Source of the DNA: Ulota crispa
Lineage: Eukaryota; Streptophyta; Bryopsida; Orthotrichales; Orthotrichaceae
Reading direction: 5' to 3'
Assembly: GCA_963920765.1 (NCBI GenBank)
Contig: OY987243.1
Location: 4,092,001-4,156,000 of the forward strand
Length of the DNA: 64,000 bases
The translations under genes were made by a program, and so were the position numbers. The notes under the pieces are model-generated. The model had not been told where the DNA came from. It did no database searches and worked only from the letters and a program-made list of their open reading frames with translations. Position 1 is the stretch's first letter. Every line of letters begins with the position of its first letter. Below are positions 1-64,000 of the stretch, one piece after another.

Positions 1-96
1 TGGAAGCCACAGATTGGGATGTAGATTCTACTACGCACACGATCTTCCATGCTTTTGTAGTCTAACAGAGGGCGTTGACATGTTGGTGGGATACAG

Positions 97-261
97 ATGG
101 AGAGCGAGATGTGTTTTGTGACAGGGTATCCAGTGGCATCCCAAGATCGCGTTATGTGTAAAGCTTGTAAGATGCCTGCCAACAAGTATGACTGGAACAA
201 GTACATCCATCGATGTCAAACGTGCCCTTGGTGCATGGTTCCTCAACAACCAGTCTACTAG
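97..261 (+). CDS. IFT172: C-terminal exon of an IFT172-like intraflagellar transport protein (partial)
   Basis: An open frame of 54 codons ends in TAG at 259-261. It reads MESEMCFVTGYPVASQ, then C21-x2-C24, then ANKYDWNKYIHRCQTCPWC (residues 28-46), and ends PVY. From memory, the C-terminus of animal IFT172 has the pattern C-hydrophobic-TGYP followed after about 15 residues by ANKxxWNK(F/Y), which matches. IFT172 is a large IFT-B protein that carries cargo along cilia and flagella. An in-frame TGA at 76-78 and the AG at 95-96 suggest the exon begins after a splice acceptor near 97; the rest of the gene would lie left of the window. The Cys/His cluster (C21, C24, H38, C40, C43, C46) looks like a small zinc site. 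IFT144 is a weaker alternative. An isolated pseudogene fragment cannot be excluded. Confidence 0.62.
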   Translation: MESEMCFVTGYPVASQDRVMCKACKMPANKYDWNKYIHRCQTCPWCMVPQQPVY

Positions 262-2324
262 TATAGGCTTCTTAATCAACGCTCCGAATCCCAACGTTCA
301 TGAGGCTTGAAATTTTGTCTTCCCTTCTTACAAATTAAATTACTAGTAAGCTTGTCCAGTATTTCCAAGTATCATTTAGAATACCACTTGAAAACCAAAT
401 TTTGTGAAGCAAGGATAAGCAGCCCTCTATACAACTGGAAAGAATCAAGATTGCATACCTAAAACTTAAAAATACAACAGAAATGTACAACAACCACTCA
501 TCCAACCACCAATGCGGCACCCAAGGTAACAAAATGAGAGATTCAGAGGTCAACTTTATAAGGAAATTTTCTGAAGCTAACATTAGTGCTCCTAAAATTT
601 CACATGTGATGGTATAATGTAAATTCACAATATGAAAACACTCAAACACTCAATGTTTGCTCACTTGGTAGCATAGCATTTCTCCAAAAGTTTTATATCT
701 ACACAAAGTGAGACCTACACATATCATAAAATAAAAAACGTGAAAATGCTATGATGTGTTCTGCCTTGATTGATATATGTTCGTTAACCCACTCATAGAT
801 GAACATAGGTTAGCTGCAAATTTGTCAATGCACTAGTGTGATCTCAAATCTCAATGCTAGTTTAGACACTATGCTGCTCAAATACAAAGCTTGACAATGC
901 TCATCGGAGACGAGCGTTGTTGGTACAGGCCACACTGAACTTGATGAAGACTCCGGTTCAACTGTCATACGAACTTTCCAAACGTCTTCTATCGTGCTGC
1001 AAAGAGGGAACAACAATCCCAGAGGTGGAAAATTTCACTTGAGAGCCATGTCCAATGTCACGCAGTTCGTCACTACTATTTTGCTGCACCATTTGATCGT
1101 TGAAAGATGTAGCTAAGATCTTATGGTTGTTTCTCAAACAGTTGCTGCTTGAGCAACGAGATGTGAGTGCCCATGAAATGCTAGGTTTACGTGGCAAATG
1201 AGGACAACATTGGAACTAGAAATGTAGTCATGTGGTTGACTCATTGCCCAGCTCCAGTGACAATTGCCTCACCACCACACCCGTGAGTGAATGCCACTAT
1301 AGATTGCATGGTCGAAAGTACAAGCTTCAAATTTGAAGCAATCTGGGGTGAGATGAAAAGTTTGAAATAATCCATTGCATTTAGGATGCATTCAAGTTGG
1401 CTTGAAACCTTGTTATCTCAAATTTGTTTTAAGCATGTCACTTACGAATCATTAGGAATCATGCAAGCGCCACCACTTCAAGCTCATTCTTTATACTTGG
1501 ATACATGTAAAAATATTAAACAAAACCGGGTAAAACAAATAAATAAGAAGTGATTCTTGCACCAATCCGGATGTAGGATTTCTAGTTATCCTTAAGCCTA
1601 TTGCTTTGCCTTGACTAAGATTTCCCATATCCATATTGCTTAATCATATAGTACAAATGTTGAACCCAAATACTATTACGTCCAGAAGAGCAACGTGTCT
1701 TAGACGTGGAGGGGGATTCTGAAACCCTAAACCTCAAACCCCCACAACTGCATGATTGTTTGCACATTTCAACATAATTGTCCATGAAATGAACAAGAAA
1801 TGAACAGGAACTCAAATTTGTGACGCTATCACAAGTTGAAGGTGGATTTCAAAACGCAAAGAAAGCTTGAACGTAGGTGATATTGGCAATATCAAGTATC
1901 ATACTAGTGGAGTCTATTGTGGCGGTAGCGTTAGTGGAATTGAAGTGGATTAAAGGAGTGAGGGTGAGTCTAGTGTACCATTAGAGGGCACACAAGCGAG
2001 GTTGGAGGCAGGTAAGCCGATGCCAACGACTATGATCAAGGTGAGGCTGATGCCAAAACCAATGCCGCAGTCGGAGCCCACAAAGCCCACGGCCTAAGGA
2101 CCAAAGCTAAGCCTGGCCTCCAACCAACCCCGCAGCCCATGCCTAGGCCCAACCTTGGCCCCAAAACGCCCCGTACGTGGGGTGCACAAGATTCCACCAC
2201 TTGTAACCCTGTATCAAGTCCCAATTGCCATTGTTCCCTGGCTTGCTACAACTGCAATACAACTCCTGCATTAAACCCCATCCATAGAGGTGCAGAAATT
2301 GACTGCCAACCCCATTGTTATAAA
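262..2324. other. Intergenic, no gene recognised
   Basis: Presumed 3' UTR and downstream DNA of the IFT172-like gene, then mixed-composition sequence. A 79-codon minus-strand frame at 958-1197 and a GC-rich patch of short repeats of the type AAGCCCA/GGCCCA around 2030-2170 stand out, but neither matches anything I know. Confidence 0.4.
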
Positions 2325-2467
2325 GAAAGTTTTTATGGATATCGTTGAAGTTTGCCATATTTGCATAGATACCCCTCGTTTTTCAGAAATTGCACAAATA
2401 TCCTTGGACCATAATTTTCAGGTGCTAATTTTTTTATGCACACTACTTCCTTCATGATCAATTTTAA

Positions 2468-2826
2468 CCCTTAAACCTCCCAAGGGCATGGTAGATTCGT
2501 TGTCATATGTTTGGCATTTGCTACCAATAAGAAATTTTAATTAGGGATCTCAAATAGCTCACTAGAACCGTGTTTATTTATATTCCAACTTCTTTGTTGA
2601 TCTCAAACCCTAGTAGAAAACTATGTTGACATCAACATAAACTACATGATGTTTTCATGCTTCTAACGCATAAATTTGCGTTAGAAGTATGAAAACATCA
2701 TGTAGTTTATGTTAACATCAGCATAGTTTTCTACTAGTGATGGAATAGAGGTGTAGACCTTTTCCAAATACAAGAGAAATACCCCACATTGTATTGGTTG
2801 CAAAGGGCCTTTTGGACATTTAAGGG
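2468..2826. mobile_element. TTAA-flanked inverted-repeat element 1
   Basis: Begins CCCTTAAACCTCC and ends with the inverted TTTAAGGG. TTAA lies directly outside on both sides (2464-2467 and 2827-2830). It sits inside the MITE at 2325-3019. The uninterrupted relative of that MITE has a single TTAA at the matching place (about 8613), so TTAA behaves as the target-site duplication. The centre is a long hairpin (2610-2737). Non-autonomous. Confidence 0.82.
2610..2737. repeat. Long near-perfect hairpin, about 60-bp arms
   Basis: The arm beginning CTAGTAGAAAACTATGTTGA returns as its reverse complement ending at 2737, with only a few mismatches. The loop is about 6 nt at the centre (TAAATT between CTTCTAACGCA and TGCGTTAGAAG). 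A transcript would fold like a small-RNA precursor. It forms the core of TTAA element 1. Confidence 0.85.
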
Positions 2827-3560
2827 TTAAAGCAAGGAGTGTAATAGAAAAAAAAAAAACATACACACAAGGGAGAAAGAAATGACATGCACAATAGAAC
2901 AAACGCCAAAAAAATTGTAGTTCTAATGTGTTTGTGCCTGGGGTTTGTGCAATTTCTGAAAGACCAAAGGATCTATACCAATATGGCAAACTTCGAGAGT
3001 ACCCATAAAAAATTTCCTTGTTATAACGCCCTTGCTCCACCAGACAACCTGAAATTTGATAAAAACGAAAATTCTGTGAAGAATGAAGGCAACAAAAATT
3101 TGTAAAAAAAAGAAAAAGAAAAAGAAAGTGTAATTCCTATTTTGCAAATTTTGTGTTTTCCCACTTCTCTTGGACTAACTATGAGGAAGGTATATTACAA
3201 TATTTACAAAACACGGACGGTATTTTCCTTAAAATCAAAATTTCAGAATCCCATTTTTCATAGAATAATCCATTATTATTGAAATTCAAGTCACACGCTT
3301 CCACGCTTGGTTCACAAGAACCGGCTTTTCTTGAAGTTTAAAAAGATGGCTTGATAAAACTCAAAGGTAGAGAGGTTAAGACTACTGCATGAGAAATTAT
3401 CTTTCAAAGTTGTTTTCCTTCTTGTTTATAAATTAAAAAAAAAAAAACATGAACGTTTCAAACAAAAATTCCTTTAATGAGGACTTAGATTTTAAATTAA
3501 AATATTTATCATTTCTAAAGCTAGTTTAAATTTTGTACATTATCACTACATTGTTTTATA

Positions 3561-4292
3561 GGATAGTTGCAAGAATGACTTGCTAGTTTTGTCTCAAACA
3601 CCCTTAAAATTGGTAGTACTATGTAGTACTATGAGTTTTTGAAATATATATTTTTTAAATAAAATAAAATATGGAAAATTTGTAAAGTACTTAAAATAGC
3701 ATACTTGTGAAAATTCAAACTTAGATTTTTTTTATTTTAAATGTTCTGCACAAAACAAAATCACCAACAAAAAGCCAATTTCTTTCTTGCTTTTTAGAAA
3801 ATAGTAAAATAATTCAAAAAATAAAATAAAAAATGGCCATTTGAGAACCCATTAAACACATTCACGTGGTACAATTGCTTTGCTAAGGAATTTCTTTGTA
3901 TTTTGCCAATGAAGGGAGATAGGATGCCCACTTTGAGGCAATGTAAATGTCATGGAATTTATAGCTTTGCAAAACCCTTTTACAAATGCATGTAAGCATG
4001 CTCCATAAACAATATCCTTGATTTATAGCCCTAGAAAAGCTTTTTTGGACCCAAAATAATACTAAAAACCCCCCCAAAATGGCCAAGGTAGACACCTATT
4101 TGGGGGTTGCTCAAAAATAGAAAAATAATTTCAGAAAACACCAAAAAATCATTGAATGTAAATAAATTACATGTTCATGTTATCCTAAAAGGACAAGTCA
4201 ATATGACTTCTTCTGCAAAAGTTACAAGCAAAAAACAAGCCGCAAAAGGTGAGAGAGACAAAATGTAGTACAAGTCATTCTTGCAATCACCC
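3561..4292. mobile_element. Non-autonomous DNA transposon, family M2 (4-bp TSD)
   Basis: Termini are GGATAGTTGCAAGAATGACT on the left and the inverted AGTCATTCTTGCAATCACCC on the right. TATA lies outside both ends (3557-3560 and 4293-4296) as a 4-bp duplication. The interior matches the element at 60625-61362 in the opposite orientation (for example the 'gatgcccactttgag' segment near 3925). No open frame of note. Confidence 0.78.
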
Positions 4293-4915
4293 TATAGTGC
4301 TATTAATTATTGCTAAACTATTCAAAAATAATCTTAGGAACTTGCATGCTTATTTTCAAGAGCTTAGAGACAAACGTAAAGATGTGTCAGAATATTTGAC
4401 TTAGATGGCTTGTTTTGAATTTTGCTTAAATAGAATGTATATGAAGCACATCAAGTAGAATTCAACAATATGGTTGAATTTGAATAAATTATCATGGAGT
4501 TAAAATAGATTTACTAGTATTTTTAAACACTCATAAAAATTTAAAATTAATTTTTTTTTGAATTAGGAATCTATGATTGTCTAAAAATTGTATGCTGAAT
4601 GATATATAGTGGAGAAAATATTAAATATGTGAAACAGTTTTTTCTACCAAAATAACAAAATTTCATACCATGATCATTTTGGCAAATCTAGTTTACCTCT
4701 AAACATCATAAGCATATTCACTACCTTTCCTATGCACTCGGGCCTATGCAGTACATAAAAATTTGATCATATCTACGCTATTCATTTCATTAAATAAGCA
4801 ATCATTGCTCCTTCACCTTATTCAACCAATACTTGCATAAGTTTTCCATGTTTAGGTTGCTTTGACAAAATAAAATACTTTTCAAAATTGCTCATCCACA
4901 AGGTGCAGCATTTAA

Positions 4916-5827
4916 CCCCTAAAATTCTTTCGTGCTTAGAGGCCCAAAACTGTTTCAAAATACTAGTTCCCACAGCAAGGTCAAAATCTTCATTGAAACT
5001 TAACAATTTAACAAATCCAACCGTAGGATCCTTTGGTTGACTTGCACAAGTACATTGTCCCAAAATTTCAGAATGAATATCCCCACCAATTGCAAGATCA
5101 ATGTGCCTAAACTTCAAAAAGTAGGCTTTTCTAGTCCTTCTTGAAGGTGAAGTTTTGATTTTCAAACTTTTTAGAGAAAAACACGTATGTTGTATTTCTT
5201 GTGTAGTTTTGGCAATGTGTTGGAAAATGGGTTGCAAGCATATATAAAAAAAATTAACCAAACAAAATTTTGGATTTATTTTAACAAAAATTGTAATGTG
5301 AAAGGTATTGATGAACAAAAGATATAACTAATAAGCTAATAAGTTTTGGAAGAATTTGAAAATTGTTAATCCCAATGGTGAGAATGCTCTAACAAACAAT
5401 TAGTAACTTTGATTTTCATTTTCATTTGAAATTTTTCAAAATTGAGAATAAAAGATAACTTTATATGTTTTTTCTACCCTCTTCCTACCTTCATTGCCCA
5501 CAAAATAAAACTCCTTTTAACTCTTACCTTGTTATTCAGAATTGAGTGATTCAATTTTTTTGAGTAGGTATCAATCTATATAATTCTATAAAAAAGTTAA
5601 AAAAAATTAAGAATACATTTTTTGCTGCCCAATTTGACATTGAAATTGAAAAAACCTTCTAACTTTTGCATTACTTATTGGAATGACATGAAATAAAGTT
5701 TCACATGTAGATTATGATGAGTAGCATCTATCCTAAAAATTTCATGAAAATTTTCCAAGTTATGAAGTTAATAGAGCTTGCCTGAGTTCTCATAAAACCC
5801 AAAGTGGGCTCCTTGGGCCTTTAGGGG
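4916..5827. mobile_element. TTAA-flanked element 2 (inverted homologue of 36971-37887)
   Basis: TTAA at 4912-4915 and 5828-5831 flank termini CCCCTAAAATTC and (inverted) CCCCTAAAGGCCC. The whole 912 bp is homologous, in reverse orientation, to 36971-37887. A minus-strand open frame entering at 5318 runs out through the left end; about 134 codons lie inside the element. Its reading is recognisable in the other copy, which has a frameshift. The encoded peptide (…FRHIDLAIGG…ILGQCTCASQPKDP…) matches no family I know. Confidence 0.8.
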
Positions 5828-5831
5828 TTAA

Positions 5832-8429
5832 ATTGATTTCTGGCAAATGATTGAACATCAACAACCCATTTGTTCTTGCTCCAACAATAATAATTATGTA
5901 AAACAGAATAAAAAATACAAGTATAGTTGGTGCAAAACTAATTATTATTCAAATAAATATGTTCATTGATATAATTGAAGAATTTGTGAAAATCATGGAA
6001 ATGCTCTGGGCATCTAATCATTTATAATATTCAATGTGGAATAGGTTAAACAAATTTTATGCTGAAAAGTTGGATAATATTTATTTGTTATGGTGTTGAT
6101 TTTAATATTCAAATTCAAAAAATCATAGAGGGTTTGTATGTGATTTTATTTTTCACTTGAGCTTTGACAATCATGTCAAAAATTACAAAGTACTACAAAT
6201 TATGATTATTAGAAAGTTGTGAATGAAGAATTCAAAAATGTGTCAAAGATAAAGAAACATGGTTTAAAATTACCTATAAATGGTGTCACATTTTTCATTG
6301 TTAATTTGTGACCATCAATGCCAAAATCATCAATAACATCCTTGGCTTTTTTGCATGCCAAGAAAGACCTAACTTTAATTTGTAAATCCTCACATAACAA
6401 AAACAAAACAAAAACTCAACTAGGCTTGACAAGCTCTTTTAAAATTCAAATGAACCAATTTGGATTTTGCTTCAAGAAATTATGATTGCTTGAATTAAAA
6501 CAATGAGTAAAGGTGGTAAGAAAGGTGAGTTATGGGGGGACAATTTCACTTTTGGTTGTGAGCTTGATTCACAACCAATGTTTTTGTACCCAAAGACATC
6601 TATTGATACCAAAAGGTTGATTACACTAGAGTTACAATATAAGTTAAGGCAACTAATAAAGTGATCCAAAAGTTATAGCTGCACTTTAGAAGATCTTTAT
6701 TTATGATTGAGTTTCATAGGGCAGGGTATGAGGGACCATTCTATGTCCTATATTTTGCAAGTAACTTATCAGTTCAATGCCGGTTCCAACATTTGGGATG
6801 TAGAGACACAAAATAAACTAAAAAACCTTTGCAAATTCTATGCAAATTTTTAGGATTTGGCTTCAAATTTGGATCTCTATTTTTGTTAAACTCACCTTTT
6901 TTTAGTAGAGCCTCAATTTGCTAACCCCCATACTTTCAAAAATTGTTAGCATATAGGTATTTTTAATTCAACCAAAACTTGAGACTTGGAAAGCAGTGTG
7001 AATTTGTAGACCTCTATTTTAAGCTCTTCACCAATCAAATTTGGAGGTTCTAGTGGAATTTGGGAAGTGAGACACAAAGTGAACCACCCCTAAGTCTTGA
7101 TTTTTGGTTCACAAAATATTGCTTAATGGCTTTTTGGAAAATTTGGTGTCAACACCGTGAAATTTTGCTTTAAAAATTGGACCTAGAAAAAAGAAAAATT
7201 CCAACGAAGGAACCAAGTCTCAAAAATTCTTTTGTGTAAGGTCTTCAAGGTTTTTTTTTACCTTTTTATTTCTTCTTTATACCCTTTACAACTCAGCAAC
7301 TTTGGGATATAGCATTGAATTTGGACATCTAGAATTAAGATGTAGAACATTGCGTATACCTCGGTGTATCCACCTTTAAAGTGAATAAATGGACTTCATA
7401 TTCTATTATGCAAAAAGCTAATCAAGTACAAAACTTAATCTATCTTCTACTTATATAATTGAATATGCGGCAGTGATGGTTGTTGCACTCAACAGTTCCA
7501 TAGGTGAGGAGGACAATTCCACAAAGTCCATCTTTAGGTTCACTTAAAATTAGAGTAGAGTTCAAGTTTAACTAAAGTTATAAAAGGAATAAAGTAAGAT
7601 TTGGAGGCTGCAAGGATAGGGGAACACAAGGATAGGGGGACATAAGGATAGGGGGCACGGAAACAAGGGGGCACAGGGATAGGGGATGATGTGGCATGGG
7701 ATAGCATGGGGTCATGCCATGCATAATCCCGTCGGTACAATAGGCAATATACTAGTTTCTTATAATAATAATGAAGATTTCTCTTTCCTTACATATATAT
7801 ATTTATTCATTATCCCCAACCTCTACATACATATCTCATGATGATCATAATCATCATCCAAACACCTCCCTCTCCCTTATTATACTCAAGTTCCAATTCA
7901 ACTTTTGTTATGCTTATCTTCTCTCTTTCTTTTTTCTATCTATTCTTAACCATTTTATTTAATCATATTAATATAACTTCAACTATATTTTTAACATGTA
8001 TACTATTTTCCAACACAATACCTTGTTAATGTTTTTTTTTTAAAGCTTGGAGCTTGTTTTTCCAAATGAATGCATTTGCTTTTTGTATTTTTAGTTTCAG
8101 AATTGACAAGCTCCTGGCAAAGTGGTTCAGGAGAAGTTACATTGGCAACTTTTTGAGTACTCCAGACGTGCTTCAGGATTTGGAAGGCGATGAAGTGTAG
8201 ATATCTCAAGTGCTTTTAGAAAAGCATTCGGATGTCAACAACACCAACAATCTTGGAGAAGATTTCTTTGTTTTTTGTGATTTTCAGTGTAATACTATAT
8301 CACAACCTAAACAACCTTGTTACAATCTGTACTTGCTCCCTGAATCGTCCTGGTGGTCAAGCCTCTTGCAAATTAGTTGCCTTCTGTGATCGTGGGTTTG
8401 TTCAAAATAGCGCATAAAGAAAATATACA
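5832..8429. other. AT-rich intergenic DNA with a short G-rich minisatellite
   Basis: No gene seen. Strongly AT-rich, with many homopolymer runs. Around 7610-7690 an imperfect 14-17 bp tandem motif built on ACAAGGATAGGGGG repeats about five times. Confidence 0.4.
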
Positions 8430-8750
8430 GGAGGGAAAATTTTCTGGATACCCCTGAAGTTAGCCGTATTTGTATATATATCCTTGGTTTTCAGAAATTG
8501 CACAAATATCTTAGAGAACCATAATTTTTAGACATTTGTTTCATTGTACATGTCATTTCTTTCTCCCTTGTGCACATGCTATTTCTCTTATGTTCCATTG
8601 CACTTCTTGCTTTAACATTGACCATGAAGGAAAATAACATGCATAATAAAACAAAAGCCTATGGCCCAAGTGTATTTGAACAATTTCTGAAAAACCAGGG
8701 GTGTCTATAAAAATATGGCAAACATCAGGGGTATCCATAAAATTTTCTCC
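8430..8750. mobile_element. Inverted-repeat MITE (family M7), uninterrupted copy
   Basis: The left end reads AAAATTTTCTGGATACCCCT; the right end is the inverted AGGGGTATCCATAAAATTTT. About 30 bp of terminal inverted repeat is followed by homologous inverted subterminal sequence. Homologous to 2325-3019. Because it carries one TTAA (near 8613) where the other copy holds a 359-bp insertion, it serves as a natural empty site. Confidence 0.78.
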
Positions 8751-9407
8751 ATATATTAAACAACGAGCATGTTGCTAGTTGGCGGCAATTCAATCATCGA
8801 ATCACATGCCTCATACTTTTAATTTCATAATGCTAGAGTCAGATGTTGCGAAAGAACTGAACATGGAATTTTTTTTTGTGGTCGCGGGTGTAATCCTTGA
8901 ACGCTGAAAAGTGTGCAATGGAGTGAGCCTGGATTCAAATCTCCCCTGCAATTCAAAACGTACTTTGCTTCACGAACCACGTCGTCATGTCCGGTACATT
9001 AAGTGTCTACGTGTACTGCTTGCGACATTTATTAACATTGTTAATTCATGGTTGCTTTTCCTTTTGTAGGGTGCTGCTTCAGCGAAAGTTTTTTTTCATT
9101 TACCATGTGCGTTTCCGCTACCTACACTAAATAGTACATTGTATTTAGGTTGCATAACGATTAGGTTGCCTTACTTTGAAAAGTTACTTCATGACTCATA
9201 ACTTAGACAATTGGAGGCGCATGCAACAAATTAGATATTAGGATTTCACATGGTTTGTGACCTGAACATAGCAGCTGTTGTTGTCAAGCCCTTTAAAATT
9301 GTTTATTATTATTGTAGTAGCAATAAAATATTCAAATCGCGTAGAATGTTGAGAAACTAGTGTGGAGCAACCCAAATGCACTATTTATTGTAGTTGCTTT
9401 TCCCATC

Positions 9408-10595
9408 ATGGATGAAGGCGAGAGTATGGAGATTTGGTTGAGCTTCATCCAAGCCAAATTCTTGAAAGATGCGAAGACGCACGTGGGGAGATGCCCTGCG
9501 TGTAGGTCACCGAAAGACTGCAACAACTATTTTTGTGTTCATTGCAAGGTAGGCGGTTTGTGCCCTGTCACATTCCGAGCGGGCGGCGAACATCACCGAC
9601 ACTGCTGGTTGCAGGTGCGCCGCCAATCAGGACAGAGTGCAATTGATCCAAAGGAACTTGCAAAGTTCATCGGCACTGAGAGCACGAAGCACATCCAGCC
9701 ATGCATCTTGAATGGCAGTACCCTGTGCTACCTCACAAGAACCAAGATCCCAGAGCTCAATGGTAGCCTCACCGAACATTTTGATGCATCTAGGAGCTCC
9801 ATTGGGAGCTTGCCTAAGCGCGCTAAGAGCCACCCAGTGAGTAATCTAAAGACGTGCCAAGGTTGCAGACACTTAATTGCCAATTCACAGAAAAGTAAAG
9901 AGGAGTTTATGGTGTGTTGCCTTCAGTGTCTCACAATTGTGGCGCAGCGAGAGCCGGAGAAGAATCTGCTCCGATTGAGGGACGGCGCTCTGGATCTGCA
10001 GGATGTGTTTCCATTGACAGCTCTTGAGAAAATCAACAGCTCTTTCAAGTATGGTGGCCGGGCACCCGCGTCAACATCCAGGGCACTGGATGCTATTGAT
10101 GCGGCTGGATGCTCGGGGGCCAATGATGGTGAACCGCCAGAGCCAGCCCTTGGCAGCCAAAGAGCTGCTGCAAATTCTACTCTAGAGCTCGTCAGCGGAG
10201 CGTCCAATTTTGCACTTGCTGGAGAGAATCGGTGTTCAGGCCGTGCCAAGCGACGTTCAGTAAGGTGTGTCCAATCTGTATATGAGTCCGAATCGCCAGA
10301 AGGGACTCGGCGTGATGGACAGATTGTTGATGAGCCTAGATGCTCCAGCGTCTGTACTGATGTATCCCGACTTAGATACATGGAGCTTCACTGTGGAGAG
10401 TCTATTTGTACAAGTGCAGGTAATAGTCGAGGTTCTGGTGGTGCAAAGCCACGTGCAGCAATGGAGATCCGAGATACAGATTACTCAGCATTCCCAATCG
10501 GGTATCGATGTGAGGGTCTGTTGCAACTAATTGCGGAGGCCATGGTCAATGACGACTGGGAACTGTATATTGGTGACCGTGGCAAGACTAGCTAA
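9408..10595 (+). CDS. PLATZ-like zinc-dependent DNA-binding protein, divergent, intronless
   Basis: 395 aa. ATG 9408 is the first ATG after an in-frame TAG at 9342-9344. Residues 10-72 resemble the first PLATZ zinc motif: W10, C29-x2-C32, C43-x2-C46, C52, H62/H63/H65, followed by LQVRR (68-72) where PLATZ proteins have LQIRR. Residues 96-114 (IQPCILNGSTLCYLTRTKI) match the 'IQ.Y.IN…V.FL..RP' segment. C150-x2-C153-x16-C170-x3-C174 matches the second motif C-x2-C-x10/11-C-x3-C with a longer spacer. Known PLATZ proteins are plant-specific, nuclear, bind A/T-rich DNA and mostly repress transcription. Oddities: Cys replaces the usual His at position 32, there are no introns, and a ~220-residue C-terminal tail of low-complexity Ser/Gly/Ala/Glu sequence is unlike typical 200-260 aa members. 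A lineage-specific paralogue is likely; the family call is by motif order, not by search. Confidence 0.72.
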   Translation: MDEGESMEIWLSFIQAKFLKDAKTHVGRCPACRSPKDCNNYFCVHCKVGGLCPVTFRAGGEHHRHCWLQVRRQSGQSAIDPKELAKFIGTESTKHIQPCILNGSTLCYLTRTKIPELNGSLTEHFDASRSSIGSLPKRAKSHPVSNLKTCQGCRHLIANSQKSKEEFMVCCLQCLTIVAQREPEKNLLRLRDGALDLQDVFPLTALEKINSSFKYGGRAPASTSRALDAIDAAGCSGANDGEPPEPALGSQRAAANSTLELVSGASNFALAGENRCSGRAKRRSVRCVQSVYESESPEGTRRDGQIVDEPRCSSVCTDVSRLRYMELHCGESICTSAGNSRGSGGAKPRAAMEIRDTDYSAFPIGYRCEGLLQLIAEAMVNDDWELYIGDRGKTS

Positions 10596-12101
10596 TCAAA
10601 TTGATCTGCTAGCTGCACGGGTACTGCAGCATCAGTTTGTAACCTACTAAACTATTTGTTTTTGCTGGTCAGTGAGGATCGAAGAGAATGATGTGGTAAA
10701 TGGTTTTCATGCCGATTTTTGGGGAATGTTTTAGACAGTCGTCAGCCTTAAACTCTTAAAGACCTTGGGAAGTATGGATTGAATGTGATTTGTTTGAATG
10801 ATTGTACTGTGAGAACAACAGTGTATTCAACTAGCACGGAGCCAAATATTGCATTACCAGAGTAAAGCAGTGACAAACAATGCATGTGTTCCTGGTGAAA
10901 GAGATATAGAAAATTGAAGAACGATTCAGATATGACTTTTTCACTCACAGCTCACAGGGGAGACCTCAATGGTGTGGAATTCTTGGTTCCTTAGAGATAT
11001 AATTGCAAGGAATCTTCCATCACTTTTTTTGGTTTGCCATTGATTTGCGAGATTGGTGATCTACATGCACGCTGTATGTGACAGTCTGAATAAGCTTAAG
11101 TTTGGGCTTGTGCACGCATAGAAGAGGAACAACTTCAAAGATCATCGATGGCAGAGTAGCTAGGTAAATGAAGATCTCCGGCAAAACCTGAGGTCAAAGG
11201 AAGTTCAATATAAATTCTACGAGCTATATGTGTTACGAGCATTTTCGAAAAACGCAGATTAGCTATTAATTGAAAAGCCCCTGAAGGAAAACAAGGGGAA
11301 AAGGGCCCAGGACTAGCTGAAAAGCGGCTGCTTACTCGTAAAATGGGCGAGTACGAGGGTGGATAAAAGTTAAACAGCATGCTGCAATCTTTCATCACAC
11401 AGAAAACAGGGGACCATTCCCTACTAAGTAAATGCAAATTCTAACTTAACTATCACTTCTAGGTCTTATATCTGGGTGTCTAGTGTACAAATGAATGTTT
11501 TCTCCACAAGGCACGACTTGATTGGACAGTCGCCACCCCTGGCTTTTTTCTGCGTAACTCTCTCAAAAGATGACGTATTCCCTGCGAAAATGTTTTCCAC
11601 AACTTTCCAGCCAAATGAACCACACCAGAAAATCACTAAGAGTCCAAGTAAGTCGATCCCATTGTTGGTTCTTATATGCATATTTCATTTTTTCTGTCTG
11701 CTAAGTGTAACCCCAAACATACATAGGAGGCATTCCTCCCAGCTCAAGATTTGCAATGGATGGGTGGTTTAAATTTCTAGCGAATGAATGCTGCTCTGTC
11801 CCCTCGACATTGGAGAAAATCAGGAGGGAACGAAAAGCAGTGGAGGAAATCTGTCAGAATTTGCTAGAAATTTAAAACCTGCGTTATGTTACCTTCTCCA
11901 TATTTCTTGGCAATGGCGCAGGGCTAGAAGAGGTGTACGTCATTTTCCTCCGCACAGCACACAACAAGGTATGTCTCTCACCTTATTTCTTTCTCCTGCT
12001 AAGTCCAATATAAAAACCGGGCTAGTATAGCCAAAGTCGATCTTCGGCAATTATCAGTACTGTACTTTGGGGTTGCAATCCGCAAACAACTTCTTCTGCA
12101 A
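10596..12101. other. 3' flank of the PLATZ-like gene; no further gene recognised
   Basis: Presumed 3' UTR followed by moderately GC-balanced unique DNA. A 98-codon plus-strand frame at 11476-11772 has no recognisable domain and no support beyond being open. Confidence 0.35.
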
Positions 12102-12473
12102 GAGCATCCACACCCGCACACACTCAATAGCCCCTACACAACACTTGGCACAGCTGCTTTGTTTGACACGCCCCCATCACAAACGTGCCAAAGCCCTATG
12201 TAAGAGTGGGCTAGTTCAATTGTAATTCAAAAACTTCAAGGTTTGATGAATTGTTAGCAAGCCCAAAAATATGATAATCAAAACTTGTGGATTGGGTTAC
12301 AAAAAAGGCCTGCAATTGAAGCCTAACACCTATCCTCTGTGATACACTTTGTATGCCTGCCTGCTCAAGGGCAAGGGTGGGACATTTGAGATTTGAGTGA
12401 GCCCATGGTTGTGGATGCACCTTGGACATGTGCTTTCTAGAGCTCCAGGTTGGGTGCAAGAGTGTGGATGCTC
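12102..12473. mobile_element. PIF/Harbinger-like MITE
   Basis: Left end GAGCATCCACACCCGCAC and right end inverted GTGTGGATGCTC, 372 bp. Outside lie CAA and TAA, a probable degenerate 3-bp TWA duplication. The terminal sequence GAGCATC/GGGCATC is shared with elements at 42500, 57087, 58293 and 58717. No coding capacity. Confidence 0.6.
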
Positions 12474-13256
12474 TAAGGACCACAAAATTGCACAAACCTC
12501 TAGGTAGAGATAGTTTTTGTGGTTGGTTAGGATTAGGTCACAATTTCATTTTCTGAGCGAGCCAGAGGTCTTGCTTAAACTGAATTTCACCGCAAGAACT
12601 TCTAGTTTTGCTTGATTGATGTTAGTAACAAAGTAGACTTGGGTTGGGAGGGACTCGGTTTAATTCCCCAACTAGTCATGCAAGTGATAACATCAATTTA
12701 GTTAAAATGGCAGTATTCCTAGTATCATTTTCAATTTTTAATATGCCAAAAAAATTTCGAAGAGAAGGAGGTGTCTAGTGATAATTTGAAGTGCAAGATA
12801 TGTATGGCAGTTTTATTTAACATGCATTGATTTTACAATTTCCACTCTAGCACTCTATATTGCCTTCAAAATACTTAGTGTTTACTTTGATCTCTTCTAC
12901 GTCCCTTGCGCCAATTTAATGAAATATGCCATATTAACAACATTGATGTTTGATCTTTTGTTCTCCCTTGGATCCCACAGTATGTGAGGAATGCTATGGA
13001 TTTGGGGTTCCAGACACTTTAACTGATAATGTTTAACTCGTGACATATCATTGAGGTTTAACTTGATGTATTATTGATTGACATTTCAAGAAAATTTAAC
13101 AAATGTTACTACCATTGTCCTCATAATATCACAGAACATTTCTTCATGATCACAACCGTGAGCTGTAGTTCCTCAACATCTGGTTTTCTAAGCAATTGCA
13201 CTCAATCGTGAACCTTATTCAAAGGAAATCTGTGTAAGCTCTAAATCAAAATGCAC

Positions 13257-13793
13257 AGTACCCGGAACAAAACATACGCACTTTTTATTTCACACTAACA
13301 TCTCTCCACTCACCTACCATTCCTTGTGATTATGATTTTTTTCTATTTTACTCATACATGGTGACTAAGTTTGTATCTTTGAACATGATATTATGATTAG
13401 TCAGTGAAAAGTTAGTTATAAATAAAAATATTTGTTTTCCAAAATTTGGACATATCTCAAGTCACATTAAGATCTTTGTAGATCAAGATTTCTGTTACCT
13501 AAGGGGATTTGTTTAATATGAAATATGTGTATATGGATGTTTCCTACATACTCATGCAATTAAATCTAAAAAATTCATCACCAATGTTTTTCAACCAATT
13601 ATCATTGTAAAACCATGAATATATTACAAAATAATTCACCAAAAATGGGATTTAGGTTTTTTGTATGCTTAATTAGGATTGCCTAAGAATCGCAAAACTA
13701 TGATGCAAAACAAGAAAATGCCAATTATACTTTATATTATGCAAATTCTTTAACCAGCAGAACAAGGGGTGCGTATGTTTCTTTCCGGGTACT
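13257..13793. mobile_element. Foldback element, family M3, with GCAC duplication
   Basis: Termini AGTACCCGGAACAAAACATA and inverted GTTTCTTTCCGGGTACT, with GCAC immediately outside both (13253-13256 and 13794-13797). The interior around 13440-13600 (ATTTGGACATATC…, ATGTTTTTCAA…) is homologous to the foldbacks at 22518-23455 and 34063-34919. 537 bp, no coding capacity. Confidence 0.76.
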
Positions 13794-14810
13794 GCACAGG
13801 ATCTAAACATGAGAGCTTGGAATCCATTTTGATACGTCTATAATCAACACGTCAAAATTTCTTACTTCATTGACTCTAAATCAAAGGAAAAGAAGCTTTT
13901 TGAAGTAAAACAAAGTTACAAGTGAAGAAGGTTGAAAAGAATCTAGGTCGGAAAGAAAACTAGTGCTACAAGAATACAGGCTCTTGGAGCTTAGTTGTTT
14001 GGTTATATTGAGTCTAACAAATACAAGCAACACGTGTGAAATCCTTTGTTCAATTGCCAACAAAATTTAAGCTGATTTAGTCATCTGAGCCATGCTCAAA
14101 TGCATTTTGAACAATTTTTAGGAGCTTAAACAATATACTTAATCCTATATTTCAGAAATTTAAAACGAGGGTTACAACATGCCACATACGACACACAGTA
14201 CATCAATTTATCAACAACCTTACAAATTTGAACAAATGATTTATGTGCATTAAGATGAAACTAGTTGATCAGTAATGCACACAAGCATGCAAACACATAT
14301 AAATGTTCATGTGAAATAAAAGCCTTCAAAACAATTTATCTGAGATTTTTCATGAATTCCAAAATAAGATTTTTATAATTGAAATTAAGTAGTGGCTAAT
14401 TGAAGGTAATGGGCATTAATTAGCACGCACTAAAACTGTTATCCCAAGGTCAACTAAGGTTTCCAGTTTCCAAAAGTTCATCCAAGTTTAAGATTCCTAT
14501 TTCCGAAATTAAAAGAAGGGTCTGGACTTCTGGGAGTTGCTGAGCTTCACCAGCAATTATTGTTAAATTCCCATATTCAACCAATCTTTCATATTTACTC
14601 TGCCTTGCCACTTTTGATAATATAATCAGATGTTTTTTTTAAATTTTTGGTGGTTTATCCGGTACTTTCAATATCAAATCGGGTTTTCTCATATTCTCCG
14701 GTTCGTAATACAAAAACTGCCCCGTACATAAACAATCATCCATTTTTTCTCATCAATCGCATGTGCATGTTAATTAATAGAAATATAAATCTCATCCAAC
14801 TTTTGGCATA

Positions 14811-15215
14811 GGGTAGTCACGGTTGGGCTGAGACAGAATTTTCCATGAAGATTGAGAAATGGCTGAGTGAATGTAGGAGTCAATGGGAGCACTTTTCCAT
14901 GGAAGGAGGTGTGACACTCCTTTTGTGGGTGATGGAGAATGAAGAATGGTGAATGTTTTACTTAGAGGAAGGCAACACGGACACCGATTGGAGGAGCAAA
15001 AAAGCAAGGGTGAAAGCACTTCACGAGCAAGTAAACAGTCCGACCATGGTAAGAATTCTCATGCAAATAATTTTCTCATACCATTTCTCCACGTCTAGGG
15101 GACGAGAATTTTTTTCTCAATCTTCATGGAACTAGCCTATCACCAGTCGCGAACAGCGCGGCACGTCAAATTTCCGTGAAGATTGAGAACGGCGAAAACA
15201 AACTGTGACTACCCC
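14811..15215. mobile_element. MITE family M6, first copy
   Basis: Left end GGGTAGTCACGGTT, right end inverted AACTGTGACTACCCC, flanked by TA on both sides. The motif CCGTGAAGATTGAGAA and its inverse occur several times near the ends as subterminal repeats. About 80% similar along its length to 53156-53566. The TA duplication would fit a Tc1/mariner-type mobiliser, but the termini are not canonical Stowaway. Confidence 0.72.
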
Positions 15216-15341
15216 TATTGTCTAATATATCTTGGAGATGGTTTGGGCCACTTTTACCTCTCTCCTTTTTCAAAGTACTGTAAAGGTAGCCAATACTAAC
15301 ATTAGGTAAGATTCTAGAAACTTTTAGCAAATAAAATAATA

Positions 15342-15732
15342 GGGAATTGATATGTGTACCACATCCTTTCAATTACTATACCACACCCTTAGAGTAAATT
15401 TTAGATTTCTACCATCATAAAGCTGAATTTGAGAATTTGGAATTCAGATTTGGACTTAGAAACCATGATTTAGTCTAGAACCATAAAAGAAAGTTGCAAT
15501 TCAACAACACCCAATGAAAAGGTTTAGCTAGGGAGAAAAATGTTACTTTTACTTTTGTTTGTAAAAAAATTAGCTTTTTCATTGGGTGTTATTGAATTAC
15601 AACTTTTTTAGTGGTTCTAGACTAAATCATGGTCTCTAAGTCCAAATCTGAATTCCAAATTCTCAAATCTAAAATTTACTCTGAGGAGTGGTGCAGTAAT
15701 TGAAAGGGTGTGTGGTACACATATCAGTTCCC
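15342..15732. mobile_element. Foldback MITE family M4, first copy
   Basis: The two halves are inverted copies: GGGAATTGATATGTGTACCA at the left returns inverted at 15713-15732. Arms are about 170 bp around a short centre near 15535-15560. Related copies are at 21731-22114 and, broken, at 44863. Recurrent internal segment: AATTTGAGAATTTGGAATTC. Confidence 0.78.
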
Positions 15733-18289
15733 AAAATAATATTGCTGTATACTCATCAACGAGAATACCCGTACACATGCCATGCAAGGAGGGGCGGCGA
15801 TACTTCCTACCAAAGACCCGTGGTCAATCTCTCGATTTGGTAAAAGATTTGTGGAGTGCATTGTTCATTATATAATGCATAGAGGTACGGACGTTCAAGG
15901 TTTTCAGTGGCCTAAAAACTGTCATTCTAAAATCTTACACTGGATAATATTGATAAATAAATAGTAGACCACCTGAGTACATTCTCCTGGTGCTTTTAGG
16001 TCATCAAACAGGAACTTCGAAGTTCGAACCTTTATAACTTTTGCATACTTTTGCGTATTGTATCCAAAATAAAAGATTCTTCGCTGTAACAAAATCCTCT
16101 ATCGTTCACTGACAAGAACCTATACAAGTTTGACCAGTCTCAAAATAAGAATTAAGCTCAACGCTAAACCTGGCGATTTTGGGTTCCCGACTAAATATGT
16201 TGACCGAAACCGAGTGCGCATCATTCGAAACTGACCTTATAGCTCTTGGGAACTTAGTGCTTGTAATTACAATGCGTTCGAATAATTCTTTGGTTACCGA
16301 ACTTTACTACCGAGAGTCCGGGACAACCAGATTTGGAAGAAAAACAGAGCCGCAGTTTACCGGTAGTCCTCCACAGTATAGTGAAAAAGCAGCCCCTTCC
16401 ATACAGCTTGGACCACTTCTGCTCAAGTCATGAAGAATTTGAACATGCAGTTACATTCAGCAAGAGCCGCAGTGTCCATCCATGCATATTCACCTCGATA
16501 CATCCCTGCGTATCCATATCTAGATTCATGTCCTCGTAGAAAACAAGAGGAAGATGAATTCCAACTTAAAGGCCACAAGAAAAGCCAGCCAGAGCAAAAA
16601 GAACTTTCAATCAAAAGTACCAACGAAATAATAGGGGCTTCAAACATCAAATTTTCCAAATTTTCCAGGTGACTCACGTCGTGATTCGCCTCGGTGAATT
16701 CATTAGTGAAGAGCTTTGTGCGCCTCATCTATCTGCATCCTCAAACAAAAAATTCTTTCACTGTTTTTTGGTTGGCTGATTGAAAGGTTGACTGCAAACT
16801 CATGCTCAGACACCCTGACTTGTGCACAAAACCCTACTTGAGGCTGACCGCAAACTCATGGGTGTCTTTGGGCATGCGAGTGAACAAAAGTAACTCACTA
16901 GCGAGTTGGGACCTGAGGAACTCGTACACCTGATTTTATGTTTGAAGCCCCTAATACTAACGCCCCAAGAGGCAACGTCGAAAACACATCTTCTCTAAGC
17001 TTACTAGAAGCATGAGATTAGTTATAGGGTCCTGCCACCACAAGCTATCAATTTGCTCAATGACCTCAGTCCTCACCTACCCTAAGCCTCTCATAGTACC
17101 CTGAATCATGTCAAAAAGCTATACACGCTAGAGTGCACTACAAAAGACAAAAGACCAAAGATCCAAATGCCAGAAAATACAACTAAGGATACATTCAATG
17201 CTAAAAGCATATTCTCTACTATTGAATGGCTAGAAACTTGCACAGAAACCTAAAGCAGTAGAATACGCCAATTATGGTATCAAAAAGACACAGTATTTCC
17301 GCACTAATCACAACTTTTCAGGATCAAAGTACTGTACTGCATTATAACTAAAGACAAGAACGTGAAATACGAAGCACCAGTCAAATTTTGAACAAACGAC
17401 CAATAATTCAGTCAAGGAAAGGACCTCGATTTCGTGGACGGCCAACAAAACTAATCTCAAATGTAAAGTAGCTAATTTCCTGCAACACAGATATCCTTCT
17501 AACAATAATTCACATGCTCTGATTACGTACTAACAAGTACAACTTCAGGTGAAGTGTTCAACGGGAAACCAACAACCAAGCAGTACAGTACAGTCCACAG
17601 CAATACAGTAAACCGAATTTCAGACTACTAGAACACCAGACGAGTACACAAGTACCGTGATCACGTATAATCTTTCACGAACTAACTCTGTGCACCTCTC
17701 CAGAGAAAACCAATGCAAACCCTCAGCTGCCGAGGGTTATCAACAGAAAAAGAAACGAAAAAATACCAGGCAAACGAGCAAGAAAACTTTTCAATTTGAA
17801 CATCAACAATAATTAACCCAGGCCATGTTTCACAGAAATAAAGCACAGTTCAGCAAAAACTTAGGAACTCAGACAGCCATGCTTTCTTCAACACACCCAA
17901 CGAGTATCGAATGCCAAAAACAAATGGTGATCTAAAACTTTGCGACAACGAACAAAATGATCAATTTGAATAAATTCTAGCAAAACAGGCGCTACATGCT
18001 AAATCGTTGAAGAACAATTCCAAGAGAGTCAGTCGCTACAGGAACATATGGTATGAGCGACATCGAACTACAATCGCAAATGAATGAAATTGCCTGTGCC
18101 AAGCATCAGAGCATCAAGAATTAATCGAAAAGAATTAAAGAATGAGTGAACAAAATTAGGTAGCCTCAGTTCATAGGTCCGAAATTACAGCCAGATCAAA
18201 AACCATCCTCACTAGCTGCATTCCAAACTAAAATACTAACAGAACGGAAGCCAAAAAATATTACTACGAAAAAAAGTCTCCTTCATCAA
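15733..18289. other. Unique intergenic DNA upstream to SAMS copy 1 terminator side
   Basis: More GC-balanced than the AT-rich tracts and largely free of inverted repeats. Several small open frames (for example 16179-16433 and 16423-16728) show no recognisable motif. The last part, before 18407, is presumed 3' UTR and downstream DNA of SAMS copy 1. Confidence 0.35.
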
Positions 18290-18317
18290 GGGGGAGCTCA
18301 TATCACCCCGTCCCCTT
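18290..18317 (-). promoter_or_regulatory. Conserved 28-nt 3' UTR element, SAMS copy 1
   Basis: Read on the minus strand this is AAGGGGACGGGGTGATATGA followed by GCTCCCCC. The same 28 nt occur at 32899-32926 and 56377-56404. It begins about 90 nt after the stop codon here and about 128 nt after it in the other copies. The rest of this 3' UTR is unrelated to the other two. GGGGA and TCCCC at its edges could pair into a short hairpin. Confidence 0.7.
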
Positions 18318-18406
18318 TCAAGTCATGGAAACCACTGTCAATAAAAATGGAGCCCCAGCATTCAGTGATGGAACCACAATCCGAGACGCGAGCCAGCAAA
18401 TTGCAG

Positions 18407-19582
18407 TTAGGCCTTCTCCCATTTGAGGGGCTTGACCGTCTCCCAGGTGAAGTCGGGGTCGTTGCGCCCGAAGTGCCCGTACGCCGCCGTCTTCTGGAAG
18501 CGCTTGTTGCCGCCGCGCTTCAGGTCCAGGTTGATGCACATCATGCCCGGCCGGAAGTCGAAGTTCTCCTTCACGAGCTTCAGAATCTCCGAGTCGTGGA
18601 TCTTCCCCGTCCCGTACGTGTCCACGAACACCGACAGCGGCTCCGGCACCCCGATCGCGTACGACACCTGCACCAGCGCCCGCCGCGCCATGCCCGCCGC
18701 CACGATGCTCTTCGCCGCCTGCCGCACGATGTACGCGCCGCTCCTGTCCACTTTGGTCGGGTCCTTGCCCGAGAAGGCGCCCCCGCCGTGCGCGCCCCAC
18801 CCGCCGTACGTGTCGATGATGATCTTGCGCCCCGTCAGCCCCGCGTCCCCGTGCGGCCCCCCGATGACGAACCGCCCCGACGGGTTCAGGTGGAAGATGG
18901 TGTTCTCGTCCATGTACTTGGCCGGGATCACCGGCTCGATCACGTGCTTCTTCAGGTCCGCCGCGATCTGGTCGTTCGTCACCGTCTCGTCGTGCTGCGT
19001 CGAGATCAGCACCGTGTGCACCCGCAGCGGCACCATGGCGCCCCCCTCGTTCCGGTACTCCACCGTCACCTGCGTCTTCCCGTCCGGCCGCAGCCACGCG
19101 CACGTCCCGTCCTTGCGCACCTCCGTCAGCTTCGCCCCCAGCTTCGTCGCCAGCACGTGCGTCAGCGGCATCAGCTCCTCCGTCTCATCCGTCGCGTACC
19201 CGAACATGTGCCCCTGGTCGCCCGCGCCGATGTCCTCCGGCGCCTTCGTGAAGTTCCCGTGCACGCCCTGCGCGATGTCCGGGCTCTGCGCCTCCAGGTT
19301 CATCAGCACCTTGCACTTGTCCGCGTCCAGCCCCACGTCGTCCGACACGAACCCGATCTCCCTGCACGTGTCGCGCACGATCTTCTCGTAGTCCACCACC
19401 GCCTTCGTCGTGATCTCGCCGAACACCATCACCATGTTCGTCTTCGTGCACGTCTCGCACGCCACCTTGCTCTCCGGGTCCTGCTCCAGGCACGCGTCCA
19501 GCACCGCGTCCGACACCTGGTCGCACAGCTTGTCCGGGTGCCCCTCGTTCACCGACTCCGACGTGAACAGAAACGTCTCCAT
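18407..19582 (-). CDS. SAMS: S-adenosylmethionine synthetase (methionine adenosyltransferase), copy 1
   Basis: 391 aa, normal length for the plant enzyme, ATG to TGA in one coding exon. It makes S-adenosylmethionine from methionine and ATP in the cytosol/nucleus, supplying methylation, ethylene and polyamine pathways. Visible signatures: GHPDK at 14-18, GAGDQG at 119-124 (ATP-binding signature 1), GGGAFSGKD at 267-274 (P-loop signature 2), then [10 protein letters not shown]. The enzyme normally works as a dimer or tetramer with Mg2+ and K+. Codons are almost all G- or C-ending, in sharp contrast to the AT-rich surroundings. The coding sequence appears identical in every base to copies 2 and 3. 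Transcribed divergently from copy 2, whose promoter lies about 10 kb away. Confidence 0.97.
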
Positions 19583-20055
19583 CTGCGCACCACCACAATG
19601 CCTATAAATACTAAGCGAAAACCCGCAGCACTAGAATCACATATCAACATTCTTTTAATATCACCGATGTAATAAACCATGCAAGGTGTCCACAAATTTT
19701 TCCCAAACCCTCAAAAGAATCGATGCGGCATTGATCATCCGAACGCACAAGCACACCCTCCACCTCCTAACACGCCATTGACAAACCCCAACAGTACATA
19801 CACAAACCTAGTACGGGATTGGTACAAAATAACAACTCCACCTAACTTATCAGCCAGGTAGTAATCTAGCCAACCATTTCCAACCACATAGAACTATAGC
19901 AACAGGCAAGCCCGGACCACGGGCGCAAGATCTCTACCTACAGTAGGAATCATATCTGAAGGCAATGCACACCACCCCAAAAACAGCCCATCAAAATCCC
20001 GCCAAACTAAAAACAGCGAACACAAACCGCATTGAAACGGGACGGAAGAACTCAC
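19583..20055 (-). other. Probable 5' UTR intron of SAMS copy 1
   Basis: A strong donor (GAG|GTGAGT, intron from 20055) and CAG immediately before the ATG (19583-19585) define a 473-bp intron. Plant SAMS genes commonly carry one intron in the 5' leader. The last 12 nt (GGTGGTGCGCAG) are shared with the other copies; the rest is not. The acceptor lacks a clear pyrimidine tract, so the exact 3' end is uncertain. Confidence 0.6.
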
Positions 20056-20205
20056 CTCGAGAGGCTGGCGGTGCGAGGAAAGAGACGCGGAATCCGAACG
20101 CCGTGCACCTCAACAGCAGGGTGCGGCAAAAGAGCACTGGAAGAGGAGCGAACAACGGGACGGGAGCAGCGAAGGATGAAGAATGGCAAGCGGAGCGCGA
20201 GAAGT

Positions 20206-20213
20206 GTTATAAG
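20206..20213 (-). promoter_or_regulatory. TATA box, SAMS copy 1
   Basis: CTTATAAC on the minus strand, 150 nt upstream of the proposed leader donor, in a locally GC-rich promoter. Transcription would start near 20180. Confidence 0.5.
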
Positions 20214-21730
20214 TTTAGAGCGCCCCTGCGCCCCCACGCGGTGATCCAGCTCACCCACCACCAGATCCAGGCAGCGCCGTCCGATGGCCCATCGACGGCT
20301 CCGCGTGAGCCGGGCTTCCAGTTGGATCCAGTGGGGCCTATTCCTGGCTGAAAGCGATGGAGCGGGACAGGACAAAATACCTGCGGTTGCTGTGACAGGG
20401 CGACACTCTCCTCTCGTTTCATGAGAGCATCTCCAACAGCGCCATCAAATTTCTTGTCCTCCAAAATTTCACCAGCTTGTCTTCTTTTACTGCCCGCTGC
20501 CCAACTCGATTTCTACTTTTTATAGAATTCGCCTCCAGTTTATAGCAATTAGAATAGCCAAAAGCTCTACTCAGTAGATATAGGAGAATCCAAACCTCCG
20601 CTGGTTTCTCCCCAAAATAACAATTATCCAAGCACATTTCTCCCGCCCCCCATTTGCAAATAAAGAATGGTGAAATGTCATGGTGGTTTTGAAGCTCCTT
20701 CCTCGGTTTCTTGTCTTTTTTGTACATTTCTCGTTTGAGGGTGCCATAGGCGTAGTTTTTCTGACCTTTGCAAGGGAATAGTCCTTTAGAGATTTTGGTT
20801 TTTCCCAAACATTAAAAAAATCTATTATGGTTTTGATTTCTCTTTCGCTAGGGGCTTCTAAGGGTGCATCACTTCTTTATCCCATTTGTGCAATGTACTA
20901 CACTTGTCATGTTAATTCTCAAAATCTTCAAGTTGCCGTATATTGGAGGGAACGGAGAGGTTCATTGATGCAACTTTGACATGTGTTTATCACTTTGTGT
21001 GTTGAAGTTGACCAATCAAACTTGCTCACATTATAAAAAAAAAAATCTTAGGATATCTATGGAGTGCGCAGTTATCATAATGCATAATTAAAGAAGCCCT
21101 CTTACTTGCCTAAACCCTATGTTAAGAAAGGCCATAAAATAAATTTAGAATAATTGATGGAAAAGATGTGTTTTGTAGTAAAATTTCAAGGCCATTTTGA
21201 AAATCTTTGATTTGTTGTATTGTAACAAAATATTGTGTATTTTTAGAATCTACATGTATTTGATTTTTAACTAAACAATCACCATGTTTATGATCAAAAT
21301 CCCAATTAACATATACCGTGGGTTCTTGCACAATTGACTTCAAGAAGGACCTAGTTTTAATTTTAATTTTTGTTTCTTGTATGACTCTTGAAGATATTGT
21401 AAAGCGTTTGTAACCTTCATTTAAAATCAATTTTATATTAAAAAATCAAATAGAGTTTTATTTTCAAGAGCAAATGTGAGGATTTTTTAATCATTATGCA
21501 CATTCAATGCATACTCAATTTTAGAAAGAACTACAAGCTATTCCATTTCAACTTTTATTTATAAGTTTTGACAAGTGCAATGGAGACTCAATTACAGAAG
21601 TACAATATCTAGATAGTTGATTTTCAACTTTTTATTGTTAATTTTTTAAACGGCAATGAAGCATGATTGCATGCAATTTAGGCGCTTTGAGTTGTTCTTT
21701 CCATAAGTTAATAAGCATGGTATTAATTTA
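20214..21730. other. Intergenic, no gene recognised
   Basis: The GC-rich promoter flank of SAMS copy 1 gives way at about 20450 to AT-rich DNA. A GAGCATCTCCAACAG motif at 20424 looks like a single PIF-type MITE end with no partner. Confidence 0.35.
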
Positions 21731-22114
21731 GGGAATTGACATGTGCACACTGGGGGTTGATATTTGCACACCCCTAGGGGGTATATTATAAATTTCTACT
21801 ATCAAAATACTAAATTTGAGAATTTTGAATTCAGATTTGAACTTAGAGACCATGATTTTGTCTAAAACCACAAAAAAAGTTGTAATTGAACAACATCCAA
21901 TAAAAAAGCTTAGCTAAGGAGAAAAGTGTTGCTTTTACTTTTGTTTGTAAAAAAAGATAAGCTTTTTCATTAGGTGTTGTTCAATTGCAACCGTTTTTTG
22001 AGGTTCGAGACTAAAACATAGTCTTTGAGTCCAAATCTGAATTCAAAATCCTCAAATTTAGCTTTTTGATGATAGTGTGCAAATATCAACCCCCAATCTG
22101 CACATATCAATTCC
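21731..22114. mobile_element. Foldback MITE family M4, second copy
   Basis: GGGAATTGACATGTGCACA at the left returns inverted as TGCACATATCAATTCC at the right. TTTA lies on both outer sides, a probable 4-bp duplication. The interior is homologous to 15342-15732. Confidence 0.75.
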
Positions 22115-22517
22115 TTTAATTTATCCATTTGTTTGGATAATATAAGCTTTAGTTGAAAAGGAAAAATAAAACTCAAATAAACAATTGCTTAGAATGCAAC
22201 TACTTACTCAATATACCAAGTTGATTGCGGTTACATAGCATAACCTAGGCATATGCGGTGTGGTTTAGTTAACAAAGCTACACCAATATAATCTTAACTC
22301 ACAATGGTCTTTATGCAAAATTTTGTAAAAAAAATTGGTTGGAAGTTGACACAAAAATGTGGAACATCATTAAATTATCATCATAATTCATTAGAAAAAA
22401 TATGAATCCTTCACAAGGGCCTTAAGAATGGTCTCTCTTAACATTTATTGGGCCTAAATTGGGTACATTAAAAGCATGTGTGAAGTGTCTCTACCTTGTA
22501 TGACTTTCCTATTGTAC

Positions 22518-23455
22518 AGTAGCCTTGAATAAAGATTGTCAGTCTCTGTTTGTTCTCATAGAGGTGATGTCACGTTGGGATATGAAATTGAGGTCAATTG
22601 GGCTTTTTTGATCTTGAGGTTTTTTTATTTCATTCTTAACCCCAATTCAACCAAGCATACCAAAATGCAATTCCAATAAATTAAAATCCAAATTTTAATA
22701 AATTTGTTTGTGTCACAAATCATGGTTTTATATGGTTTATAAGAAAATTGATTGAAAAACATTGATCATGAATTTTGGAGATTTGATTGCATGAGTATAT
22801 AGGTAACATCCATATGCACATTCATACACACATCTTTCATGCTAAAAAAAACCCATTAAGTAAAAATGAAAAATGATCTTCAAAAGGTTTAGTGTGACCT
22901 GTGATATGTCCAAATTTTGTAAAATATATTTTTTTAATTTTTAATTATATTTTCACCAAATAAACACAACAACTTGTTCAAAGATACAAACTTAGTTACC
23001 ATGTATGAGACAAATAGAACAAATTGATTATCATAATAAAAAATATATTTTACAAAATTTGGACATGTCACATGTCACACTAATCCCTTTGAAGATCATT
23101 TTTCATTTTTACTTAATGGGTTTTTTTTAGCATGAAAGATGTGTGTATGAATGTGCATATGGATGTTACCTATATACTCATGCAATCAAATCTCCAAAAT
23201 TCATGATCAATGTTTTTCAATCAATTTTCTTATAAAACCATGTAAAACCATGATTTGTGACACAAACAAATTTATTAAAATTTGGATTTTAATTTATTGG
23301 AATTGCATTTTGGTATGCTTGGTTGGATTGGGGTTAAGAATGAAATGAAAAAACCTCAAGATCAAAAAAGCCCAATTGACCTCAGTTTCATATCCCAATG
23401 TGACATCACCTCTATATGAATAAACATAGACTGACAATCTTTATTTGAGGCTACT
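22518..23455. mobile_element. Large foldback element, family M3, with GTAC duplication
   Basis: 938 bp of which nearly all is two inverted arms of about 400 bp around a spacer near 22930-23030. Termini AGTAGCCTTGAATAAAG and its inverse, with GTAC outside both (22514-22517 and 23456-23459). Arms pair with few mismatches, for example CTTTCATGCTAAAAAAAACC with its reverse complement near 23125. Homologues at 13257 and 34063. Confidence 0.82.
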
Positions 23456-23459
23456 GTAC

Positions 23460-26058
23460 ACCACAAAAACTATGAATAGAAAATGGCACTCTAGTACTAT
23501 GTCACAATTTCTTAATTATTCCCCTATTATTGCACTCAATCATAATTAATGTTACCCTCACAAGTACTGGGTTAAAGATTTTAATATAGAGAAAAAGGAC
23601 CCCGGTAATATGAACATGTAATTGTGACGCCCAATGAAAATTGGACATGCCAATGTGAGTCATGATTGTAGTTAAAGGCATAGTAGGGTGTAAGGAATTT
23701 TTGTTACTCCAAAGTACAAATTAAAACAATTAAGGAGACCCCTTGAGAGGGGTTCTTAGGGGCCTTGTGGAGGGCTCATGTTTTTTCTAATGTTTGTTGA
23801 AATTGTGCCATCAAACAATCAAAGAAAAATCTTAATACATATGTATGGATAAAAAAATTAATTGATTTGAATACCTACATAATTAGTACAATATCTTCCT
23901 ATCTTTTTAACCTTTTAAAGATAAACTAACAAGTTTTAACAAAGAATGTATATAGTTTAACTTTGTTAAACAATTATGAAATTGGTCATGAAAGGTTTTG
24001 TTGACAAGTGACTTTTAAGCACATTGTGCTCTAAAGTACATGGTAAAGTAAGCAACTAAGCATTTAATCCTAGTTTCACTATATTTGACTTGTTGAAAAT
24101 TGTTCATACATTTTATGTGAACTTTTCATATAAATTGATTGAAGTTTCAGTAAAATACCAAATAAAACAAGTCCTCACTACAGAGGTTCACATCACAAAT
24201 TAAATGATTATACTGAATACAACACCCCAATTCAAAATACTTAACATACAACGCATTGATGTCGTTTAAATGAAGAATTTGTATGTTATAGAAATATGTT
24301 AATTATAACACATTTTTTTGCAATGTCTTATAAAAAGAATTGGAACATTACCATATTTAAATTGTCCAACAAGGAGTTTTGAATATAAAGCTCTAAGGTA
24401 ATGTAAATCAGATAAAATTTTGACTCCATCAGGTAATACTTTATTTCTTCATCAAATATTGGGAGGTACGTTTTAATCTTAAAAGGTTATAAATTGAAAA
24501 TATTAGAAAATGAATGAATCCAAATACACTCCAAGCATACCAAAGTTTAATCTTCCATCCATCCAGTTTTTTATTAAAAGCTTAAGTGCTTTAAATTATG
24601 CACAAAACAAATTTAACTGCTTTTCTGTAAACATTGTATAACTCAAGGACTCCACAATTGTCTGTTTCAAAAAATAAATTCTCTAATTCAAATGGGCTTT
24701 TAAATCTAATGTGAACAATGGAGGAACATAAGGAACTTTCATTACAACCATAGTTAGAAACTTAGGTTTCAAACTTATTATCAAAAAAGTTTTATTTTCA
24801 ACATATCTAACAACCAAATTGTAATATTTTATATGATAAACTTTAATAAATTCCATAACTATAGTGAACAAAATAAGAGCCAAATTGGAGCAATCAAGGG
24901 TTTCAAAGTTAGAGAATTTAACCCTCATGATCTGTCACGTATTTAACCATGATAAAACAAATCTTGTTGTAGAAGCAAAATTTTAAAGCAGCGAGAGTCA
25001 TGCTAGCAAGTATTGGCAAACAATTGTCCTCAAGTAGCATACGTGAGGAAATTTTGACTATAAATCCAAGGCAAGTTATCAAGATTTTTTTATCACCAAG
25101 TATGCAATACCTTTTCCTGATAAATTTTACATAGTACACGAGGTTTTATCCTAACGTTGAAATCTTCTTAAAATAGAGTATTATGACATTAGAGGATTTC
25201 AACTGCTGCAAAATGTGAAGTTGAGAGCAACAATTTCCCTGCATTATTGGTGTGTAGCAGTGTTTTTGTTTGAGGCGAAACATAGCCAGAAAGCAAAACT
25301 TTTTTTAAGGTGCCTCAAATTAGCGCCAGAATTCAGGTATTCATGGAGATTGATTCGTCAGAAATTCAATTTAAACACTATTTTAGGAATCTCTTTCACC
25401 TCTTTTTCCAACTTCTGGTGGCCATAACCACTTACTCTCAAAGTCCTTTTGCGAGATGTAGAGTTTCAAAAACCTGGATATGTCACCAGGAATGGCCATC
25501 ACCATCGTTTGTTTCTCCAGATGTAGTCATCTCCTTCCAGTGTTTTTGTTTGGGGCTATAAATTGCCGGAAAGCTACAAAAAATTTGAGGAGTCTGAAAT
25601 TAGTACCAAAGCCAGCGAAATCATTGAGTGTGATTTGCTAGAATTTGCCAAAATTCACCAATGCAAGAACTGCTTTTGCCACCTTTTCTCACATGTCACG
25701 CCACAATCATTTGCTTAGGATGCCCTTTGCACTAAAAACTTGGGGATTGCATGTGGACTTCACCAAAAAATAAATGAAAGAAGCTAGATTTGCACCCAAA
25801 AAAAAAGGCAATCGCCAGATTAGCACCAAACAAAAAACTCCATTTTAACCCCTAAATGCCCAAGGCACTAGGTTTTGGTGTCCAAAAAATATCAAGAAAC
25901 TTTGAAACCCTGTTGAAGTTACAGATTTTATTGTTTTGAGGTTTTTTTTTGTGGAAAAGTTGCGCATTGAAGTTACCTTCACCGTTCAAATTCAACTTCC
26001 TCCATATCTTATTCCATTTGTTTTTGGTGGAAGGTTAACTACAAGCTTACATTCTTTG
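23460..26058. other. AT-rich intergenic DNA; one unpaired TTAA-type end
   Basis: No gene seen. At 25845 TTAA is followed by CCCCTAAATGCCCAAGG, a perfect left end of the TTAA family. The only possible partner, GGGGGG-TTAA at 26807-26816, matches it in just the first four bases, so the element is probably broken. Confidence 0.4.
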
Positions 26059-26160
26059 TTGTGAATAGTGTTGTGAATAGTGTCATGAATAGTGTTGTGA
26101 ATAGTGTCATGAATAGTGTTGTGAATAGTGTCATGAATAGTGTTGTGAATAGTGTCATAG
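26059..26160. repeat. 24-bp minisatellite, about four copies
   Basis: The unit GTGTTGTGAATAGTGTCATG+AATA repeats about four times, with an inner 12-bp period (TGTGAATAGTGT / CATGAATAGTGT). Copies are virtually identical, so the expansion is recent. Open in more than one frame only because of its period. Confidence 0.9.
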
Positions 26161-27021
26161 AGCTTATGAGAAGTTGCCACATTGAAAAGACGGGCATCAA
26201 GTTGAGCAAAAGGTGAAGATTTCCCTTGGGCACTCCTTTGGGCAATAAGGGCCTTTTTACTAAAATTTGGACATCTAACAAAAACTAAAAGTGCTTTTGG
26301 ACTAATTTCACTTGGAATGTTTTTGTTATAAAAATTAGGATCCTTTCACCGTTGAAATTTCTTTCATTCATAATGATTTTTGGTCAATAATTGAAGTTGA
26401 AAATTTCTTTGTATTAGACGGTTGCGTTTTGACAATTGCATTGCAAGCTCATTTGTGAAATTGTGTTCATGGATTTGGAAGAGGGACAATTGGTTTTGAA
26501 GTAACAGCAATAAACACTAAAGCATCCTAAGTGGTTGTCTCCCAATTTTGTATCCAAAAGTTGCCAATTTGAATTAGAAGTTTTGGACAGTTAAAAAAAA
26601 AGCAAAAAATTCCATACTCATCATCATTCAATCACAAATGCCTTAAAATCTGCGCAACCATTTTGGATTCTTTTTGGGTAGTGCAATCTAAAAACCTTGA
26701 AATTCAAGATTCAACAGTTACAATTTTATTTTGATGTTTAATAATGATCTTACAAAGACAATTCAAAAACTTCAAAACTACCTTCTGCAAACGAGAAAAA
26801 CATCCTGGGGGGTTAAACACTGATGTATAGCCATCAATTACAGGGCATGTGCCACTTCTGGCAAGTTTCCCTAAAGCGAGTTCGCTGGTCAAGGACTCAA
26901 GGTTGCAGTATTTCGGTACTACGGAGCACTCCTGTACCAAAATATCGTACCATACATTGTACCAGATACTCTTAAAACATCCCACTGGCTGTAGTTTGTC
27001 GTCCAGTCACCGGTCACCTGG

Positions 27022-27135
27022 TCACCATAGTGGCACCTGGATCCCAATCGAGATCCTGACAGAAGCACTTCCACGTGCATTGCCATTCAACAGAGGAATG
27101 TCGATCTGACTCTTCATTGGTGCAACACTGAGATC
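27022..27135 (-). pseudogene. Terminal-exon-like sequence, copy A, product unknown
   Basis: On the minus strand a good acceptor (pyrimidine-rich …TTTCACTTTCAG, AG at 27136-27137) precedes 38 codons ending in TGA. The 37 residues begin DLSVAPMKSQIDIP and end RISIGIQVPLW. A second copy at 45957-46070 has the same length, acceptor and stop, with 16 of 37 residues identical. No upstream exon could be identified, and I do not recognise the product. It could be a real last exon or a gene fragment spread by a repeat. Confidence 0.4.
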
Positions 27136-27137
27136 CT

Positions 27138-28797
27138 GAAAGTGAAAGTAAAAGCAAGCACGGTAATGGGACGCATTACTGCTTTCAAGTTTGATTCAGG
27201 TGCGCTTGATGAATACCAGTAATGGATGAAAGATCAGGACGTTTGAAGTACAATATAATAGATTTTTGCATTCTTTTTGGAAAACATAAGTAGCACGGTG
27301 AAGGTGTTATGTCTGAGAGTATCTCACCGGTTGGCCAATGGAATGACATGCTATATGGTTCAATCTCGCCCTTTCATGGAGAATCGGCTTGTTATATAAT
27401 TCTTGTGTACATCAAATTGAATTTAAGAGAACACATTACAAGGTTTGGAATTAAAAACTATGCCCAAAATAGTTGCAATTTTTGAATGCTCCAAACATTT
27501 TTGCCATGGTAGCATGGCATGGCTCTAAGCATTTTTGCCACGGCAGCATTGGCAAGTTAGCGGTTTAGACTTTAGAAAATTGATGGCAAATAAATTGGGG
27601 CCTCACCAACCATTAAGGTAATAAATAAAAGTGTCAAAGCCAAGATTCAAGCATGCCACAAATGAAAACTATCACGACAGTTGAGAGTGCCCGGAACCTT
27701 CTTTGGAGCGGTTGGGAATTTTTTTGCCATCACCATGTCAACGCTGGACACTCTAAAATCACATATGACCCTAAGGCCACAATAAAGCACAGGCCGGAGC
27801 CAACCGATGGAGATGCTCTAATACATTATTAGAAATATACGTAAAGGTGTGTAAATTTCGTTTTGTCATAAAATTCTTTAGTTCATATTATAAATGTGTT
27901 TGCTTTTGGAATGCTTGGTTGTCATAATAAAAGTTGAAATAAAATACTCAATGCCCAGCATTCATTGACTTTATGAGCATTTGTTCCAATTTTATCAGAT
28001 GTCTCCGAAGAGACTTTTATGGGCTTTTGTCTGTGAATTTTTTATGTTGATTTGATTAAGTGTGTGCTGGTTGAAAATGAAACTTCCATGGGATTTTTGC
28101 TAGATAAACGTGAATTTTTCAGATTTGTTTTACATCAATATATATGAGTCTAGTAGTTGTAAACACCATGAAAAAGACGATGTCAATTTAGCAACATAGG
28201 AGGAATTCATAATTGCACCTACTTGAAATATGGATAGAGCAGTAAGAGAAACATGTTGCATGAGGAAAAAAAAAAGGTAATGAATGTACAGTGAACTAAA
28301 CAAATAGTGCATATAAATCATAGTCCATGCAATTTTACAAATTTAGAAGGCTTAAACCAAGGTCAAACATGTCTATTTTTCTTTTTGTTGCTATTCCAAT
28401 CAAACATTAATGCAAAGAATATAGGTATTTGTAGGAAGGCATTTAGAAGATTATACATTGATTTTAGTGAAAAAGTGTCAATTACGTTTGAGAAAAGAAT
28501 AATGTTGCATAAAATTAATGCATGACATAAATTCTAAAGAATGGTGACATTAGTCCAAGTTGACTGATTTTTGTTGAAAAATATAATAACAAGTATTAAG
28601 GCATTTTAAGAATTTAATTGCATTAGTGTTATTTGAAAGTGGGATGCAAGAAACATACTGATTATTGACAGACTACAAAGAAGAATTCTTGGTTAAAGTA
28701 CACCAATCTATGTTGCACAAATCAAAGAGATTTGATTACACACACAACAAAACAAAAAAAAAACATATATATAGATATGCAAATATATATATATATA
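27138..28797. other. Intergenic, no gene recognised
   Basis: Unique DNA; GGAGATGCTC-TAA near 27808 is a lone PIF-type end. AT-rich toward the right, ending in a short AT microsatellite. Confidence 0.35.
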
Positions 28798-29199
28798 GGG
28801 AATTACTACAGCAACACTCTAAATTGCTAACGGGACACCCCCTTTGAGCATGAAATTTGATAATTTAGTGCTATTTTTGATTTATGAAGTGATCCATCAT
28901 TCATTCAATCACGACATTATCACCTCCTTGAAAGAAAACATGACAAACACAAAAAAAATGAAAGATTATTGCACCAATACTATTTTGTAACATATTTTCC
29001 TTTATGTAATTCAAAGGTCTCATGTGTTTAGTTTGAAATTTAAGCACACCTATTTTTTAGTATAGCCTTAGAACAATAAAGGTGAAACAAATCTTTTGAT
29101 CCAAATCAAAATATCAACTAAATCCACATTAAAAATCACATTTTCATGCTCAGAGGGGGTGTCTTGTTAGCAATTTAGGGTGTTGCTATAGTAATTCCC
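28798..29199. mobile_element. MITE family M5
   Basis: 402 bp with inverted ends about 48 bp long: GGGAATTACTACAGCAACAC at the left, inverse at 29180-29199, continuing through TTGCTAACGGGACACCCCCT. Inserted in an AT microsatellite, so the target duplication (TA or ATA) cannot be set exactly. Confidence 0.8.
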
Positions 29200-30607
29200 T
29201 ATATCTATCTGTATATATACATATCTAAATATATATGTATATATGTGTATATATATATGAGAGAATAAATAATTTGTTGACTTGGTAAAAGAAAAGTTGG
29301 TAGAACTTTTGAAGTGAGTAAATTGGACTTAAGCCTTGCCAAGGTGAATTAAATAAAATAATTTGTTGGTTGGAAGAAGTATGGTACATGTAAGATTAAA
29401 AAATTCTAATTAGTATAATGCATAAATTCTCTATAAGGATTAATCACTTTTTAAGATGGGTTTTGCAGTTTTCTACTACAAAAAAGAACATTTAAAATGT
29501 TGTTGTAAATATAAGTTATTTTAATGTGATGATTGGAAGCAAAAAGCTTTTGGTAAAAGTGTGAACACAAAAGGTTGAAGATTCGAGAAGCATAAAAAGA
29601 ATATGAGTAAGCAGTAGTTTGCTTTGGATTAATGTCTCCTTCAATTAAGAAATTTCATAAAATTTTAGAGCAAAATCTGGATTTGAATTTCATACATCAA
29701 AAGGCAAATGTAGATTAGGCCCAAAAAAACATGAATACAAAGAATTGAATACTGTTCATTTGACTTTCATGAAAGATAATTTTGTCAAATTGACTTGCAT
29801 AAAAGGGAAATGGGAAAAACAAACATAAATAAATGGTATTTACTTGAGTCATTAATCTTAAAGACCTAATTTTGACAAACTAGAATTCCATGATTGCCCT
29901 TAGATCAACCTCAATGGCCATTTTGCATGTGGCTGTTGTAACCAAGAAGTGGAGGGTGATTGATTTTTGGGCACTTAAAAATTTAGAGCAGTTTGACAGC
30001 TTGAGGTTCCCCCAATGCAGACTTGGTATTTTGACCTTGCAAGTCTTTGTAGAACTTGGGATTCCAAACTTGGAGAATTGACATGCTATTATTTGACATA
30101 AAGTGGAGTCACTTCAAGAATTTACAAGAGGGTGAAGTCACTTTAGGTGGTTGCTCTTCCTTTTTCATTAATAAATAAGGTTAATTGTCATCATGACCCT
30201 ATAACTACACTTTTTTTGCTTCACTTGACGTGCACAGTTATTAGTTGCAAAATACTACTTCAAAGCTCTCCTTTAAAGGGCACTCCAACTACATGCTTTG
30301 ATTGCTATTTCCATTGGGTCTTTATTTTCTTGTCTCCTCCATTTTACCAATAAAAGGTCCACATGGAGTGACCATTGAGGTTGCTCCTGAATTTTCGCGT
30401 GCTTTCCAAAAGTTGCAATTGAAAAAAAACCACAGTTTAGTTTTTTTTGGTTTCTTCTAAGAACTTCAGGCTCCATCAAATTAATATAAAAATTCACATG
30501 AAATTATCACAAGAAAGTTATCAAAAGGCAAAAGGGCAACTGCAAGGAAAACTACAACTCAGCCGCATCCTCAAAAGTACTCCTCAATAACATTCCCACA
30601 GGTATCA
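29200..30607. other. AT-rich intergenic DNA 5' of SAMS copy 2
   Basis: No gene recognised. Composition becomes GC-richer from about 30590, where similarity to the copy 3 promoter begins (CCCTTCATCTT… at 30608 and 54120). Confidence 0.4.
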
Positions 30608-30693
30608 GCCCTTCATCTTGCGCCGTTGATGTATCTCCCGATCCGACGACCCAGCGAGCCCAAGCGAGGCCAAGCGCGGCTACAGTCGTGCAA

Positions 30694-30699
30694 GATAAC
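30694..30699 (+). promoter_or_regulatory. Degenerate TATA position, SAMS copy 2
   Basis: GATAAC occupies the place of TATAAG in copy 3 when the two promoters are aligned through the shared TCGTGC just upstream. Confidence 0.4.
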
Positions 30700-30804
30700 G
30701 AGTCAGGCTCTGAGGAACCCGCCTTATTCACCCTCGCCATCGCCCTTCGGTCTGCGCTCTGCACTTCGGCGTCGCCCCGTCTCGCATCAGCTCGCTCTTC
30801 AAAG

Positions 30805-31595
30805 GTTCGTCTTACGATTCATGGACTGGTTCCTGTTCACGTGTCCTCTGTTCTGCTCGGAAGTTTTTTCTGAGTACTGGCTGCTCTGTTTCTTCTGTTT
30901 GGGGTTCAACGGTGGTCTTGCAGCGACGTTTTGTTTCAGCCTGTTAGATCTCGGGGTTTTCCTTCTTTTTTTTTCATGTGTGCGGACCAGTGTGCCGATT
31001 TCTCCAGCTGTAGTGCCATAGACTGGGAAGACGATGGAAACCTGTGTGATTTCAGTATTTTGAGTTATCTTGAAAATGTTAATGGGCAAAGTTTAAGGGT
31101 TTTGTTGGAGGGGAGTTTTTGGCTATGGCGTTGGTGGTTACATCATCACGTGATTAGCTTCAGGTCTGGCAATGTGGGTATTCCACGTGGTGAACACCGT
31201 CATGTGGTAAATTAGGTCTTAGATGCTGCTGCGTCATCCTGTCCGCAGCTCTGAGTGTGCGAAAGCTCTGTCTTGACCATGCTTCGAAGTGACCACCATA
31301 GCTCGTTATGTCGGGAGACTGAGTAATGTATGCATTGCCGAAAAAAATGTCCGCTTCCGAGTCTCACTTCCTGAAGATTCTGGCACCTGCAAGTGTATTC
31401 ATGCAATTTGCGCGAGAGTAGTCATGATGGATTTGCTTGGACTTGGGCGCTGGGGCGAAATGTTGTGTGGACTGCAGGGCGTGTAGCAATGCAATGTGGG
31501 GCCGAGGGCATTTCTGCCTTGGTGAGTGACGTCGTGGGGGGGGGGGGGGTGTGGGGTATCGGACGCGCTGACGGTGGGGTGGCGGTGGTGCGCAG
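30805..31595 (+). other. Probable 5' UTR intron of SAMS copy 2
   Basis: Donor CAAAG|GTTCGT at 30805 and acceptor GCGCAG just before ATG 31596 give a 791-bp intron. The donor position is conserved in copy 3. A 14-nt G run (31536-31549) and purine-rich DNA precede the acceptor where a pyrimidine tract would be expected. Confidence 0.55.
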
Positions 31596-32771
31596 ATGGA
31601 GACGTTTCTGTTCACGTCGGAGTCGGTGAACGAGGGGCACCCGGACAAGCTGTGCGACCAGGTGTCGGACGCGGTGCTGGACGCGTGCCTGGAGCAGGAC
31701 CCGGAGAGCAAGGTGGCGTGCGAGACGTGCACGAAGACGAACATGGTGATGGTGTTCGGCGAGATCACGACGAAGGCGGTGGTGGACTACGAGAAGATCG
31801 TGCGCGACACGTGCAGGGAGATCGGGTTCGTGTCGGACGACGTGGGGCTGGACGCGGACAAGTGCAAGGTGCTGATGAACCTGGAGGCGCAGAGCCCGGA
31901 CATCGCGCAGGGCGTGCACGGGAACTTCACGAAGGCGCCGGAGGACATCGGCGCGGGCGACCAGGGGCACATGTTCGGGTACGCGACGGATGAGACGGAG
32001 GAGCTGATGCCGCTGACGCACGTGCTGGCGACGAAGCTGGGGGCGAAGCTGACGGAGGTGCGCAAGGACGGGACGTGCGCGTGGCTGCGGCCGGACGGGA
32101 AGACGCAGGTGACGGTGGAGTACCGGAACGAGGGGGGCGCCATGGTGCCGCTGCGGGTGCACACGGTGCTGATCTCGACGCAGCACGACGAGACGGTGAC
32201 GAACGACCAGATCGCGGCGGACCTGAAGAAGCACGTGATCGAGCCGGTGATCCCGGCCAAGTACATGGACGAGAACACCATCTTCCACCTGAACCCGTCG
32301 GGGCGGTTCGTCATCGGGGGGCCGCACGGGGACGCGGGGCTGACGGGGCGCAAGATCATCATCGACACGTACGGCGGGTGGGGCGCGCACGGCGGGGGCG
32401 CCTTCTCGGGCAAGGACCCGACCAAAGTGGACAGGAGCGGCGCGTACATCGTGCGGCAGGCGGCGAAGAGCATCGTGGCGGCGGGCATGGCGCGGCGGGC
32501 GCTGGTGCAGGTGTCGTACGCGATCGGGGTGCCGGAGCCGCTGTCGGTGTTCGTGGACACGTACGGGACGGGGAAGATCCACGACTCGGAGATTCTGAAG
32601 CTCGTGAAGGAGAACTTCGACTTCCGGCCGGGCATGATGTGCATCAACCTGGACCTGAAGCGCGGCGGCAACAAGCGCTTCCAGAAGACGGCGGCGTACG
32701 GGCACTTCGGGCGCAACGACCCCGACTTCACCTGGGAGACGGTCAAGCCCCTCAAATGGGAGAAGGCCTGA
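31596..32771 (+). CDS. SAMS: S-adenosylmethionine synthetase, copy 2
   Basis: 391 aa, protein and DNA identical to copies 1 and 3 over the full coding region as far as I can compare by eye and by translation in other frames. Start ATG 31596 directly follows GCGCAG, probably a splice acceptor. The same signatures are present: GHPDK 14-18, GAGDQG 119-124, GGGAFSGKD 267-274. Third codon positions are almost entirely G/C. It has its own promoter, with a degraded TATA motif, and a 3' UTR identical to copy 3, so it may differ in expression rather than in enzyme. No in-frame disruption. Confidence 0.97.
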
Positions 32772-32898
32772 GTGCGGAGCTGTTTTGCCGCGCTGTGATT
32801 GTATGAGTGTGTGTAACGCCGAGCCGGGCTGTGAAGGGGAGCATGCGGGCGAGGCGGATTGTTCTGGTAGGTACGGATTAACGGTCTCGGAGTAGCGG

Positions 32899-32926
32899 AA
32901 GGGGACGGGGTGATATGAGCTCCCCC
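32899..32926 (+). promoter_or_regulatory. Conserved 28-nt 3' UTR element, SAMS copy 2
   Basis: Same 28 nt as at 18290-18317 (minus) and 56377-56404, beginning AAGGGGACGGGGTGATATGA. Located 128 nt after the stop codon. Confidence 0.7.
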
Positions 32927-33041
32927 CTGTGTGACGAGGCTGGCATTGCTGTCATAAAACTGGGCGTTTGTGGATGTGCCGGCCGATGGGGCTGGGTGTG
33001 CGGGGCAGTCGACGGCGGTGCCGAAGGCATGTCTGTGTACA

Positions 33042-34062
33042 CACGGATCACGCCATGAATCGAATTGAAATGAATTGAATTTTAACCGACATGAGTTTGA
33101 GCATACTTTTCCTCGAGTTATGAGATGTGTAGTGGCGTGATCCTTGAAAGCGAGTGTTTGGCTGTGACTATCGGGTTTTGATTTTATTGTGACATTGGTT
33201 CTGTTGCAGTTGTTGCTTTTGCTGCCTGTCTCCTGGTTTGATCGTGTGCATCACTGCTTTTGCAGTCAAGTAATTGTAGCATGTTGATGCTCTTTGTTTT
33301 GTGTAGCAGATTGTACTTCAGGGGCTTTATTTTGGAGAGGTACCTTGGTGTCGTTTCCTTTTGTGTGGGTTCTGCTCTACCTTGTTATCTTCTTTTTTTA
33401 TCTTGCTTTTATAACTCGTGGCTGGCGAGGTCGTCCTTTAAAGCTGATGATTCCTATGACTTTCTTTTTATATCGTTGGCATTATTTCCAGTGGAATATG
33501 GCTCCTGAATGATATAAAAATTGGAAAGTTCGATTTCATGCCATCTGCCATAGTACACTCATGAAACGGCGAGAAATGGAAGATTGACTGATAACAGTGT
33601 TGGTGCTGTTCATGCTAACTCTCTCTCTACATATTGAATTATAGTTCTTGAGGTGCGCAGTAGTTCAATAGTGTAATGGCATCGGCACCCTTGCGTCTCC
33701 AGGGTTTGTTTCCAATTTGACTCGCTAAAACAGTTCACATCTAACTTATTATCTGTGAGCAAAAGTCTTTCCTCACTTGATGTAAGTGGAAGTTGCGAAT
33801 TTGAAGTGCTGTCTGAAATCTGTTGAAAGCAGAAGATTTATTGCAACCTTCCTAAAGCATCCACATTCTCATCCTTTGTAATAATTGGACTGTGGACCTC
33901 CGCATTGGCTATGGGTTCGGGAATTATTTAATCGGGTCAAAGATTCCTACAAGTGGTTAAAGACCTCTTTAAGTATTACGCAACAAACAAGAAACTGTTG
34001 CAGTTTTGCTAAACCAGCCTTTATTGTGTTTAACCCTTAAACGCCGGGGGAAAATGAGGTCG
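33042..34062. other. 3' flank of SAMS copy 2
   Basis: Diverged counterpart of the copy 3 flank for about 120 bp, then unique. At 34030 TTAA-CCCTTAAACGCC is an unpaired TTAA-type left end, abutting the truncated foldback that follows. Confidence 0.4.
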
Positions 34063-34919
34063 ATTGGCCTTTTATTTTCTTGTGTTTTTTATATTTCATT
34101 CACATCTCAATCCCAACCAAGCATACCAAATTTCAACCCCAAAAAATCAAAATCCAAATTTTGATAAATTGTTTTGTGTCACAAGTCATGGTTTTACATG
34201 ATTTTATAAGAAAATTGATTGAAAAACATTGATGATGAATTTTGGAGATTTGGTTGCATGGGTATGTAGGTAGCATCCATACGCACATCCATATGTAAAT
34301 CTTACATGCTAAAAAAGAACCCCTTAAGTAAAACAAAATTGATCTTTGAAGGGTTTAGTGTGACCTATAATATGTCCAAATTTTGTAAAATAGAGATTTT
34401 CTTATGATAATCAAACTTTGCTATTTGACTCACATGGTGTGACTAAGTTTGTACCTTTGAACTTGCTATTTTGTTTCTTTAGTGAAAAGCTAATTAAAAT
34501 TTAAAAGTATCTAATTTACAAAATTTGGACATATCACGGGTCACACTAAACCCTTCAAAGATCAATTTTGTTTTACTTAAGGGGCTCTTTTTTAGCATGT
34601 AAGATTTACATATGGATGTGCGTATGGATGCTACCTACATACCCATGCAACCAAATCTCCAAAATTCATCATCAATGTTTTTCAATCAATTTTCTTATAA
34701 AATCATGTAAAACCATGACTTGTGACACAAAACAATTTATCAAAATTTGGATTTTGATTTTTTGGGTTGAAATTTGGTATGCTTGGTTGGGATTGAGATG
34801 TGAATGAAATATAAAAAACACAAGAAAATAAAAGGCCAATCGACCTTATTTTCATGTCTAAACATGGCATGACCTCTCAAAGGAATTAGTTGGCCTGACA
34901 ATCTTTGTTGGAGGCCTCT
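34063..34919. mobile_element. Foldback element, family M3, left end truncated
   Basis: Two inverted arms (34063-34400 and 34495-34860) pair almost perfectly; the 67 codons open in one arm reappear inverted in the other. The right end reads AGGCCTCT then GTAC, like the 22518 element. The matching left terminus is missing and replaced by TTAA-type sequence. Confidence 0.75.
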
Positions 34920-34923
34920 GTAC

Positions 34924-36966
34924 AGCTATAGTGCTCAGGCACAGCCTATAGCATTGCTGCAAAAAAAAGAAAATTCAATAGTACATGCTGCCCACATGAA
35001 ATTTGTAAGAAGGGCAAGAGGAGACTAATCAACCATGGTTATGAATGTTCTCACAAATTTCAGTTTTGAAAAACATGAGAACTTTCAATCAATCCAATTT
35101 TGGCACTCCATGATGAAGAACCTTACAATAACCACTCTTGAAAAAAAAATTGAATAAAAAAAGTTTTATTTCCAACCCCCAGACTGTTTTTTTGCACCCA
35201 AAGGGGGGGGGGGGGGGGCGAAAAGTGCTTAGCAAGTTTTGGATGCAAAGTGCACAATCTAGGCTTGGATCTATTTCCTTACTTTTCTTCGCCCTGTAAA
35301 TAATTAGTACCAGGTTTGCAATTCTTCTGAAAGGCTAATCAATTCCACCATAGAAATTTCTTATAGTAAATGATGACAGATTGTTTGCTTCTGCATATTA
35401 AAAGCCCTGCAGCTGGTTTAAAATTAGTTTTTGGACTTGCTCTATTGTTCTGTATTATTGTCCTTCAGTTAAAATTTTCCCACCTGATTTTCTTGTAAAA
35501 TTTTCTTGCTCTATTGTGGATGTGAAACATAAGGTAGGTAGGGTTTGGGTAATTGTTGACTTAGAAGCATCCGATGATGCACCCATGGTAAAGGGACATT
35601 CTTGAAGGATAACGTATTTGAATAATTGATTGCTTTTAGGCTTTGTAGTAATTTTGAAAAACGATTGGAACATCCAAGTGCATATTGAAATCACAAGTTG
35701 TTTCATTTACATTTCCTCAATTTAGCTCAACAAAAATCCCATTCACATTTAGAATTAGGAATGATGTTTGTAAAAGTACTACAAATGAATTTAAGTATAA
35801 TATTGGATTAGATGTTGATTTTCTTTGTTTTGTCACATATAAAAATTTCCTTACAATGGTAAAGTACAATACTTCATCCAAAATAAGCCTAGGGAACACA
35901 AGAGAGACAGGCATGAACCACACAAATTGACTTCAAATCAACACCCACTAACATTGCATGAACTGCAAGCATCTTAATTAGCTAAAGCGGAATAGCTTGC
36001 CTCCCAATCTAAGGTACATGAAAGACAAAGCAAAATGTAGGCTTAGTACGGATTTTCTTTGGATGCTATTGACTCAGGCAACATATACTTCATTTTTACA
36101 TCATTAGACCTTGAAGCAATTAAAGAAACTTGACCAAGCCGCAAGATTCTTCTTCCGGATAGACTAATTTCAATGCCATTGTGCCTTCCCATAATCAATC
36201 ATACCCACCCAAATTGTTTGGAGGTCAATGTATGTTCGTTGCAAGTTGTTAAAAGTAGTGTTGTTTTGTTCTAATCACAAAATCCACAAAATGATTGTTC
36301 AAATGACCATACATATATTGCTAAGTTGATCAAACTCAAGTGAAATCTGTCTTTACAATGGCTTCGAAGACACCTATATTTTACATTAGATCCAAGTTAG
36401 TTACAATTATTCCACTATTTAGATCTCTTGATGATTCCTGTAACAAACAAAATAAGGATCATCAGTTAAACTACACTGAAAAATACATTAATAGAGTATG
36501 ATATTGATAAGTTACAAATACTCAGAGTTCTTTTTGTAAACATTTTTGAGAAGATGTTTTGAAAAGGTTATGAACAGAACAAATAGATTGAATTCTTTCG
36601 GAATGATTTCCATAGATCCAAAACTTTATTTCTGGCCAGGTGACTCCAAACTGACACCCCTGAACAAATAGGTTAGTTGGACATTTCGCCTTCTAGCATG
36701 GGGTGTACAGTACTTTTTCTCATCTCTCAGGGGGTGAGCTTTTTTGTCACGAAAATGAAAGCTCCATTCAATTGTTTAAAATAAAGAAAAGACCAAAGAT
36801 AAAACAAAATTTGAAAACCGTCTAGGTTCAACGAACTGACAAAATTCAGGGTCACTTCTTGATGACAACTGACCCATTACAAGATCCCATCGGCAATTAA
36901 TTGATTTATTTGTTTTTTAATATATTCTGTGACATTAATGAGGCAATATCATTTTAATCCATGCAA
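34924..36966. other. Intergenic with a long G run
   Basis: No gene recognised. A run of about 15 G at 35203-35218 follows AACCCCCAGACTG. Open frames at 35455-35706 and 35685-35930 have no familiar motif. Confidence 0.35.
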
Positions 36967-36970
36967 TTAA

Positions 36971-37887
36971 CCCCTGAAGGCCCAAGGAACCCACTTTGGG
37001 CTTTATGAGAACCCGAGCAGGCTCTATTGGTTTCATAATTTGGAAAATTTTCGTGAAATTTTTAGGATGGATGTTACTCATCATAATCTACATGTGAAGC
37101 TTTATTTCATGTCATTTGGATAAGTATTGCAAAAGTTAGAAGGTTTTTTCAATTTCAATGTCAAATTGGGCAGCAAAAAATATATTCTAAATTTTTTAAA
37201 TTTTTGTTTATAGAATTGTATAGATTGATACCTACTCAAAAAAAAAAAATTGAATCACTCAATTCCAAATAATGAGGTAAGAGTTAAAAGGAATTTTCTT
37301 TTGCGGGCAATGAAAGTAGGAAGAGGGTAGAAAAAACATATAAAGTTATCTTTTACTCTCAATTTTGAAAAATTACAAATGAAAAAGAAAAAGAAAGTTA
37401 CTAATTGTTTGTTAGAGCATTCTCACCATTGGAATTAACAATTTTCAAATTCTTCCAAAACTTATTAGCTTATTAGTTAAATCTTTCATTCATCAATACC
37501 TTTCACATTACAATTTTTGTAAAAATGAATCCAAAATTTTGTTTGGTTAATTTTGTTTATAAATGCTTTCAACCCATTTTCCAACATATTGCAAAAATTG
37601 TACAAGAAATACAACATACGTGTTTTTCTCTAAAAAGTTTGAAAATCAAAACTTCACCTTTTGAAAGGACTAGAAAAGCCTACATTTTGAAGTTTAGGCA
37701 CATTGATCTTGCAATTGGTGAGGAAATTCCTTCTGAAATTTTGGGACAATGTACTTGTGCAAGTCAACCAAAGGATCCTATGGTTGGATTTGTTAAAAAA
37801 TAAGTTTCAATGAAGATTTTGACCTTGGTTTGAGGACTAGTATTTTGAAGCAGTTTTGGGCCTCTAAACGCAAAAGAATTTTAGGGG
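36971..37887. mobile_element. TTAA-flanked element 3 (inverted homologue of 4916-5827)
   Basis: TTAA at 36967-36970 and 37888-37891; termini CCCCTGAAGGCCCAAGG and inverted CCCCTAAAATTC. 917 bp. The plus-strand frame starting at 37525 matches the minus-strand frame of element 2 but is broken by a frameshift near 37795, after which the match resumes at about 37836 in another frame. Confidence 0.82.
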
Positions 37888-38185
37888 TTAAGGATCCCTT
37901 AAGGCATTCTAAAGTTAGTAAGTCACTAATCCACCACATTGCATCATGTTTGGGAGTTCTAGAAAGAAAAGAAGGGCAAATTTCATATTTATTAAATGTT
38001 CATTTAATGATGATGGCAAACACACTTGTTCTAGGATTATGTATATTTTAAAGTATGGAAGTTTAATCAAGTAAAAGATAGAAGAAAAAGAAGAGTGAAC
38101 CAAGAAAAAGAAAAAAGAATAAGAACACTAGGTAAGGAAAAGATAAAAGAAAAGAAAGTGTGGAAACGTCTGCTAGCATCATTAA

Positions 38186-38949
38186 CCCCTAAGCGTCTTA
38201 CTAAGAAAATTTAGCATACCTCCAATATGGAACCTTCAGCACATTCCCTCAATTTTTAGAAAGTTGAACAAGTATTCACACAATCCAAATTGGTCATTCT
38301 ACACCTGACTATAAATCAAGAATTTAAGTCTAGTCTAATTTTAGATCCAAGTAAATCTGCAAAATCCCCACCGTTGAGAATCTCATATTTGTCAATTTGG
38401 GTAGCAGTTCACAATATAGATTTTTGCTTTGATGTGATTTTTTCCCCCAAAAAAAATCCTAATGGTTGATCCCATGAGACTGTGTATACCTATACTTGAT
38501 GGAAAAAAAAATCCTCAAATGGGAAAAAACTCCAAAACTTAGGGTCATTCAAAGTAAGTGGATCTAGCTGGCTCACTACTTTAGAGCTACAAAAACCTTG
38601 CCCAATCAAGAGGAAAAAAAGTGACACATCACCAACCTTCTCCCCTATACATGGGAGTGTGGGCTTCCAACCCATCCCATCCAAAATTCCTCCATCCACA
38701 ATGCACTGTATAATGCCTATATACACTCCCACTATAGTTTTTATATTAAATATAGTAAATTGAAATGCATGGGTGCAAAATCTAGAGGCTTCAAGGAACA
38801 AGAAGCTGATCCAAAAGTTTTGTTGGACTTTTAGCTCCATTTGGACTTGAGTGTCAGACCAAAACTTGAGCATGCAATGCCCTTTTTGTCTACTTTTACA
38901 CCTCCAAGAACCCCATTTGGCCATATTGGGCTCTTTGGTCCTTTAGGGG
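38186..38949. mobile_element. TTAA-flanked element 4
   Basis: TTAA at 38182-38185 and 38950-38953; termini CCCCTAAGCGTC and inverted CCCCTAAAGGACC. 764 bp. Homologous end to end to 59931-61461, which carries an additional insertion. A minus-strand frame (38490-38924) is partly shared with the relative but shifts frame there. Confidence 0.82.
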
Positions 38950-39024
38950 TTAAATAGTCATTCAATAGATACAAAATTTATCCTTTTCTTTAAGGAACTC
39001 CTAAACATGGTGCAATGTAGTGAA

Positions 39025-39082
39025 TGTGGTGGATTTAGCAAAAACTGTGGTGGATTTAGCAAAAACTGTGGTGGATTTAGCA
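39025..39082. repeat. 21-bp tandem repeat, 2.8 copies
   Basis: TGTGGTGGATTTAGCAAAAA+C repeats almost perfectly. Confidence 0.85.
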
Positions 39083-40618
39083 ATTCCCTGTATATAATTG
39101 TGTGGTAAATATGATTCGAATTCATTCTTGTCTAAAAAGATCTATTTGTCCCTCAAACCGTCCGCAGTTCACCCCCACGAAGTGTTGATATTTGATGTAT
39201 ATCAAACAAGGGAAAGTGGTACTAAAACAAATTTGAAAAAATATGCAAATCACAGTCAAAAGGTTCCCAAAAATATTACAAATCCACCACCAATCTACCC
39301 CAATCCATTTTGAATATACAAAACGCTTGCAAAAGTTGAAGCCTTCGCAAGTTCTAGAAAGTAATCCTAAACTAAAAAGGTGTCAATGGACGTTGATGAA
39401 CATGGCAAACTTAATCAAAGTTGTAAGTGCAAAACTGTGCTTGGCAGGGCTGCCCACATGGTGGAGCAATACAAATGGCAAGGGTAGAAAATGGTATGAG
39501 GGGAAAAAAGAAAAGAAGAAACAATGCTTTGCGGCGTTGCAACATCACCATTTCATTTCAAGAGATTTTAGTGTTTCAATGAAGAGAGTAATGAAAGCTC
39601 AAACTCAAGGGGCCAAACAGAGGAGAGTGGATCCTTCGGCTGGGTTTTTACTAAAGGAACTTCTAGTCCTGCAAGGTCGCTGTTCAACAAAAGTCACTTA
39701 TTTTCACACTACCCTTAAAGCCACGCAACAAGTGCGGAGAGCCAAAATCAAAGGGAGAATGCGCTCTAGCCCGTGAGTTCAGCGATCATCATGCATCATG
39801 AGTTGTAAGGCAGCTCACAAGATGACACATCAGGTCCTTTCTGCTTGTACAGAGCGGTACCCAGCGTCTCCGCAACACTCTTGCATTTGCATTGAAGGCC
39901 TGGCCGTATCACGTTTCCATACACCCCCATCTCTATCACATCAAGCTCCTTCTCTGCCAGCAGTCACACTCGAGAATCAATACAACCACCTGACATGGCA
40001 AGGAGAGACTAAACGTAAGGCCATTTCCTGTGACTACAATGCACTTGAGCAGGACGGCAAGATCATGCGTCAAAGCACATAAAAAAAGAAAAAGGCGTAC
40101 CCAGGGCAACAAAATCATGGTGCTCAACATTCTTGATTGTACCAGTACTTGTTTACATTAGAATTTGCACTCATCTCCCACGTCATAACCTTCTAGCAGC
40201 TATGGACGCCTCACGTTCTACTTAGCTGTATCGTGTCAACGTGCAAGGTATGCTATAAAGTAAAAAAGCTTCAGAAAACTGCACCACGTGGCACTCAAGG
40301 TTTAGGGTTTATGCTACAGTGGCTTATGCACAAGCTTGCATTCTATCACAAGTTCTACCCAAAAGGGTGTCATTTAAAATACACAAAAGTGCCATTTTGA
40401 GCGTCCTTTATGTACTGTTTTCTCACTTTCATGAAATGGGCTTTTCTAGGTGTACACTTTTTTGAGTTGGTGTAAATAGCTTGACTGCAACATCCTCAGT
40501 TGCACACCGTCGCTATAACAACGTGTTCCTTCTCAGATCTATTTACAGCAGCGATAAAACTTAGAGTCCAATTTTTGACAGGCAATAATTGTGGTGTTTC
40601 GCTATGGAACTAACATAC
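39083..40618. other. Downstream flank of the HNH gene; one uncertain open frame
   Basis: GC-balanced DNA. A plus-strand frame of 177 codons (39243-39776) is rich in Lys and has no recognisable domain; it could be chance or a gene remnant. A telo-box-like TTTAGGGTTTA occurs near 40302. Confidence 0.3.
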
Positions 40619-41591
40619 TTACTTGCAGGTGCAAACTCTAAATCCGGTTGACACTCTAATAGGGGGCGGCAGAGATGTTTCAAAAGAAGAAGCAACTCTC
40701 AACTCCTCAGAATCTACAGCGAAACAGTGAAATCTTGCAGTAGAAGTCGCAAGCTCTGACAAAAAACCTCAAGGAAACAACACCCTCCAGGTGTCGACAG
40801 AACTCACCAGTGAACTTCAAGTCGCAGGAAAACTGTTTTAGGTCATTGCTAGCCAAATCGCTGCGGTTGCTCTTCAACCTGTTGACGCGGGCCTGCAATA
40901 TTTGGCAATTACTGACTATTGTCTCTCCACCTACATACATACAGAGTGATCAGGATATTTCAATCAATAAGAGAATATGGGAAATTCATGCAACATACAC
41001 AGCCAGCTCCTACAGAAAAGGTGACTAATTCTCAATAGCTAGAAAGTAGGTTACTCCCGTGTTCACAAGTTCTCGATTGCCCTTGCACTGTGGTCTTTTC
41101 GACTCTGTTCTCAAATATTCTGTTTTGTACGTTATAAGTGCACGGATTGAAATACGTTCAAAAAGGTTCCCACTGTTACTAAGTAGGAGCAGGAGAACGA
41201 GAAAAATCAGATTTGCCCTAACTGAGCTCAAGAGCACCCGGTTTCTGAGCTTCCGGGCGTGACGTTGCACAAGAATTGGCATGACATGGGAAGGGACACT
41301 CGACGGGGGTGAGGCTTTGCATGGAAACGAAGCAAAACCTTTGGAGAAGGGGCGGATGTGATCATACTCATAGCAAAGGCAGCCGTCGCACCGAGTGAGC
41401 CTCCGGCACACCACGTTCCCTGCTACGTCCTTCCGCCATCGCTCCGGATGCCTTCCCGGCACCACGTCTGCTTTCTGCCAGCACTGGTTTCGCATCTTAT
41501 CGTCGAAGATTCTGTTCTTCTTCGAATGACTCGGAGCTCCGTCTGCCTTCGTGGGCAGCCCATCTTCCTCATAGACCAAGGGATCGTCCAT
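40619..41591 (-). CDS. Plant HNH-domain protein, three exons
   Basis: Exons on the minus strand: 41591-41339, 40930-40808, 40713-40619 (253+123+95 = 471 bp, 156 aa plus TAA). Junctions are GT/AG: AAAG|GTTTTG…GTAG|GTGGAG and ACTG|GTGAGT…GTAG|ATTCTG; the frame is kept across both. The joined protein has RNQCWQKADVVPGRHPERWR (34-53), C68-x2-C71-x-C73, then YDHIRPFSKGG (76-86), NCQILQ (92-97) and VNRLKSN (100-106). This is the HNH layout: D77-H78, N92, N101. Plants have a family of short proteins with the pattern 'CWE+AE…GRdPeRWR.D..GN…C.GCLC..YDHI.PfSKGG…NCQ.LQ..VNR.K'; their role is not established, nuclease activity being inferred. ATG 41591 is the first after an in-frame stop near 41645. A longer leader with a donor (CACAAG|GTAAGC) at 42004 is possible. 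Confidence 0.75.
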
Positions 41592-42103
41592 GAGCACAGA
41601 AGGGAAAGAATTCGCTGTAACAATCCCCAGGAGCAGTGACCGTTACGGTAGATCTTCTTCACATCCGGTGAAGATGTTACGGTCAGTTTCAATCCTCATT
41701 GAACACGGAATTGTCTATGATACTGTCAACAATAGCGGTTTACGACTGCCCACCTTGAAATCACACCCGGAATTCATACGCGGTGATAACAGTTTAGTTT
41801 GAACAAATTCGGCTGTTGTACCCAAAGATTACTTCGGAGCTCCTCAACATCACGCAAACATATGTTGAGAGTGCTCAAAGTAACATAAATAGCATACAAG
41901 ATAATACAGAACCTCGGAAAGAGATGCTCAATTTGATGCATGATCTCGTCAGCATAGTCCCAAACAGAAAAGCCATGTTGGAGGAGAGAGAAAGTATGGC
42001 TTACCTTGTGACGTAATGCAACGACGACCTCTTCGACACACAATTTGCCTCAACCTCTGCCAGAATCTCTACGATGTAGTCGTTACCAGGATGTTCTTCG
42101 GGT

Positions 42104-42120
42104 TTTAGGGTTTAGGGTTT
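42104..42120. promoter_or_regulatory. Telo-box cluster upstream of the HNH gene
   Basis: Two exact TTTAGGG units plus partial ones. Plant telomere-type repeats of this length are common near transcription starts of plant genes (AAACCCTAA telo-box). About 510 bp upstream of the HNH start codon and about 100 bp upstream of a good splice donor on the same strand. Confidence 0.5.
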
Positions 42121-42499
42121 AAGTTCAAAGCTAAAAAATGCTTCTAAATCAAAATGATTGAAATGCAATGAGAAGCCGTGATTTAGGGTTCGCGGCGCCA
42201 GGACTGCCAGCTATGGATTTGCGTTCCCACGAAGTTCCTACAGAGAATTGCTTTCTCGACGTAATCACTATCTGGTCTGCAGGTCCTTTGATGAGGGTTT
42301 GAGTATTGTAACAGTTCACCTGTTACGGTGGAAATTTGGAACGTGGGTACTGACAATACAAAGATCATGTGCTTCCTTTCTGAAGTGAGTACTAGCGTTG
42401 ATGACTAAGCTTAGATCTTTTGTTTTTGTGAAGATGCTGTGGAGGTCAGGTTTAGGGCTTTAGAAGCGGAGACAGACGCAAAGCGATCAACTTAACTTA

Positions 42500-43061
42500 G
42501 AGCATCTCCACCGCGGACGCAAGCAAACATGGAAACACCGAGAGTAGCAACTTCGCTCAGTCCACGTCAGAGTTTAGGAACGTTCAAGATTTTCACGTTC
42601 ACTCTAGAGTTCAAGATTTTCACGTTCACGCCAGAGTTCATGATTTTCATGTCCATGTAACAGTTCACGTAACATCTTGCTTCCCTTTCATTTTGCAAGG
42701 GTTTGACAACTGTTTGCACTTGAGTGGTTGCCGGGTGGTGAAGGGTGCATTGCGTGTCAGAGCATCTCCGCTATGGACGCAAGCATGCACAAAAATGCAA
42801 CTGTTGCAAGAGCAAGCAACGCTACTTTGCTCCGTCCACGCCAAAGTTCAGGATTTTCACGTCCACGCAACAATTCACTCAACGTCTTGTTTCCCTTTCA
42901 TTTTACAAGGATTTGACAATTATTTACACTTGAGTGGTTGCTGAGTGGTTGCTGGGTGGTGAAGCATGCACTGCATTGTGAGTGCTCACTGATAAACGGA
43001 ACGGAACGCTCTTGAAAAGTTTTTTTGAATTCCTGTTTACGTGTACCAGGTGAAGATGCTC
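42500..43061. mobile_element. PIF/Harbinger-like MITE with an internal tandem duplication
   Basis: Left end GAGCATCTCCACC, right end inverted GGTGAAGATGCTC, with TTA outside both (42497-42499 and 43062-43064). A unit of about 260 bp (42501-42760) is repeated at 42761-42981. Within the first unit, TTCAAGATTTTCACGTTCA-type motifs are repeated three times. Confidence 0.75.
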
Positions 43062-43304
43062 TTACAACCCCTTCAGTACGGCATCTAGATGTAAGTGCAA
43101 ACCCTAAATTGGTCAAGGTTTCTTCTGTGGAATCTAAATGACTTTTCTATTCATGGAATGCAGCTGATCACTCCTGTGAAGTTGTGATGTCCTTGGAAAG
43201 GCTTGAACATCGAACACTGTGCAAATTATCAAAAGTGGAGCCTCGAAAACCGCCCGGGCATTTTGAACAGCCACGTAGAGAAATGGACATGAGGTGGTTC
43301 TTAA

Positions 43305-43545
43305 CCCCTGAGCGCCTAGAGTTGAAACAAAAGAAGCTTGACTTGTGTGCAATCAAAGCGCCCTTGTGGACTGAAAGATATAATCCACAAGATCCGATCA
43401 TATGAATTGTTAGTGGAAAGAGTCTCCATCATGCTGGGCTTAATTGGAAGTCGTTTCACGGGACGTGCAATGAGATTACAACAGTCAAAATTGAGTTGAC
43501 CCAGCTTTTTGAGCGACAATACACTGTCGCCCAGGCGCTCAAGGG
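43305..43545. mobile_element. TTAA-flanked element 5
   Basis: TTAA at 43301-43304 and 43546-43549; termini CCCCTGAGCGCC and inverted CCCTTGAGCGCC. 241 bp, no coding capacity. Terminal type shared with 46650-47309. Confidence 0.8.
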
Positions 43546-43877
43546 TTAAATCAACCTCTTACAATCATTGGATGCATGGAAGAAAATTTGTTTTTAATTG
43601 CAAAGAGCCAATCATTCTCCTTGCTTCTCAAATCTCTTCACAGCTTGCAAGTGAATTATTCTTGGAAGGTTTAGGGTCATAAATAGGGACTTATGACACA
43701 TGCACTTTGAAAATTCATAAGTACTTCAAAAATGCTCCAAAAAATATGAAGCAACTTGTGTTACATTTTGCATCTATTTCTCTCTATTTGAAAAATGAAC
43801 TAAAAATCCTCCCATTCACGGAAAACCATGAAAAAGGGGATGAGCCCTTAAATGGTCAATTTTTGAGCCTCCTACCT

Positions 43878-43999
43878 TAAGGTAAACATCCCTATACCTT
43901 ACCTTTTAAAAAGACATCCCCAATTCCAACCTTTTGTACCTAAGAAATGTACACCGTGAGTACAAAAAGGTCGGCATTGCTATAGGGATGTTTACCTTA
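43878..43999. mobile_element. Miniature inverted-repeat element, 122 bp
   Basis: TAAGGTAAACATCCCTATA (19 nt) at the left and its exact reverse complement at 43981-43999. A second inner inverted pair (CCAACCTTTTGTACC / GTACAAAAAGGTCGG) surrounds the centre. Confidence 0.75.
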
Positions 44000-44192
44000 T
44001 TACAATTTGGAATTTCAGCTCTTGTTGGGCCACATTGCCCGTCGAAACGACAATTCATTTGGAATTTTGCAGTGCATGGGCACCACCACCGAAAACTGAC
44101 GAGAAACCACTACGATGAACCATCTGGATTTGGAAGAGAGATTTTTGAGTCCACACTCCACCTACAACAAGCTTGGCATTATTCGTAATTAA

Positions 44193-44263
44193 CCCATTAA
44201 TGACCAGGCGACCAGAATGTGGTCGATTTCCTGTGTGTTTTTGGGACCACGATTGTTAATGGG
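44193..44263. mobile_element. TTAA-flanked element 6, only 71 bp
   Basis: TTAA at 44189-44192 and 44264-44267; termini CCCATTAATGACC and inverted CCCATTAAC. A second inverted pair, CCAGAATGTGGTC…GGGACCAC, lies inside. The smallest member of the family here. Confidence 0.72.
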
Positions 44264-44267
44264 TTAA

Positions 44268-44862
44268 ACCACCTCAAAGAATTGTCCGTGCAGCACTGAT
44301 TATTTTGTAGAATTAGGGATTTGGGAACGGTTTGTACAAAAACTTGTATAATCAGGGATTTGCGAGTATGGATTCTTCATCCATGAGGTCATTCATTATT
44401 CATAAATAAGTTTTGATACCCACTTTACCAACGAAGGCAAAAGGAATATCCTTGCAATAAGCAAATTTTGTGGTAGCAATTTTATCACAAAATGTGGTCA
44501 ATTTAAAAGTTTATACCATGAGTGACTAGTTAACTCACAAACGCCATCAACTTGATTCATAGTAAAATCTCATTGTAAATCACTTATGCATGTATCCCTC
44601 TCTCCTTTGTTGATCCACACACAAGTCAATGAAAGTTGCACCATGACACTCACTGAAAGTTGCACCATGATACTCTCACTAGAAGTTGCACCACAACACT
44701 CTTTCTCAACCAATCAAAATGAACAACTTCATGACTCTTGTGGTGGTTAATAATAAAATGTAATTGGTCCTTGGAAGTTACACTGCAACACTCTCTTTTT
44801 AGAATAAACAACTTCACCAAGACCCTAATTAGATGTATATATATAAATATATATATATATAT
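44268..44862. other. AT-rich intergenic DNA with microsatellite
   Basis: No gene. The motif GAAAGTTGCACCA(C/T) repeats three times at 44630-44690, and an (AT)n run lies at 44834-44861. Confidence 0.4.
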
Positions 44863-45575
44863 GGGAATTAATATGTGTACCACACCTTCTTGACTATCCC
44901 ACCACACTCTAGGGTAAATTTTAGATTTCTATAATCAAATAGTTGAATTTGAGAATTTGGAATTCAGATTTGAACTTAGAGACATGGATTTTGTCTAGAC
45001 CATAAAAAAATGTTGTAATTGAACAACACCCAATGAAAAAGCTTAGCTTGGGGGAAAATTATAACTTTTACTTTTGTTTATAAAAAGGGGGAATTACAAA
45101 TAGGGTCATAAAAAGGGGGAATTACAAATAAGGTCATGAAAACGTAAAATATTACAGATAGGGGCGCAGTTTCAAAATAATTACAAATAGGAGCACAATG
45201 TCAAAAAAATTGTAAACTTTTGTGAATTTTTTTGGTTTGGACATTGGTTGATTTAAACACATCACATTAAATGTTAGCTAATTTCTAAAAAACTTAAAGG
45301 TCTCTCCAAATCAAGCCTAAATAAAGAAACTTTAGTAAAGGGGAAGGCAATTTTTTGAAATTTTGAAATTTTTTGGAAGTTAGCTAACATTCAATGTGAT
45401 GTATCTAAATCAACCAATGTACAACCAAAAAAATTTACAGAAAATCACATCTTTTTTTGAAATTGTTCCCCTATTTGTAATTATTTTGAAACTACTCCCC
45501 TATTTGTAATATTTTACGTTTTCATACCCTTATTTAATAATTTCCCCTTACTTTTTCATTGGGTGTTGGTCAACT
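44863..45575. mobile_element. Foldback MITE family M4, third copy, interrupted
   Basis: The left half (GGGAATTAATATGTGTACC…) matches 15342-15732. It stops at 45086, where another inverted-repeat element is inserted, and resumes at 45548 with TTTTTCATTGGGTGTTG before losing similarity. The right arm is mostly missing. Confidence 0.7.
45087..45547. mobile_element. Inverted-repeat element nested in an M4 MITE
   Basis: Ends GGGGGAATTACAAATAGGGT and inverted, with TACAAATAGG motifs repeated several times near each end. Inner arms GTTAGCTAA…TTAGCTAAC also pair. About 30 bp of the left end is duplicated in tandem (45080-45139). Confidence 0.65.
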
Positions 45576-45956
45576 AAATAAATGAAACCATGAACATTTC
45601 TGTTTTCTATTGTGATGACTGTGTGACACTATCACTCAAACGCGTTTGAATATTATACTTTGAAAAAGCCACGTATGTATTTTTTTAACTTAATTTTTTA
45701 ATCCTTGGTGATTGTTTTCTGATTTTTACTTAAGAATATTGAGTTGATGTCACGTCTTGCCAAGATTTGACATTATTGAAGTGTAGCCATTTAGTATAGG
45801 GCAGGTACCTTACTTTTACGATGCTTTCAGCAAGCTTCCATTCAGCGGGTTCGTGAGCAAAGATACAGCACACTGGTAAGCTTAGCACAGCGCTGCCAAA
45901 TACGTCCAAAATATTCTACCGGCTGTAATAGGGTTTCCAGTACCAGGTCACCCCGG

Positions 45957-46070
45957 TCACCTAGGTGGGAGCTGGTTCGCGATCGAGATCCTGATTGCAG
46001 TTATTACAAGTGCAGTGCCAGTTATAATCGGACTGGCGATCTGAAACTTCATTGGTGTAATGCTGTGATC
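45957..46070 (-). pseudogene. Terminal-exon-like sequence, copy B, product unknown
   Basis: Same layout as 27022-27135: acceptor …CAATTTCAG (AG at 46071-46072), 37 codons beginning DHSITPMKFQIASP with RISIANQLPPR at the end, then TGA. Sequence before the acceptor (CCCATTACCGTGCT) and after the stop is also shared with copy A. No indels in 114 bp, but many amino-acid changes. Confidence 0.4.
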
Positions 46071-46310
46071 CTGAAATTGAGAACAATGTGAGCACGGTAA
46101 TGGGCCCCAAAACTGATTTTGGAACTGTCCCCGAGCACGTAAACCACTGCCAGGATTCCTCTAGTTCATTTTGCAGGGTGGGTTCTGTTCTGTAATCCAC
46201 AATTACTTGGGTAAAACTATGTAATCGAGCATTATAAATTATTCATCCAAGTTCTTCATTCTAGCTTCTATTTCATCCAAATGTTTTGAATCCTGTCTGT
46301 GATTTATGTC

Positions 46311-46425
46311 GGGCAATGGCCTCTTGTTGTCGGGGATTGCGGGAAACAAAAGGCCTCCTCGTTGGGCTCTGCCCTCCTTGTCGGCCCTTTGTTTCCCGCA
46401 ATCCCCTCCTCCTCAGGCATTGCCC
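46311..46425. repeat. GC-rich hairpin
   Basis: GGGCAATG…GGGATTGCGGGAAACAAA pairs with TTTGTTTCCCGCAATCCC…CATTGCCC; arms are 40-45 nt with one asymmetric stretch, loop about 25 nt. Unlike the AT-rich foldbacks elsewhere in the window. Confidence 0.8.
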
Positions 46426-46649
46426 TATACGTAGGATGAACTTAGGAAAGATGAATAGAAGTGAGCACAAAACAGATGACATGCAACTGATTGAGGTTTT
46501 TCATCCTGGTCCATGTGGGCATGAATTTTGTGACTGAACTGGACCGGGGCCCTGATTGCGGAGTGCTTGAGTGTCGGCAATCCCCTCAATAGGAGTTTCA
46601 AAAGTTAGGATAGAGGAATGGATTTCACTAAACCTCACCCTGTACTTAA

Positions 46650-47309
46650 CCCCTGAGCGCCCAGCAGTTGAACTAAGAAACAAGCCTGAAATGCACATGG
46701 TGGCATTCGCGAATTCACCAGAAATGCAGGAAGTTGATTGAAGCAAATTCACCATTGAAAAAGAGAGTCAGTTGGGGTATGGTGCTCCTGGAAGAATTTT
46801 GAGATTTTTGACCGTGCTCTTTAGGATCTTATAATGGTCAAACAAAGTTTGGCTGCAGTAAAAACACTTTGAGCACATGGGTCGGGCACTTTCAAAATTC
46901 ACAGTGGCTTGAGGAAGGGTCAGATTGGAACAAAAATTTTAGGAAGGGAGGGTGAGAGGGTTTATGAGAGATGCCCAAATTTGCTGATCTTTTGGTCCAA
47001 TTCTGAACCCAGGCGATATCTCTGAAGTTCATGGACGTTGGCTGCAAGTGCAAGCTTACAAGGAAGTGTATCCGGGCAAATGCCTCCCCAAATCGCTAGA
47101 ATAGCCAAAAACTTGGATCCACTACACTGAATAATGGTGACCACTCCCATGTATATCCTCAAATAGAAAATCGCCCATTCCCCTTCATTACTTCAAAGCC
47201 CCCCATGTACATACTACAAAAATAAAATTCAGAACAACCACAACCAAGCCGGAATTTGGATTTGTCAAAGCAGGAGGGGCCACATCCTGTCCCTTGGGGC
47301 GCTCAAGGA
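46650..47309. mobile_element. TTAA-flanked element 7
   Basis: TTAA at 46646-46649 and 47310-47313; termini CCCCTGAGCGCCC and inverted (T)CCTTGAGCGCCCC. 660 bp, no coding capacity recognised. Confidence 0.77.
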
Positions 47310-47443
47310 TTAATGACTCTGACACCTTGTTTCTGGTGCAAGGGTAAAATAGATCCGCTGTTTTATGATAAGGATAAAAGTAAGAATGTCTCTCTACTTT
47401 GGAGTTGGTCATTTTAATTCTTTTTTGGGATTTTTTGGATTAA

Positions 47444-48029
47444 CCATTAAGGTCTGTTGTGGGCAATTCTGGGGTGCATGAGGCCTTTTTTGATGTTTTG
47501 GAAAAACTCATAATAACAAAGAATACAAATGCGTACAGAAGATCCAATTGTACGGATGGCAATGTCATGCATGGTTTATGGGTGAGCATCAATTTTTTAT
47601 GTTTGATTTTGTTTGCAAGTAGGTTTAAATGTGCACATACAAATACGGCGGTCTCTATGGTGGTGGATTGTATTTCTTTATGGATTGTTCTTTCTTATTG
47701 CTTGATGGACCACATGGCTATTCTTTAGGATGATGATGGGTTTAGGGAAAACCTAGAATCTTGGGAACCCGTACAAGTACTTGATTTTTAGTGATTATGA
47801 CCATCTTTCTATGTTCATTCTTGTATTTTGGCAACTAGTACTTCTTGAGTTTTTCCAATGCCCTGATCACGTGGCAGCTCAACTAAACAGATTTTTGTTT
47901 CAAGCTATGGGGTTCCTAATTGCCTACACTCGTCCCCTTTACCGCATCCTCAAATTCCCTAACATGCTCTCCCTACCAACTAAAAAGAGTCAAAATCAAC
48001 CAAAAACTAGTCAACCGGACCTTAATGGG
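47444..48029. mobile_element. TTAA-flanked element 8
   Basis: TTAA at 47440-47443 and 48030-48033; termini CCATTAAGGTC and inverted CCCATTAAGGTCC (one C lost on the left). 586 bp. Terminal type close to element 6. Confidence 0.72.
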
Positions 48030-48033
48030 TTAA

Positions 48034-51000
48034 ATCAAGATCTTCAAATGCAAATTCAAAATTTTCATATTCAATCTCTTGATGGCAGATTATCAAATTT
48101 TTACAATTTTTGGCAAATGAAAAACTTGAGCTTTTTCATCTTGGCTTGACAAAAGGGTGTCAATTTCATCAAGTGTAGTGTGAATTTTAGTGTGCTTCTA
48201 ATATAATAGCTTATCCTGCAAAGTATGTCAAATAAAAATTATTTGTTGCTTAGGTGCTAAAAATGCTTGATATTTAGGCATGAAGGACATGCTTTTATTG
48301 TCTACTGTTTCTCACCCACTTTAGATGACAAACACTTCTTGCCAAAACATGTTAGAATATGTTAGAACTAGTGAACTCATTTAGACTAAGGAATCTTGAA
48401 TACACATACTTGTGAAAGCATGTTTTCACCAAAGATTTAAAACATTCATTTTTCTATAAAATTTTACTTGCACCGTTTTTTTTTTTATCACAATAGTTAG
48501 TGCCACATCACACAAGTCTTTACATAACATTTAGTAGCCTGAAGAGAGGCTGCCTTTCCCTCTCTTCCGGTATCATCCACTAACTTCATCCTGAGAACAA
48601 CAAAAAACAAAAAATCATTTTTTTTTTTTTTTTTTAAATTTTCTGACATGGCTGGCCTCCACATCAATGTATGTGCACTAAACTGAACCTCTCTTTCATA
48701 AACTCTCTGACAAATTCAGCCAAGTGTCTCCATAGCTAGAGATGGGTGTGGAATATTCCACACCATTTCATCTAGAGGGAGGGCAGTGCCTGGTAGCGCT
48801 ACTAAATGTTATGTAGTGGTAAAAATCTCGAACTTAAAAAAAGCCTAATAGGACAATGAAAGTATTTAAATGTGCACTTCCTCATCCTATACCATTCACT
48901 TCTTCATCTTTGCAATTATTCCTTATTTTAAAAAAAATTGAGAAAAAGGGAAAGTTATTCCCATTCTTTCCTTGGCACCATATGTTGGCTCACTTAAGTA
49001 GAAGTGTCACAATATGTAAATAGGAGATATCTCCTATTATTTGTTACTTATGGATAATTTTTAATTTTAAAGTGTCAATAGTGACTTTATGTGGACTTTT
49101 GTTTGTAGAAAGATCCCCAATGACCTACTCAAGGTTAGAGGTTGATGGTGTCTTGCTTCCATTGAAATGTTCACTTATAAATGCCACTATGCTAACGTAC
49201 ATAATTTTGAAATATACTTTGTTAGGAATTAACAAAAAAGTTAAATTAACCTATAATTAGGTGAAACAAAATGTGGCATTTTAAAAAACCATTGAGTATT
49301 GTGCATGCTACCCAAGATGATTGATTAATCACTCTCAAATGTCAATTGAAGTATTATAGCTCATGATAAATTGGATTCTCCACAGATTATCATTGTTGAG
49401 TTCACCAATGATTGATAAAATGCTACATCTAACTAAATATAGACTATTTGTGTATTTTTGGACTTTGTGTGCAAAACATTAAAAAAATTTCCAATGTTGA
49501 GGGGCACACATCTCTCAATGTACACCACACATCTTTGAATGTTTTGTACAAGTCTCCCATGCTATTTTGCAATTCAATTGTCATTTTTGGACTTTTCATA
49601 ATCCATAGTTAGTTATGCGTGGCATTACAATTGTTTATTGATTTAGTACAACTAATAAAAAAATGATGATCTTGTACACTAAAATCTTAAGTACTTTAAA
49701 TCAAAACTTAAAAGGGCATGACAAAAAAATTGGAAGGCGGTAAGTTTTTATTCATGCCAAAACATACATCAACTTGTAAGGTATCAATTAGTGTTTTTTT
49801 GTGTAATAGGAAGCCCTTTGTTGTCTTTGCTTCATTGGAGATTATTTGGGAGAATGTAGTTGCATTAGAACAAATGCATTAGAGGTGGCAAAATTTTGCC
49901 AAATTTTTTTGATACCAATAGGTACTATTGTAGTGGTGCTTCTATGGAAAATCACATTTCAAAAGTATAACATTCATTAGAACCATGAACCCAAATGCAA
50001 AGTGATTGTTAATTGGTTTTGACTTAGAATTGAATGAACATGATCCATCTAAATAACAAATAGAATGTAGTTTTGCAATTGTTTATTCATCACATAGTGC
50101 AGATATTGGCTCTTTTAGAAGTTAAAGGTTGAAATTGTCTTTGATGTCCTTAATTCAATTCCAAAATACATAATTCATATAATAGCCAAGAGAAAATTAT
50201 ATATTTTTGACTACAAGACAAAATCATATAAGAAAATAATGATAGTGCAACTTGTTCAAACAAGATTGAGTATAATCATTTTGTTATTTTGCTTTAAAAT
50301 ATAAAATTGTGTATCATGTATATAATCTTTTTTTAAAGAAAAGTGTTCAAATATACCTTGTCAATTTCAATTATAGTAACTTCATATGATACATATATGT
50401 TCTTTATTTCATTTACTATAATGTCTTAGAAACAAAATTTACTATGTAACAAAATATAATAACATGACACATTTATTGTTGCAAAGTTGAAACTTTCTTG
50501 ATAGGCATAGAGATCCAACTAGATCCAAACAAGTGTTATGAGGCAATTGCCAAGTGTCTTGCATTGGACCAAGTCAGAAAAAAGTGTTTCTAGTTTCAAA
50601 CACTTGTCTTGTCTTTGAACACAAAATGAGCTACTTCATGCCCATTAGAAAGAAGCTTTGGTACAATTTTTTTTGTGGCAAAGCACACTTTGTCAATGCC
50701 TCCAAATCTCTATCTCAAAGTCTAAAATTTAGAGTTCTAAAACCATACATGAAGAAAAAAATTGTGCGTGTAAGATCTTGCTAACTAGAAACCAAAAAAC
50801 TATTCACCTAAACATGCTCTTTAGACTCTTGGCAAAACGCAATACAATGAGGCACCTCATATTGGAATGCAAGACAAATTTAGAAACCTCAAATCTAGTG
50901 ATTTTTTTTTCATTTATTGAACAAGATGCACCCTAAAAAACATGCAATTAAGGAAAAAATTGAATACAATCATCCATATGAGCACTTTCTTTTGTAAAAT

Positions 51001-53155
51001 AAGCTATCATAAGTAACTTCATCCAAAATTTGACACACTTGATGTTTCTTTGAATGCAAGATGGCAATTCCACCCAATTTTCATCCCTTCTTTAAATGTT
51101 TTTTAGGGTTAAAAGTAGCCCATGTAAAAATGAATATAGATTTTGGTACCAAAGTAAAACCAATGATGGTTGAGTGTTCCTAGAATGGCTTGATTTCTTG
51201 TAACTAAGGTAGAGCACCTTAATGTGACAAGATTTGTTCTTTGACATCTAGAAATCATGCTTAACCAAACACGACAGACACTCTAATTGGACATGCAGGT
51301 TAACTTAGCATGTTAGCATTATTGAGTATAGGAACACAAATTGTGTAGGTAGCAATTTAGGATTGCATTTTACATGGTCTGTATGTTTTCATTTTTAAGA
51401 CCATTTCAATGAGGGTCTAGTGTCCACAATAGGTCGGTCTAGGGAGTTACCTTTAATAATTTGTAGTTTATTCATACAATCTCAAAAAATTCCAAAAACA
51501 AATTTTTAGCAGTCTTTGCAAATTTCCTAATTCTCCTACAATAATGAAATCTTGTTGCACTCCCAGTGAATTGATTTAACAAAAGTGTCACATTTAGATG
51601 CTTCTACCTTATCGTGCGTGCGGATGCTCTAAAAATGATCCTATTACTCTTTTGAGGAACAATGCTCACTACTTAGTGTGAACCAACTATGAAACTAATG
51701 GTTAGTCACGTCATGGAACTTTTGTAGGTAGCTTTTAGGTCTAATCTTACCTCATTTGGACATTGGGTACCTTAATACGAAATAAAATTGAGATAAAAAA
51801 TTGGATGAAATTGTCAAATCTCTCTTAAAGCTATAGCAAATTTGTCAAACTTTTGTTTGAAATCTATGAACTTTAATGAATCTTATAATGAACCTAATTT
51901 GCATATTCTTTTTTTGTGCTAATGTACCACTTAGTTGGGTAACCTAGATAGGGATTCTTCAATTTAGTTCACTACTGACCATCCATTGCACTTGTTTGTA
52001 ACATCAAATTTTCCATGCTTGTTTGCAATGTACACACTACACACGTGAGGTTTGAAGAATCATTTTATTCTTGCACAAGTTGTGAATTGAATCCATAAGT
52101 GCTTGATCATGGTTGGTCATGCATCCATGCTTGGCCTTTGGTTTTTGCTTTCTTACTTCTTCTGTGATTCTTGGGGCTGGCCCCATCGAGACCTCAACTA
52201 TACTGTTGTTTAGAGTGAAGTTTGAATAAGGATCCTTTGATCCAAAACAACAAAAAGTTGGAATTGCCCAGATGCTCAAATGCTCAGATGCAAAATAGCA
52301 GTGGACGTCGGACAAAGAGTAAAAAACAAGGGCTCCATTCTTGAGAGTGTTCAAATAATGCAAAGTCTTGCACTGGTTTCTTGGCCACACCATACCAAAT
52401 CTCCCTAGCACAGTATTGGACGTACAACATCCTAGCCGGTAAATCACATGGCAAGTTAGAAATGAAGCATTGTCATTTTTTGGAAAGGCTCTGGAATAGA
52501 TAGGCAAAGGTTTCTTGCAGCAAGCTTGCAGAGGATACAATCCCCTACCAAATTCACATTCCTAGATTTGAAGTTGACAGTAAAGTAAAGGGTTGTTATA
52601 GTAAAAGTGATGACCACATAATCTTGGGGGTAATTTGAACCATAATTTCATGTGGTTTCTAGAATTGTCTTGATCATTCCATAGAATAAGAACATAATAG
52701 GGTTTTTTGGGGATACAAAAGTGTTCAAGCCAAATAGTTGGGGAGCTTAAGTTTGTTCTAGAGAAAAGGGTATTGATTATCCAACTGTCTATACGTGTAT
52801 ATGTCTATATGAATGAAGTATACATTTCAAATGAAACTTTAATATTTGCTTGAAGGTTACAAATTGGTCTTCCATTTTTGGTAGACCCAGCGTATGACCT
52901 TAGAATTGTGTTAGATCTTGTCATTTGAGTTTCAAAAACAACTACACCATGTACAATTTTAGCACACCATACCAAAATCCAAGGTCCAAAAATAAACGAA
53001 ATACATATTCAATAAATTTTGAACTAATTGTTTCTAATTGTCCAAGGTGCAAGAACTTTCGTCCCTGTTTTTTGGAAAAATACAAAGTTCTAAAAAGTAT
53101 ATTTAGAACCATTTTTACCATAGGCAAGTTCAAAGAAGTGTTGGAGAAAGCATTA
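48034..53155. other. Five kilobases of AT-rich DNA without recognised genes
   Basis: Homopolymer A/T runs throughout, including 20 T at 48617-48636. The longest open frame is 167 codons on the minus strand (52037-52540); it lacks an ATG near its beginning and any motif I know. GCGGATGCTC-TAA near 51620 is an isolated PIF-type end. No paired terminal repeats were found by eye. Confidence 0.4.
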
Positions 53156-53566
53156 GGGGTAGTTACAGTTGGTCTGAGACTAAATTTTCCGTGAAGATTG
53201 AGAAATGGCTGAGTGAATGTAGGAGCCAATGGGAGCAATTCTCCATGGAAGGAGGTGTGACACCCCTTTTGTGGGTGATAGAGAATGAAGAATGAAGAAT
53301 GGAGAATGTTTTACTTAGAGGAAGGCAACACGGCCACTGATTGGAGGAGCAGAAAAAGTGAGGGTGAAAAGAAATTCACAAGCATGTAAACAGACGGACC
53401 ATGATAATAATTCTCACGCAAGTTTTTTTTCTTAGCCCATTTCTTCATGCTTAGGCGCTAAGAATTTTTTTCTCAATCTTCACGGAACTGCACTTGCTTG
53501 AGTAGCGGAGGAAGCGCCACGGTGATTTTCCGTGAAGATTGAGAATGCAAAAATGCAACTGTGTTA
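53156..53566. mobile_element. MITE family M6, second copy
   Basis: GGGGTAGTTACAGTT at the left, TA before it; the right end (…AACTGTGTTA) is decayed. Homologous along its length to 14811-15215, including the CCGTGAAGATTGAGAA subterminal repeats at both ends. Confidence 0.7.
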
Positions 53567-53575
53567 AAGCATGTA

Positions 53576-53858
53576 AGGTAGTGTGTTTGAATTGAATTCA
53601 TCTCAAATTGCGTTCCGCTTTAGGAACAAGAGGCATTTTAGATTAAGTATATATGATTGTCATTGATGAGTTCAATTGAATTAACTTTATAGCTAGTCCC
53701 ACGTATCTCATCAATGACAGTATATATGATTGTCATTGATGAGTTCGATAGAACTAACTTTATAGCTAGTCCCACGTATCTCATCAATGACAATCATAGA
53801 TATTTAATCTAAAATGTCTCTCGTTCCTAAAGCCAGACGCAATTCAAACACACTACCT
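53576..53858. mobile_element. Foldback MITE with internal 73-bp duplication
   Basis: AGGTAGTGTGTTTGAATTG at the left, inverse CAATTCAAACACACTACCT at the right, TA outside both. 53647-53719 is repeated at 53720-53790; each unit itself contains inverted ATTGTCATTGATGAG / CTCATCAATGACA. Starts 10 bp after the M6 element. Confidence 0.8.
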
Positions 53859-54193
53859 TAGAAGTTTTATCCTAAACCTCAAGGCAAAAGTCCCGAAATA
53901 AAATTATAAAGCTCTGGTTATAAATGAGAGCAGGTCGCAAGACCGGGTGGATAAAAATCCACTACTGTAGTCGACAAGAGGCTACAAAAGGGGGGGGGGG
54001 GGAAGTCAACATGGATAAATTTCGCAAACGGTGCGGCGAACAGCGCTGCAAGGCACTCGGCTGCCCCCGTAAAGTACAAGGTCACCCTCAGTTACCGGTT
54101 GCATTCCCAATCTCACTAGCCCTTCATCTTCTGCCGTCGATCTCATCCCGATCCGACGACGCGGTGAGGCGGAGTGCTGCCATACTCGTGCTC

Positions 54194-54199
54194 TATAAG
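54194..54199 (+). promoter_or_regulatory. TATA box, SAMS copy 3
   Basis: TATAAG within GCTCTATAAGC, about 115 nt before the proposed leader donor. The aligned site in copy 2 is GATAAC. Confidence 0.55.
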
Positions 54200-54315
54200 C
54201 AGTCGGGGGACCTCCAAGCCCCTGTGTCTTCACCATCGTCGCATTCGCCATTGCCCTTTCCGTCTCCGCTCTCCACTTAGGCGTCGCCCCTGCTCGCATC
54301 AGCTCGCCTTCAAAG

Positions 54316-55073
54316 GTTCGTCTCACAATTTCTGGACTGATTCCCGTTCTTTTGTTCTCTTTTCTGCTCAGAAGATTTATCTGAAGTCCTGGCTACTCTG
54401 TTTTTTTAATTTGGGGTTCAATGGTGGTCCTGCTGCGTCGTTTTGTAGTAGCGAGTCAGATCTGGGCTTCTTTTCGGTTTTCGGGGTGTAGTGGTATGGG
54501 CTGGGAAGATAATGAGAGCATTTGTGGTTTGGGGCTCATGAGGTATCTTGAGGGTATTAAAAAGAGACGGATGTTGAGGGTTTTGTTGGAGGGGAGTTTT
54601 TGGCTATGGCGTTGGTGGTTACATCATCACGTGATTAGCTTCAGGTCTGGCAATGTGGGTATTCCACGTGGTGAACACCGTCATGTGGTAAATTAGGTCT
54701 TAGATGCTGCTGCGTCATCCTGTCCGCAGCTCTGAGTGTGCGAAAGCTCTGTCTTGACCATGCTTCGAAGTGACCACCATAGCTCGTTATGTCGGGAGAC
54801 TGAGTAATGTATGCATTGCCGAAAAAAATGTCCGCTTCCGAGTCTCACTTCCTGAAGATTCTGGCACCTGCAAGTGTATTCATGCAATTTGCGCGAGAGT
54901 AGTCATGATGGATTTGCTTGGACTTGGGCGCTGGGGCGAAATGTTGTGTGGACTGCAGGGCGTGTAGCAATGCAATGTGGGGCCGAGGGCATTTCTGCCT
55001 TGGTGAGTGACGTCGTGGGGGGGGGGGTGTGGGGTATCGGACGCGCTGACGGTGGGGTGGCGGTGGTGCGCAG
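54316..55073 (+). other. Probable 5' UTR intron of SAMS copy 3
   Basis: Donor CAAAG|GTTCGT and acceptor GCGCAG before ATG 55074; 758 bp. The first ~260 bp differ from copy 2, the rest is identical apart from an 11-nt instead of 14-nt G run. Confidence 0.55.
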
Positions 55074-56249
55074 ATGGAGACGTTTCTGTTCACGTCGGAG
55101 TCGGTGAACGAGGGGCACCCGGACAAGCTGTGCGACCAGGTGTCGGACGCGGTGCTGGACGCGTGCCTGGAGCAGGACCCGGAGAGCAAGGTGGCGTGCG
55201 AGACGTGCACGAAGACGAACATGGTGATGGTGTTCGGCGAGATCACGACGAAGGCGGTGGTGGACTACGAGAAGATCGTGCGCGACACGTGCAGGGAGAT
55301 CGGGTTCGTGTCGGACGACGTGGGGCTGGACGCGGACAAGTGCAAGGTGCTGATGAACCTGGAGGCGCAGAGCCCGGACATCGCGCAGGGCGTGCACGGG
55401 AACTTCACGAAGGCGCCGGAGGACATCGGCGCGGGCGACCAGGGGCACATGTTCGGGTACGCGACGGATGAGACGGAGGAGCTGATGCCGCTGACGCACG
55501 TGCTGGCGACGAAGCTGGGGGCGAAGCTGACGGAGGTGCGCAAGGACGGGACGTGCGCGTGGCTGCGGCCGGACGGGAAGACGCAGGTGACGGTGGAGTA
55601 CCGGAACGAGGGGGGCGCCATGGTGCCGCTGCGGGTGCACACGGTGCTGATCTCGACGCAGCACGACGAGACGGTGACGAACGACCAGATCGCGGCGGAC
55701 CTGAAGAAGCACGTGATCGAGCCGGTGATCCCGGCCAAGTACATGGACGAGAACACCATCTTCCACCTGAACCCGTCGGGGCGGTTCGTCATCGGGGGGC
55801 CGCACGGGGACGCGGGGCTGACGGGGCGCAAGATCATCATCGACACGTACGGCGGGTGGGGCGCGCACGGCGGGGGCGCCTTCTCGGGCAAGGACCCGAC
55901 CAAAGTGGACAGGAGCGGCGCGTACATCGTGCGGCAGGCGGCGAAGAGCATCGTGGCGGCGGGCATGGCGCGGCGGGCGCTGGTGCAGGTGTCGTACGCG
56001 ATCGGGGTGCCGGAGCCGCTGTCGGTGTTCGTGGACACGTACGGGACGGGGAAGATCCACGACTCGGAGATTCTGAAGCTCGTGAAGGAGAACTTCGACT
56101 TCCGGCCGGGCATGATGTGCATCAACCTGGACCTGAAGCGCGGCGGCAACAAGCGCTTCCAGAAGACGGCGGCGTACGGGCACTTCGGGCGCAACGACCC
56201 CGACTTCACCTGGGAGACGGTCAAGCCCCTCAAATGGGAGAAGGCCTGA
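55074..56249 (+). CDS. SAMS: S-adenosylmethionine synthetase, copy 3
   Basis: 391 aa, identical to copies 1 and 2. Intact from ATG 55074 to TGA, with GHPDK, GAGDQG and GGGAFSGKD at the expected positions. Of the three copies this one has the clearest TATA box alongside the conserved leader donor. It lies 23.48 kb downstream of copy 2 in the same orientation, so unequal exchange between the two would delete or duplicate the HNH gene between them. Confidence 0.97.
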
Positions 56250-56376
56250 GTGCGGAGCTGTTTTGCCGCGCTGTGATTGTATGAGTGTGTGTAACGCCGA
56301 GCCGGGCTGTGAAGGGGAGCATGCGGGCGAGGCGGATTGTTCTGGTAGGTACGGATTAACGGTCTCGGAGTAGCGG

Positions 56377-56404
56377 AAGGGGACGGGGTGATATGAGCTC
56401 CCCC
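56377..56404 (+). promoter_or_regulatory. Conserved 28-nt 3' UTR element, SAMS copy 3
   Basis: Identical to 32899-32926 and, inverted, to 18290-18317; 128 nt after the stop codon. Confidence 0.7.
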
Positions 56405-56519
56405 CTGTGTGACGAGGCTGGCATTGCTGTCATAAAACTGGGCGTTTGTGGATGTGCCGGCCGATGGGGCTGGGTGTGCGGGGCAGTCGACGGCGGTGCC
56501 GAAGGCATGTCTGTGTACA

Positions 56520-57083
56520 TACGAACAACGCCATGTATCAAATTGAAATGAATTCAATCCACATGAGCTTGAGCACACTTTTGTTTCGAGTATCTGGATG
56601 TGTAGTGATCTATCTGGCGAATCTTACGGGGGTGGTTGTGGCGATCGGGTTTTGAGCTTCAGATGCAGTTGAGTTTCAGTTTCTATCGTTTTCTTATCTT
56701 TTTGGATATGGTTTTGTGAAGGTTTTCTTGCAGAATTTGGTTAGCCGTTTGCCTTTTCCGTTTAAGTATTGATACGTGACTTACGTGCTGTGTTGTCCAA
56801 TAGTCCGTCCTTTGCTGGCTTTTTGAATCTATTTCGTGAAGGTTATGCTTTTGGGATGTATTTTGTAAGGTTTGTATGTATGTTCCGATTGCTTGTTATT
56901 CTTGGCTGCTGCATGCTGACAGTCAATAGTTAGACCGCAATTAATGAAGTAGTTTGTACTCTTATCTGCGGTCAATTTTTGGATAACTGACATGCATTAT
57001 TTCTTACATCATAAAGTATGTTAAGGAGCGATCGGGAAATCTAGTAAACTCGCCCCGGAAGCTCCTCCGTCACATGGTGGGAC
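56520..57083. other. 3' flank of SAMS copy 3
   Basis: About 100 bp alignable with the copy 2 flank but diverged, then unique T-rich DNA up to the MITE chain. No gene. Confidence 0.4.
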
Positions 57084-57086
57084 TTA

Positions 57087-58289
57087 CGGCATCCCCAATG
57101 CAGCCGTAAGAGAGGCAGGCAAAAGCTTGTGCAATGCTTTAACCCTAAATGCCCGAGGCCTTTCTGAACTTCTTCTTGGCATTTTCAGGAAAGTGAACAA
57201 TCAACCAACCTTTTCAAAAATTTCATCAAGTTTTTTTAACTGTAACCATACAAATATAAACTTTGACATGTTAGAGATTACATGGAAAAAGAGATTACAT
57301 GGAAAAAGAAAATACAACAATATCACTTATAGTTTGAAAGATTATAATGTTTGAACACGAGGGCGTTAAAATTGCAAAAGTGACTTGAAGTTTTCTAATC
57401 CTCATTTCACATGTCAAATCTAAAAAGTTGGTCATAAAAAAAATATGAGGTTTAAGGTCATTACATGTTTAATTTTAGTCAATTTACAGCTTCCAAAATC
57501 TACTCATGTATTTTTTTTAATGGATTGCTAATACGGATTTTTCTCCAAGCTCTAGTGTATTTGAGGCTCATTTTCAAGATCTTCCAACACTAGAAAACTC
57601 AAGATTGCAGTGGACACCCTTGTACAAAATCTTGAGTAGAAAAATCATCAATATTCATTTTTTAAATCAGATTTTTGGTGTTGAAAATAGACTTCATAAC
57701 AAACTTGTGTTCAAAAGAATATACCAAAAATAGTGATTTGATAAGGTTTTATTTGTCTTCAAAGTTTTGTAAACACCCAAATTGGGTGCCTTGGGCATTT
57801 AGAGGTTAAACCGGACTTCAGCAAAAACATGGGTTCCAATGCAGTAGGTAAACCATACTGCATTTTTCAAGGCTCCCCACATAAGAGCCCCTCCATTGCA
57901 AATTTTCACTATTTGGAGAGTCCATACCACTCTTGGGAATTTCAGATACTTCTGACATGAATCAGCTACACATAATTCTATAAAAAAAATAAGTCCTAAA
58001 TGACTAAGTGACAATGATTGCAATGATTATACAGCTACAAAATGACTGCAAAATGACTGTTCAGTCATGGTTTAGTCATTGTCATAGTCATTTAGAACCT
58101 GTTTTTTTACTTGTGTAAGCACTTAAAAAAGACATGAACTATTAAAATACTGTGTTTAGTGAGAGTCATAATGTATATGCATTGGGAGGTGGTGGATTGG
58201 AAAATGGCCCTGCTATGTAAGAGAGCCGGTGTTAGGCACGGTCTGACACACTTTTCGGAGCTTAGATCTTGGCTGGATTGGGGATGCCC
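57087..58289. mobile_element. PIF/Harbinger-like MITE 1 of a chain, hosting a TTAA element
   Basis: Left end CGGCATCCCCAATGCAGCC, right end inverted GGCTGGATTGGGGATGCCC, TTA outside both (57084-57086 and 58290-58292). Of 1,203 bp, 663 belong to the TTAA element inserted at 57143. Confidence 0.8.
57143..57805. mobile_element. TTAA-flanked element 9
   Basis: TTAA at 57139-57142 and 57806-57809; termini CCCTAAATGCCCGAGG and inverted CCTCTAAATGCCCAAGG. Inserted within a PIF-like MITE, hence younger than it. Confidence 0.83.
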
Positions 58290-58292
58290 TTA

Positions 58293-58713
58293 GGGCATCG
58301 CCAATGCACACAGCAACAGTGTTTGCATCGATAAAGTGCTGATGTTGAAAAATAATTGTGCTCCAATGGAACCTTTACCTATTTCGGCACTTCCTCAGTT
58401 TTGGTATTGGAGGCCCTAGGTCTGGCAAATTTGCAGAATCTGAAGGGCCTGCATGTTGGCACCGGTACACAAATCATTAATGTCAACCAATTTAAGCTTG
58501 TCAATCAATTCAAACTTCTTGTGTTTCAGTGAACAGTGTACACTTTTAACTTTGTTTCTTTAAATACCTTAAAAAGTTGGTTTGACGTTTGTTTTGCCTG
58601 CTGTGCATTGGGGTGATTTGTTTTTTGAGAAGCCCTGCATGTGCAAGGCCTTGTGGAACGTCTCTGCACACCCGGATACAAGGATTGTTTGCCGATGTCC
58701 ATTAGAGATGCCC
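58293..58713. mobile_element. PIF/Harbinger-like MITE 2 of the chain
   Basis: GGGCATCGCCAATGCAC at the left, inverted GTCCATTAGAGATGCCC at the right. It shares TTA 58290-58292 with its left neighbour and TTA 58714-58716 with its right neighbour. Confidence 0.72.
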
Positions 58714-58716
58714 TTA

Positions 58717-59118
58717 GGGCATCCGCATTGCAAACTCTGGGAACATGCCTTCTGCTAGGAAACAACGGGCTGTTTCACGAGAGCTTTGAAGTTTTCATTT
58801 TATTTCCATGGACAACATCCCAATGCACATCCAGTACAATTTGCGTATGGAAACTTGACCAAACGTTACTTGTCATTACCTTCCACGTGGAGGCTAGGAA
58901 CAAGGCTAGGAATAGATCTTTATCAACTTGGTCATGGGAAAAGTAACAAGAGTCTTTCAAGGACAGGCAAATCGACAAAATATATTACTCTGAGCATTTT
59001 GTATGTCAAGGATGTGGAAGTGCCGATGCATGTGAAGGTTGCATTGGATTGCATGATAAATAAAAATGCCGGTACAATACTGATGCAGTTGTTTATTCTA
59101 GCTGCATTGCGGATGCTC
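58717..59118. mobile_element. PIF/Harbinger-like MITE 3 of the chain
   Basis: GGGCATCCGCATTGCAAAC at the left, inverted GCATTGCGGATGCTC at the right, TTA on both sides (58714-58716, 59119-59121). A further left-type end, CAGCATCTCCACC, follows directly at 59122, with no partner found. Confidence 0.72.
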
Positions 59119-59121
59119 TTA

Positions 59122-59926
59122 CAGCATCTCCACCTGACCGGGCAAATCTGGACTCACTAGATCAAGTTGCCAGGGCCCGGGGAGGAGAATGTGGCTGGGC
59201 TTGCACCCCAATCTCCACCGGTGGCACACGGGCCAGGCCTAAATTTTGAGAAAAAATAGCTTTGAACTAGTTTTTGATTTATATGTTTTTTAAGTGCAAT
59301 TTTTAAAGAAGTTTTTGGGCTGCATGCTTTCCGTTTCTAGAAATTCATGCATAGCTTCTTCAATAAATGTCAGGATGAAGAAAAAATTAGTTGACCACGT
59401 AGATCTTTGAATTTCCTACCTTTCATAAAAGTTTCAAAAAATCACATAAAGTAGTTTAGTTGTAAGTACATGCCCCAAATCCCATGTCCCCTAAGGGGAT
59501 AGTTGGGCCTTTAGGAGTTAGGGGTTTGTAAGACTATTTGAGGTGAGGATTGAGTGTATAAAATGTTTGTGCAATTCACATATATGGATGTTGGTTTAGT
59601 TTGGAATTTCAATTGATGTGCTTTGAGATTTTTGTTTAACTTTTGGTGGTAATAAATTCAATATGCATGCAATAAATAATTTTGCTTAACCCCTAAAGGA
59701 GTTTGTTCAAAAGACAATTTGGATTTGGACATGTACCTATAACTATTTTAGTTTGTAAGATTTTTTGAAACTTTCATAGAAGGTGAAAAGCCTAAATGGG
59801 CATTTAGTTTTTGTCATCATCTTGACATTTGAGGAAGAAATTATACAAGAGTTTATCAAAACTAGGGGAAGAGGGATGCAACACCTTTCCTTTGTAAACA
59901 AGTGTTAATTTTAAAGTCATTTGCCT
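59122..59926. other. Fragments of elements, no gene
   Basis: Begins with an orphan PIF-type end. GGGCCTTTAGGAGTTAG at 59508-59524 and TTAACCCCTAAAGG at 59688 are orphan TTAA-family ends facing away from each other. Confidence 0.4.
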
Positions 59927-59930
59927 TTAA

Positions 59931-61461
59931 CCCCTAAGTGTCTTGCGAAGAAAATTTAGCATACCTCCAATATGGAACCTTCAGCACATTCTCTCAATTT
60001 TTAGAAAAATGAACAAGTATTCACACAATCCAAACAAGTCATTCTATTCCCAATTGAAAATCAAAAGTTTAAAGCTAATCTGATTCAAATTCAAGTAAAT
60101 TTGCAAAATCCCCATCGTTGAGAATCTCATATTTGTTAATTTGAGTAGCAGTGCACAATATGGATTTTGGACTTTGATGTGATTTTTTTCCAAAATAAAT
60201 AATTAACTAATGGTTGATCCCATGAGACTGTGTCTAGCTATACTTGATGGAAAAAAAAACTCCTCAAATGGGAAAAAACTCCTCAAATGGGAAAAAACTC
60301 CAAAACTTATGGTCATTCAAAGTAAGTGGATCTAGCTGGCTCACTACTTTAGAGCTACAAAAACCTTGCCCAATCAAGAGAAAAAAACTTGACACATCAT
60401 CAACCTTCTCTCCTATACATGGGAGTGTGGGCTTCTGATCCATCCCATTCAAAATTCCTCCATCCGCAATGCAATGTACAATGCCTATATACACTTCTAC
60501 TAATGGTTTTAGTATTAAAATTAGTAAATTCAAATGTTTGGGTGCAAAATCTAGAGACTCCAAGGAACAAGAAGCTGATCCAATAGTTTTGTTGGACTTT
60601 TAGCTCCATTTGGACTTGAGTGGCGGGTGATTGCAAGAATGACCTGTTTTGTTGTTTGTCCCCTTCCCCTGTTGCAAGTGGTTTTTGGGTCTTATCTTTT
60701 GCAGTTTTAGTAATTTTGACTTGAAATTTTAGAGCAAGGTGAACATGAAAGTTATTGATATTTAAAATTTTCTTTGGATTTTTTAAAATTCTTTTACTAT
60801 TTTTGAGTGGACCCCAATGACCTATCTACCTTTGTGGTTTTGGTGGTTTTCAATATCATTTTGGGTCCAAAAATGCAAATCCAAAGCCACAAATTAGGGA
60901 AGTGGTTTAGGAGGCATCAATACACATATTTATTGACTAGTTTTACTAAACTCAAAATATTTTGGCCTGCACATTGTCTCAAAGTGGGCATCCTTTCTCC
61001 CTCCATTGGTGAAAGACAAAAACCTTCCTCCAAAAAGCACTTGCATCAGTTCAAGCCAATGAGAGAGATGAGAAATGGACATCTTTTATTTCATTTTTTT
61101 GAATTATTTTACTATTTTCTAAAAAGCAAAAAGGAAATTGTCTTTTTGTTGGTAATTTTTGTCCCTCTATTTTTGTGCATAACTTTTAGGATAAAAATTT
61201 TCTAGGTCTAAATTTTCACAAGTATGCTATTTTAAGTGCTTTACAAATTTTCCATATTTTATTTTATTTAAAAAAAAATATTCAAAAGCTCATAGTACTA
61301 CGTAGTACTACCAATTTTAAGGGTGTTTGAGACAAAACTGGCTGGTCATCTTGCAACTACCCTGGCAGACAAAAATTTGAGCATGCAATGCCTTTTTTTG
61401 TCTACTTTTACACCTCCAAGAACCCCATTTGGTCATATTGGGCTCTTTGGTCCTTTAGGGG
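59931..61461. mobile_element. TTAA-flanked element 10, interrupted by a 738-bp insertion
   Basis: TTAA at 59927-59930 and 61462-61465; termini CCCCTAAGTGTC and inverted CCCCTAAAGGACC. Without the insert it is about 790 bp and homologous to element 4 (38186-38949) throughout. Confidence 0.83.
60625..61362. mobile_element. Non-autonomous DNA transposon, family M2, nested
   Basis: Termini GGGTGATTGCAAGAATGACC and inverted GGTCATCTTGCAACTACCC; TGGC on both sides (60621-60624 and 61363-61366). The unoccupied site in element 4 reads GAG-TGTC-AGACC, one base different. Interior inverted relative to 3561-4292. Confidence 0.83.
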
Positions 61462-61465
61462 TTAA

Positions 61466-62516
61466 GGGCACAAGGTGTGGTTACTTAGGCAAAGGAGAGA
61501 GAAATGGAAGGGGCCTTGTCTTGGAGAACGTTCAACCCTCCATTCCATCTGTCACTTGTAAAATCTAGAAGTTTAAATTTTTGAACAGTTTGTATATGAT
61601 TTAATTCTTTACTTCCAAGTGTTAGTAGACTAAGGTTCCTTGGTTTTCTCCATTTTGATGAGTATAATTTAGATATTGAAATGCACAAGATGCCTCCAAT
61701 GTTGCCTAGTATATTGCAAATTTCATGAGCTTTTGGCTTTACAAGAATGTACATAGTATGTTATACTCCTCCAATTCATTTGAAAAATTCTCCCACACAT
61801 ACCTAGCATAGTCTTCAACATGAAGGAATTAACCCCTAAAGTCCTAAGCTAAGTTCTTCACCAAAATCACTCCAAAACTGCCATTTCTAGTACAAGTACC
61901 ACATTTTAGAAATAGAACATTTTTTGATACATGTAACCATAAGACCTTGTAGTACGCTAGTATCCAAAGTTGTGAAAAAAATTCAGAAATTTGCACCATG
62001 TAGATTGTAAGATACTTGAGTTTGAATTGACAATATACCATTTTTTGTCCGTGCCAAAATTCGAGCAACTGCACTTCACAAGGTCATATTTGTATGAAAA
62101 ATTTCCAAAATGGTTGTAATTTTTTGGATTTGTTCTTCAAAGCAAGTTGGGTACACACTTGAAAATTTTCAAATCATTTGGAATTATACAACATATGGGG
62201 AAAAATTAGTAAGTAAAAGGAAGTAGAGAATGGTTCAAAACACTCAATTGTTAAGTACTTAATTATGGAAATGAAAAATTTCAATCCCAATGGTTTTTAC
62301 ATTGTGATAAACAATTTTCATCCTTAATTTTTTTTTTGAAATATTGAAAATTGAGTAATTGATAAATAACTTCAAAGTTTATTTTAGAATGGAGAATTCA
62401 TAACTGCCCGCAAACAAAATCTCCTCATAACTTTCATCTCATTGATCAAAATTGAATGATTCAAAGCTTTCCATGTATATATAAATCTAAAGAACCAATT
62501 TCAAAAAACAAAAAAC
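61466..62516. other. AT-rich intergenic DNA; one unpaired TTAA-type end
   Basis: TTAA-CCCCTAAAGTCC at 61832 has no recognisable partner. No gene. Confidence 0.4.
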
Positions 62517-62520
62517 TTAA

Positions 62521-63715
62521 CCCCTCATTGCGTAAGGGGACGGAAAGCGTCTTCTAGCAATCAATCACTCCTACTTGAAGTGTTGTAACTTTTGGGTGTA
62601 CTGTCCAAATTCAATAAAGATTGTTGGCAAAGTTGCGCATACTAGTCTAGTTTCTACAAACACCATATTAGGTAAATTGGGGAAAAGGTACATTTTGGGA
62701 CTTTTGCAGGTTGTACATGATCACCTACAATTGAGCTCAGTATTTTTTTTTGTACATGGGCCCTCACTTGAGAGGAGGAATTTGCGAGGGAAAAAATCTT
62801 AGTGGCTCAAACTAAATTTGATACCTTCAAATTTGGTTTTGGGTAACTTCTCTGGATCTAGGTGACGTACAAATTGGGACCCCCCGTTTTCCCAATTTAC
62901 CTAATATGGTGTTTACGATAGAATTTTCAGACCAATCTAAAACATGTTCAACTTGTGAAAGCCATTCAAAGTTCATAGGGTCAATTTGAGTTCACCACAT
63001 TGCATTGTGATGGCGGCAACTTTGGGGGTTTGTATATTTTTCATCAAATGTTTGTTTTCAATAAAATTTGTTGCGTTTTGTTCTCCTAAAAGTCTAGTAA
63101 TTATAGTAAAATTTTCATGTCAAGCCAAATTGTTTTGAATGTTTGAGAGCAACTTAAAGTTCAAAATCCACTTGTTTTTGCATTATAGTGAGCTTTGGTG
63201 GCTTATAACTTATTTGTAGAATTTTGTTTTCAATATCTATTATTGGGAAAGTTGCGCATACTAGTCTAGTTGTTGTGGTCATATTTTCATATCAATCCAA
63301 GAAGTTATGAGTGAATGAGAAGCATTTTAGTAGGAGGAGGTTTAGCCTAAGATGTAATTTTTTGCTACTTTTCTCATTCTTTTTTAACAATTCAAAACAA
63401 TTTTGCAAACAAAATGAGTATATTGATTGATATTTTCTTTCACCAATATGTTTGTATATTGGTTTGAATCACTTTATTTATTTATTTTCTTTCATTTGAG
63501 TAGGTTTAGAAATCAAATTTTAGCATCTTTTTTCAACACTAAAACAACAAAATTCATCTAATATATGAGGTCAAATGACCCCAAATTTGATCCATATCAT
63601 CTACAACATGCACACTACAAGATTGCACGGTTGAAATTTTCAATGGCATTTAGACTTACAACACTTGAAAAGCAAGAATAACTTTAGGCCCCTTTGGACC
63701 TTAGGTTGTGAGGGG
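62521..63715. mobile_element. TTAA-flanked element 11
   Basis: TTAA at 62517-62520 and 63716-63719; termini CCCCTCATTGCGTAAGG and inverted CCCCTCACAACCTAAGG (five central mismatches). 1,195 bp with no recognisable coding region. The least certain pairing in the set. Beyond it, 63720-64000 is AT-rich with GAGC(A/T)TGAGC-type direct repeats at 63845-63885 and nothing else seen. Confidence 0.62.
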
Positions 63716-64000
63716 TTAAAATATAATTTAAAAAAAAAAATATGTCTGTCAAGTAAAGAAATCAACATATCATGCAATAAGTTTAGAATTATGAAGTCAA
63801 AAGCTATGGAATTTGTTGGACTTTAAAGCAGGGTTGCTAGCAGGCGAGCCTTTGAGCATGAGCTTGTGAGCTTGTGAGCCTATGAGCAGGAAACTTTTCA
63901 AGTAAATTTTGGAGTGAAGTACCTATGATCGTGGAACTTTTGTACAAATGTGAAATAATAAGTAGGTCATATTGTAAGGGAACTTGTGGAATATATGAAA

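What the first reader, a model, noticed from the sequence alone, without database searches (positions are those of the whole stretch)
2464..63719. A dominant family of TTAA-targeting inverted-repeat elements in a plant genome
Seen: eleven intervals each start TTAA-CC(C/T) and end with the inverse; sizes 71 bp to 1.5 kb; terminal 10-17 bp pair within each element, yet differ between elements (CCCCTAAAtGCCC, CCCCTGAGCGCC, CCCATTAATGACC and others), and there are at least five orphan ends. TTAA duplications are known for piggyBac and Kolobok, which are rare or hardly described in land plants. Inference: several subfamilies mobilised by one or more TTAA-specific transposases encoded elsewhere. The CCCTAAA core of many ends also looks like the plant telomere unit, an alternative source of the motif.
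Basis: partly seen in the sequence, partly recalled or inferred. Interest (0 to 1): 0.82.

Follow-up and report, generated by a model that had tools for sequence, protein, structure and literature searches.

The report
Plant genome full of piggyBac transposons
The repeats in this stretch are short, gene-less relatives of piggyBac jumping genes, a family best known from insects, and the same plant genome (probably a moss) also carries over a hundred copies of the piggyBac enzyme gene that most likely moved them.

Summary
Eleven TTAA-flanked elements (79-1539 bp, 13% of the window) are supported to varying degrees; one plausible pair (22636-23337) is not an element. The genome has 120 piggyBac transposase matches (about 116 copies, a lower bound), none of the listed ones in the window. 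In 13 of 20 sampled copies they sit inside 5.0-7.5 kb elements with such ends. Transposase relatedness predicts end sequence (right ends 0/20000, left ends 3/20000 permutations), which explains the 'subfamilies'. Window element 25845-26816 is an internal-deletion relative of one clade. Five end patterns give 16,426 exact matches against 0 controls.

New: a palindrome centred on bp 25 in 9 of 13 left and 0 of 18 right ends, where moth piggyBac's zinc-finger dimer binds; and minimal elements, 40 of 45 exactly 79 bp, usually with one palindromic and one plain end.

The host is most likely a moss. My searches found no account of piggyBac in mosses, but several papers mention plants in passing and the main survey was not held. 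Activity is untested; most sampled copies carry stops.

The parts
2464..2830 (.). TTAA-flanked element, 367 bp, ends CCCTTAAACCTCCC / CCCTTAAATGTCCA
   Evidence: paired ends, 13 of 16 bases alike; no homologous copy ends here
4912..5831 (-). TTAA-flanked element, 920 bp; palindrome-bearing (left-type) end at 5831
   Evidence: 91% copy at 36967-37891 and 90% copy in L034 stop at both ends; palindrome 4 of 5 pairs at the 5831 end
25845..26816 (+). 972-bp internal-deletion relative of clade-B piggyBac elements L020/L028
   Evidence: bp 389-966 82% and bp 1-206 66.5% to the two ends of L020/L028; left-type palindrome 4 of 5 pairs
36967..37891 (+). TTAA-flanked element, 925 bp, same family as 4912-5831
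   Evidence: palindrome 4 of 5 pairs at the 36967 end
38182..38953 (-). TTAA-flanked element, 772 bp
   Evidence: copy at 59927-61465 stops at both ends
43301..43549 (-). TTAA-flanked element, 249 bp, ends CCCCTGAGCGCC / CCCTTGAGCGCC (clade-C type)
   Evidence: paired ends, 13 of 16 alike; elements of 244-250 bp with this end on C1; palindrome GCGACA..TGTCGC half a base off bp 25 at the 43549 end (listing)
44189..44267 (+).
   Evidence: first 39-56 bp align with left ends of clade-A elements L021, L029, L031; palindrome 5 of 5 at one end, 1 of 5 at the other
46646..47313 (.). TTAA-flanked element, 668 bp, clade-C type ends (right end TTAATCCTTGAGCGCC)
   Evidence: bp 1-668 align with L033 329-1010 at 60%; right edge read
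47774..48033 (-). left end of a clade-A type element, TTAACCCATTAAGG; uninterrupted form of the site hit in L050 and L054
   Evidence: 260 bp align with the left end of L021
57139..57809 (-). member of the ~650-bp CCCCTAAATGCCC family
   Evidence: aligned end to end, 71-89%, with copies on C1 (copies chosen by this end); palindrome 5 of 5 at the 57809 end
59927..61465 (-). copy of the 772-bp family with a 738-bp insert at 60625-61362
62517..63719 (+). TTAA-flanked element, 1203 bp, ends CCCCTCATTGCG / CCCCTCACAACC (clade-D like)
   Evidence: paired ends 12 of 16; homologous copies stop at 63719; palindrome 4 of 5 at the 62517 end

Best explanation
These are non-autonomous derivatives of piggyBac-superfamily cut-and-paste transposons, mobilised in trans by transposases encoded in 5-7.5 kb elements elsewhere in the same plant (probably moss) genome. 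SHOWN: the genome holds over a hundred piggyBac DDE domains; in sampled copies they lie between TTAA-CCC...GGG-TTAA ends; transposase relatedness and end sequence go together; insertions lie at TTAA, with uninterrupted paralogous sites carrying one TTAA; most sampled left ends carry a palindrome centred on bp 25 and the right ends do not. INFERRED: a transposase dimer recognises bp 1-16 of both ends, its C-terminal zinc-finger dimer binds the left-end palindrome (bp 17-33), the element is cut out and inserted at TTAA, and each transposase lineage drives its own gene-less elements, down to 79-bp copies that are two ends with about 9 bp between them.
For: PF13843: 120 matches, best 254 bits. Sequence match to solved piggyBac 6x67 (4.1e-20) and piggyBat 9c0f (5.8e-17). 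First catalytic D 19 of 20, VDxxDQ 17 of 18 and 18 of 18. L035/L036 similarity stops at TTAA ends 5.2-5.3 kb apart with the domain inside. End-to-clade correlation, right 0/20000, left 3/20000. Window element 25845-26816 shares both ends with clade B. L064, picked by end pattern alone, brackets a PF13843 hit. Outer T in 3363 of 3532 exact ends. 25 insertions into a TTAA inside another end type, 107 uninterrupted. Palindrome at bp 25: 11 of 86 ends, shuffles max 3; left 9 of 13, right 0 of 18, L064 as predicted; same place as in moth piggyBac (PMC7351741).
Against: Most sampled transposase domains carry stops; no intact full-length gene, expression or movement was shown. 7 of 20 sampled loci had no confident left end. 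4 of 13 left ends lack the palindrome (L022, L025, L026, L033), and the list of left ends was put together by hand after palindromes had been seen in some ends. The commonest end type (CCCCTAAAGGNCC, 10,998) has no firm transposase match; only the right end of L027 resembles it. The Cys-rich tail is seen as a pattern only, with no Pfam hit. The structure model was too poor to use.
Confidence: 0.95

Rival explanations
1. The gene-less elements are moved by another TTAA-specific transposase (Kolobok or Sola3; TTAA targets recalled), and the piggyBac copies are unrelated residents.
For: TTAA targets are shared by these superfamilies; the commonest end type CCCCTAAAGGNCC has no firm piggyBac match. 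Kolobok and Sola3 were not searched for.
Against: piggyBac domains sit inside elements with the same end types, ends follow transposase relatedness, and 25845-26816 shares both ends with clade B.
Confidence: 0.03
2. The true duplication is TA, as in Tc1/mariner-type elements with ACCC...GGGT ends that prefer TTAA.
For: TTAA is its own inverse, so both readings give the same string at an intact site.
Against: The outer base is T in 3363 of 3532 exact ends; the enzymes inside the elements are piggyBac.
Confidence: 0.01
3. The CCCTAAA-bearing ends derive from telomere repeats.
For: Many ends contain CCCTAAA; one tandem pair exists in the window.
Against: Other end types lack the unit, and the unit in ends is single and part of a longer motif (CCCCTAAATGCCC) shared with transposase-bearing elements.
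Confidence: 0.01
4. The piggyBac sequences are contamination from another organism in the assembly.
Against: Matches and ends lie on all of the large contigs C1-C10 (19-41 Mb for C1-C9) and C11, among plant genes and plastid-derived pieces; the same end types fill the window beside plant S-adenosylmethionine synthetase genes.
Confidence: 0.01

Closest known systems
piggyBac of the moth Trichoplusia ni (PDB 6x67/6x68; PMC7351741, passages read)
   Same: TTAA target, ends starting CCC, DDE_Tnp_1_7 domain with DDD, Cys-rich tail, palindrome at bp 17-33 centred near bp 25 on the left end, ends not alike further in
   Different: Host is a plant; pairing arms lie at bp 18-22/28-32 in the plant ends, against the 17-33 palindrome of the moth; right ends show no displaced copy of the palindrome that I could find; 79-bp elements exist, whereas the moth element is reported to need 35 plus 63 bp in cells
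piggyBat of the bat Myotis lucifugus (PDB 9c0f; PMC8086355, passages read)
   Same: Same domain (5.8e-17), inverted repeats of about 15 bp
   Different: piggyBat is described there as having simple 15-bp repeats; the plant left ends have an added palindrome
TTAA elements of coral genomes with piggyBac-like features (PMC2872659, search listing only)
   Same: Gene-less TTAA elements linked with piggyBac in the listing
   Different: Animal host; details not read
PiggyBac row in the fern Ceratopteris repeat table (PMC6890710, passage read)
   Same: A land plant with a PiggyBac label: 1230 copies, 122,417 bp
   Different: About 100 bp per copy in a repeat table; the passage shows no transposase or ends

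Membership tests
piggyBac superfamily | TTAA target and duplication | tested here: met
   Outer T in 95% of exact ends; 25 insertions in one TTAA with 107 uninterrupted copies; L050, L054. Paralogous, not allelic; element ends were picked with TTAA, so their own flanks are not independent.
piggyBac superfamily | Ends starting CCC(T/C) with short inverted repeats | tested here: met
   Left/right identity bp 1-5 0.88 (used in picking), 6-10 0.85, 11-16 0.62, then background
piggyBac superfamily | PF13843 transposase inside elements with such ends | tested here: met
   13 of 20 loci with both ends, L064
piggyBac superfamily | DDD catalytic residues | tested here: met
   D1 19/20; VDxxDQ 17/18 and 18/18; D2 16/19 by my reading of the same alignment
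piggyBac superfamily | C-terminal Cys-rich zinc finger | tested here: inconclusive
   Cys/His patterns read in L027, L028, L034, L064; no Pfam model hit
piggyBac superfamily | Seamless excision and present activity | not testable with these tools
   No reads, alleles or assay
Kolobok / Sola3 | Their own transposase inside TTAA elements | not tested
   No model or sequence at hand; not searched
Tc1/mariner type | TA duplication with free outer bases | tested here: not met
   169 non-T against 3363 T at the outer base

The most novel reading that the evidence does not exclude
A moss genome houses an old, diversified piggyBac radiation that is a major DNA-transposon force in a land plant. Its left ends keep the bp-25 palindrome geometry of moth piggyBac, so a lopsided zinc-finger complex is ancestral to a large part of the superfamily. 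The geometry of that complex sets a minimal unit of 75 bp between TTAAs, kept as fixed-length 79-bp ends-only transposons with at least three end types.
Probability: 0.35. Interest if true: 0.85.

Novelty: new member of a known kind. Interest (0 to 1): 0.68.

Why it matters
As far as I recall, piggyBac is treated as an animal, fungal and protist superfamily and is hardly described in land plants. A plant genome with over a hundred transposase copies and over 16,000 exact ends would widen its range and show that it can become very abundant there. The link between transposase lineage and end sequence gives natural pairs of enzyme and cognate end. The left-only palindrome gives natural support, far from insects, for the lopsided complex seen by cryo-EM. 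The 79-bp elements raise a testable question: how can 75 bp of DNA bring two ends together, when moth piggyBac is reported to need 35 plus 63 bp in cells?

Tried and rejected
Rejected: the 22636-23337 pair as an element (homology runs through both ends); TA duplication; telomere origin as a general source; 59927-61465 as one long element (another repeat inserted, edges not TTAA).

Led nowhere: AlphaFold of one open frame with 13 rows, mean pLDDT 45.5; no fold search was run on it. The assembly-size paper search for the host. The 14 control genomes of the family search: no piggyBac there, but the controls named are bacteria and archaea, so this says nothing about plants. Rfam, PHROGs, NCBIfam, PADLOC, the phage, plasmid and E. 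coli collections and the contig collections were not used. A positional script had a half-base parity slip; it was redone, and only one search is used for the centre.

Literature (open-licence PMC only): no account of piggyBac in mosses; long result lists were capped. The Niphotrichum hit is the word 'piggybacking' (passages). Against novelty: PMC10813416, PMC10140906 and PMC8086355 name plants among piggyBac hosts in passing, PMC10794571 lists PiggyBac among plant superfamilies, PMC9942806 mentions archaeplastid piggyBac-like elements (passages read). The survey behind such statements (doi 10.1093/gbe/evw292, recalled) is not held.
Full report
OBSERVATION. In the 64-kb window the motif TTAACCC[ACT]T occurs 22 times on both strands; 200 dinucleotide shuffles give 2.7 +/- 1.7 (max 8), the reversed window 5. 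Convergent pairs within 2.5 kb with at least 11/15 identity number 7, against 0.02 in shuffles (max 1), 1 in the reversed window and 2 divergent pairs in the window. Similarity to other copies begins or stops at 15 of these 39 ends, against 7 starts and 8 ends at 351 other TTAA sites; part of the compared loci had been fetched for carrying one end type, so ends of that type are not independent. I accept eleven elements (79 to 1539 bp, 8365 bp, 13% of the window), four of them on paired ends alone or with one homologous end, and reject one plausible pair, 22636-23337, through which homology runs.

GENOME. The window lies in a 274.8-Mb assembly (C2:4092001-4156000). Exact counts of five end patterns, reversed controls all 0: TTAACCCCTAAATGCCC 3363, TTAACCCCTGAGCGCC 1568, TTAACCCATTAANGACC 107, TTAACCCCTAAAGGNCC 10,998, TTAACCCCTCATNGCC 390; 16,426 in all. 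The outer T belongs to the site: 3363 with T against 169 with A, C or G. Fourteen of 18 fetched pairs of the CCCCTAAATGCCC family are about 650 bp long and 76-94% identical to their majority sequence, so this sample is not young.

TRANSPOSASE. The Pfam model of piggyBac transposase, PF13843, has 120 matches over its cut-off, best 254 bits; four copies give two matches each, so about 116 copies; 116 of 528 candidates were scored, so this is a lower bound; none of the 120 lies in the window. One open frame (L017) matches the solved piggyBac (4.1e-20) and piggyBat (5.8e-17) enzymes. In 10-kb stretches round 20 of these places (L017-L036) the first catalytic D is kept in 19 of 20 and the VDxxDQ motif in 17 of 18 and 18 of 18; the second D in 16 of 19 by my reading. 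Median pairwise identity is 36.5%. The tree of these 20 shows supported groups L017/21/29/31 (A), L020/27/28 (B), L019/23/26/33 (C), L030/32/34 (E), L035/36 (F), with L024 and L025 (called D here, not grouped by themselves) next to C, and L018 and L022 apart. Most sampled domains carry stops.

LINK BETWEEN ENZYME AND ENDS. L035 and L036, 89-93% identical, stop being similar at TTAA-C(C/T)CCTTGAGGAC...TTAA, 5308 and 5230 bp long, with the DDE domain inside. L028 (5746 bp) has the end CCCCTAAATGCC on both sides. With a fixed rule (nearest end-like site beyond the domain), transposase identity and end identity over bp 6-16 correlate: right ends r=0.515 (0 of 20,000 permutations as high; 18 loci), left ends r=0.309 (3 of 20,000; 19 loci). 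The window's end types resemble those of clades: CCCCTAAATGCCC of B, CCCCTGAGCGCC of C, CCCCTCATTGCG of D, CCCATTAATGACC of A. The commonest type, CCCCTAAAGGNCC, has no firm match; only the right end of L027 resembles it. The window element 25845-26816 shares bp 389-966 at 82% and bp 1-206 at 66.5% with the two ends of clade-B elements L020/L028, so it is an internal-deletion relative. As a check, two exact clade-A ends on C6, 5516 bp apart, bracket a PF13843 match; the fetched element L064 has TTAA on both sides, the transposase piece with a Cys/His tail, and the left-only palindrome described below (5 of 5 left, 0 of 5 right).

TARGET SITE. Clade-A type ends contain a second TTAA (TTAACCCATTAAGG). 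In L050 and L054 a CCCCTAAATGCCC element sits exactly in it: TTAACCCA-TTAA-[element]-TTAA-GG. Genome-wide 25 ends of four types (13 CCCCTAA, 6 CCCCTGA, 5 CCCCTCA, 1 CCCCTTA) lie in this TTAA, while an uninterrupted form occurs 107 times and, with one change, at window 48033. These are paralogous, not allelic, empty sites.

END ARCHITECTURE. Among 86 non-redundant ends (of 146 in held DNA) a palindrome with arms of at least 5 is centred exactly on bp 25 in 11; shuffles of bp 10-45 give 0.26 there on average, max 3 of 500; the next best centre has 4. With stricter thinning it is 7 of 72 (shuffles max 2). Pairing is raised only for bp 18-22 with 28-32. It lies at the end upstream of the transposase: at least 4 of 5 pairs in 9 of 13 left ends and in 0 of 18 right ends (Fisher 3.5e-5). 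The left ends without it are L022, L025, L026, L033; 7 of the 20 loci had no confident left end and were left out; the left-end list was made by hand after palindromes had been seen in some ends, so L064 is the cleaner test. In moth piggyBac, bp 7-16 are read by the dimerisation/DNA-binding domain, and a zinc-finger dimer binds the palindrome within bp 17-33, centred near bp 25, on one end only in the complex (PMC7351741, passages). The same geometry in a plant is the mechanistic core of this report; that the plant protein binds it is inference. It also accounts for inverted repeats that stop after 10-17 bp: left and right ends are alike only to about bp 16 (0.88, 0.85, 0.62, then background; bp 1-5 were used in picking).

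MINI-ELEMENTS. Two exact CCCCTAAATGCCC ends 30-60 bp apart occur in 45 elements, 40 of them exactly 79 bp. In the 43 fully printed, the better end has 4-5 of 5 palindrome pairs in 41 and the other end at most 3 in all 43; the mean difference, 3.07, exceeds all 5000 random re-pairings (mean 1.88, max 2.70). So they look like one left-type and one right-type end with about 9 bp between. 79-bp elements also occur with clade-A ends (window 44189-44267, L059-L061; L063 is 78, L062 71) and clade-D type ends (L057, L058). Of the clade-A ones, L059, L060, L061, L063 and the window's show 4-5 pairs at one end and 0-1 at the other; L062 and both clade-D ones do not meet the bp-25 count, though L057 has GGACA..TGTCC about half a base off by my reading. 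Inner sequence over 39 positions: D against B 12 and 14, at chance (shuffled mean 11.3, 99% 17); A against B 18-24 and L058 against A 19-20, above it; L057 against A 14-16. So one length could be inherited from a common ancestor or reached more than once; this is open.

HOST. The window's S-adenosylmethionine synthetase is closest to 6vcz/6vcx (824-821 bits, recalled as Arabidopsis) and far from the next, animal-type group (548). The 112.5-kb contig C157 is plastid. Its PsaB scores 1714-1710 bits with 8htu, 6l35 and 7ksq, 1676 with 9lut and at most 1632 with the rest; 7ksq and 8htu are Physcomitrium patens (passages), 6l35 is recalled as such. A moss is therefore most likely; the species is unknown.

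NOVELTY. piggyBac is known and membership is clear, so this is a new member of a known kind in an unexpected host. My paper searches found no account in mosses, but several papers name plants or archaeplastids in passing, a fern repeat table has a PiggyBac row, and the survey behind such statements was not available.

Noticed in passing
window 18403-19594, 31584-32775, 55062-56253: Three S-adenosylmethionine synthetase genes with 1192 bp shown as 100% alike (one inverted), one frame each of about 400 aa; recent duplication or conversion. Flanks of the second and third copies are also nearly identical (300-bp repeats D1, D2).
   Followed up: no
G000 C1-C10: 46 of the 48 PsaA/PsaB matches lie outside the plastid contig C157, mostly short pieces: many plastid-derived inserts in the nuclear genome.
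   Followed up: no
window 60625-61362, 3560-4292; L028 7661-8385: A 738-bp repeat (75-82% alike) inserted in a TTAA element, with ends resembling TTGCAAGATGACC inverted repeats by eye and no TTAA: a different mobile element.
   Followed up: no
window 22513-23460 and 34050-34877: Large palindromic repeats (arms 83-98% complementary) with no TTAA boundary; the false pair 22636-23337 lies inside.
   Followed up: partly
window 26045-26176: Tandem 12-bp units (TGTTGTGAATAG / TGTCATGAATAG) inside the element 25845-26816.
   Followed up: no
C1-C10; window 44189-44267; L057-L063: Fixed-length 79-bp elements with three different end types; whether one origin or several is open.
   Followed up: partly
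L022 4641-4912: The transposase frame is interrupted between ...SSQSQ and LSRYVSK... by about 270 bases with stops, at a place where other copies run on: possible intron. Splice sites not examined.
   Followed up: no
L021 1687-1720: TTAACCCATTAACCCATTAAGG: looks like a clade-A element inserted in the inner TTAA of another clade-A end.
   Followed up: no
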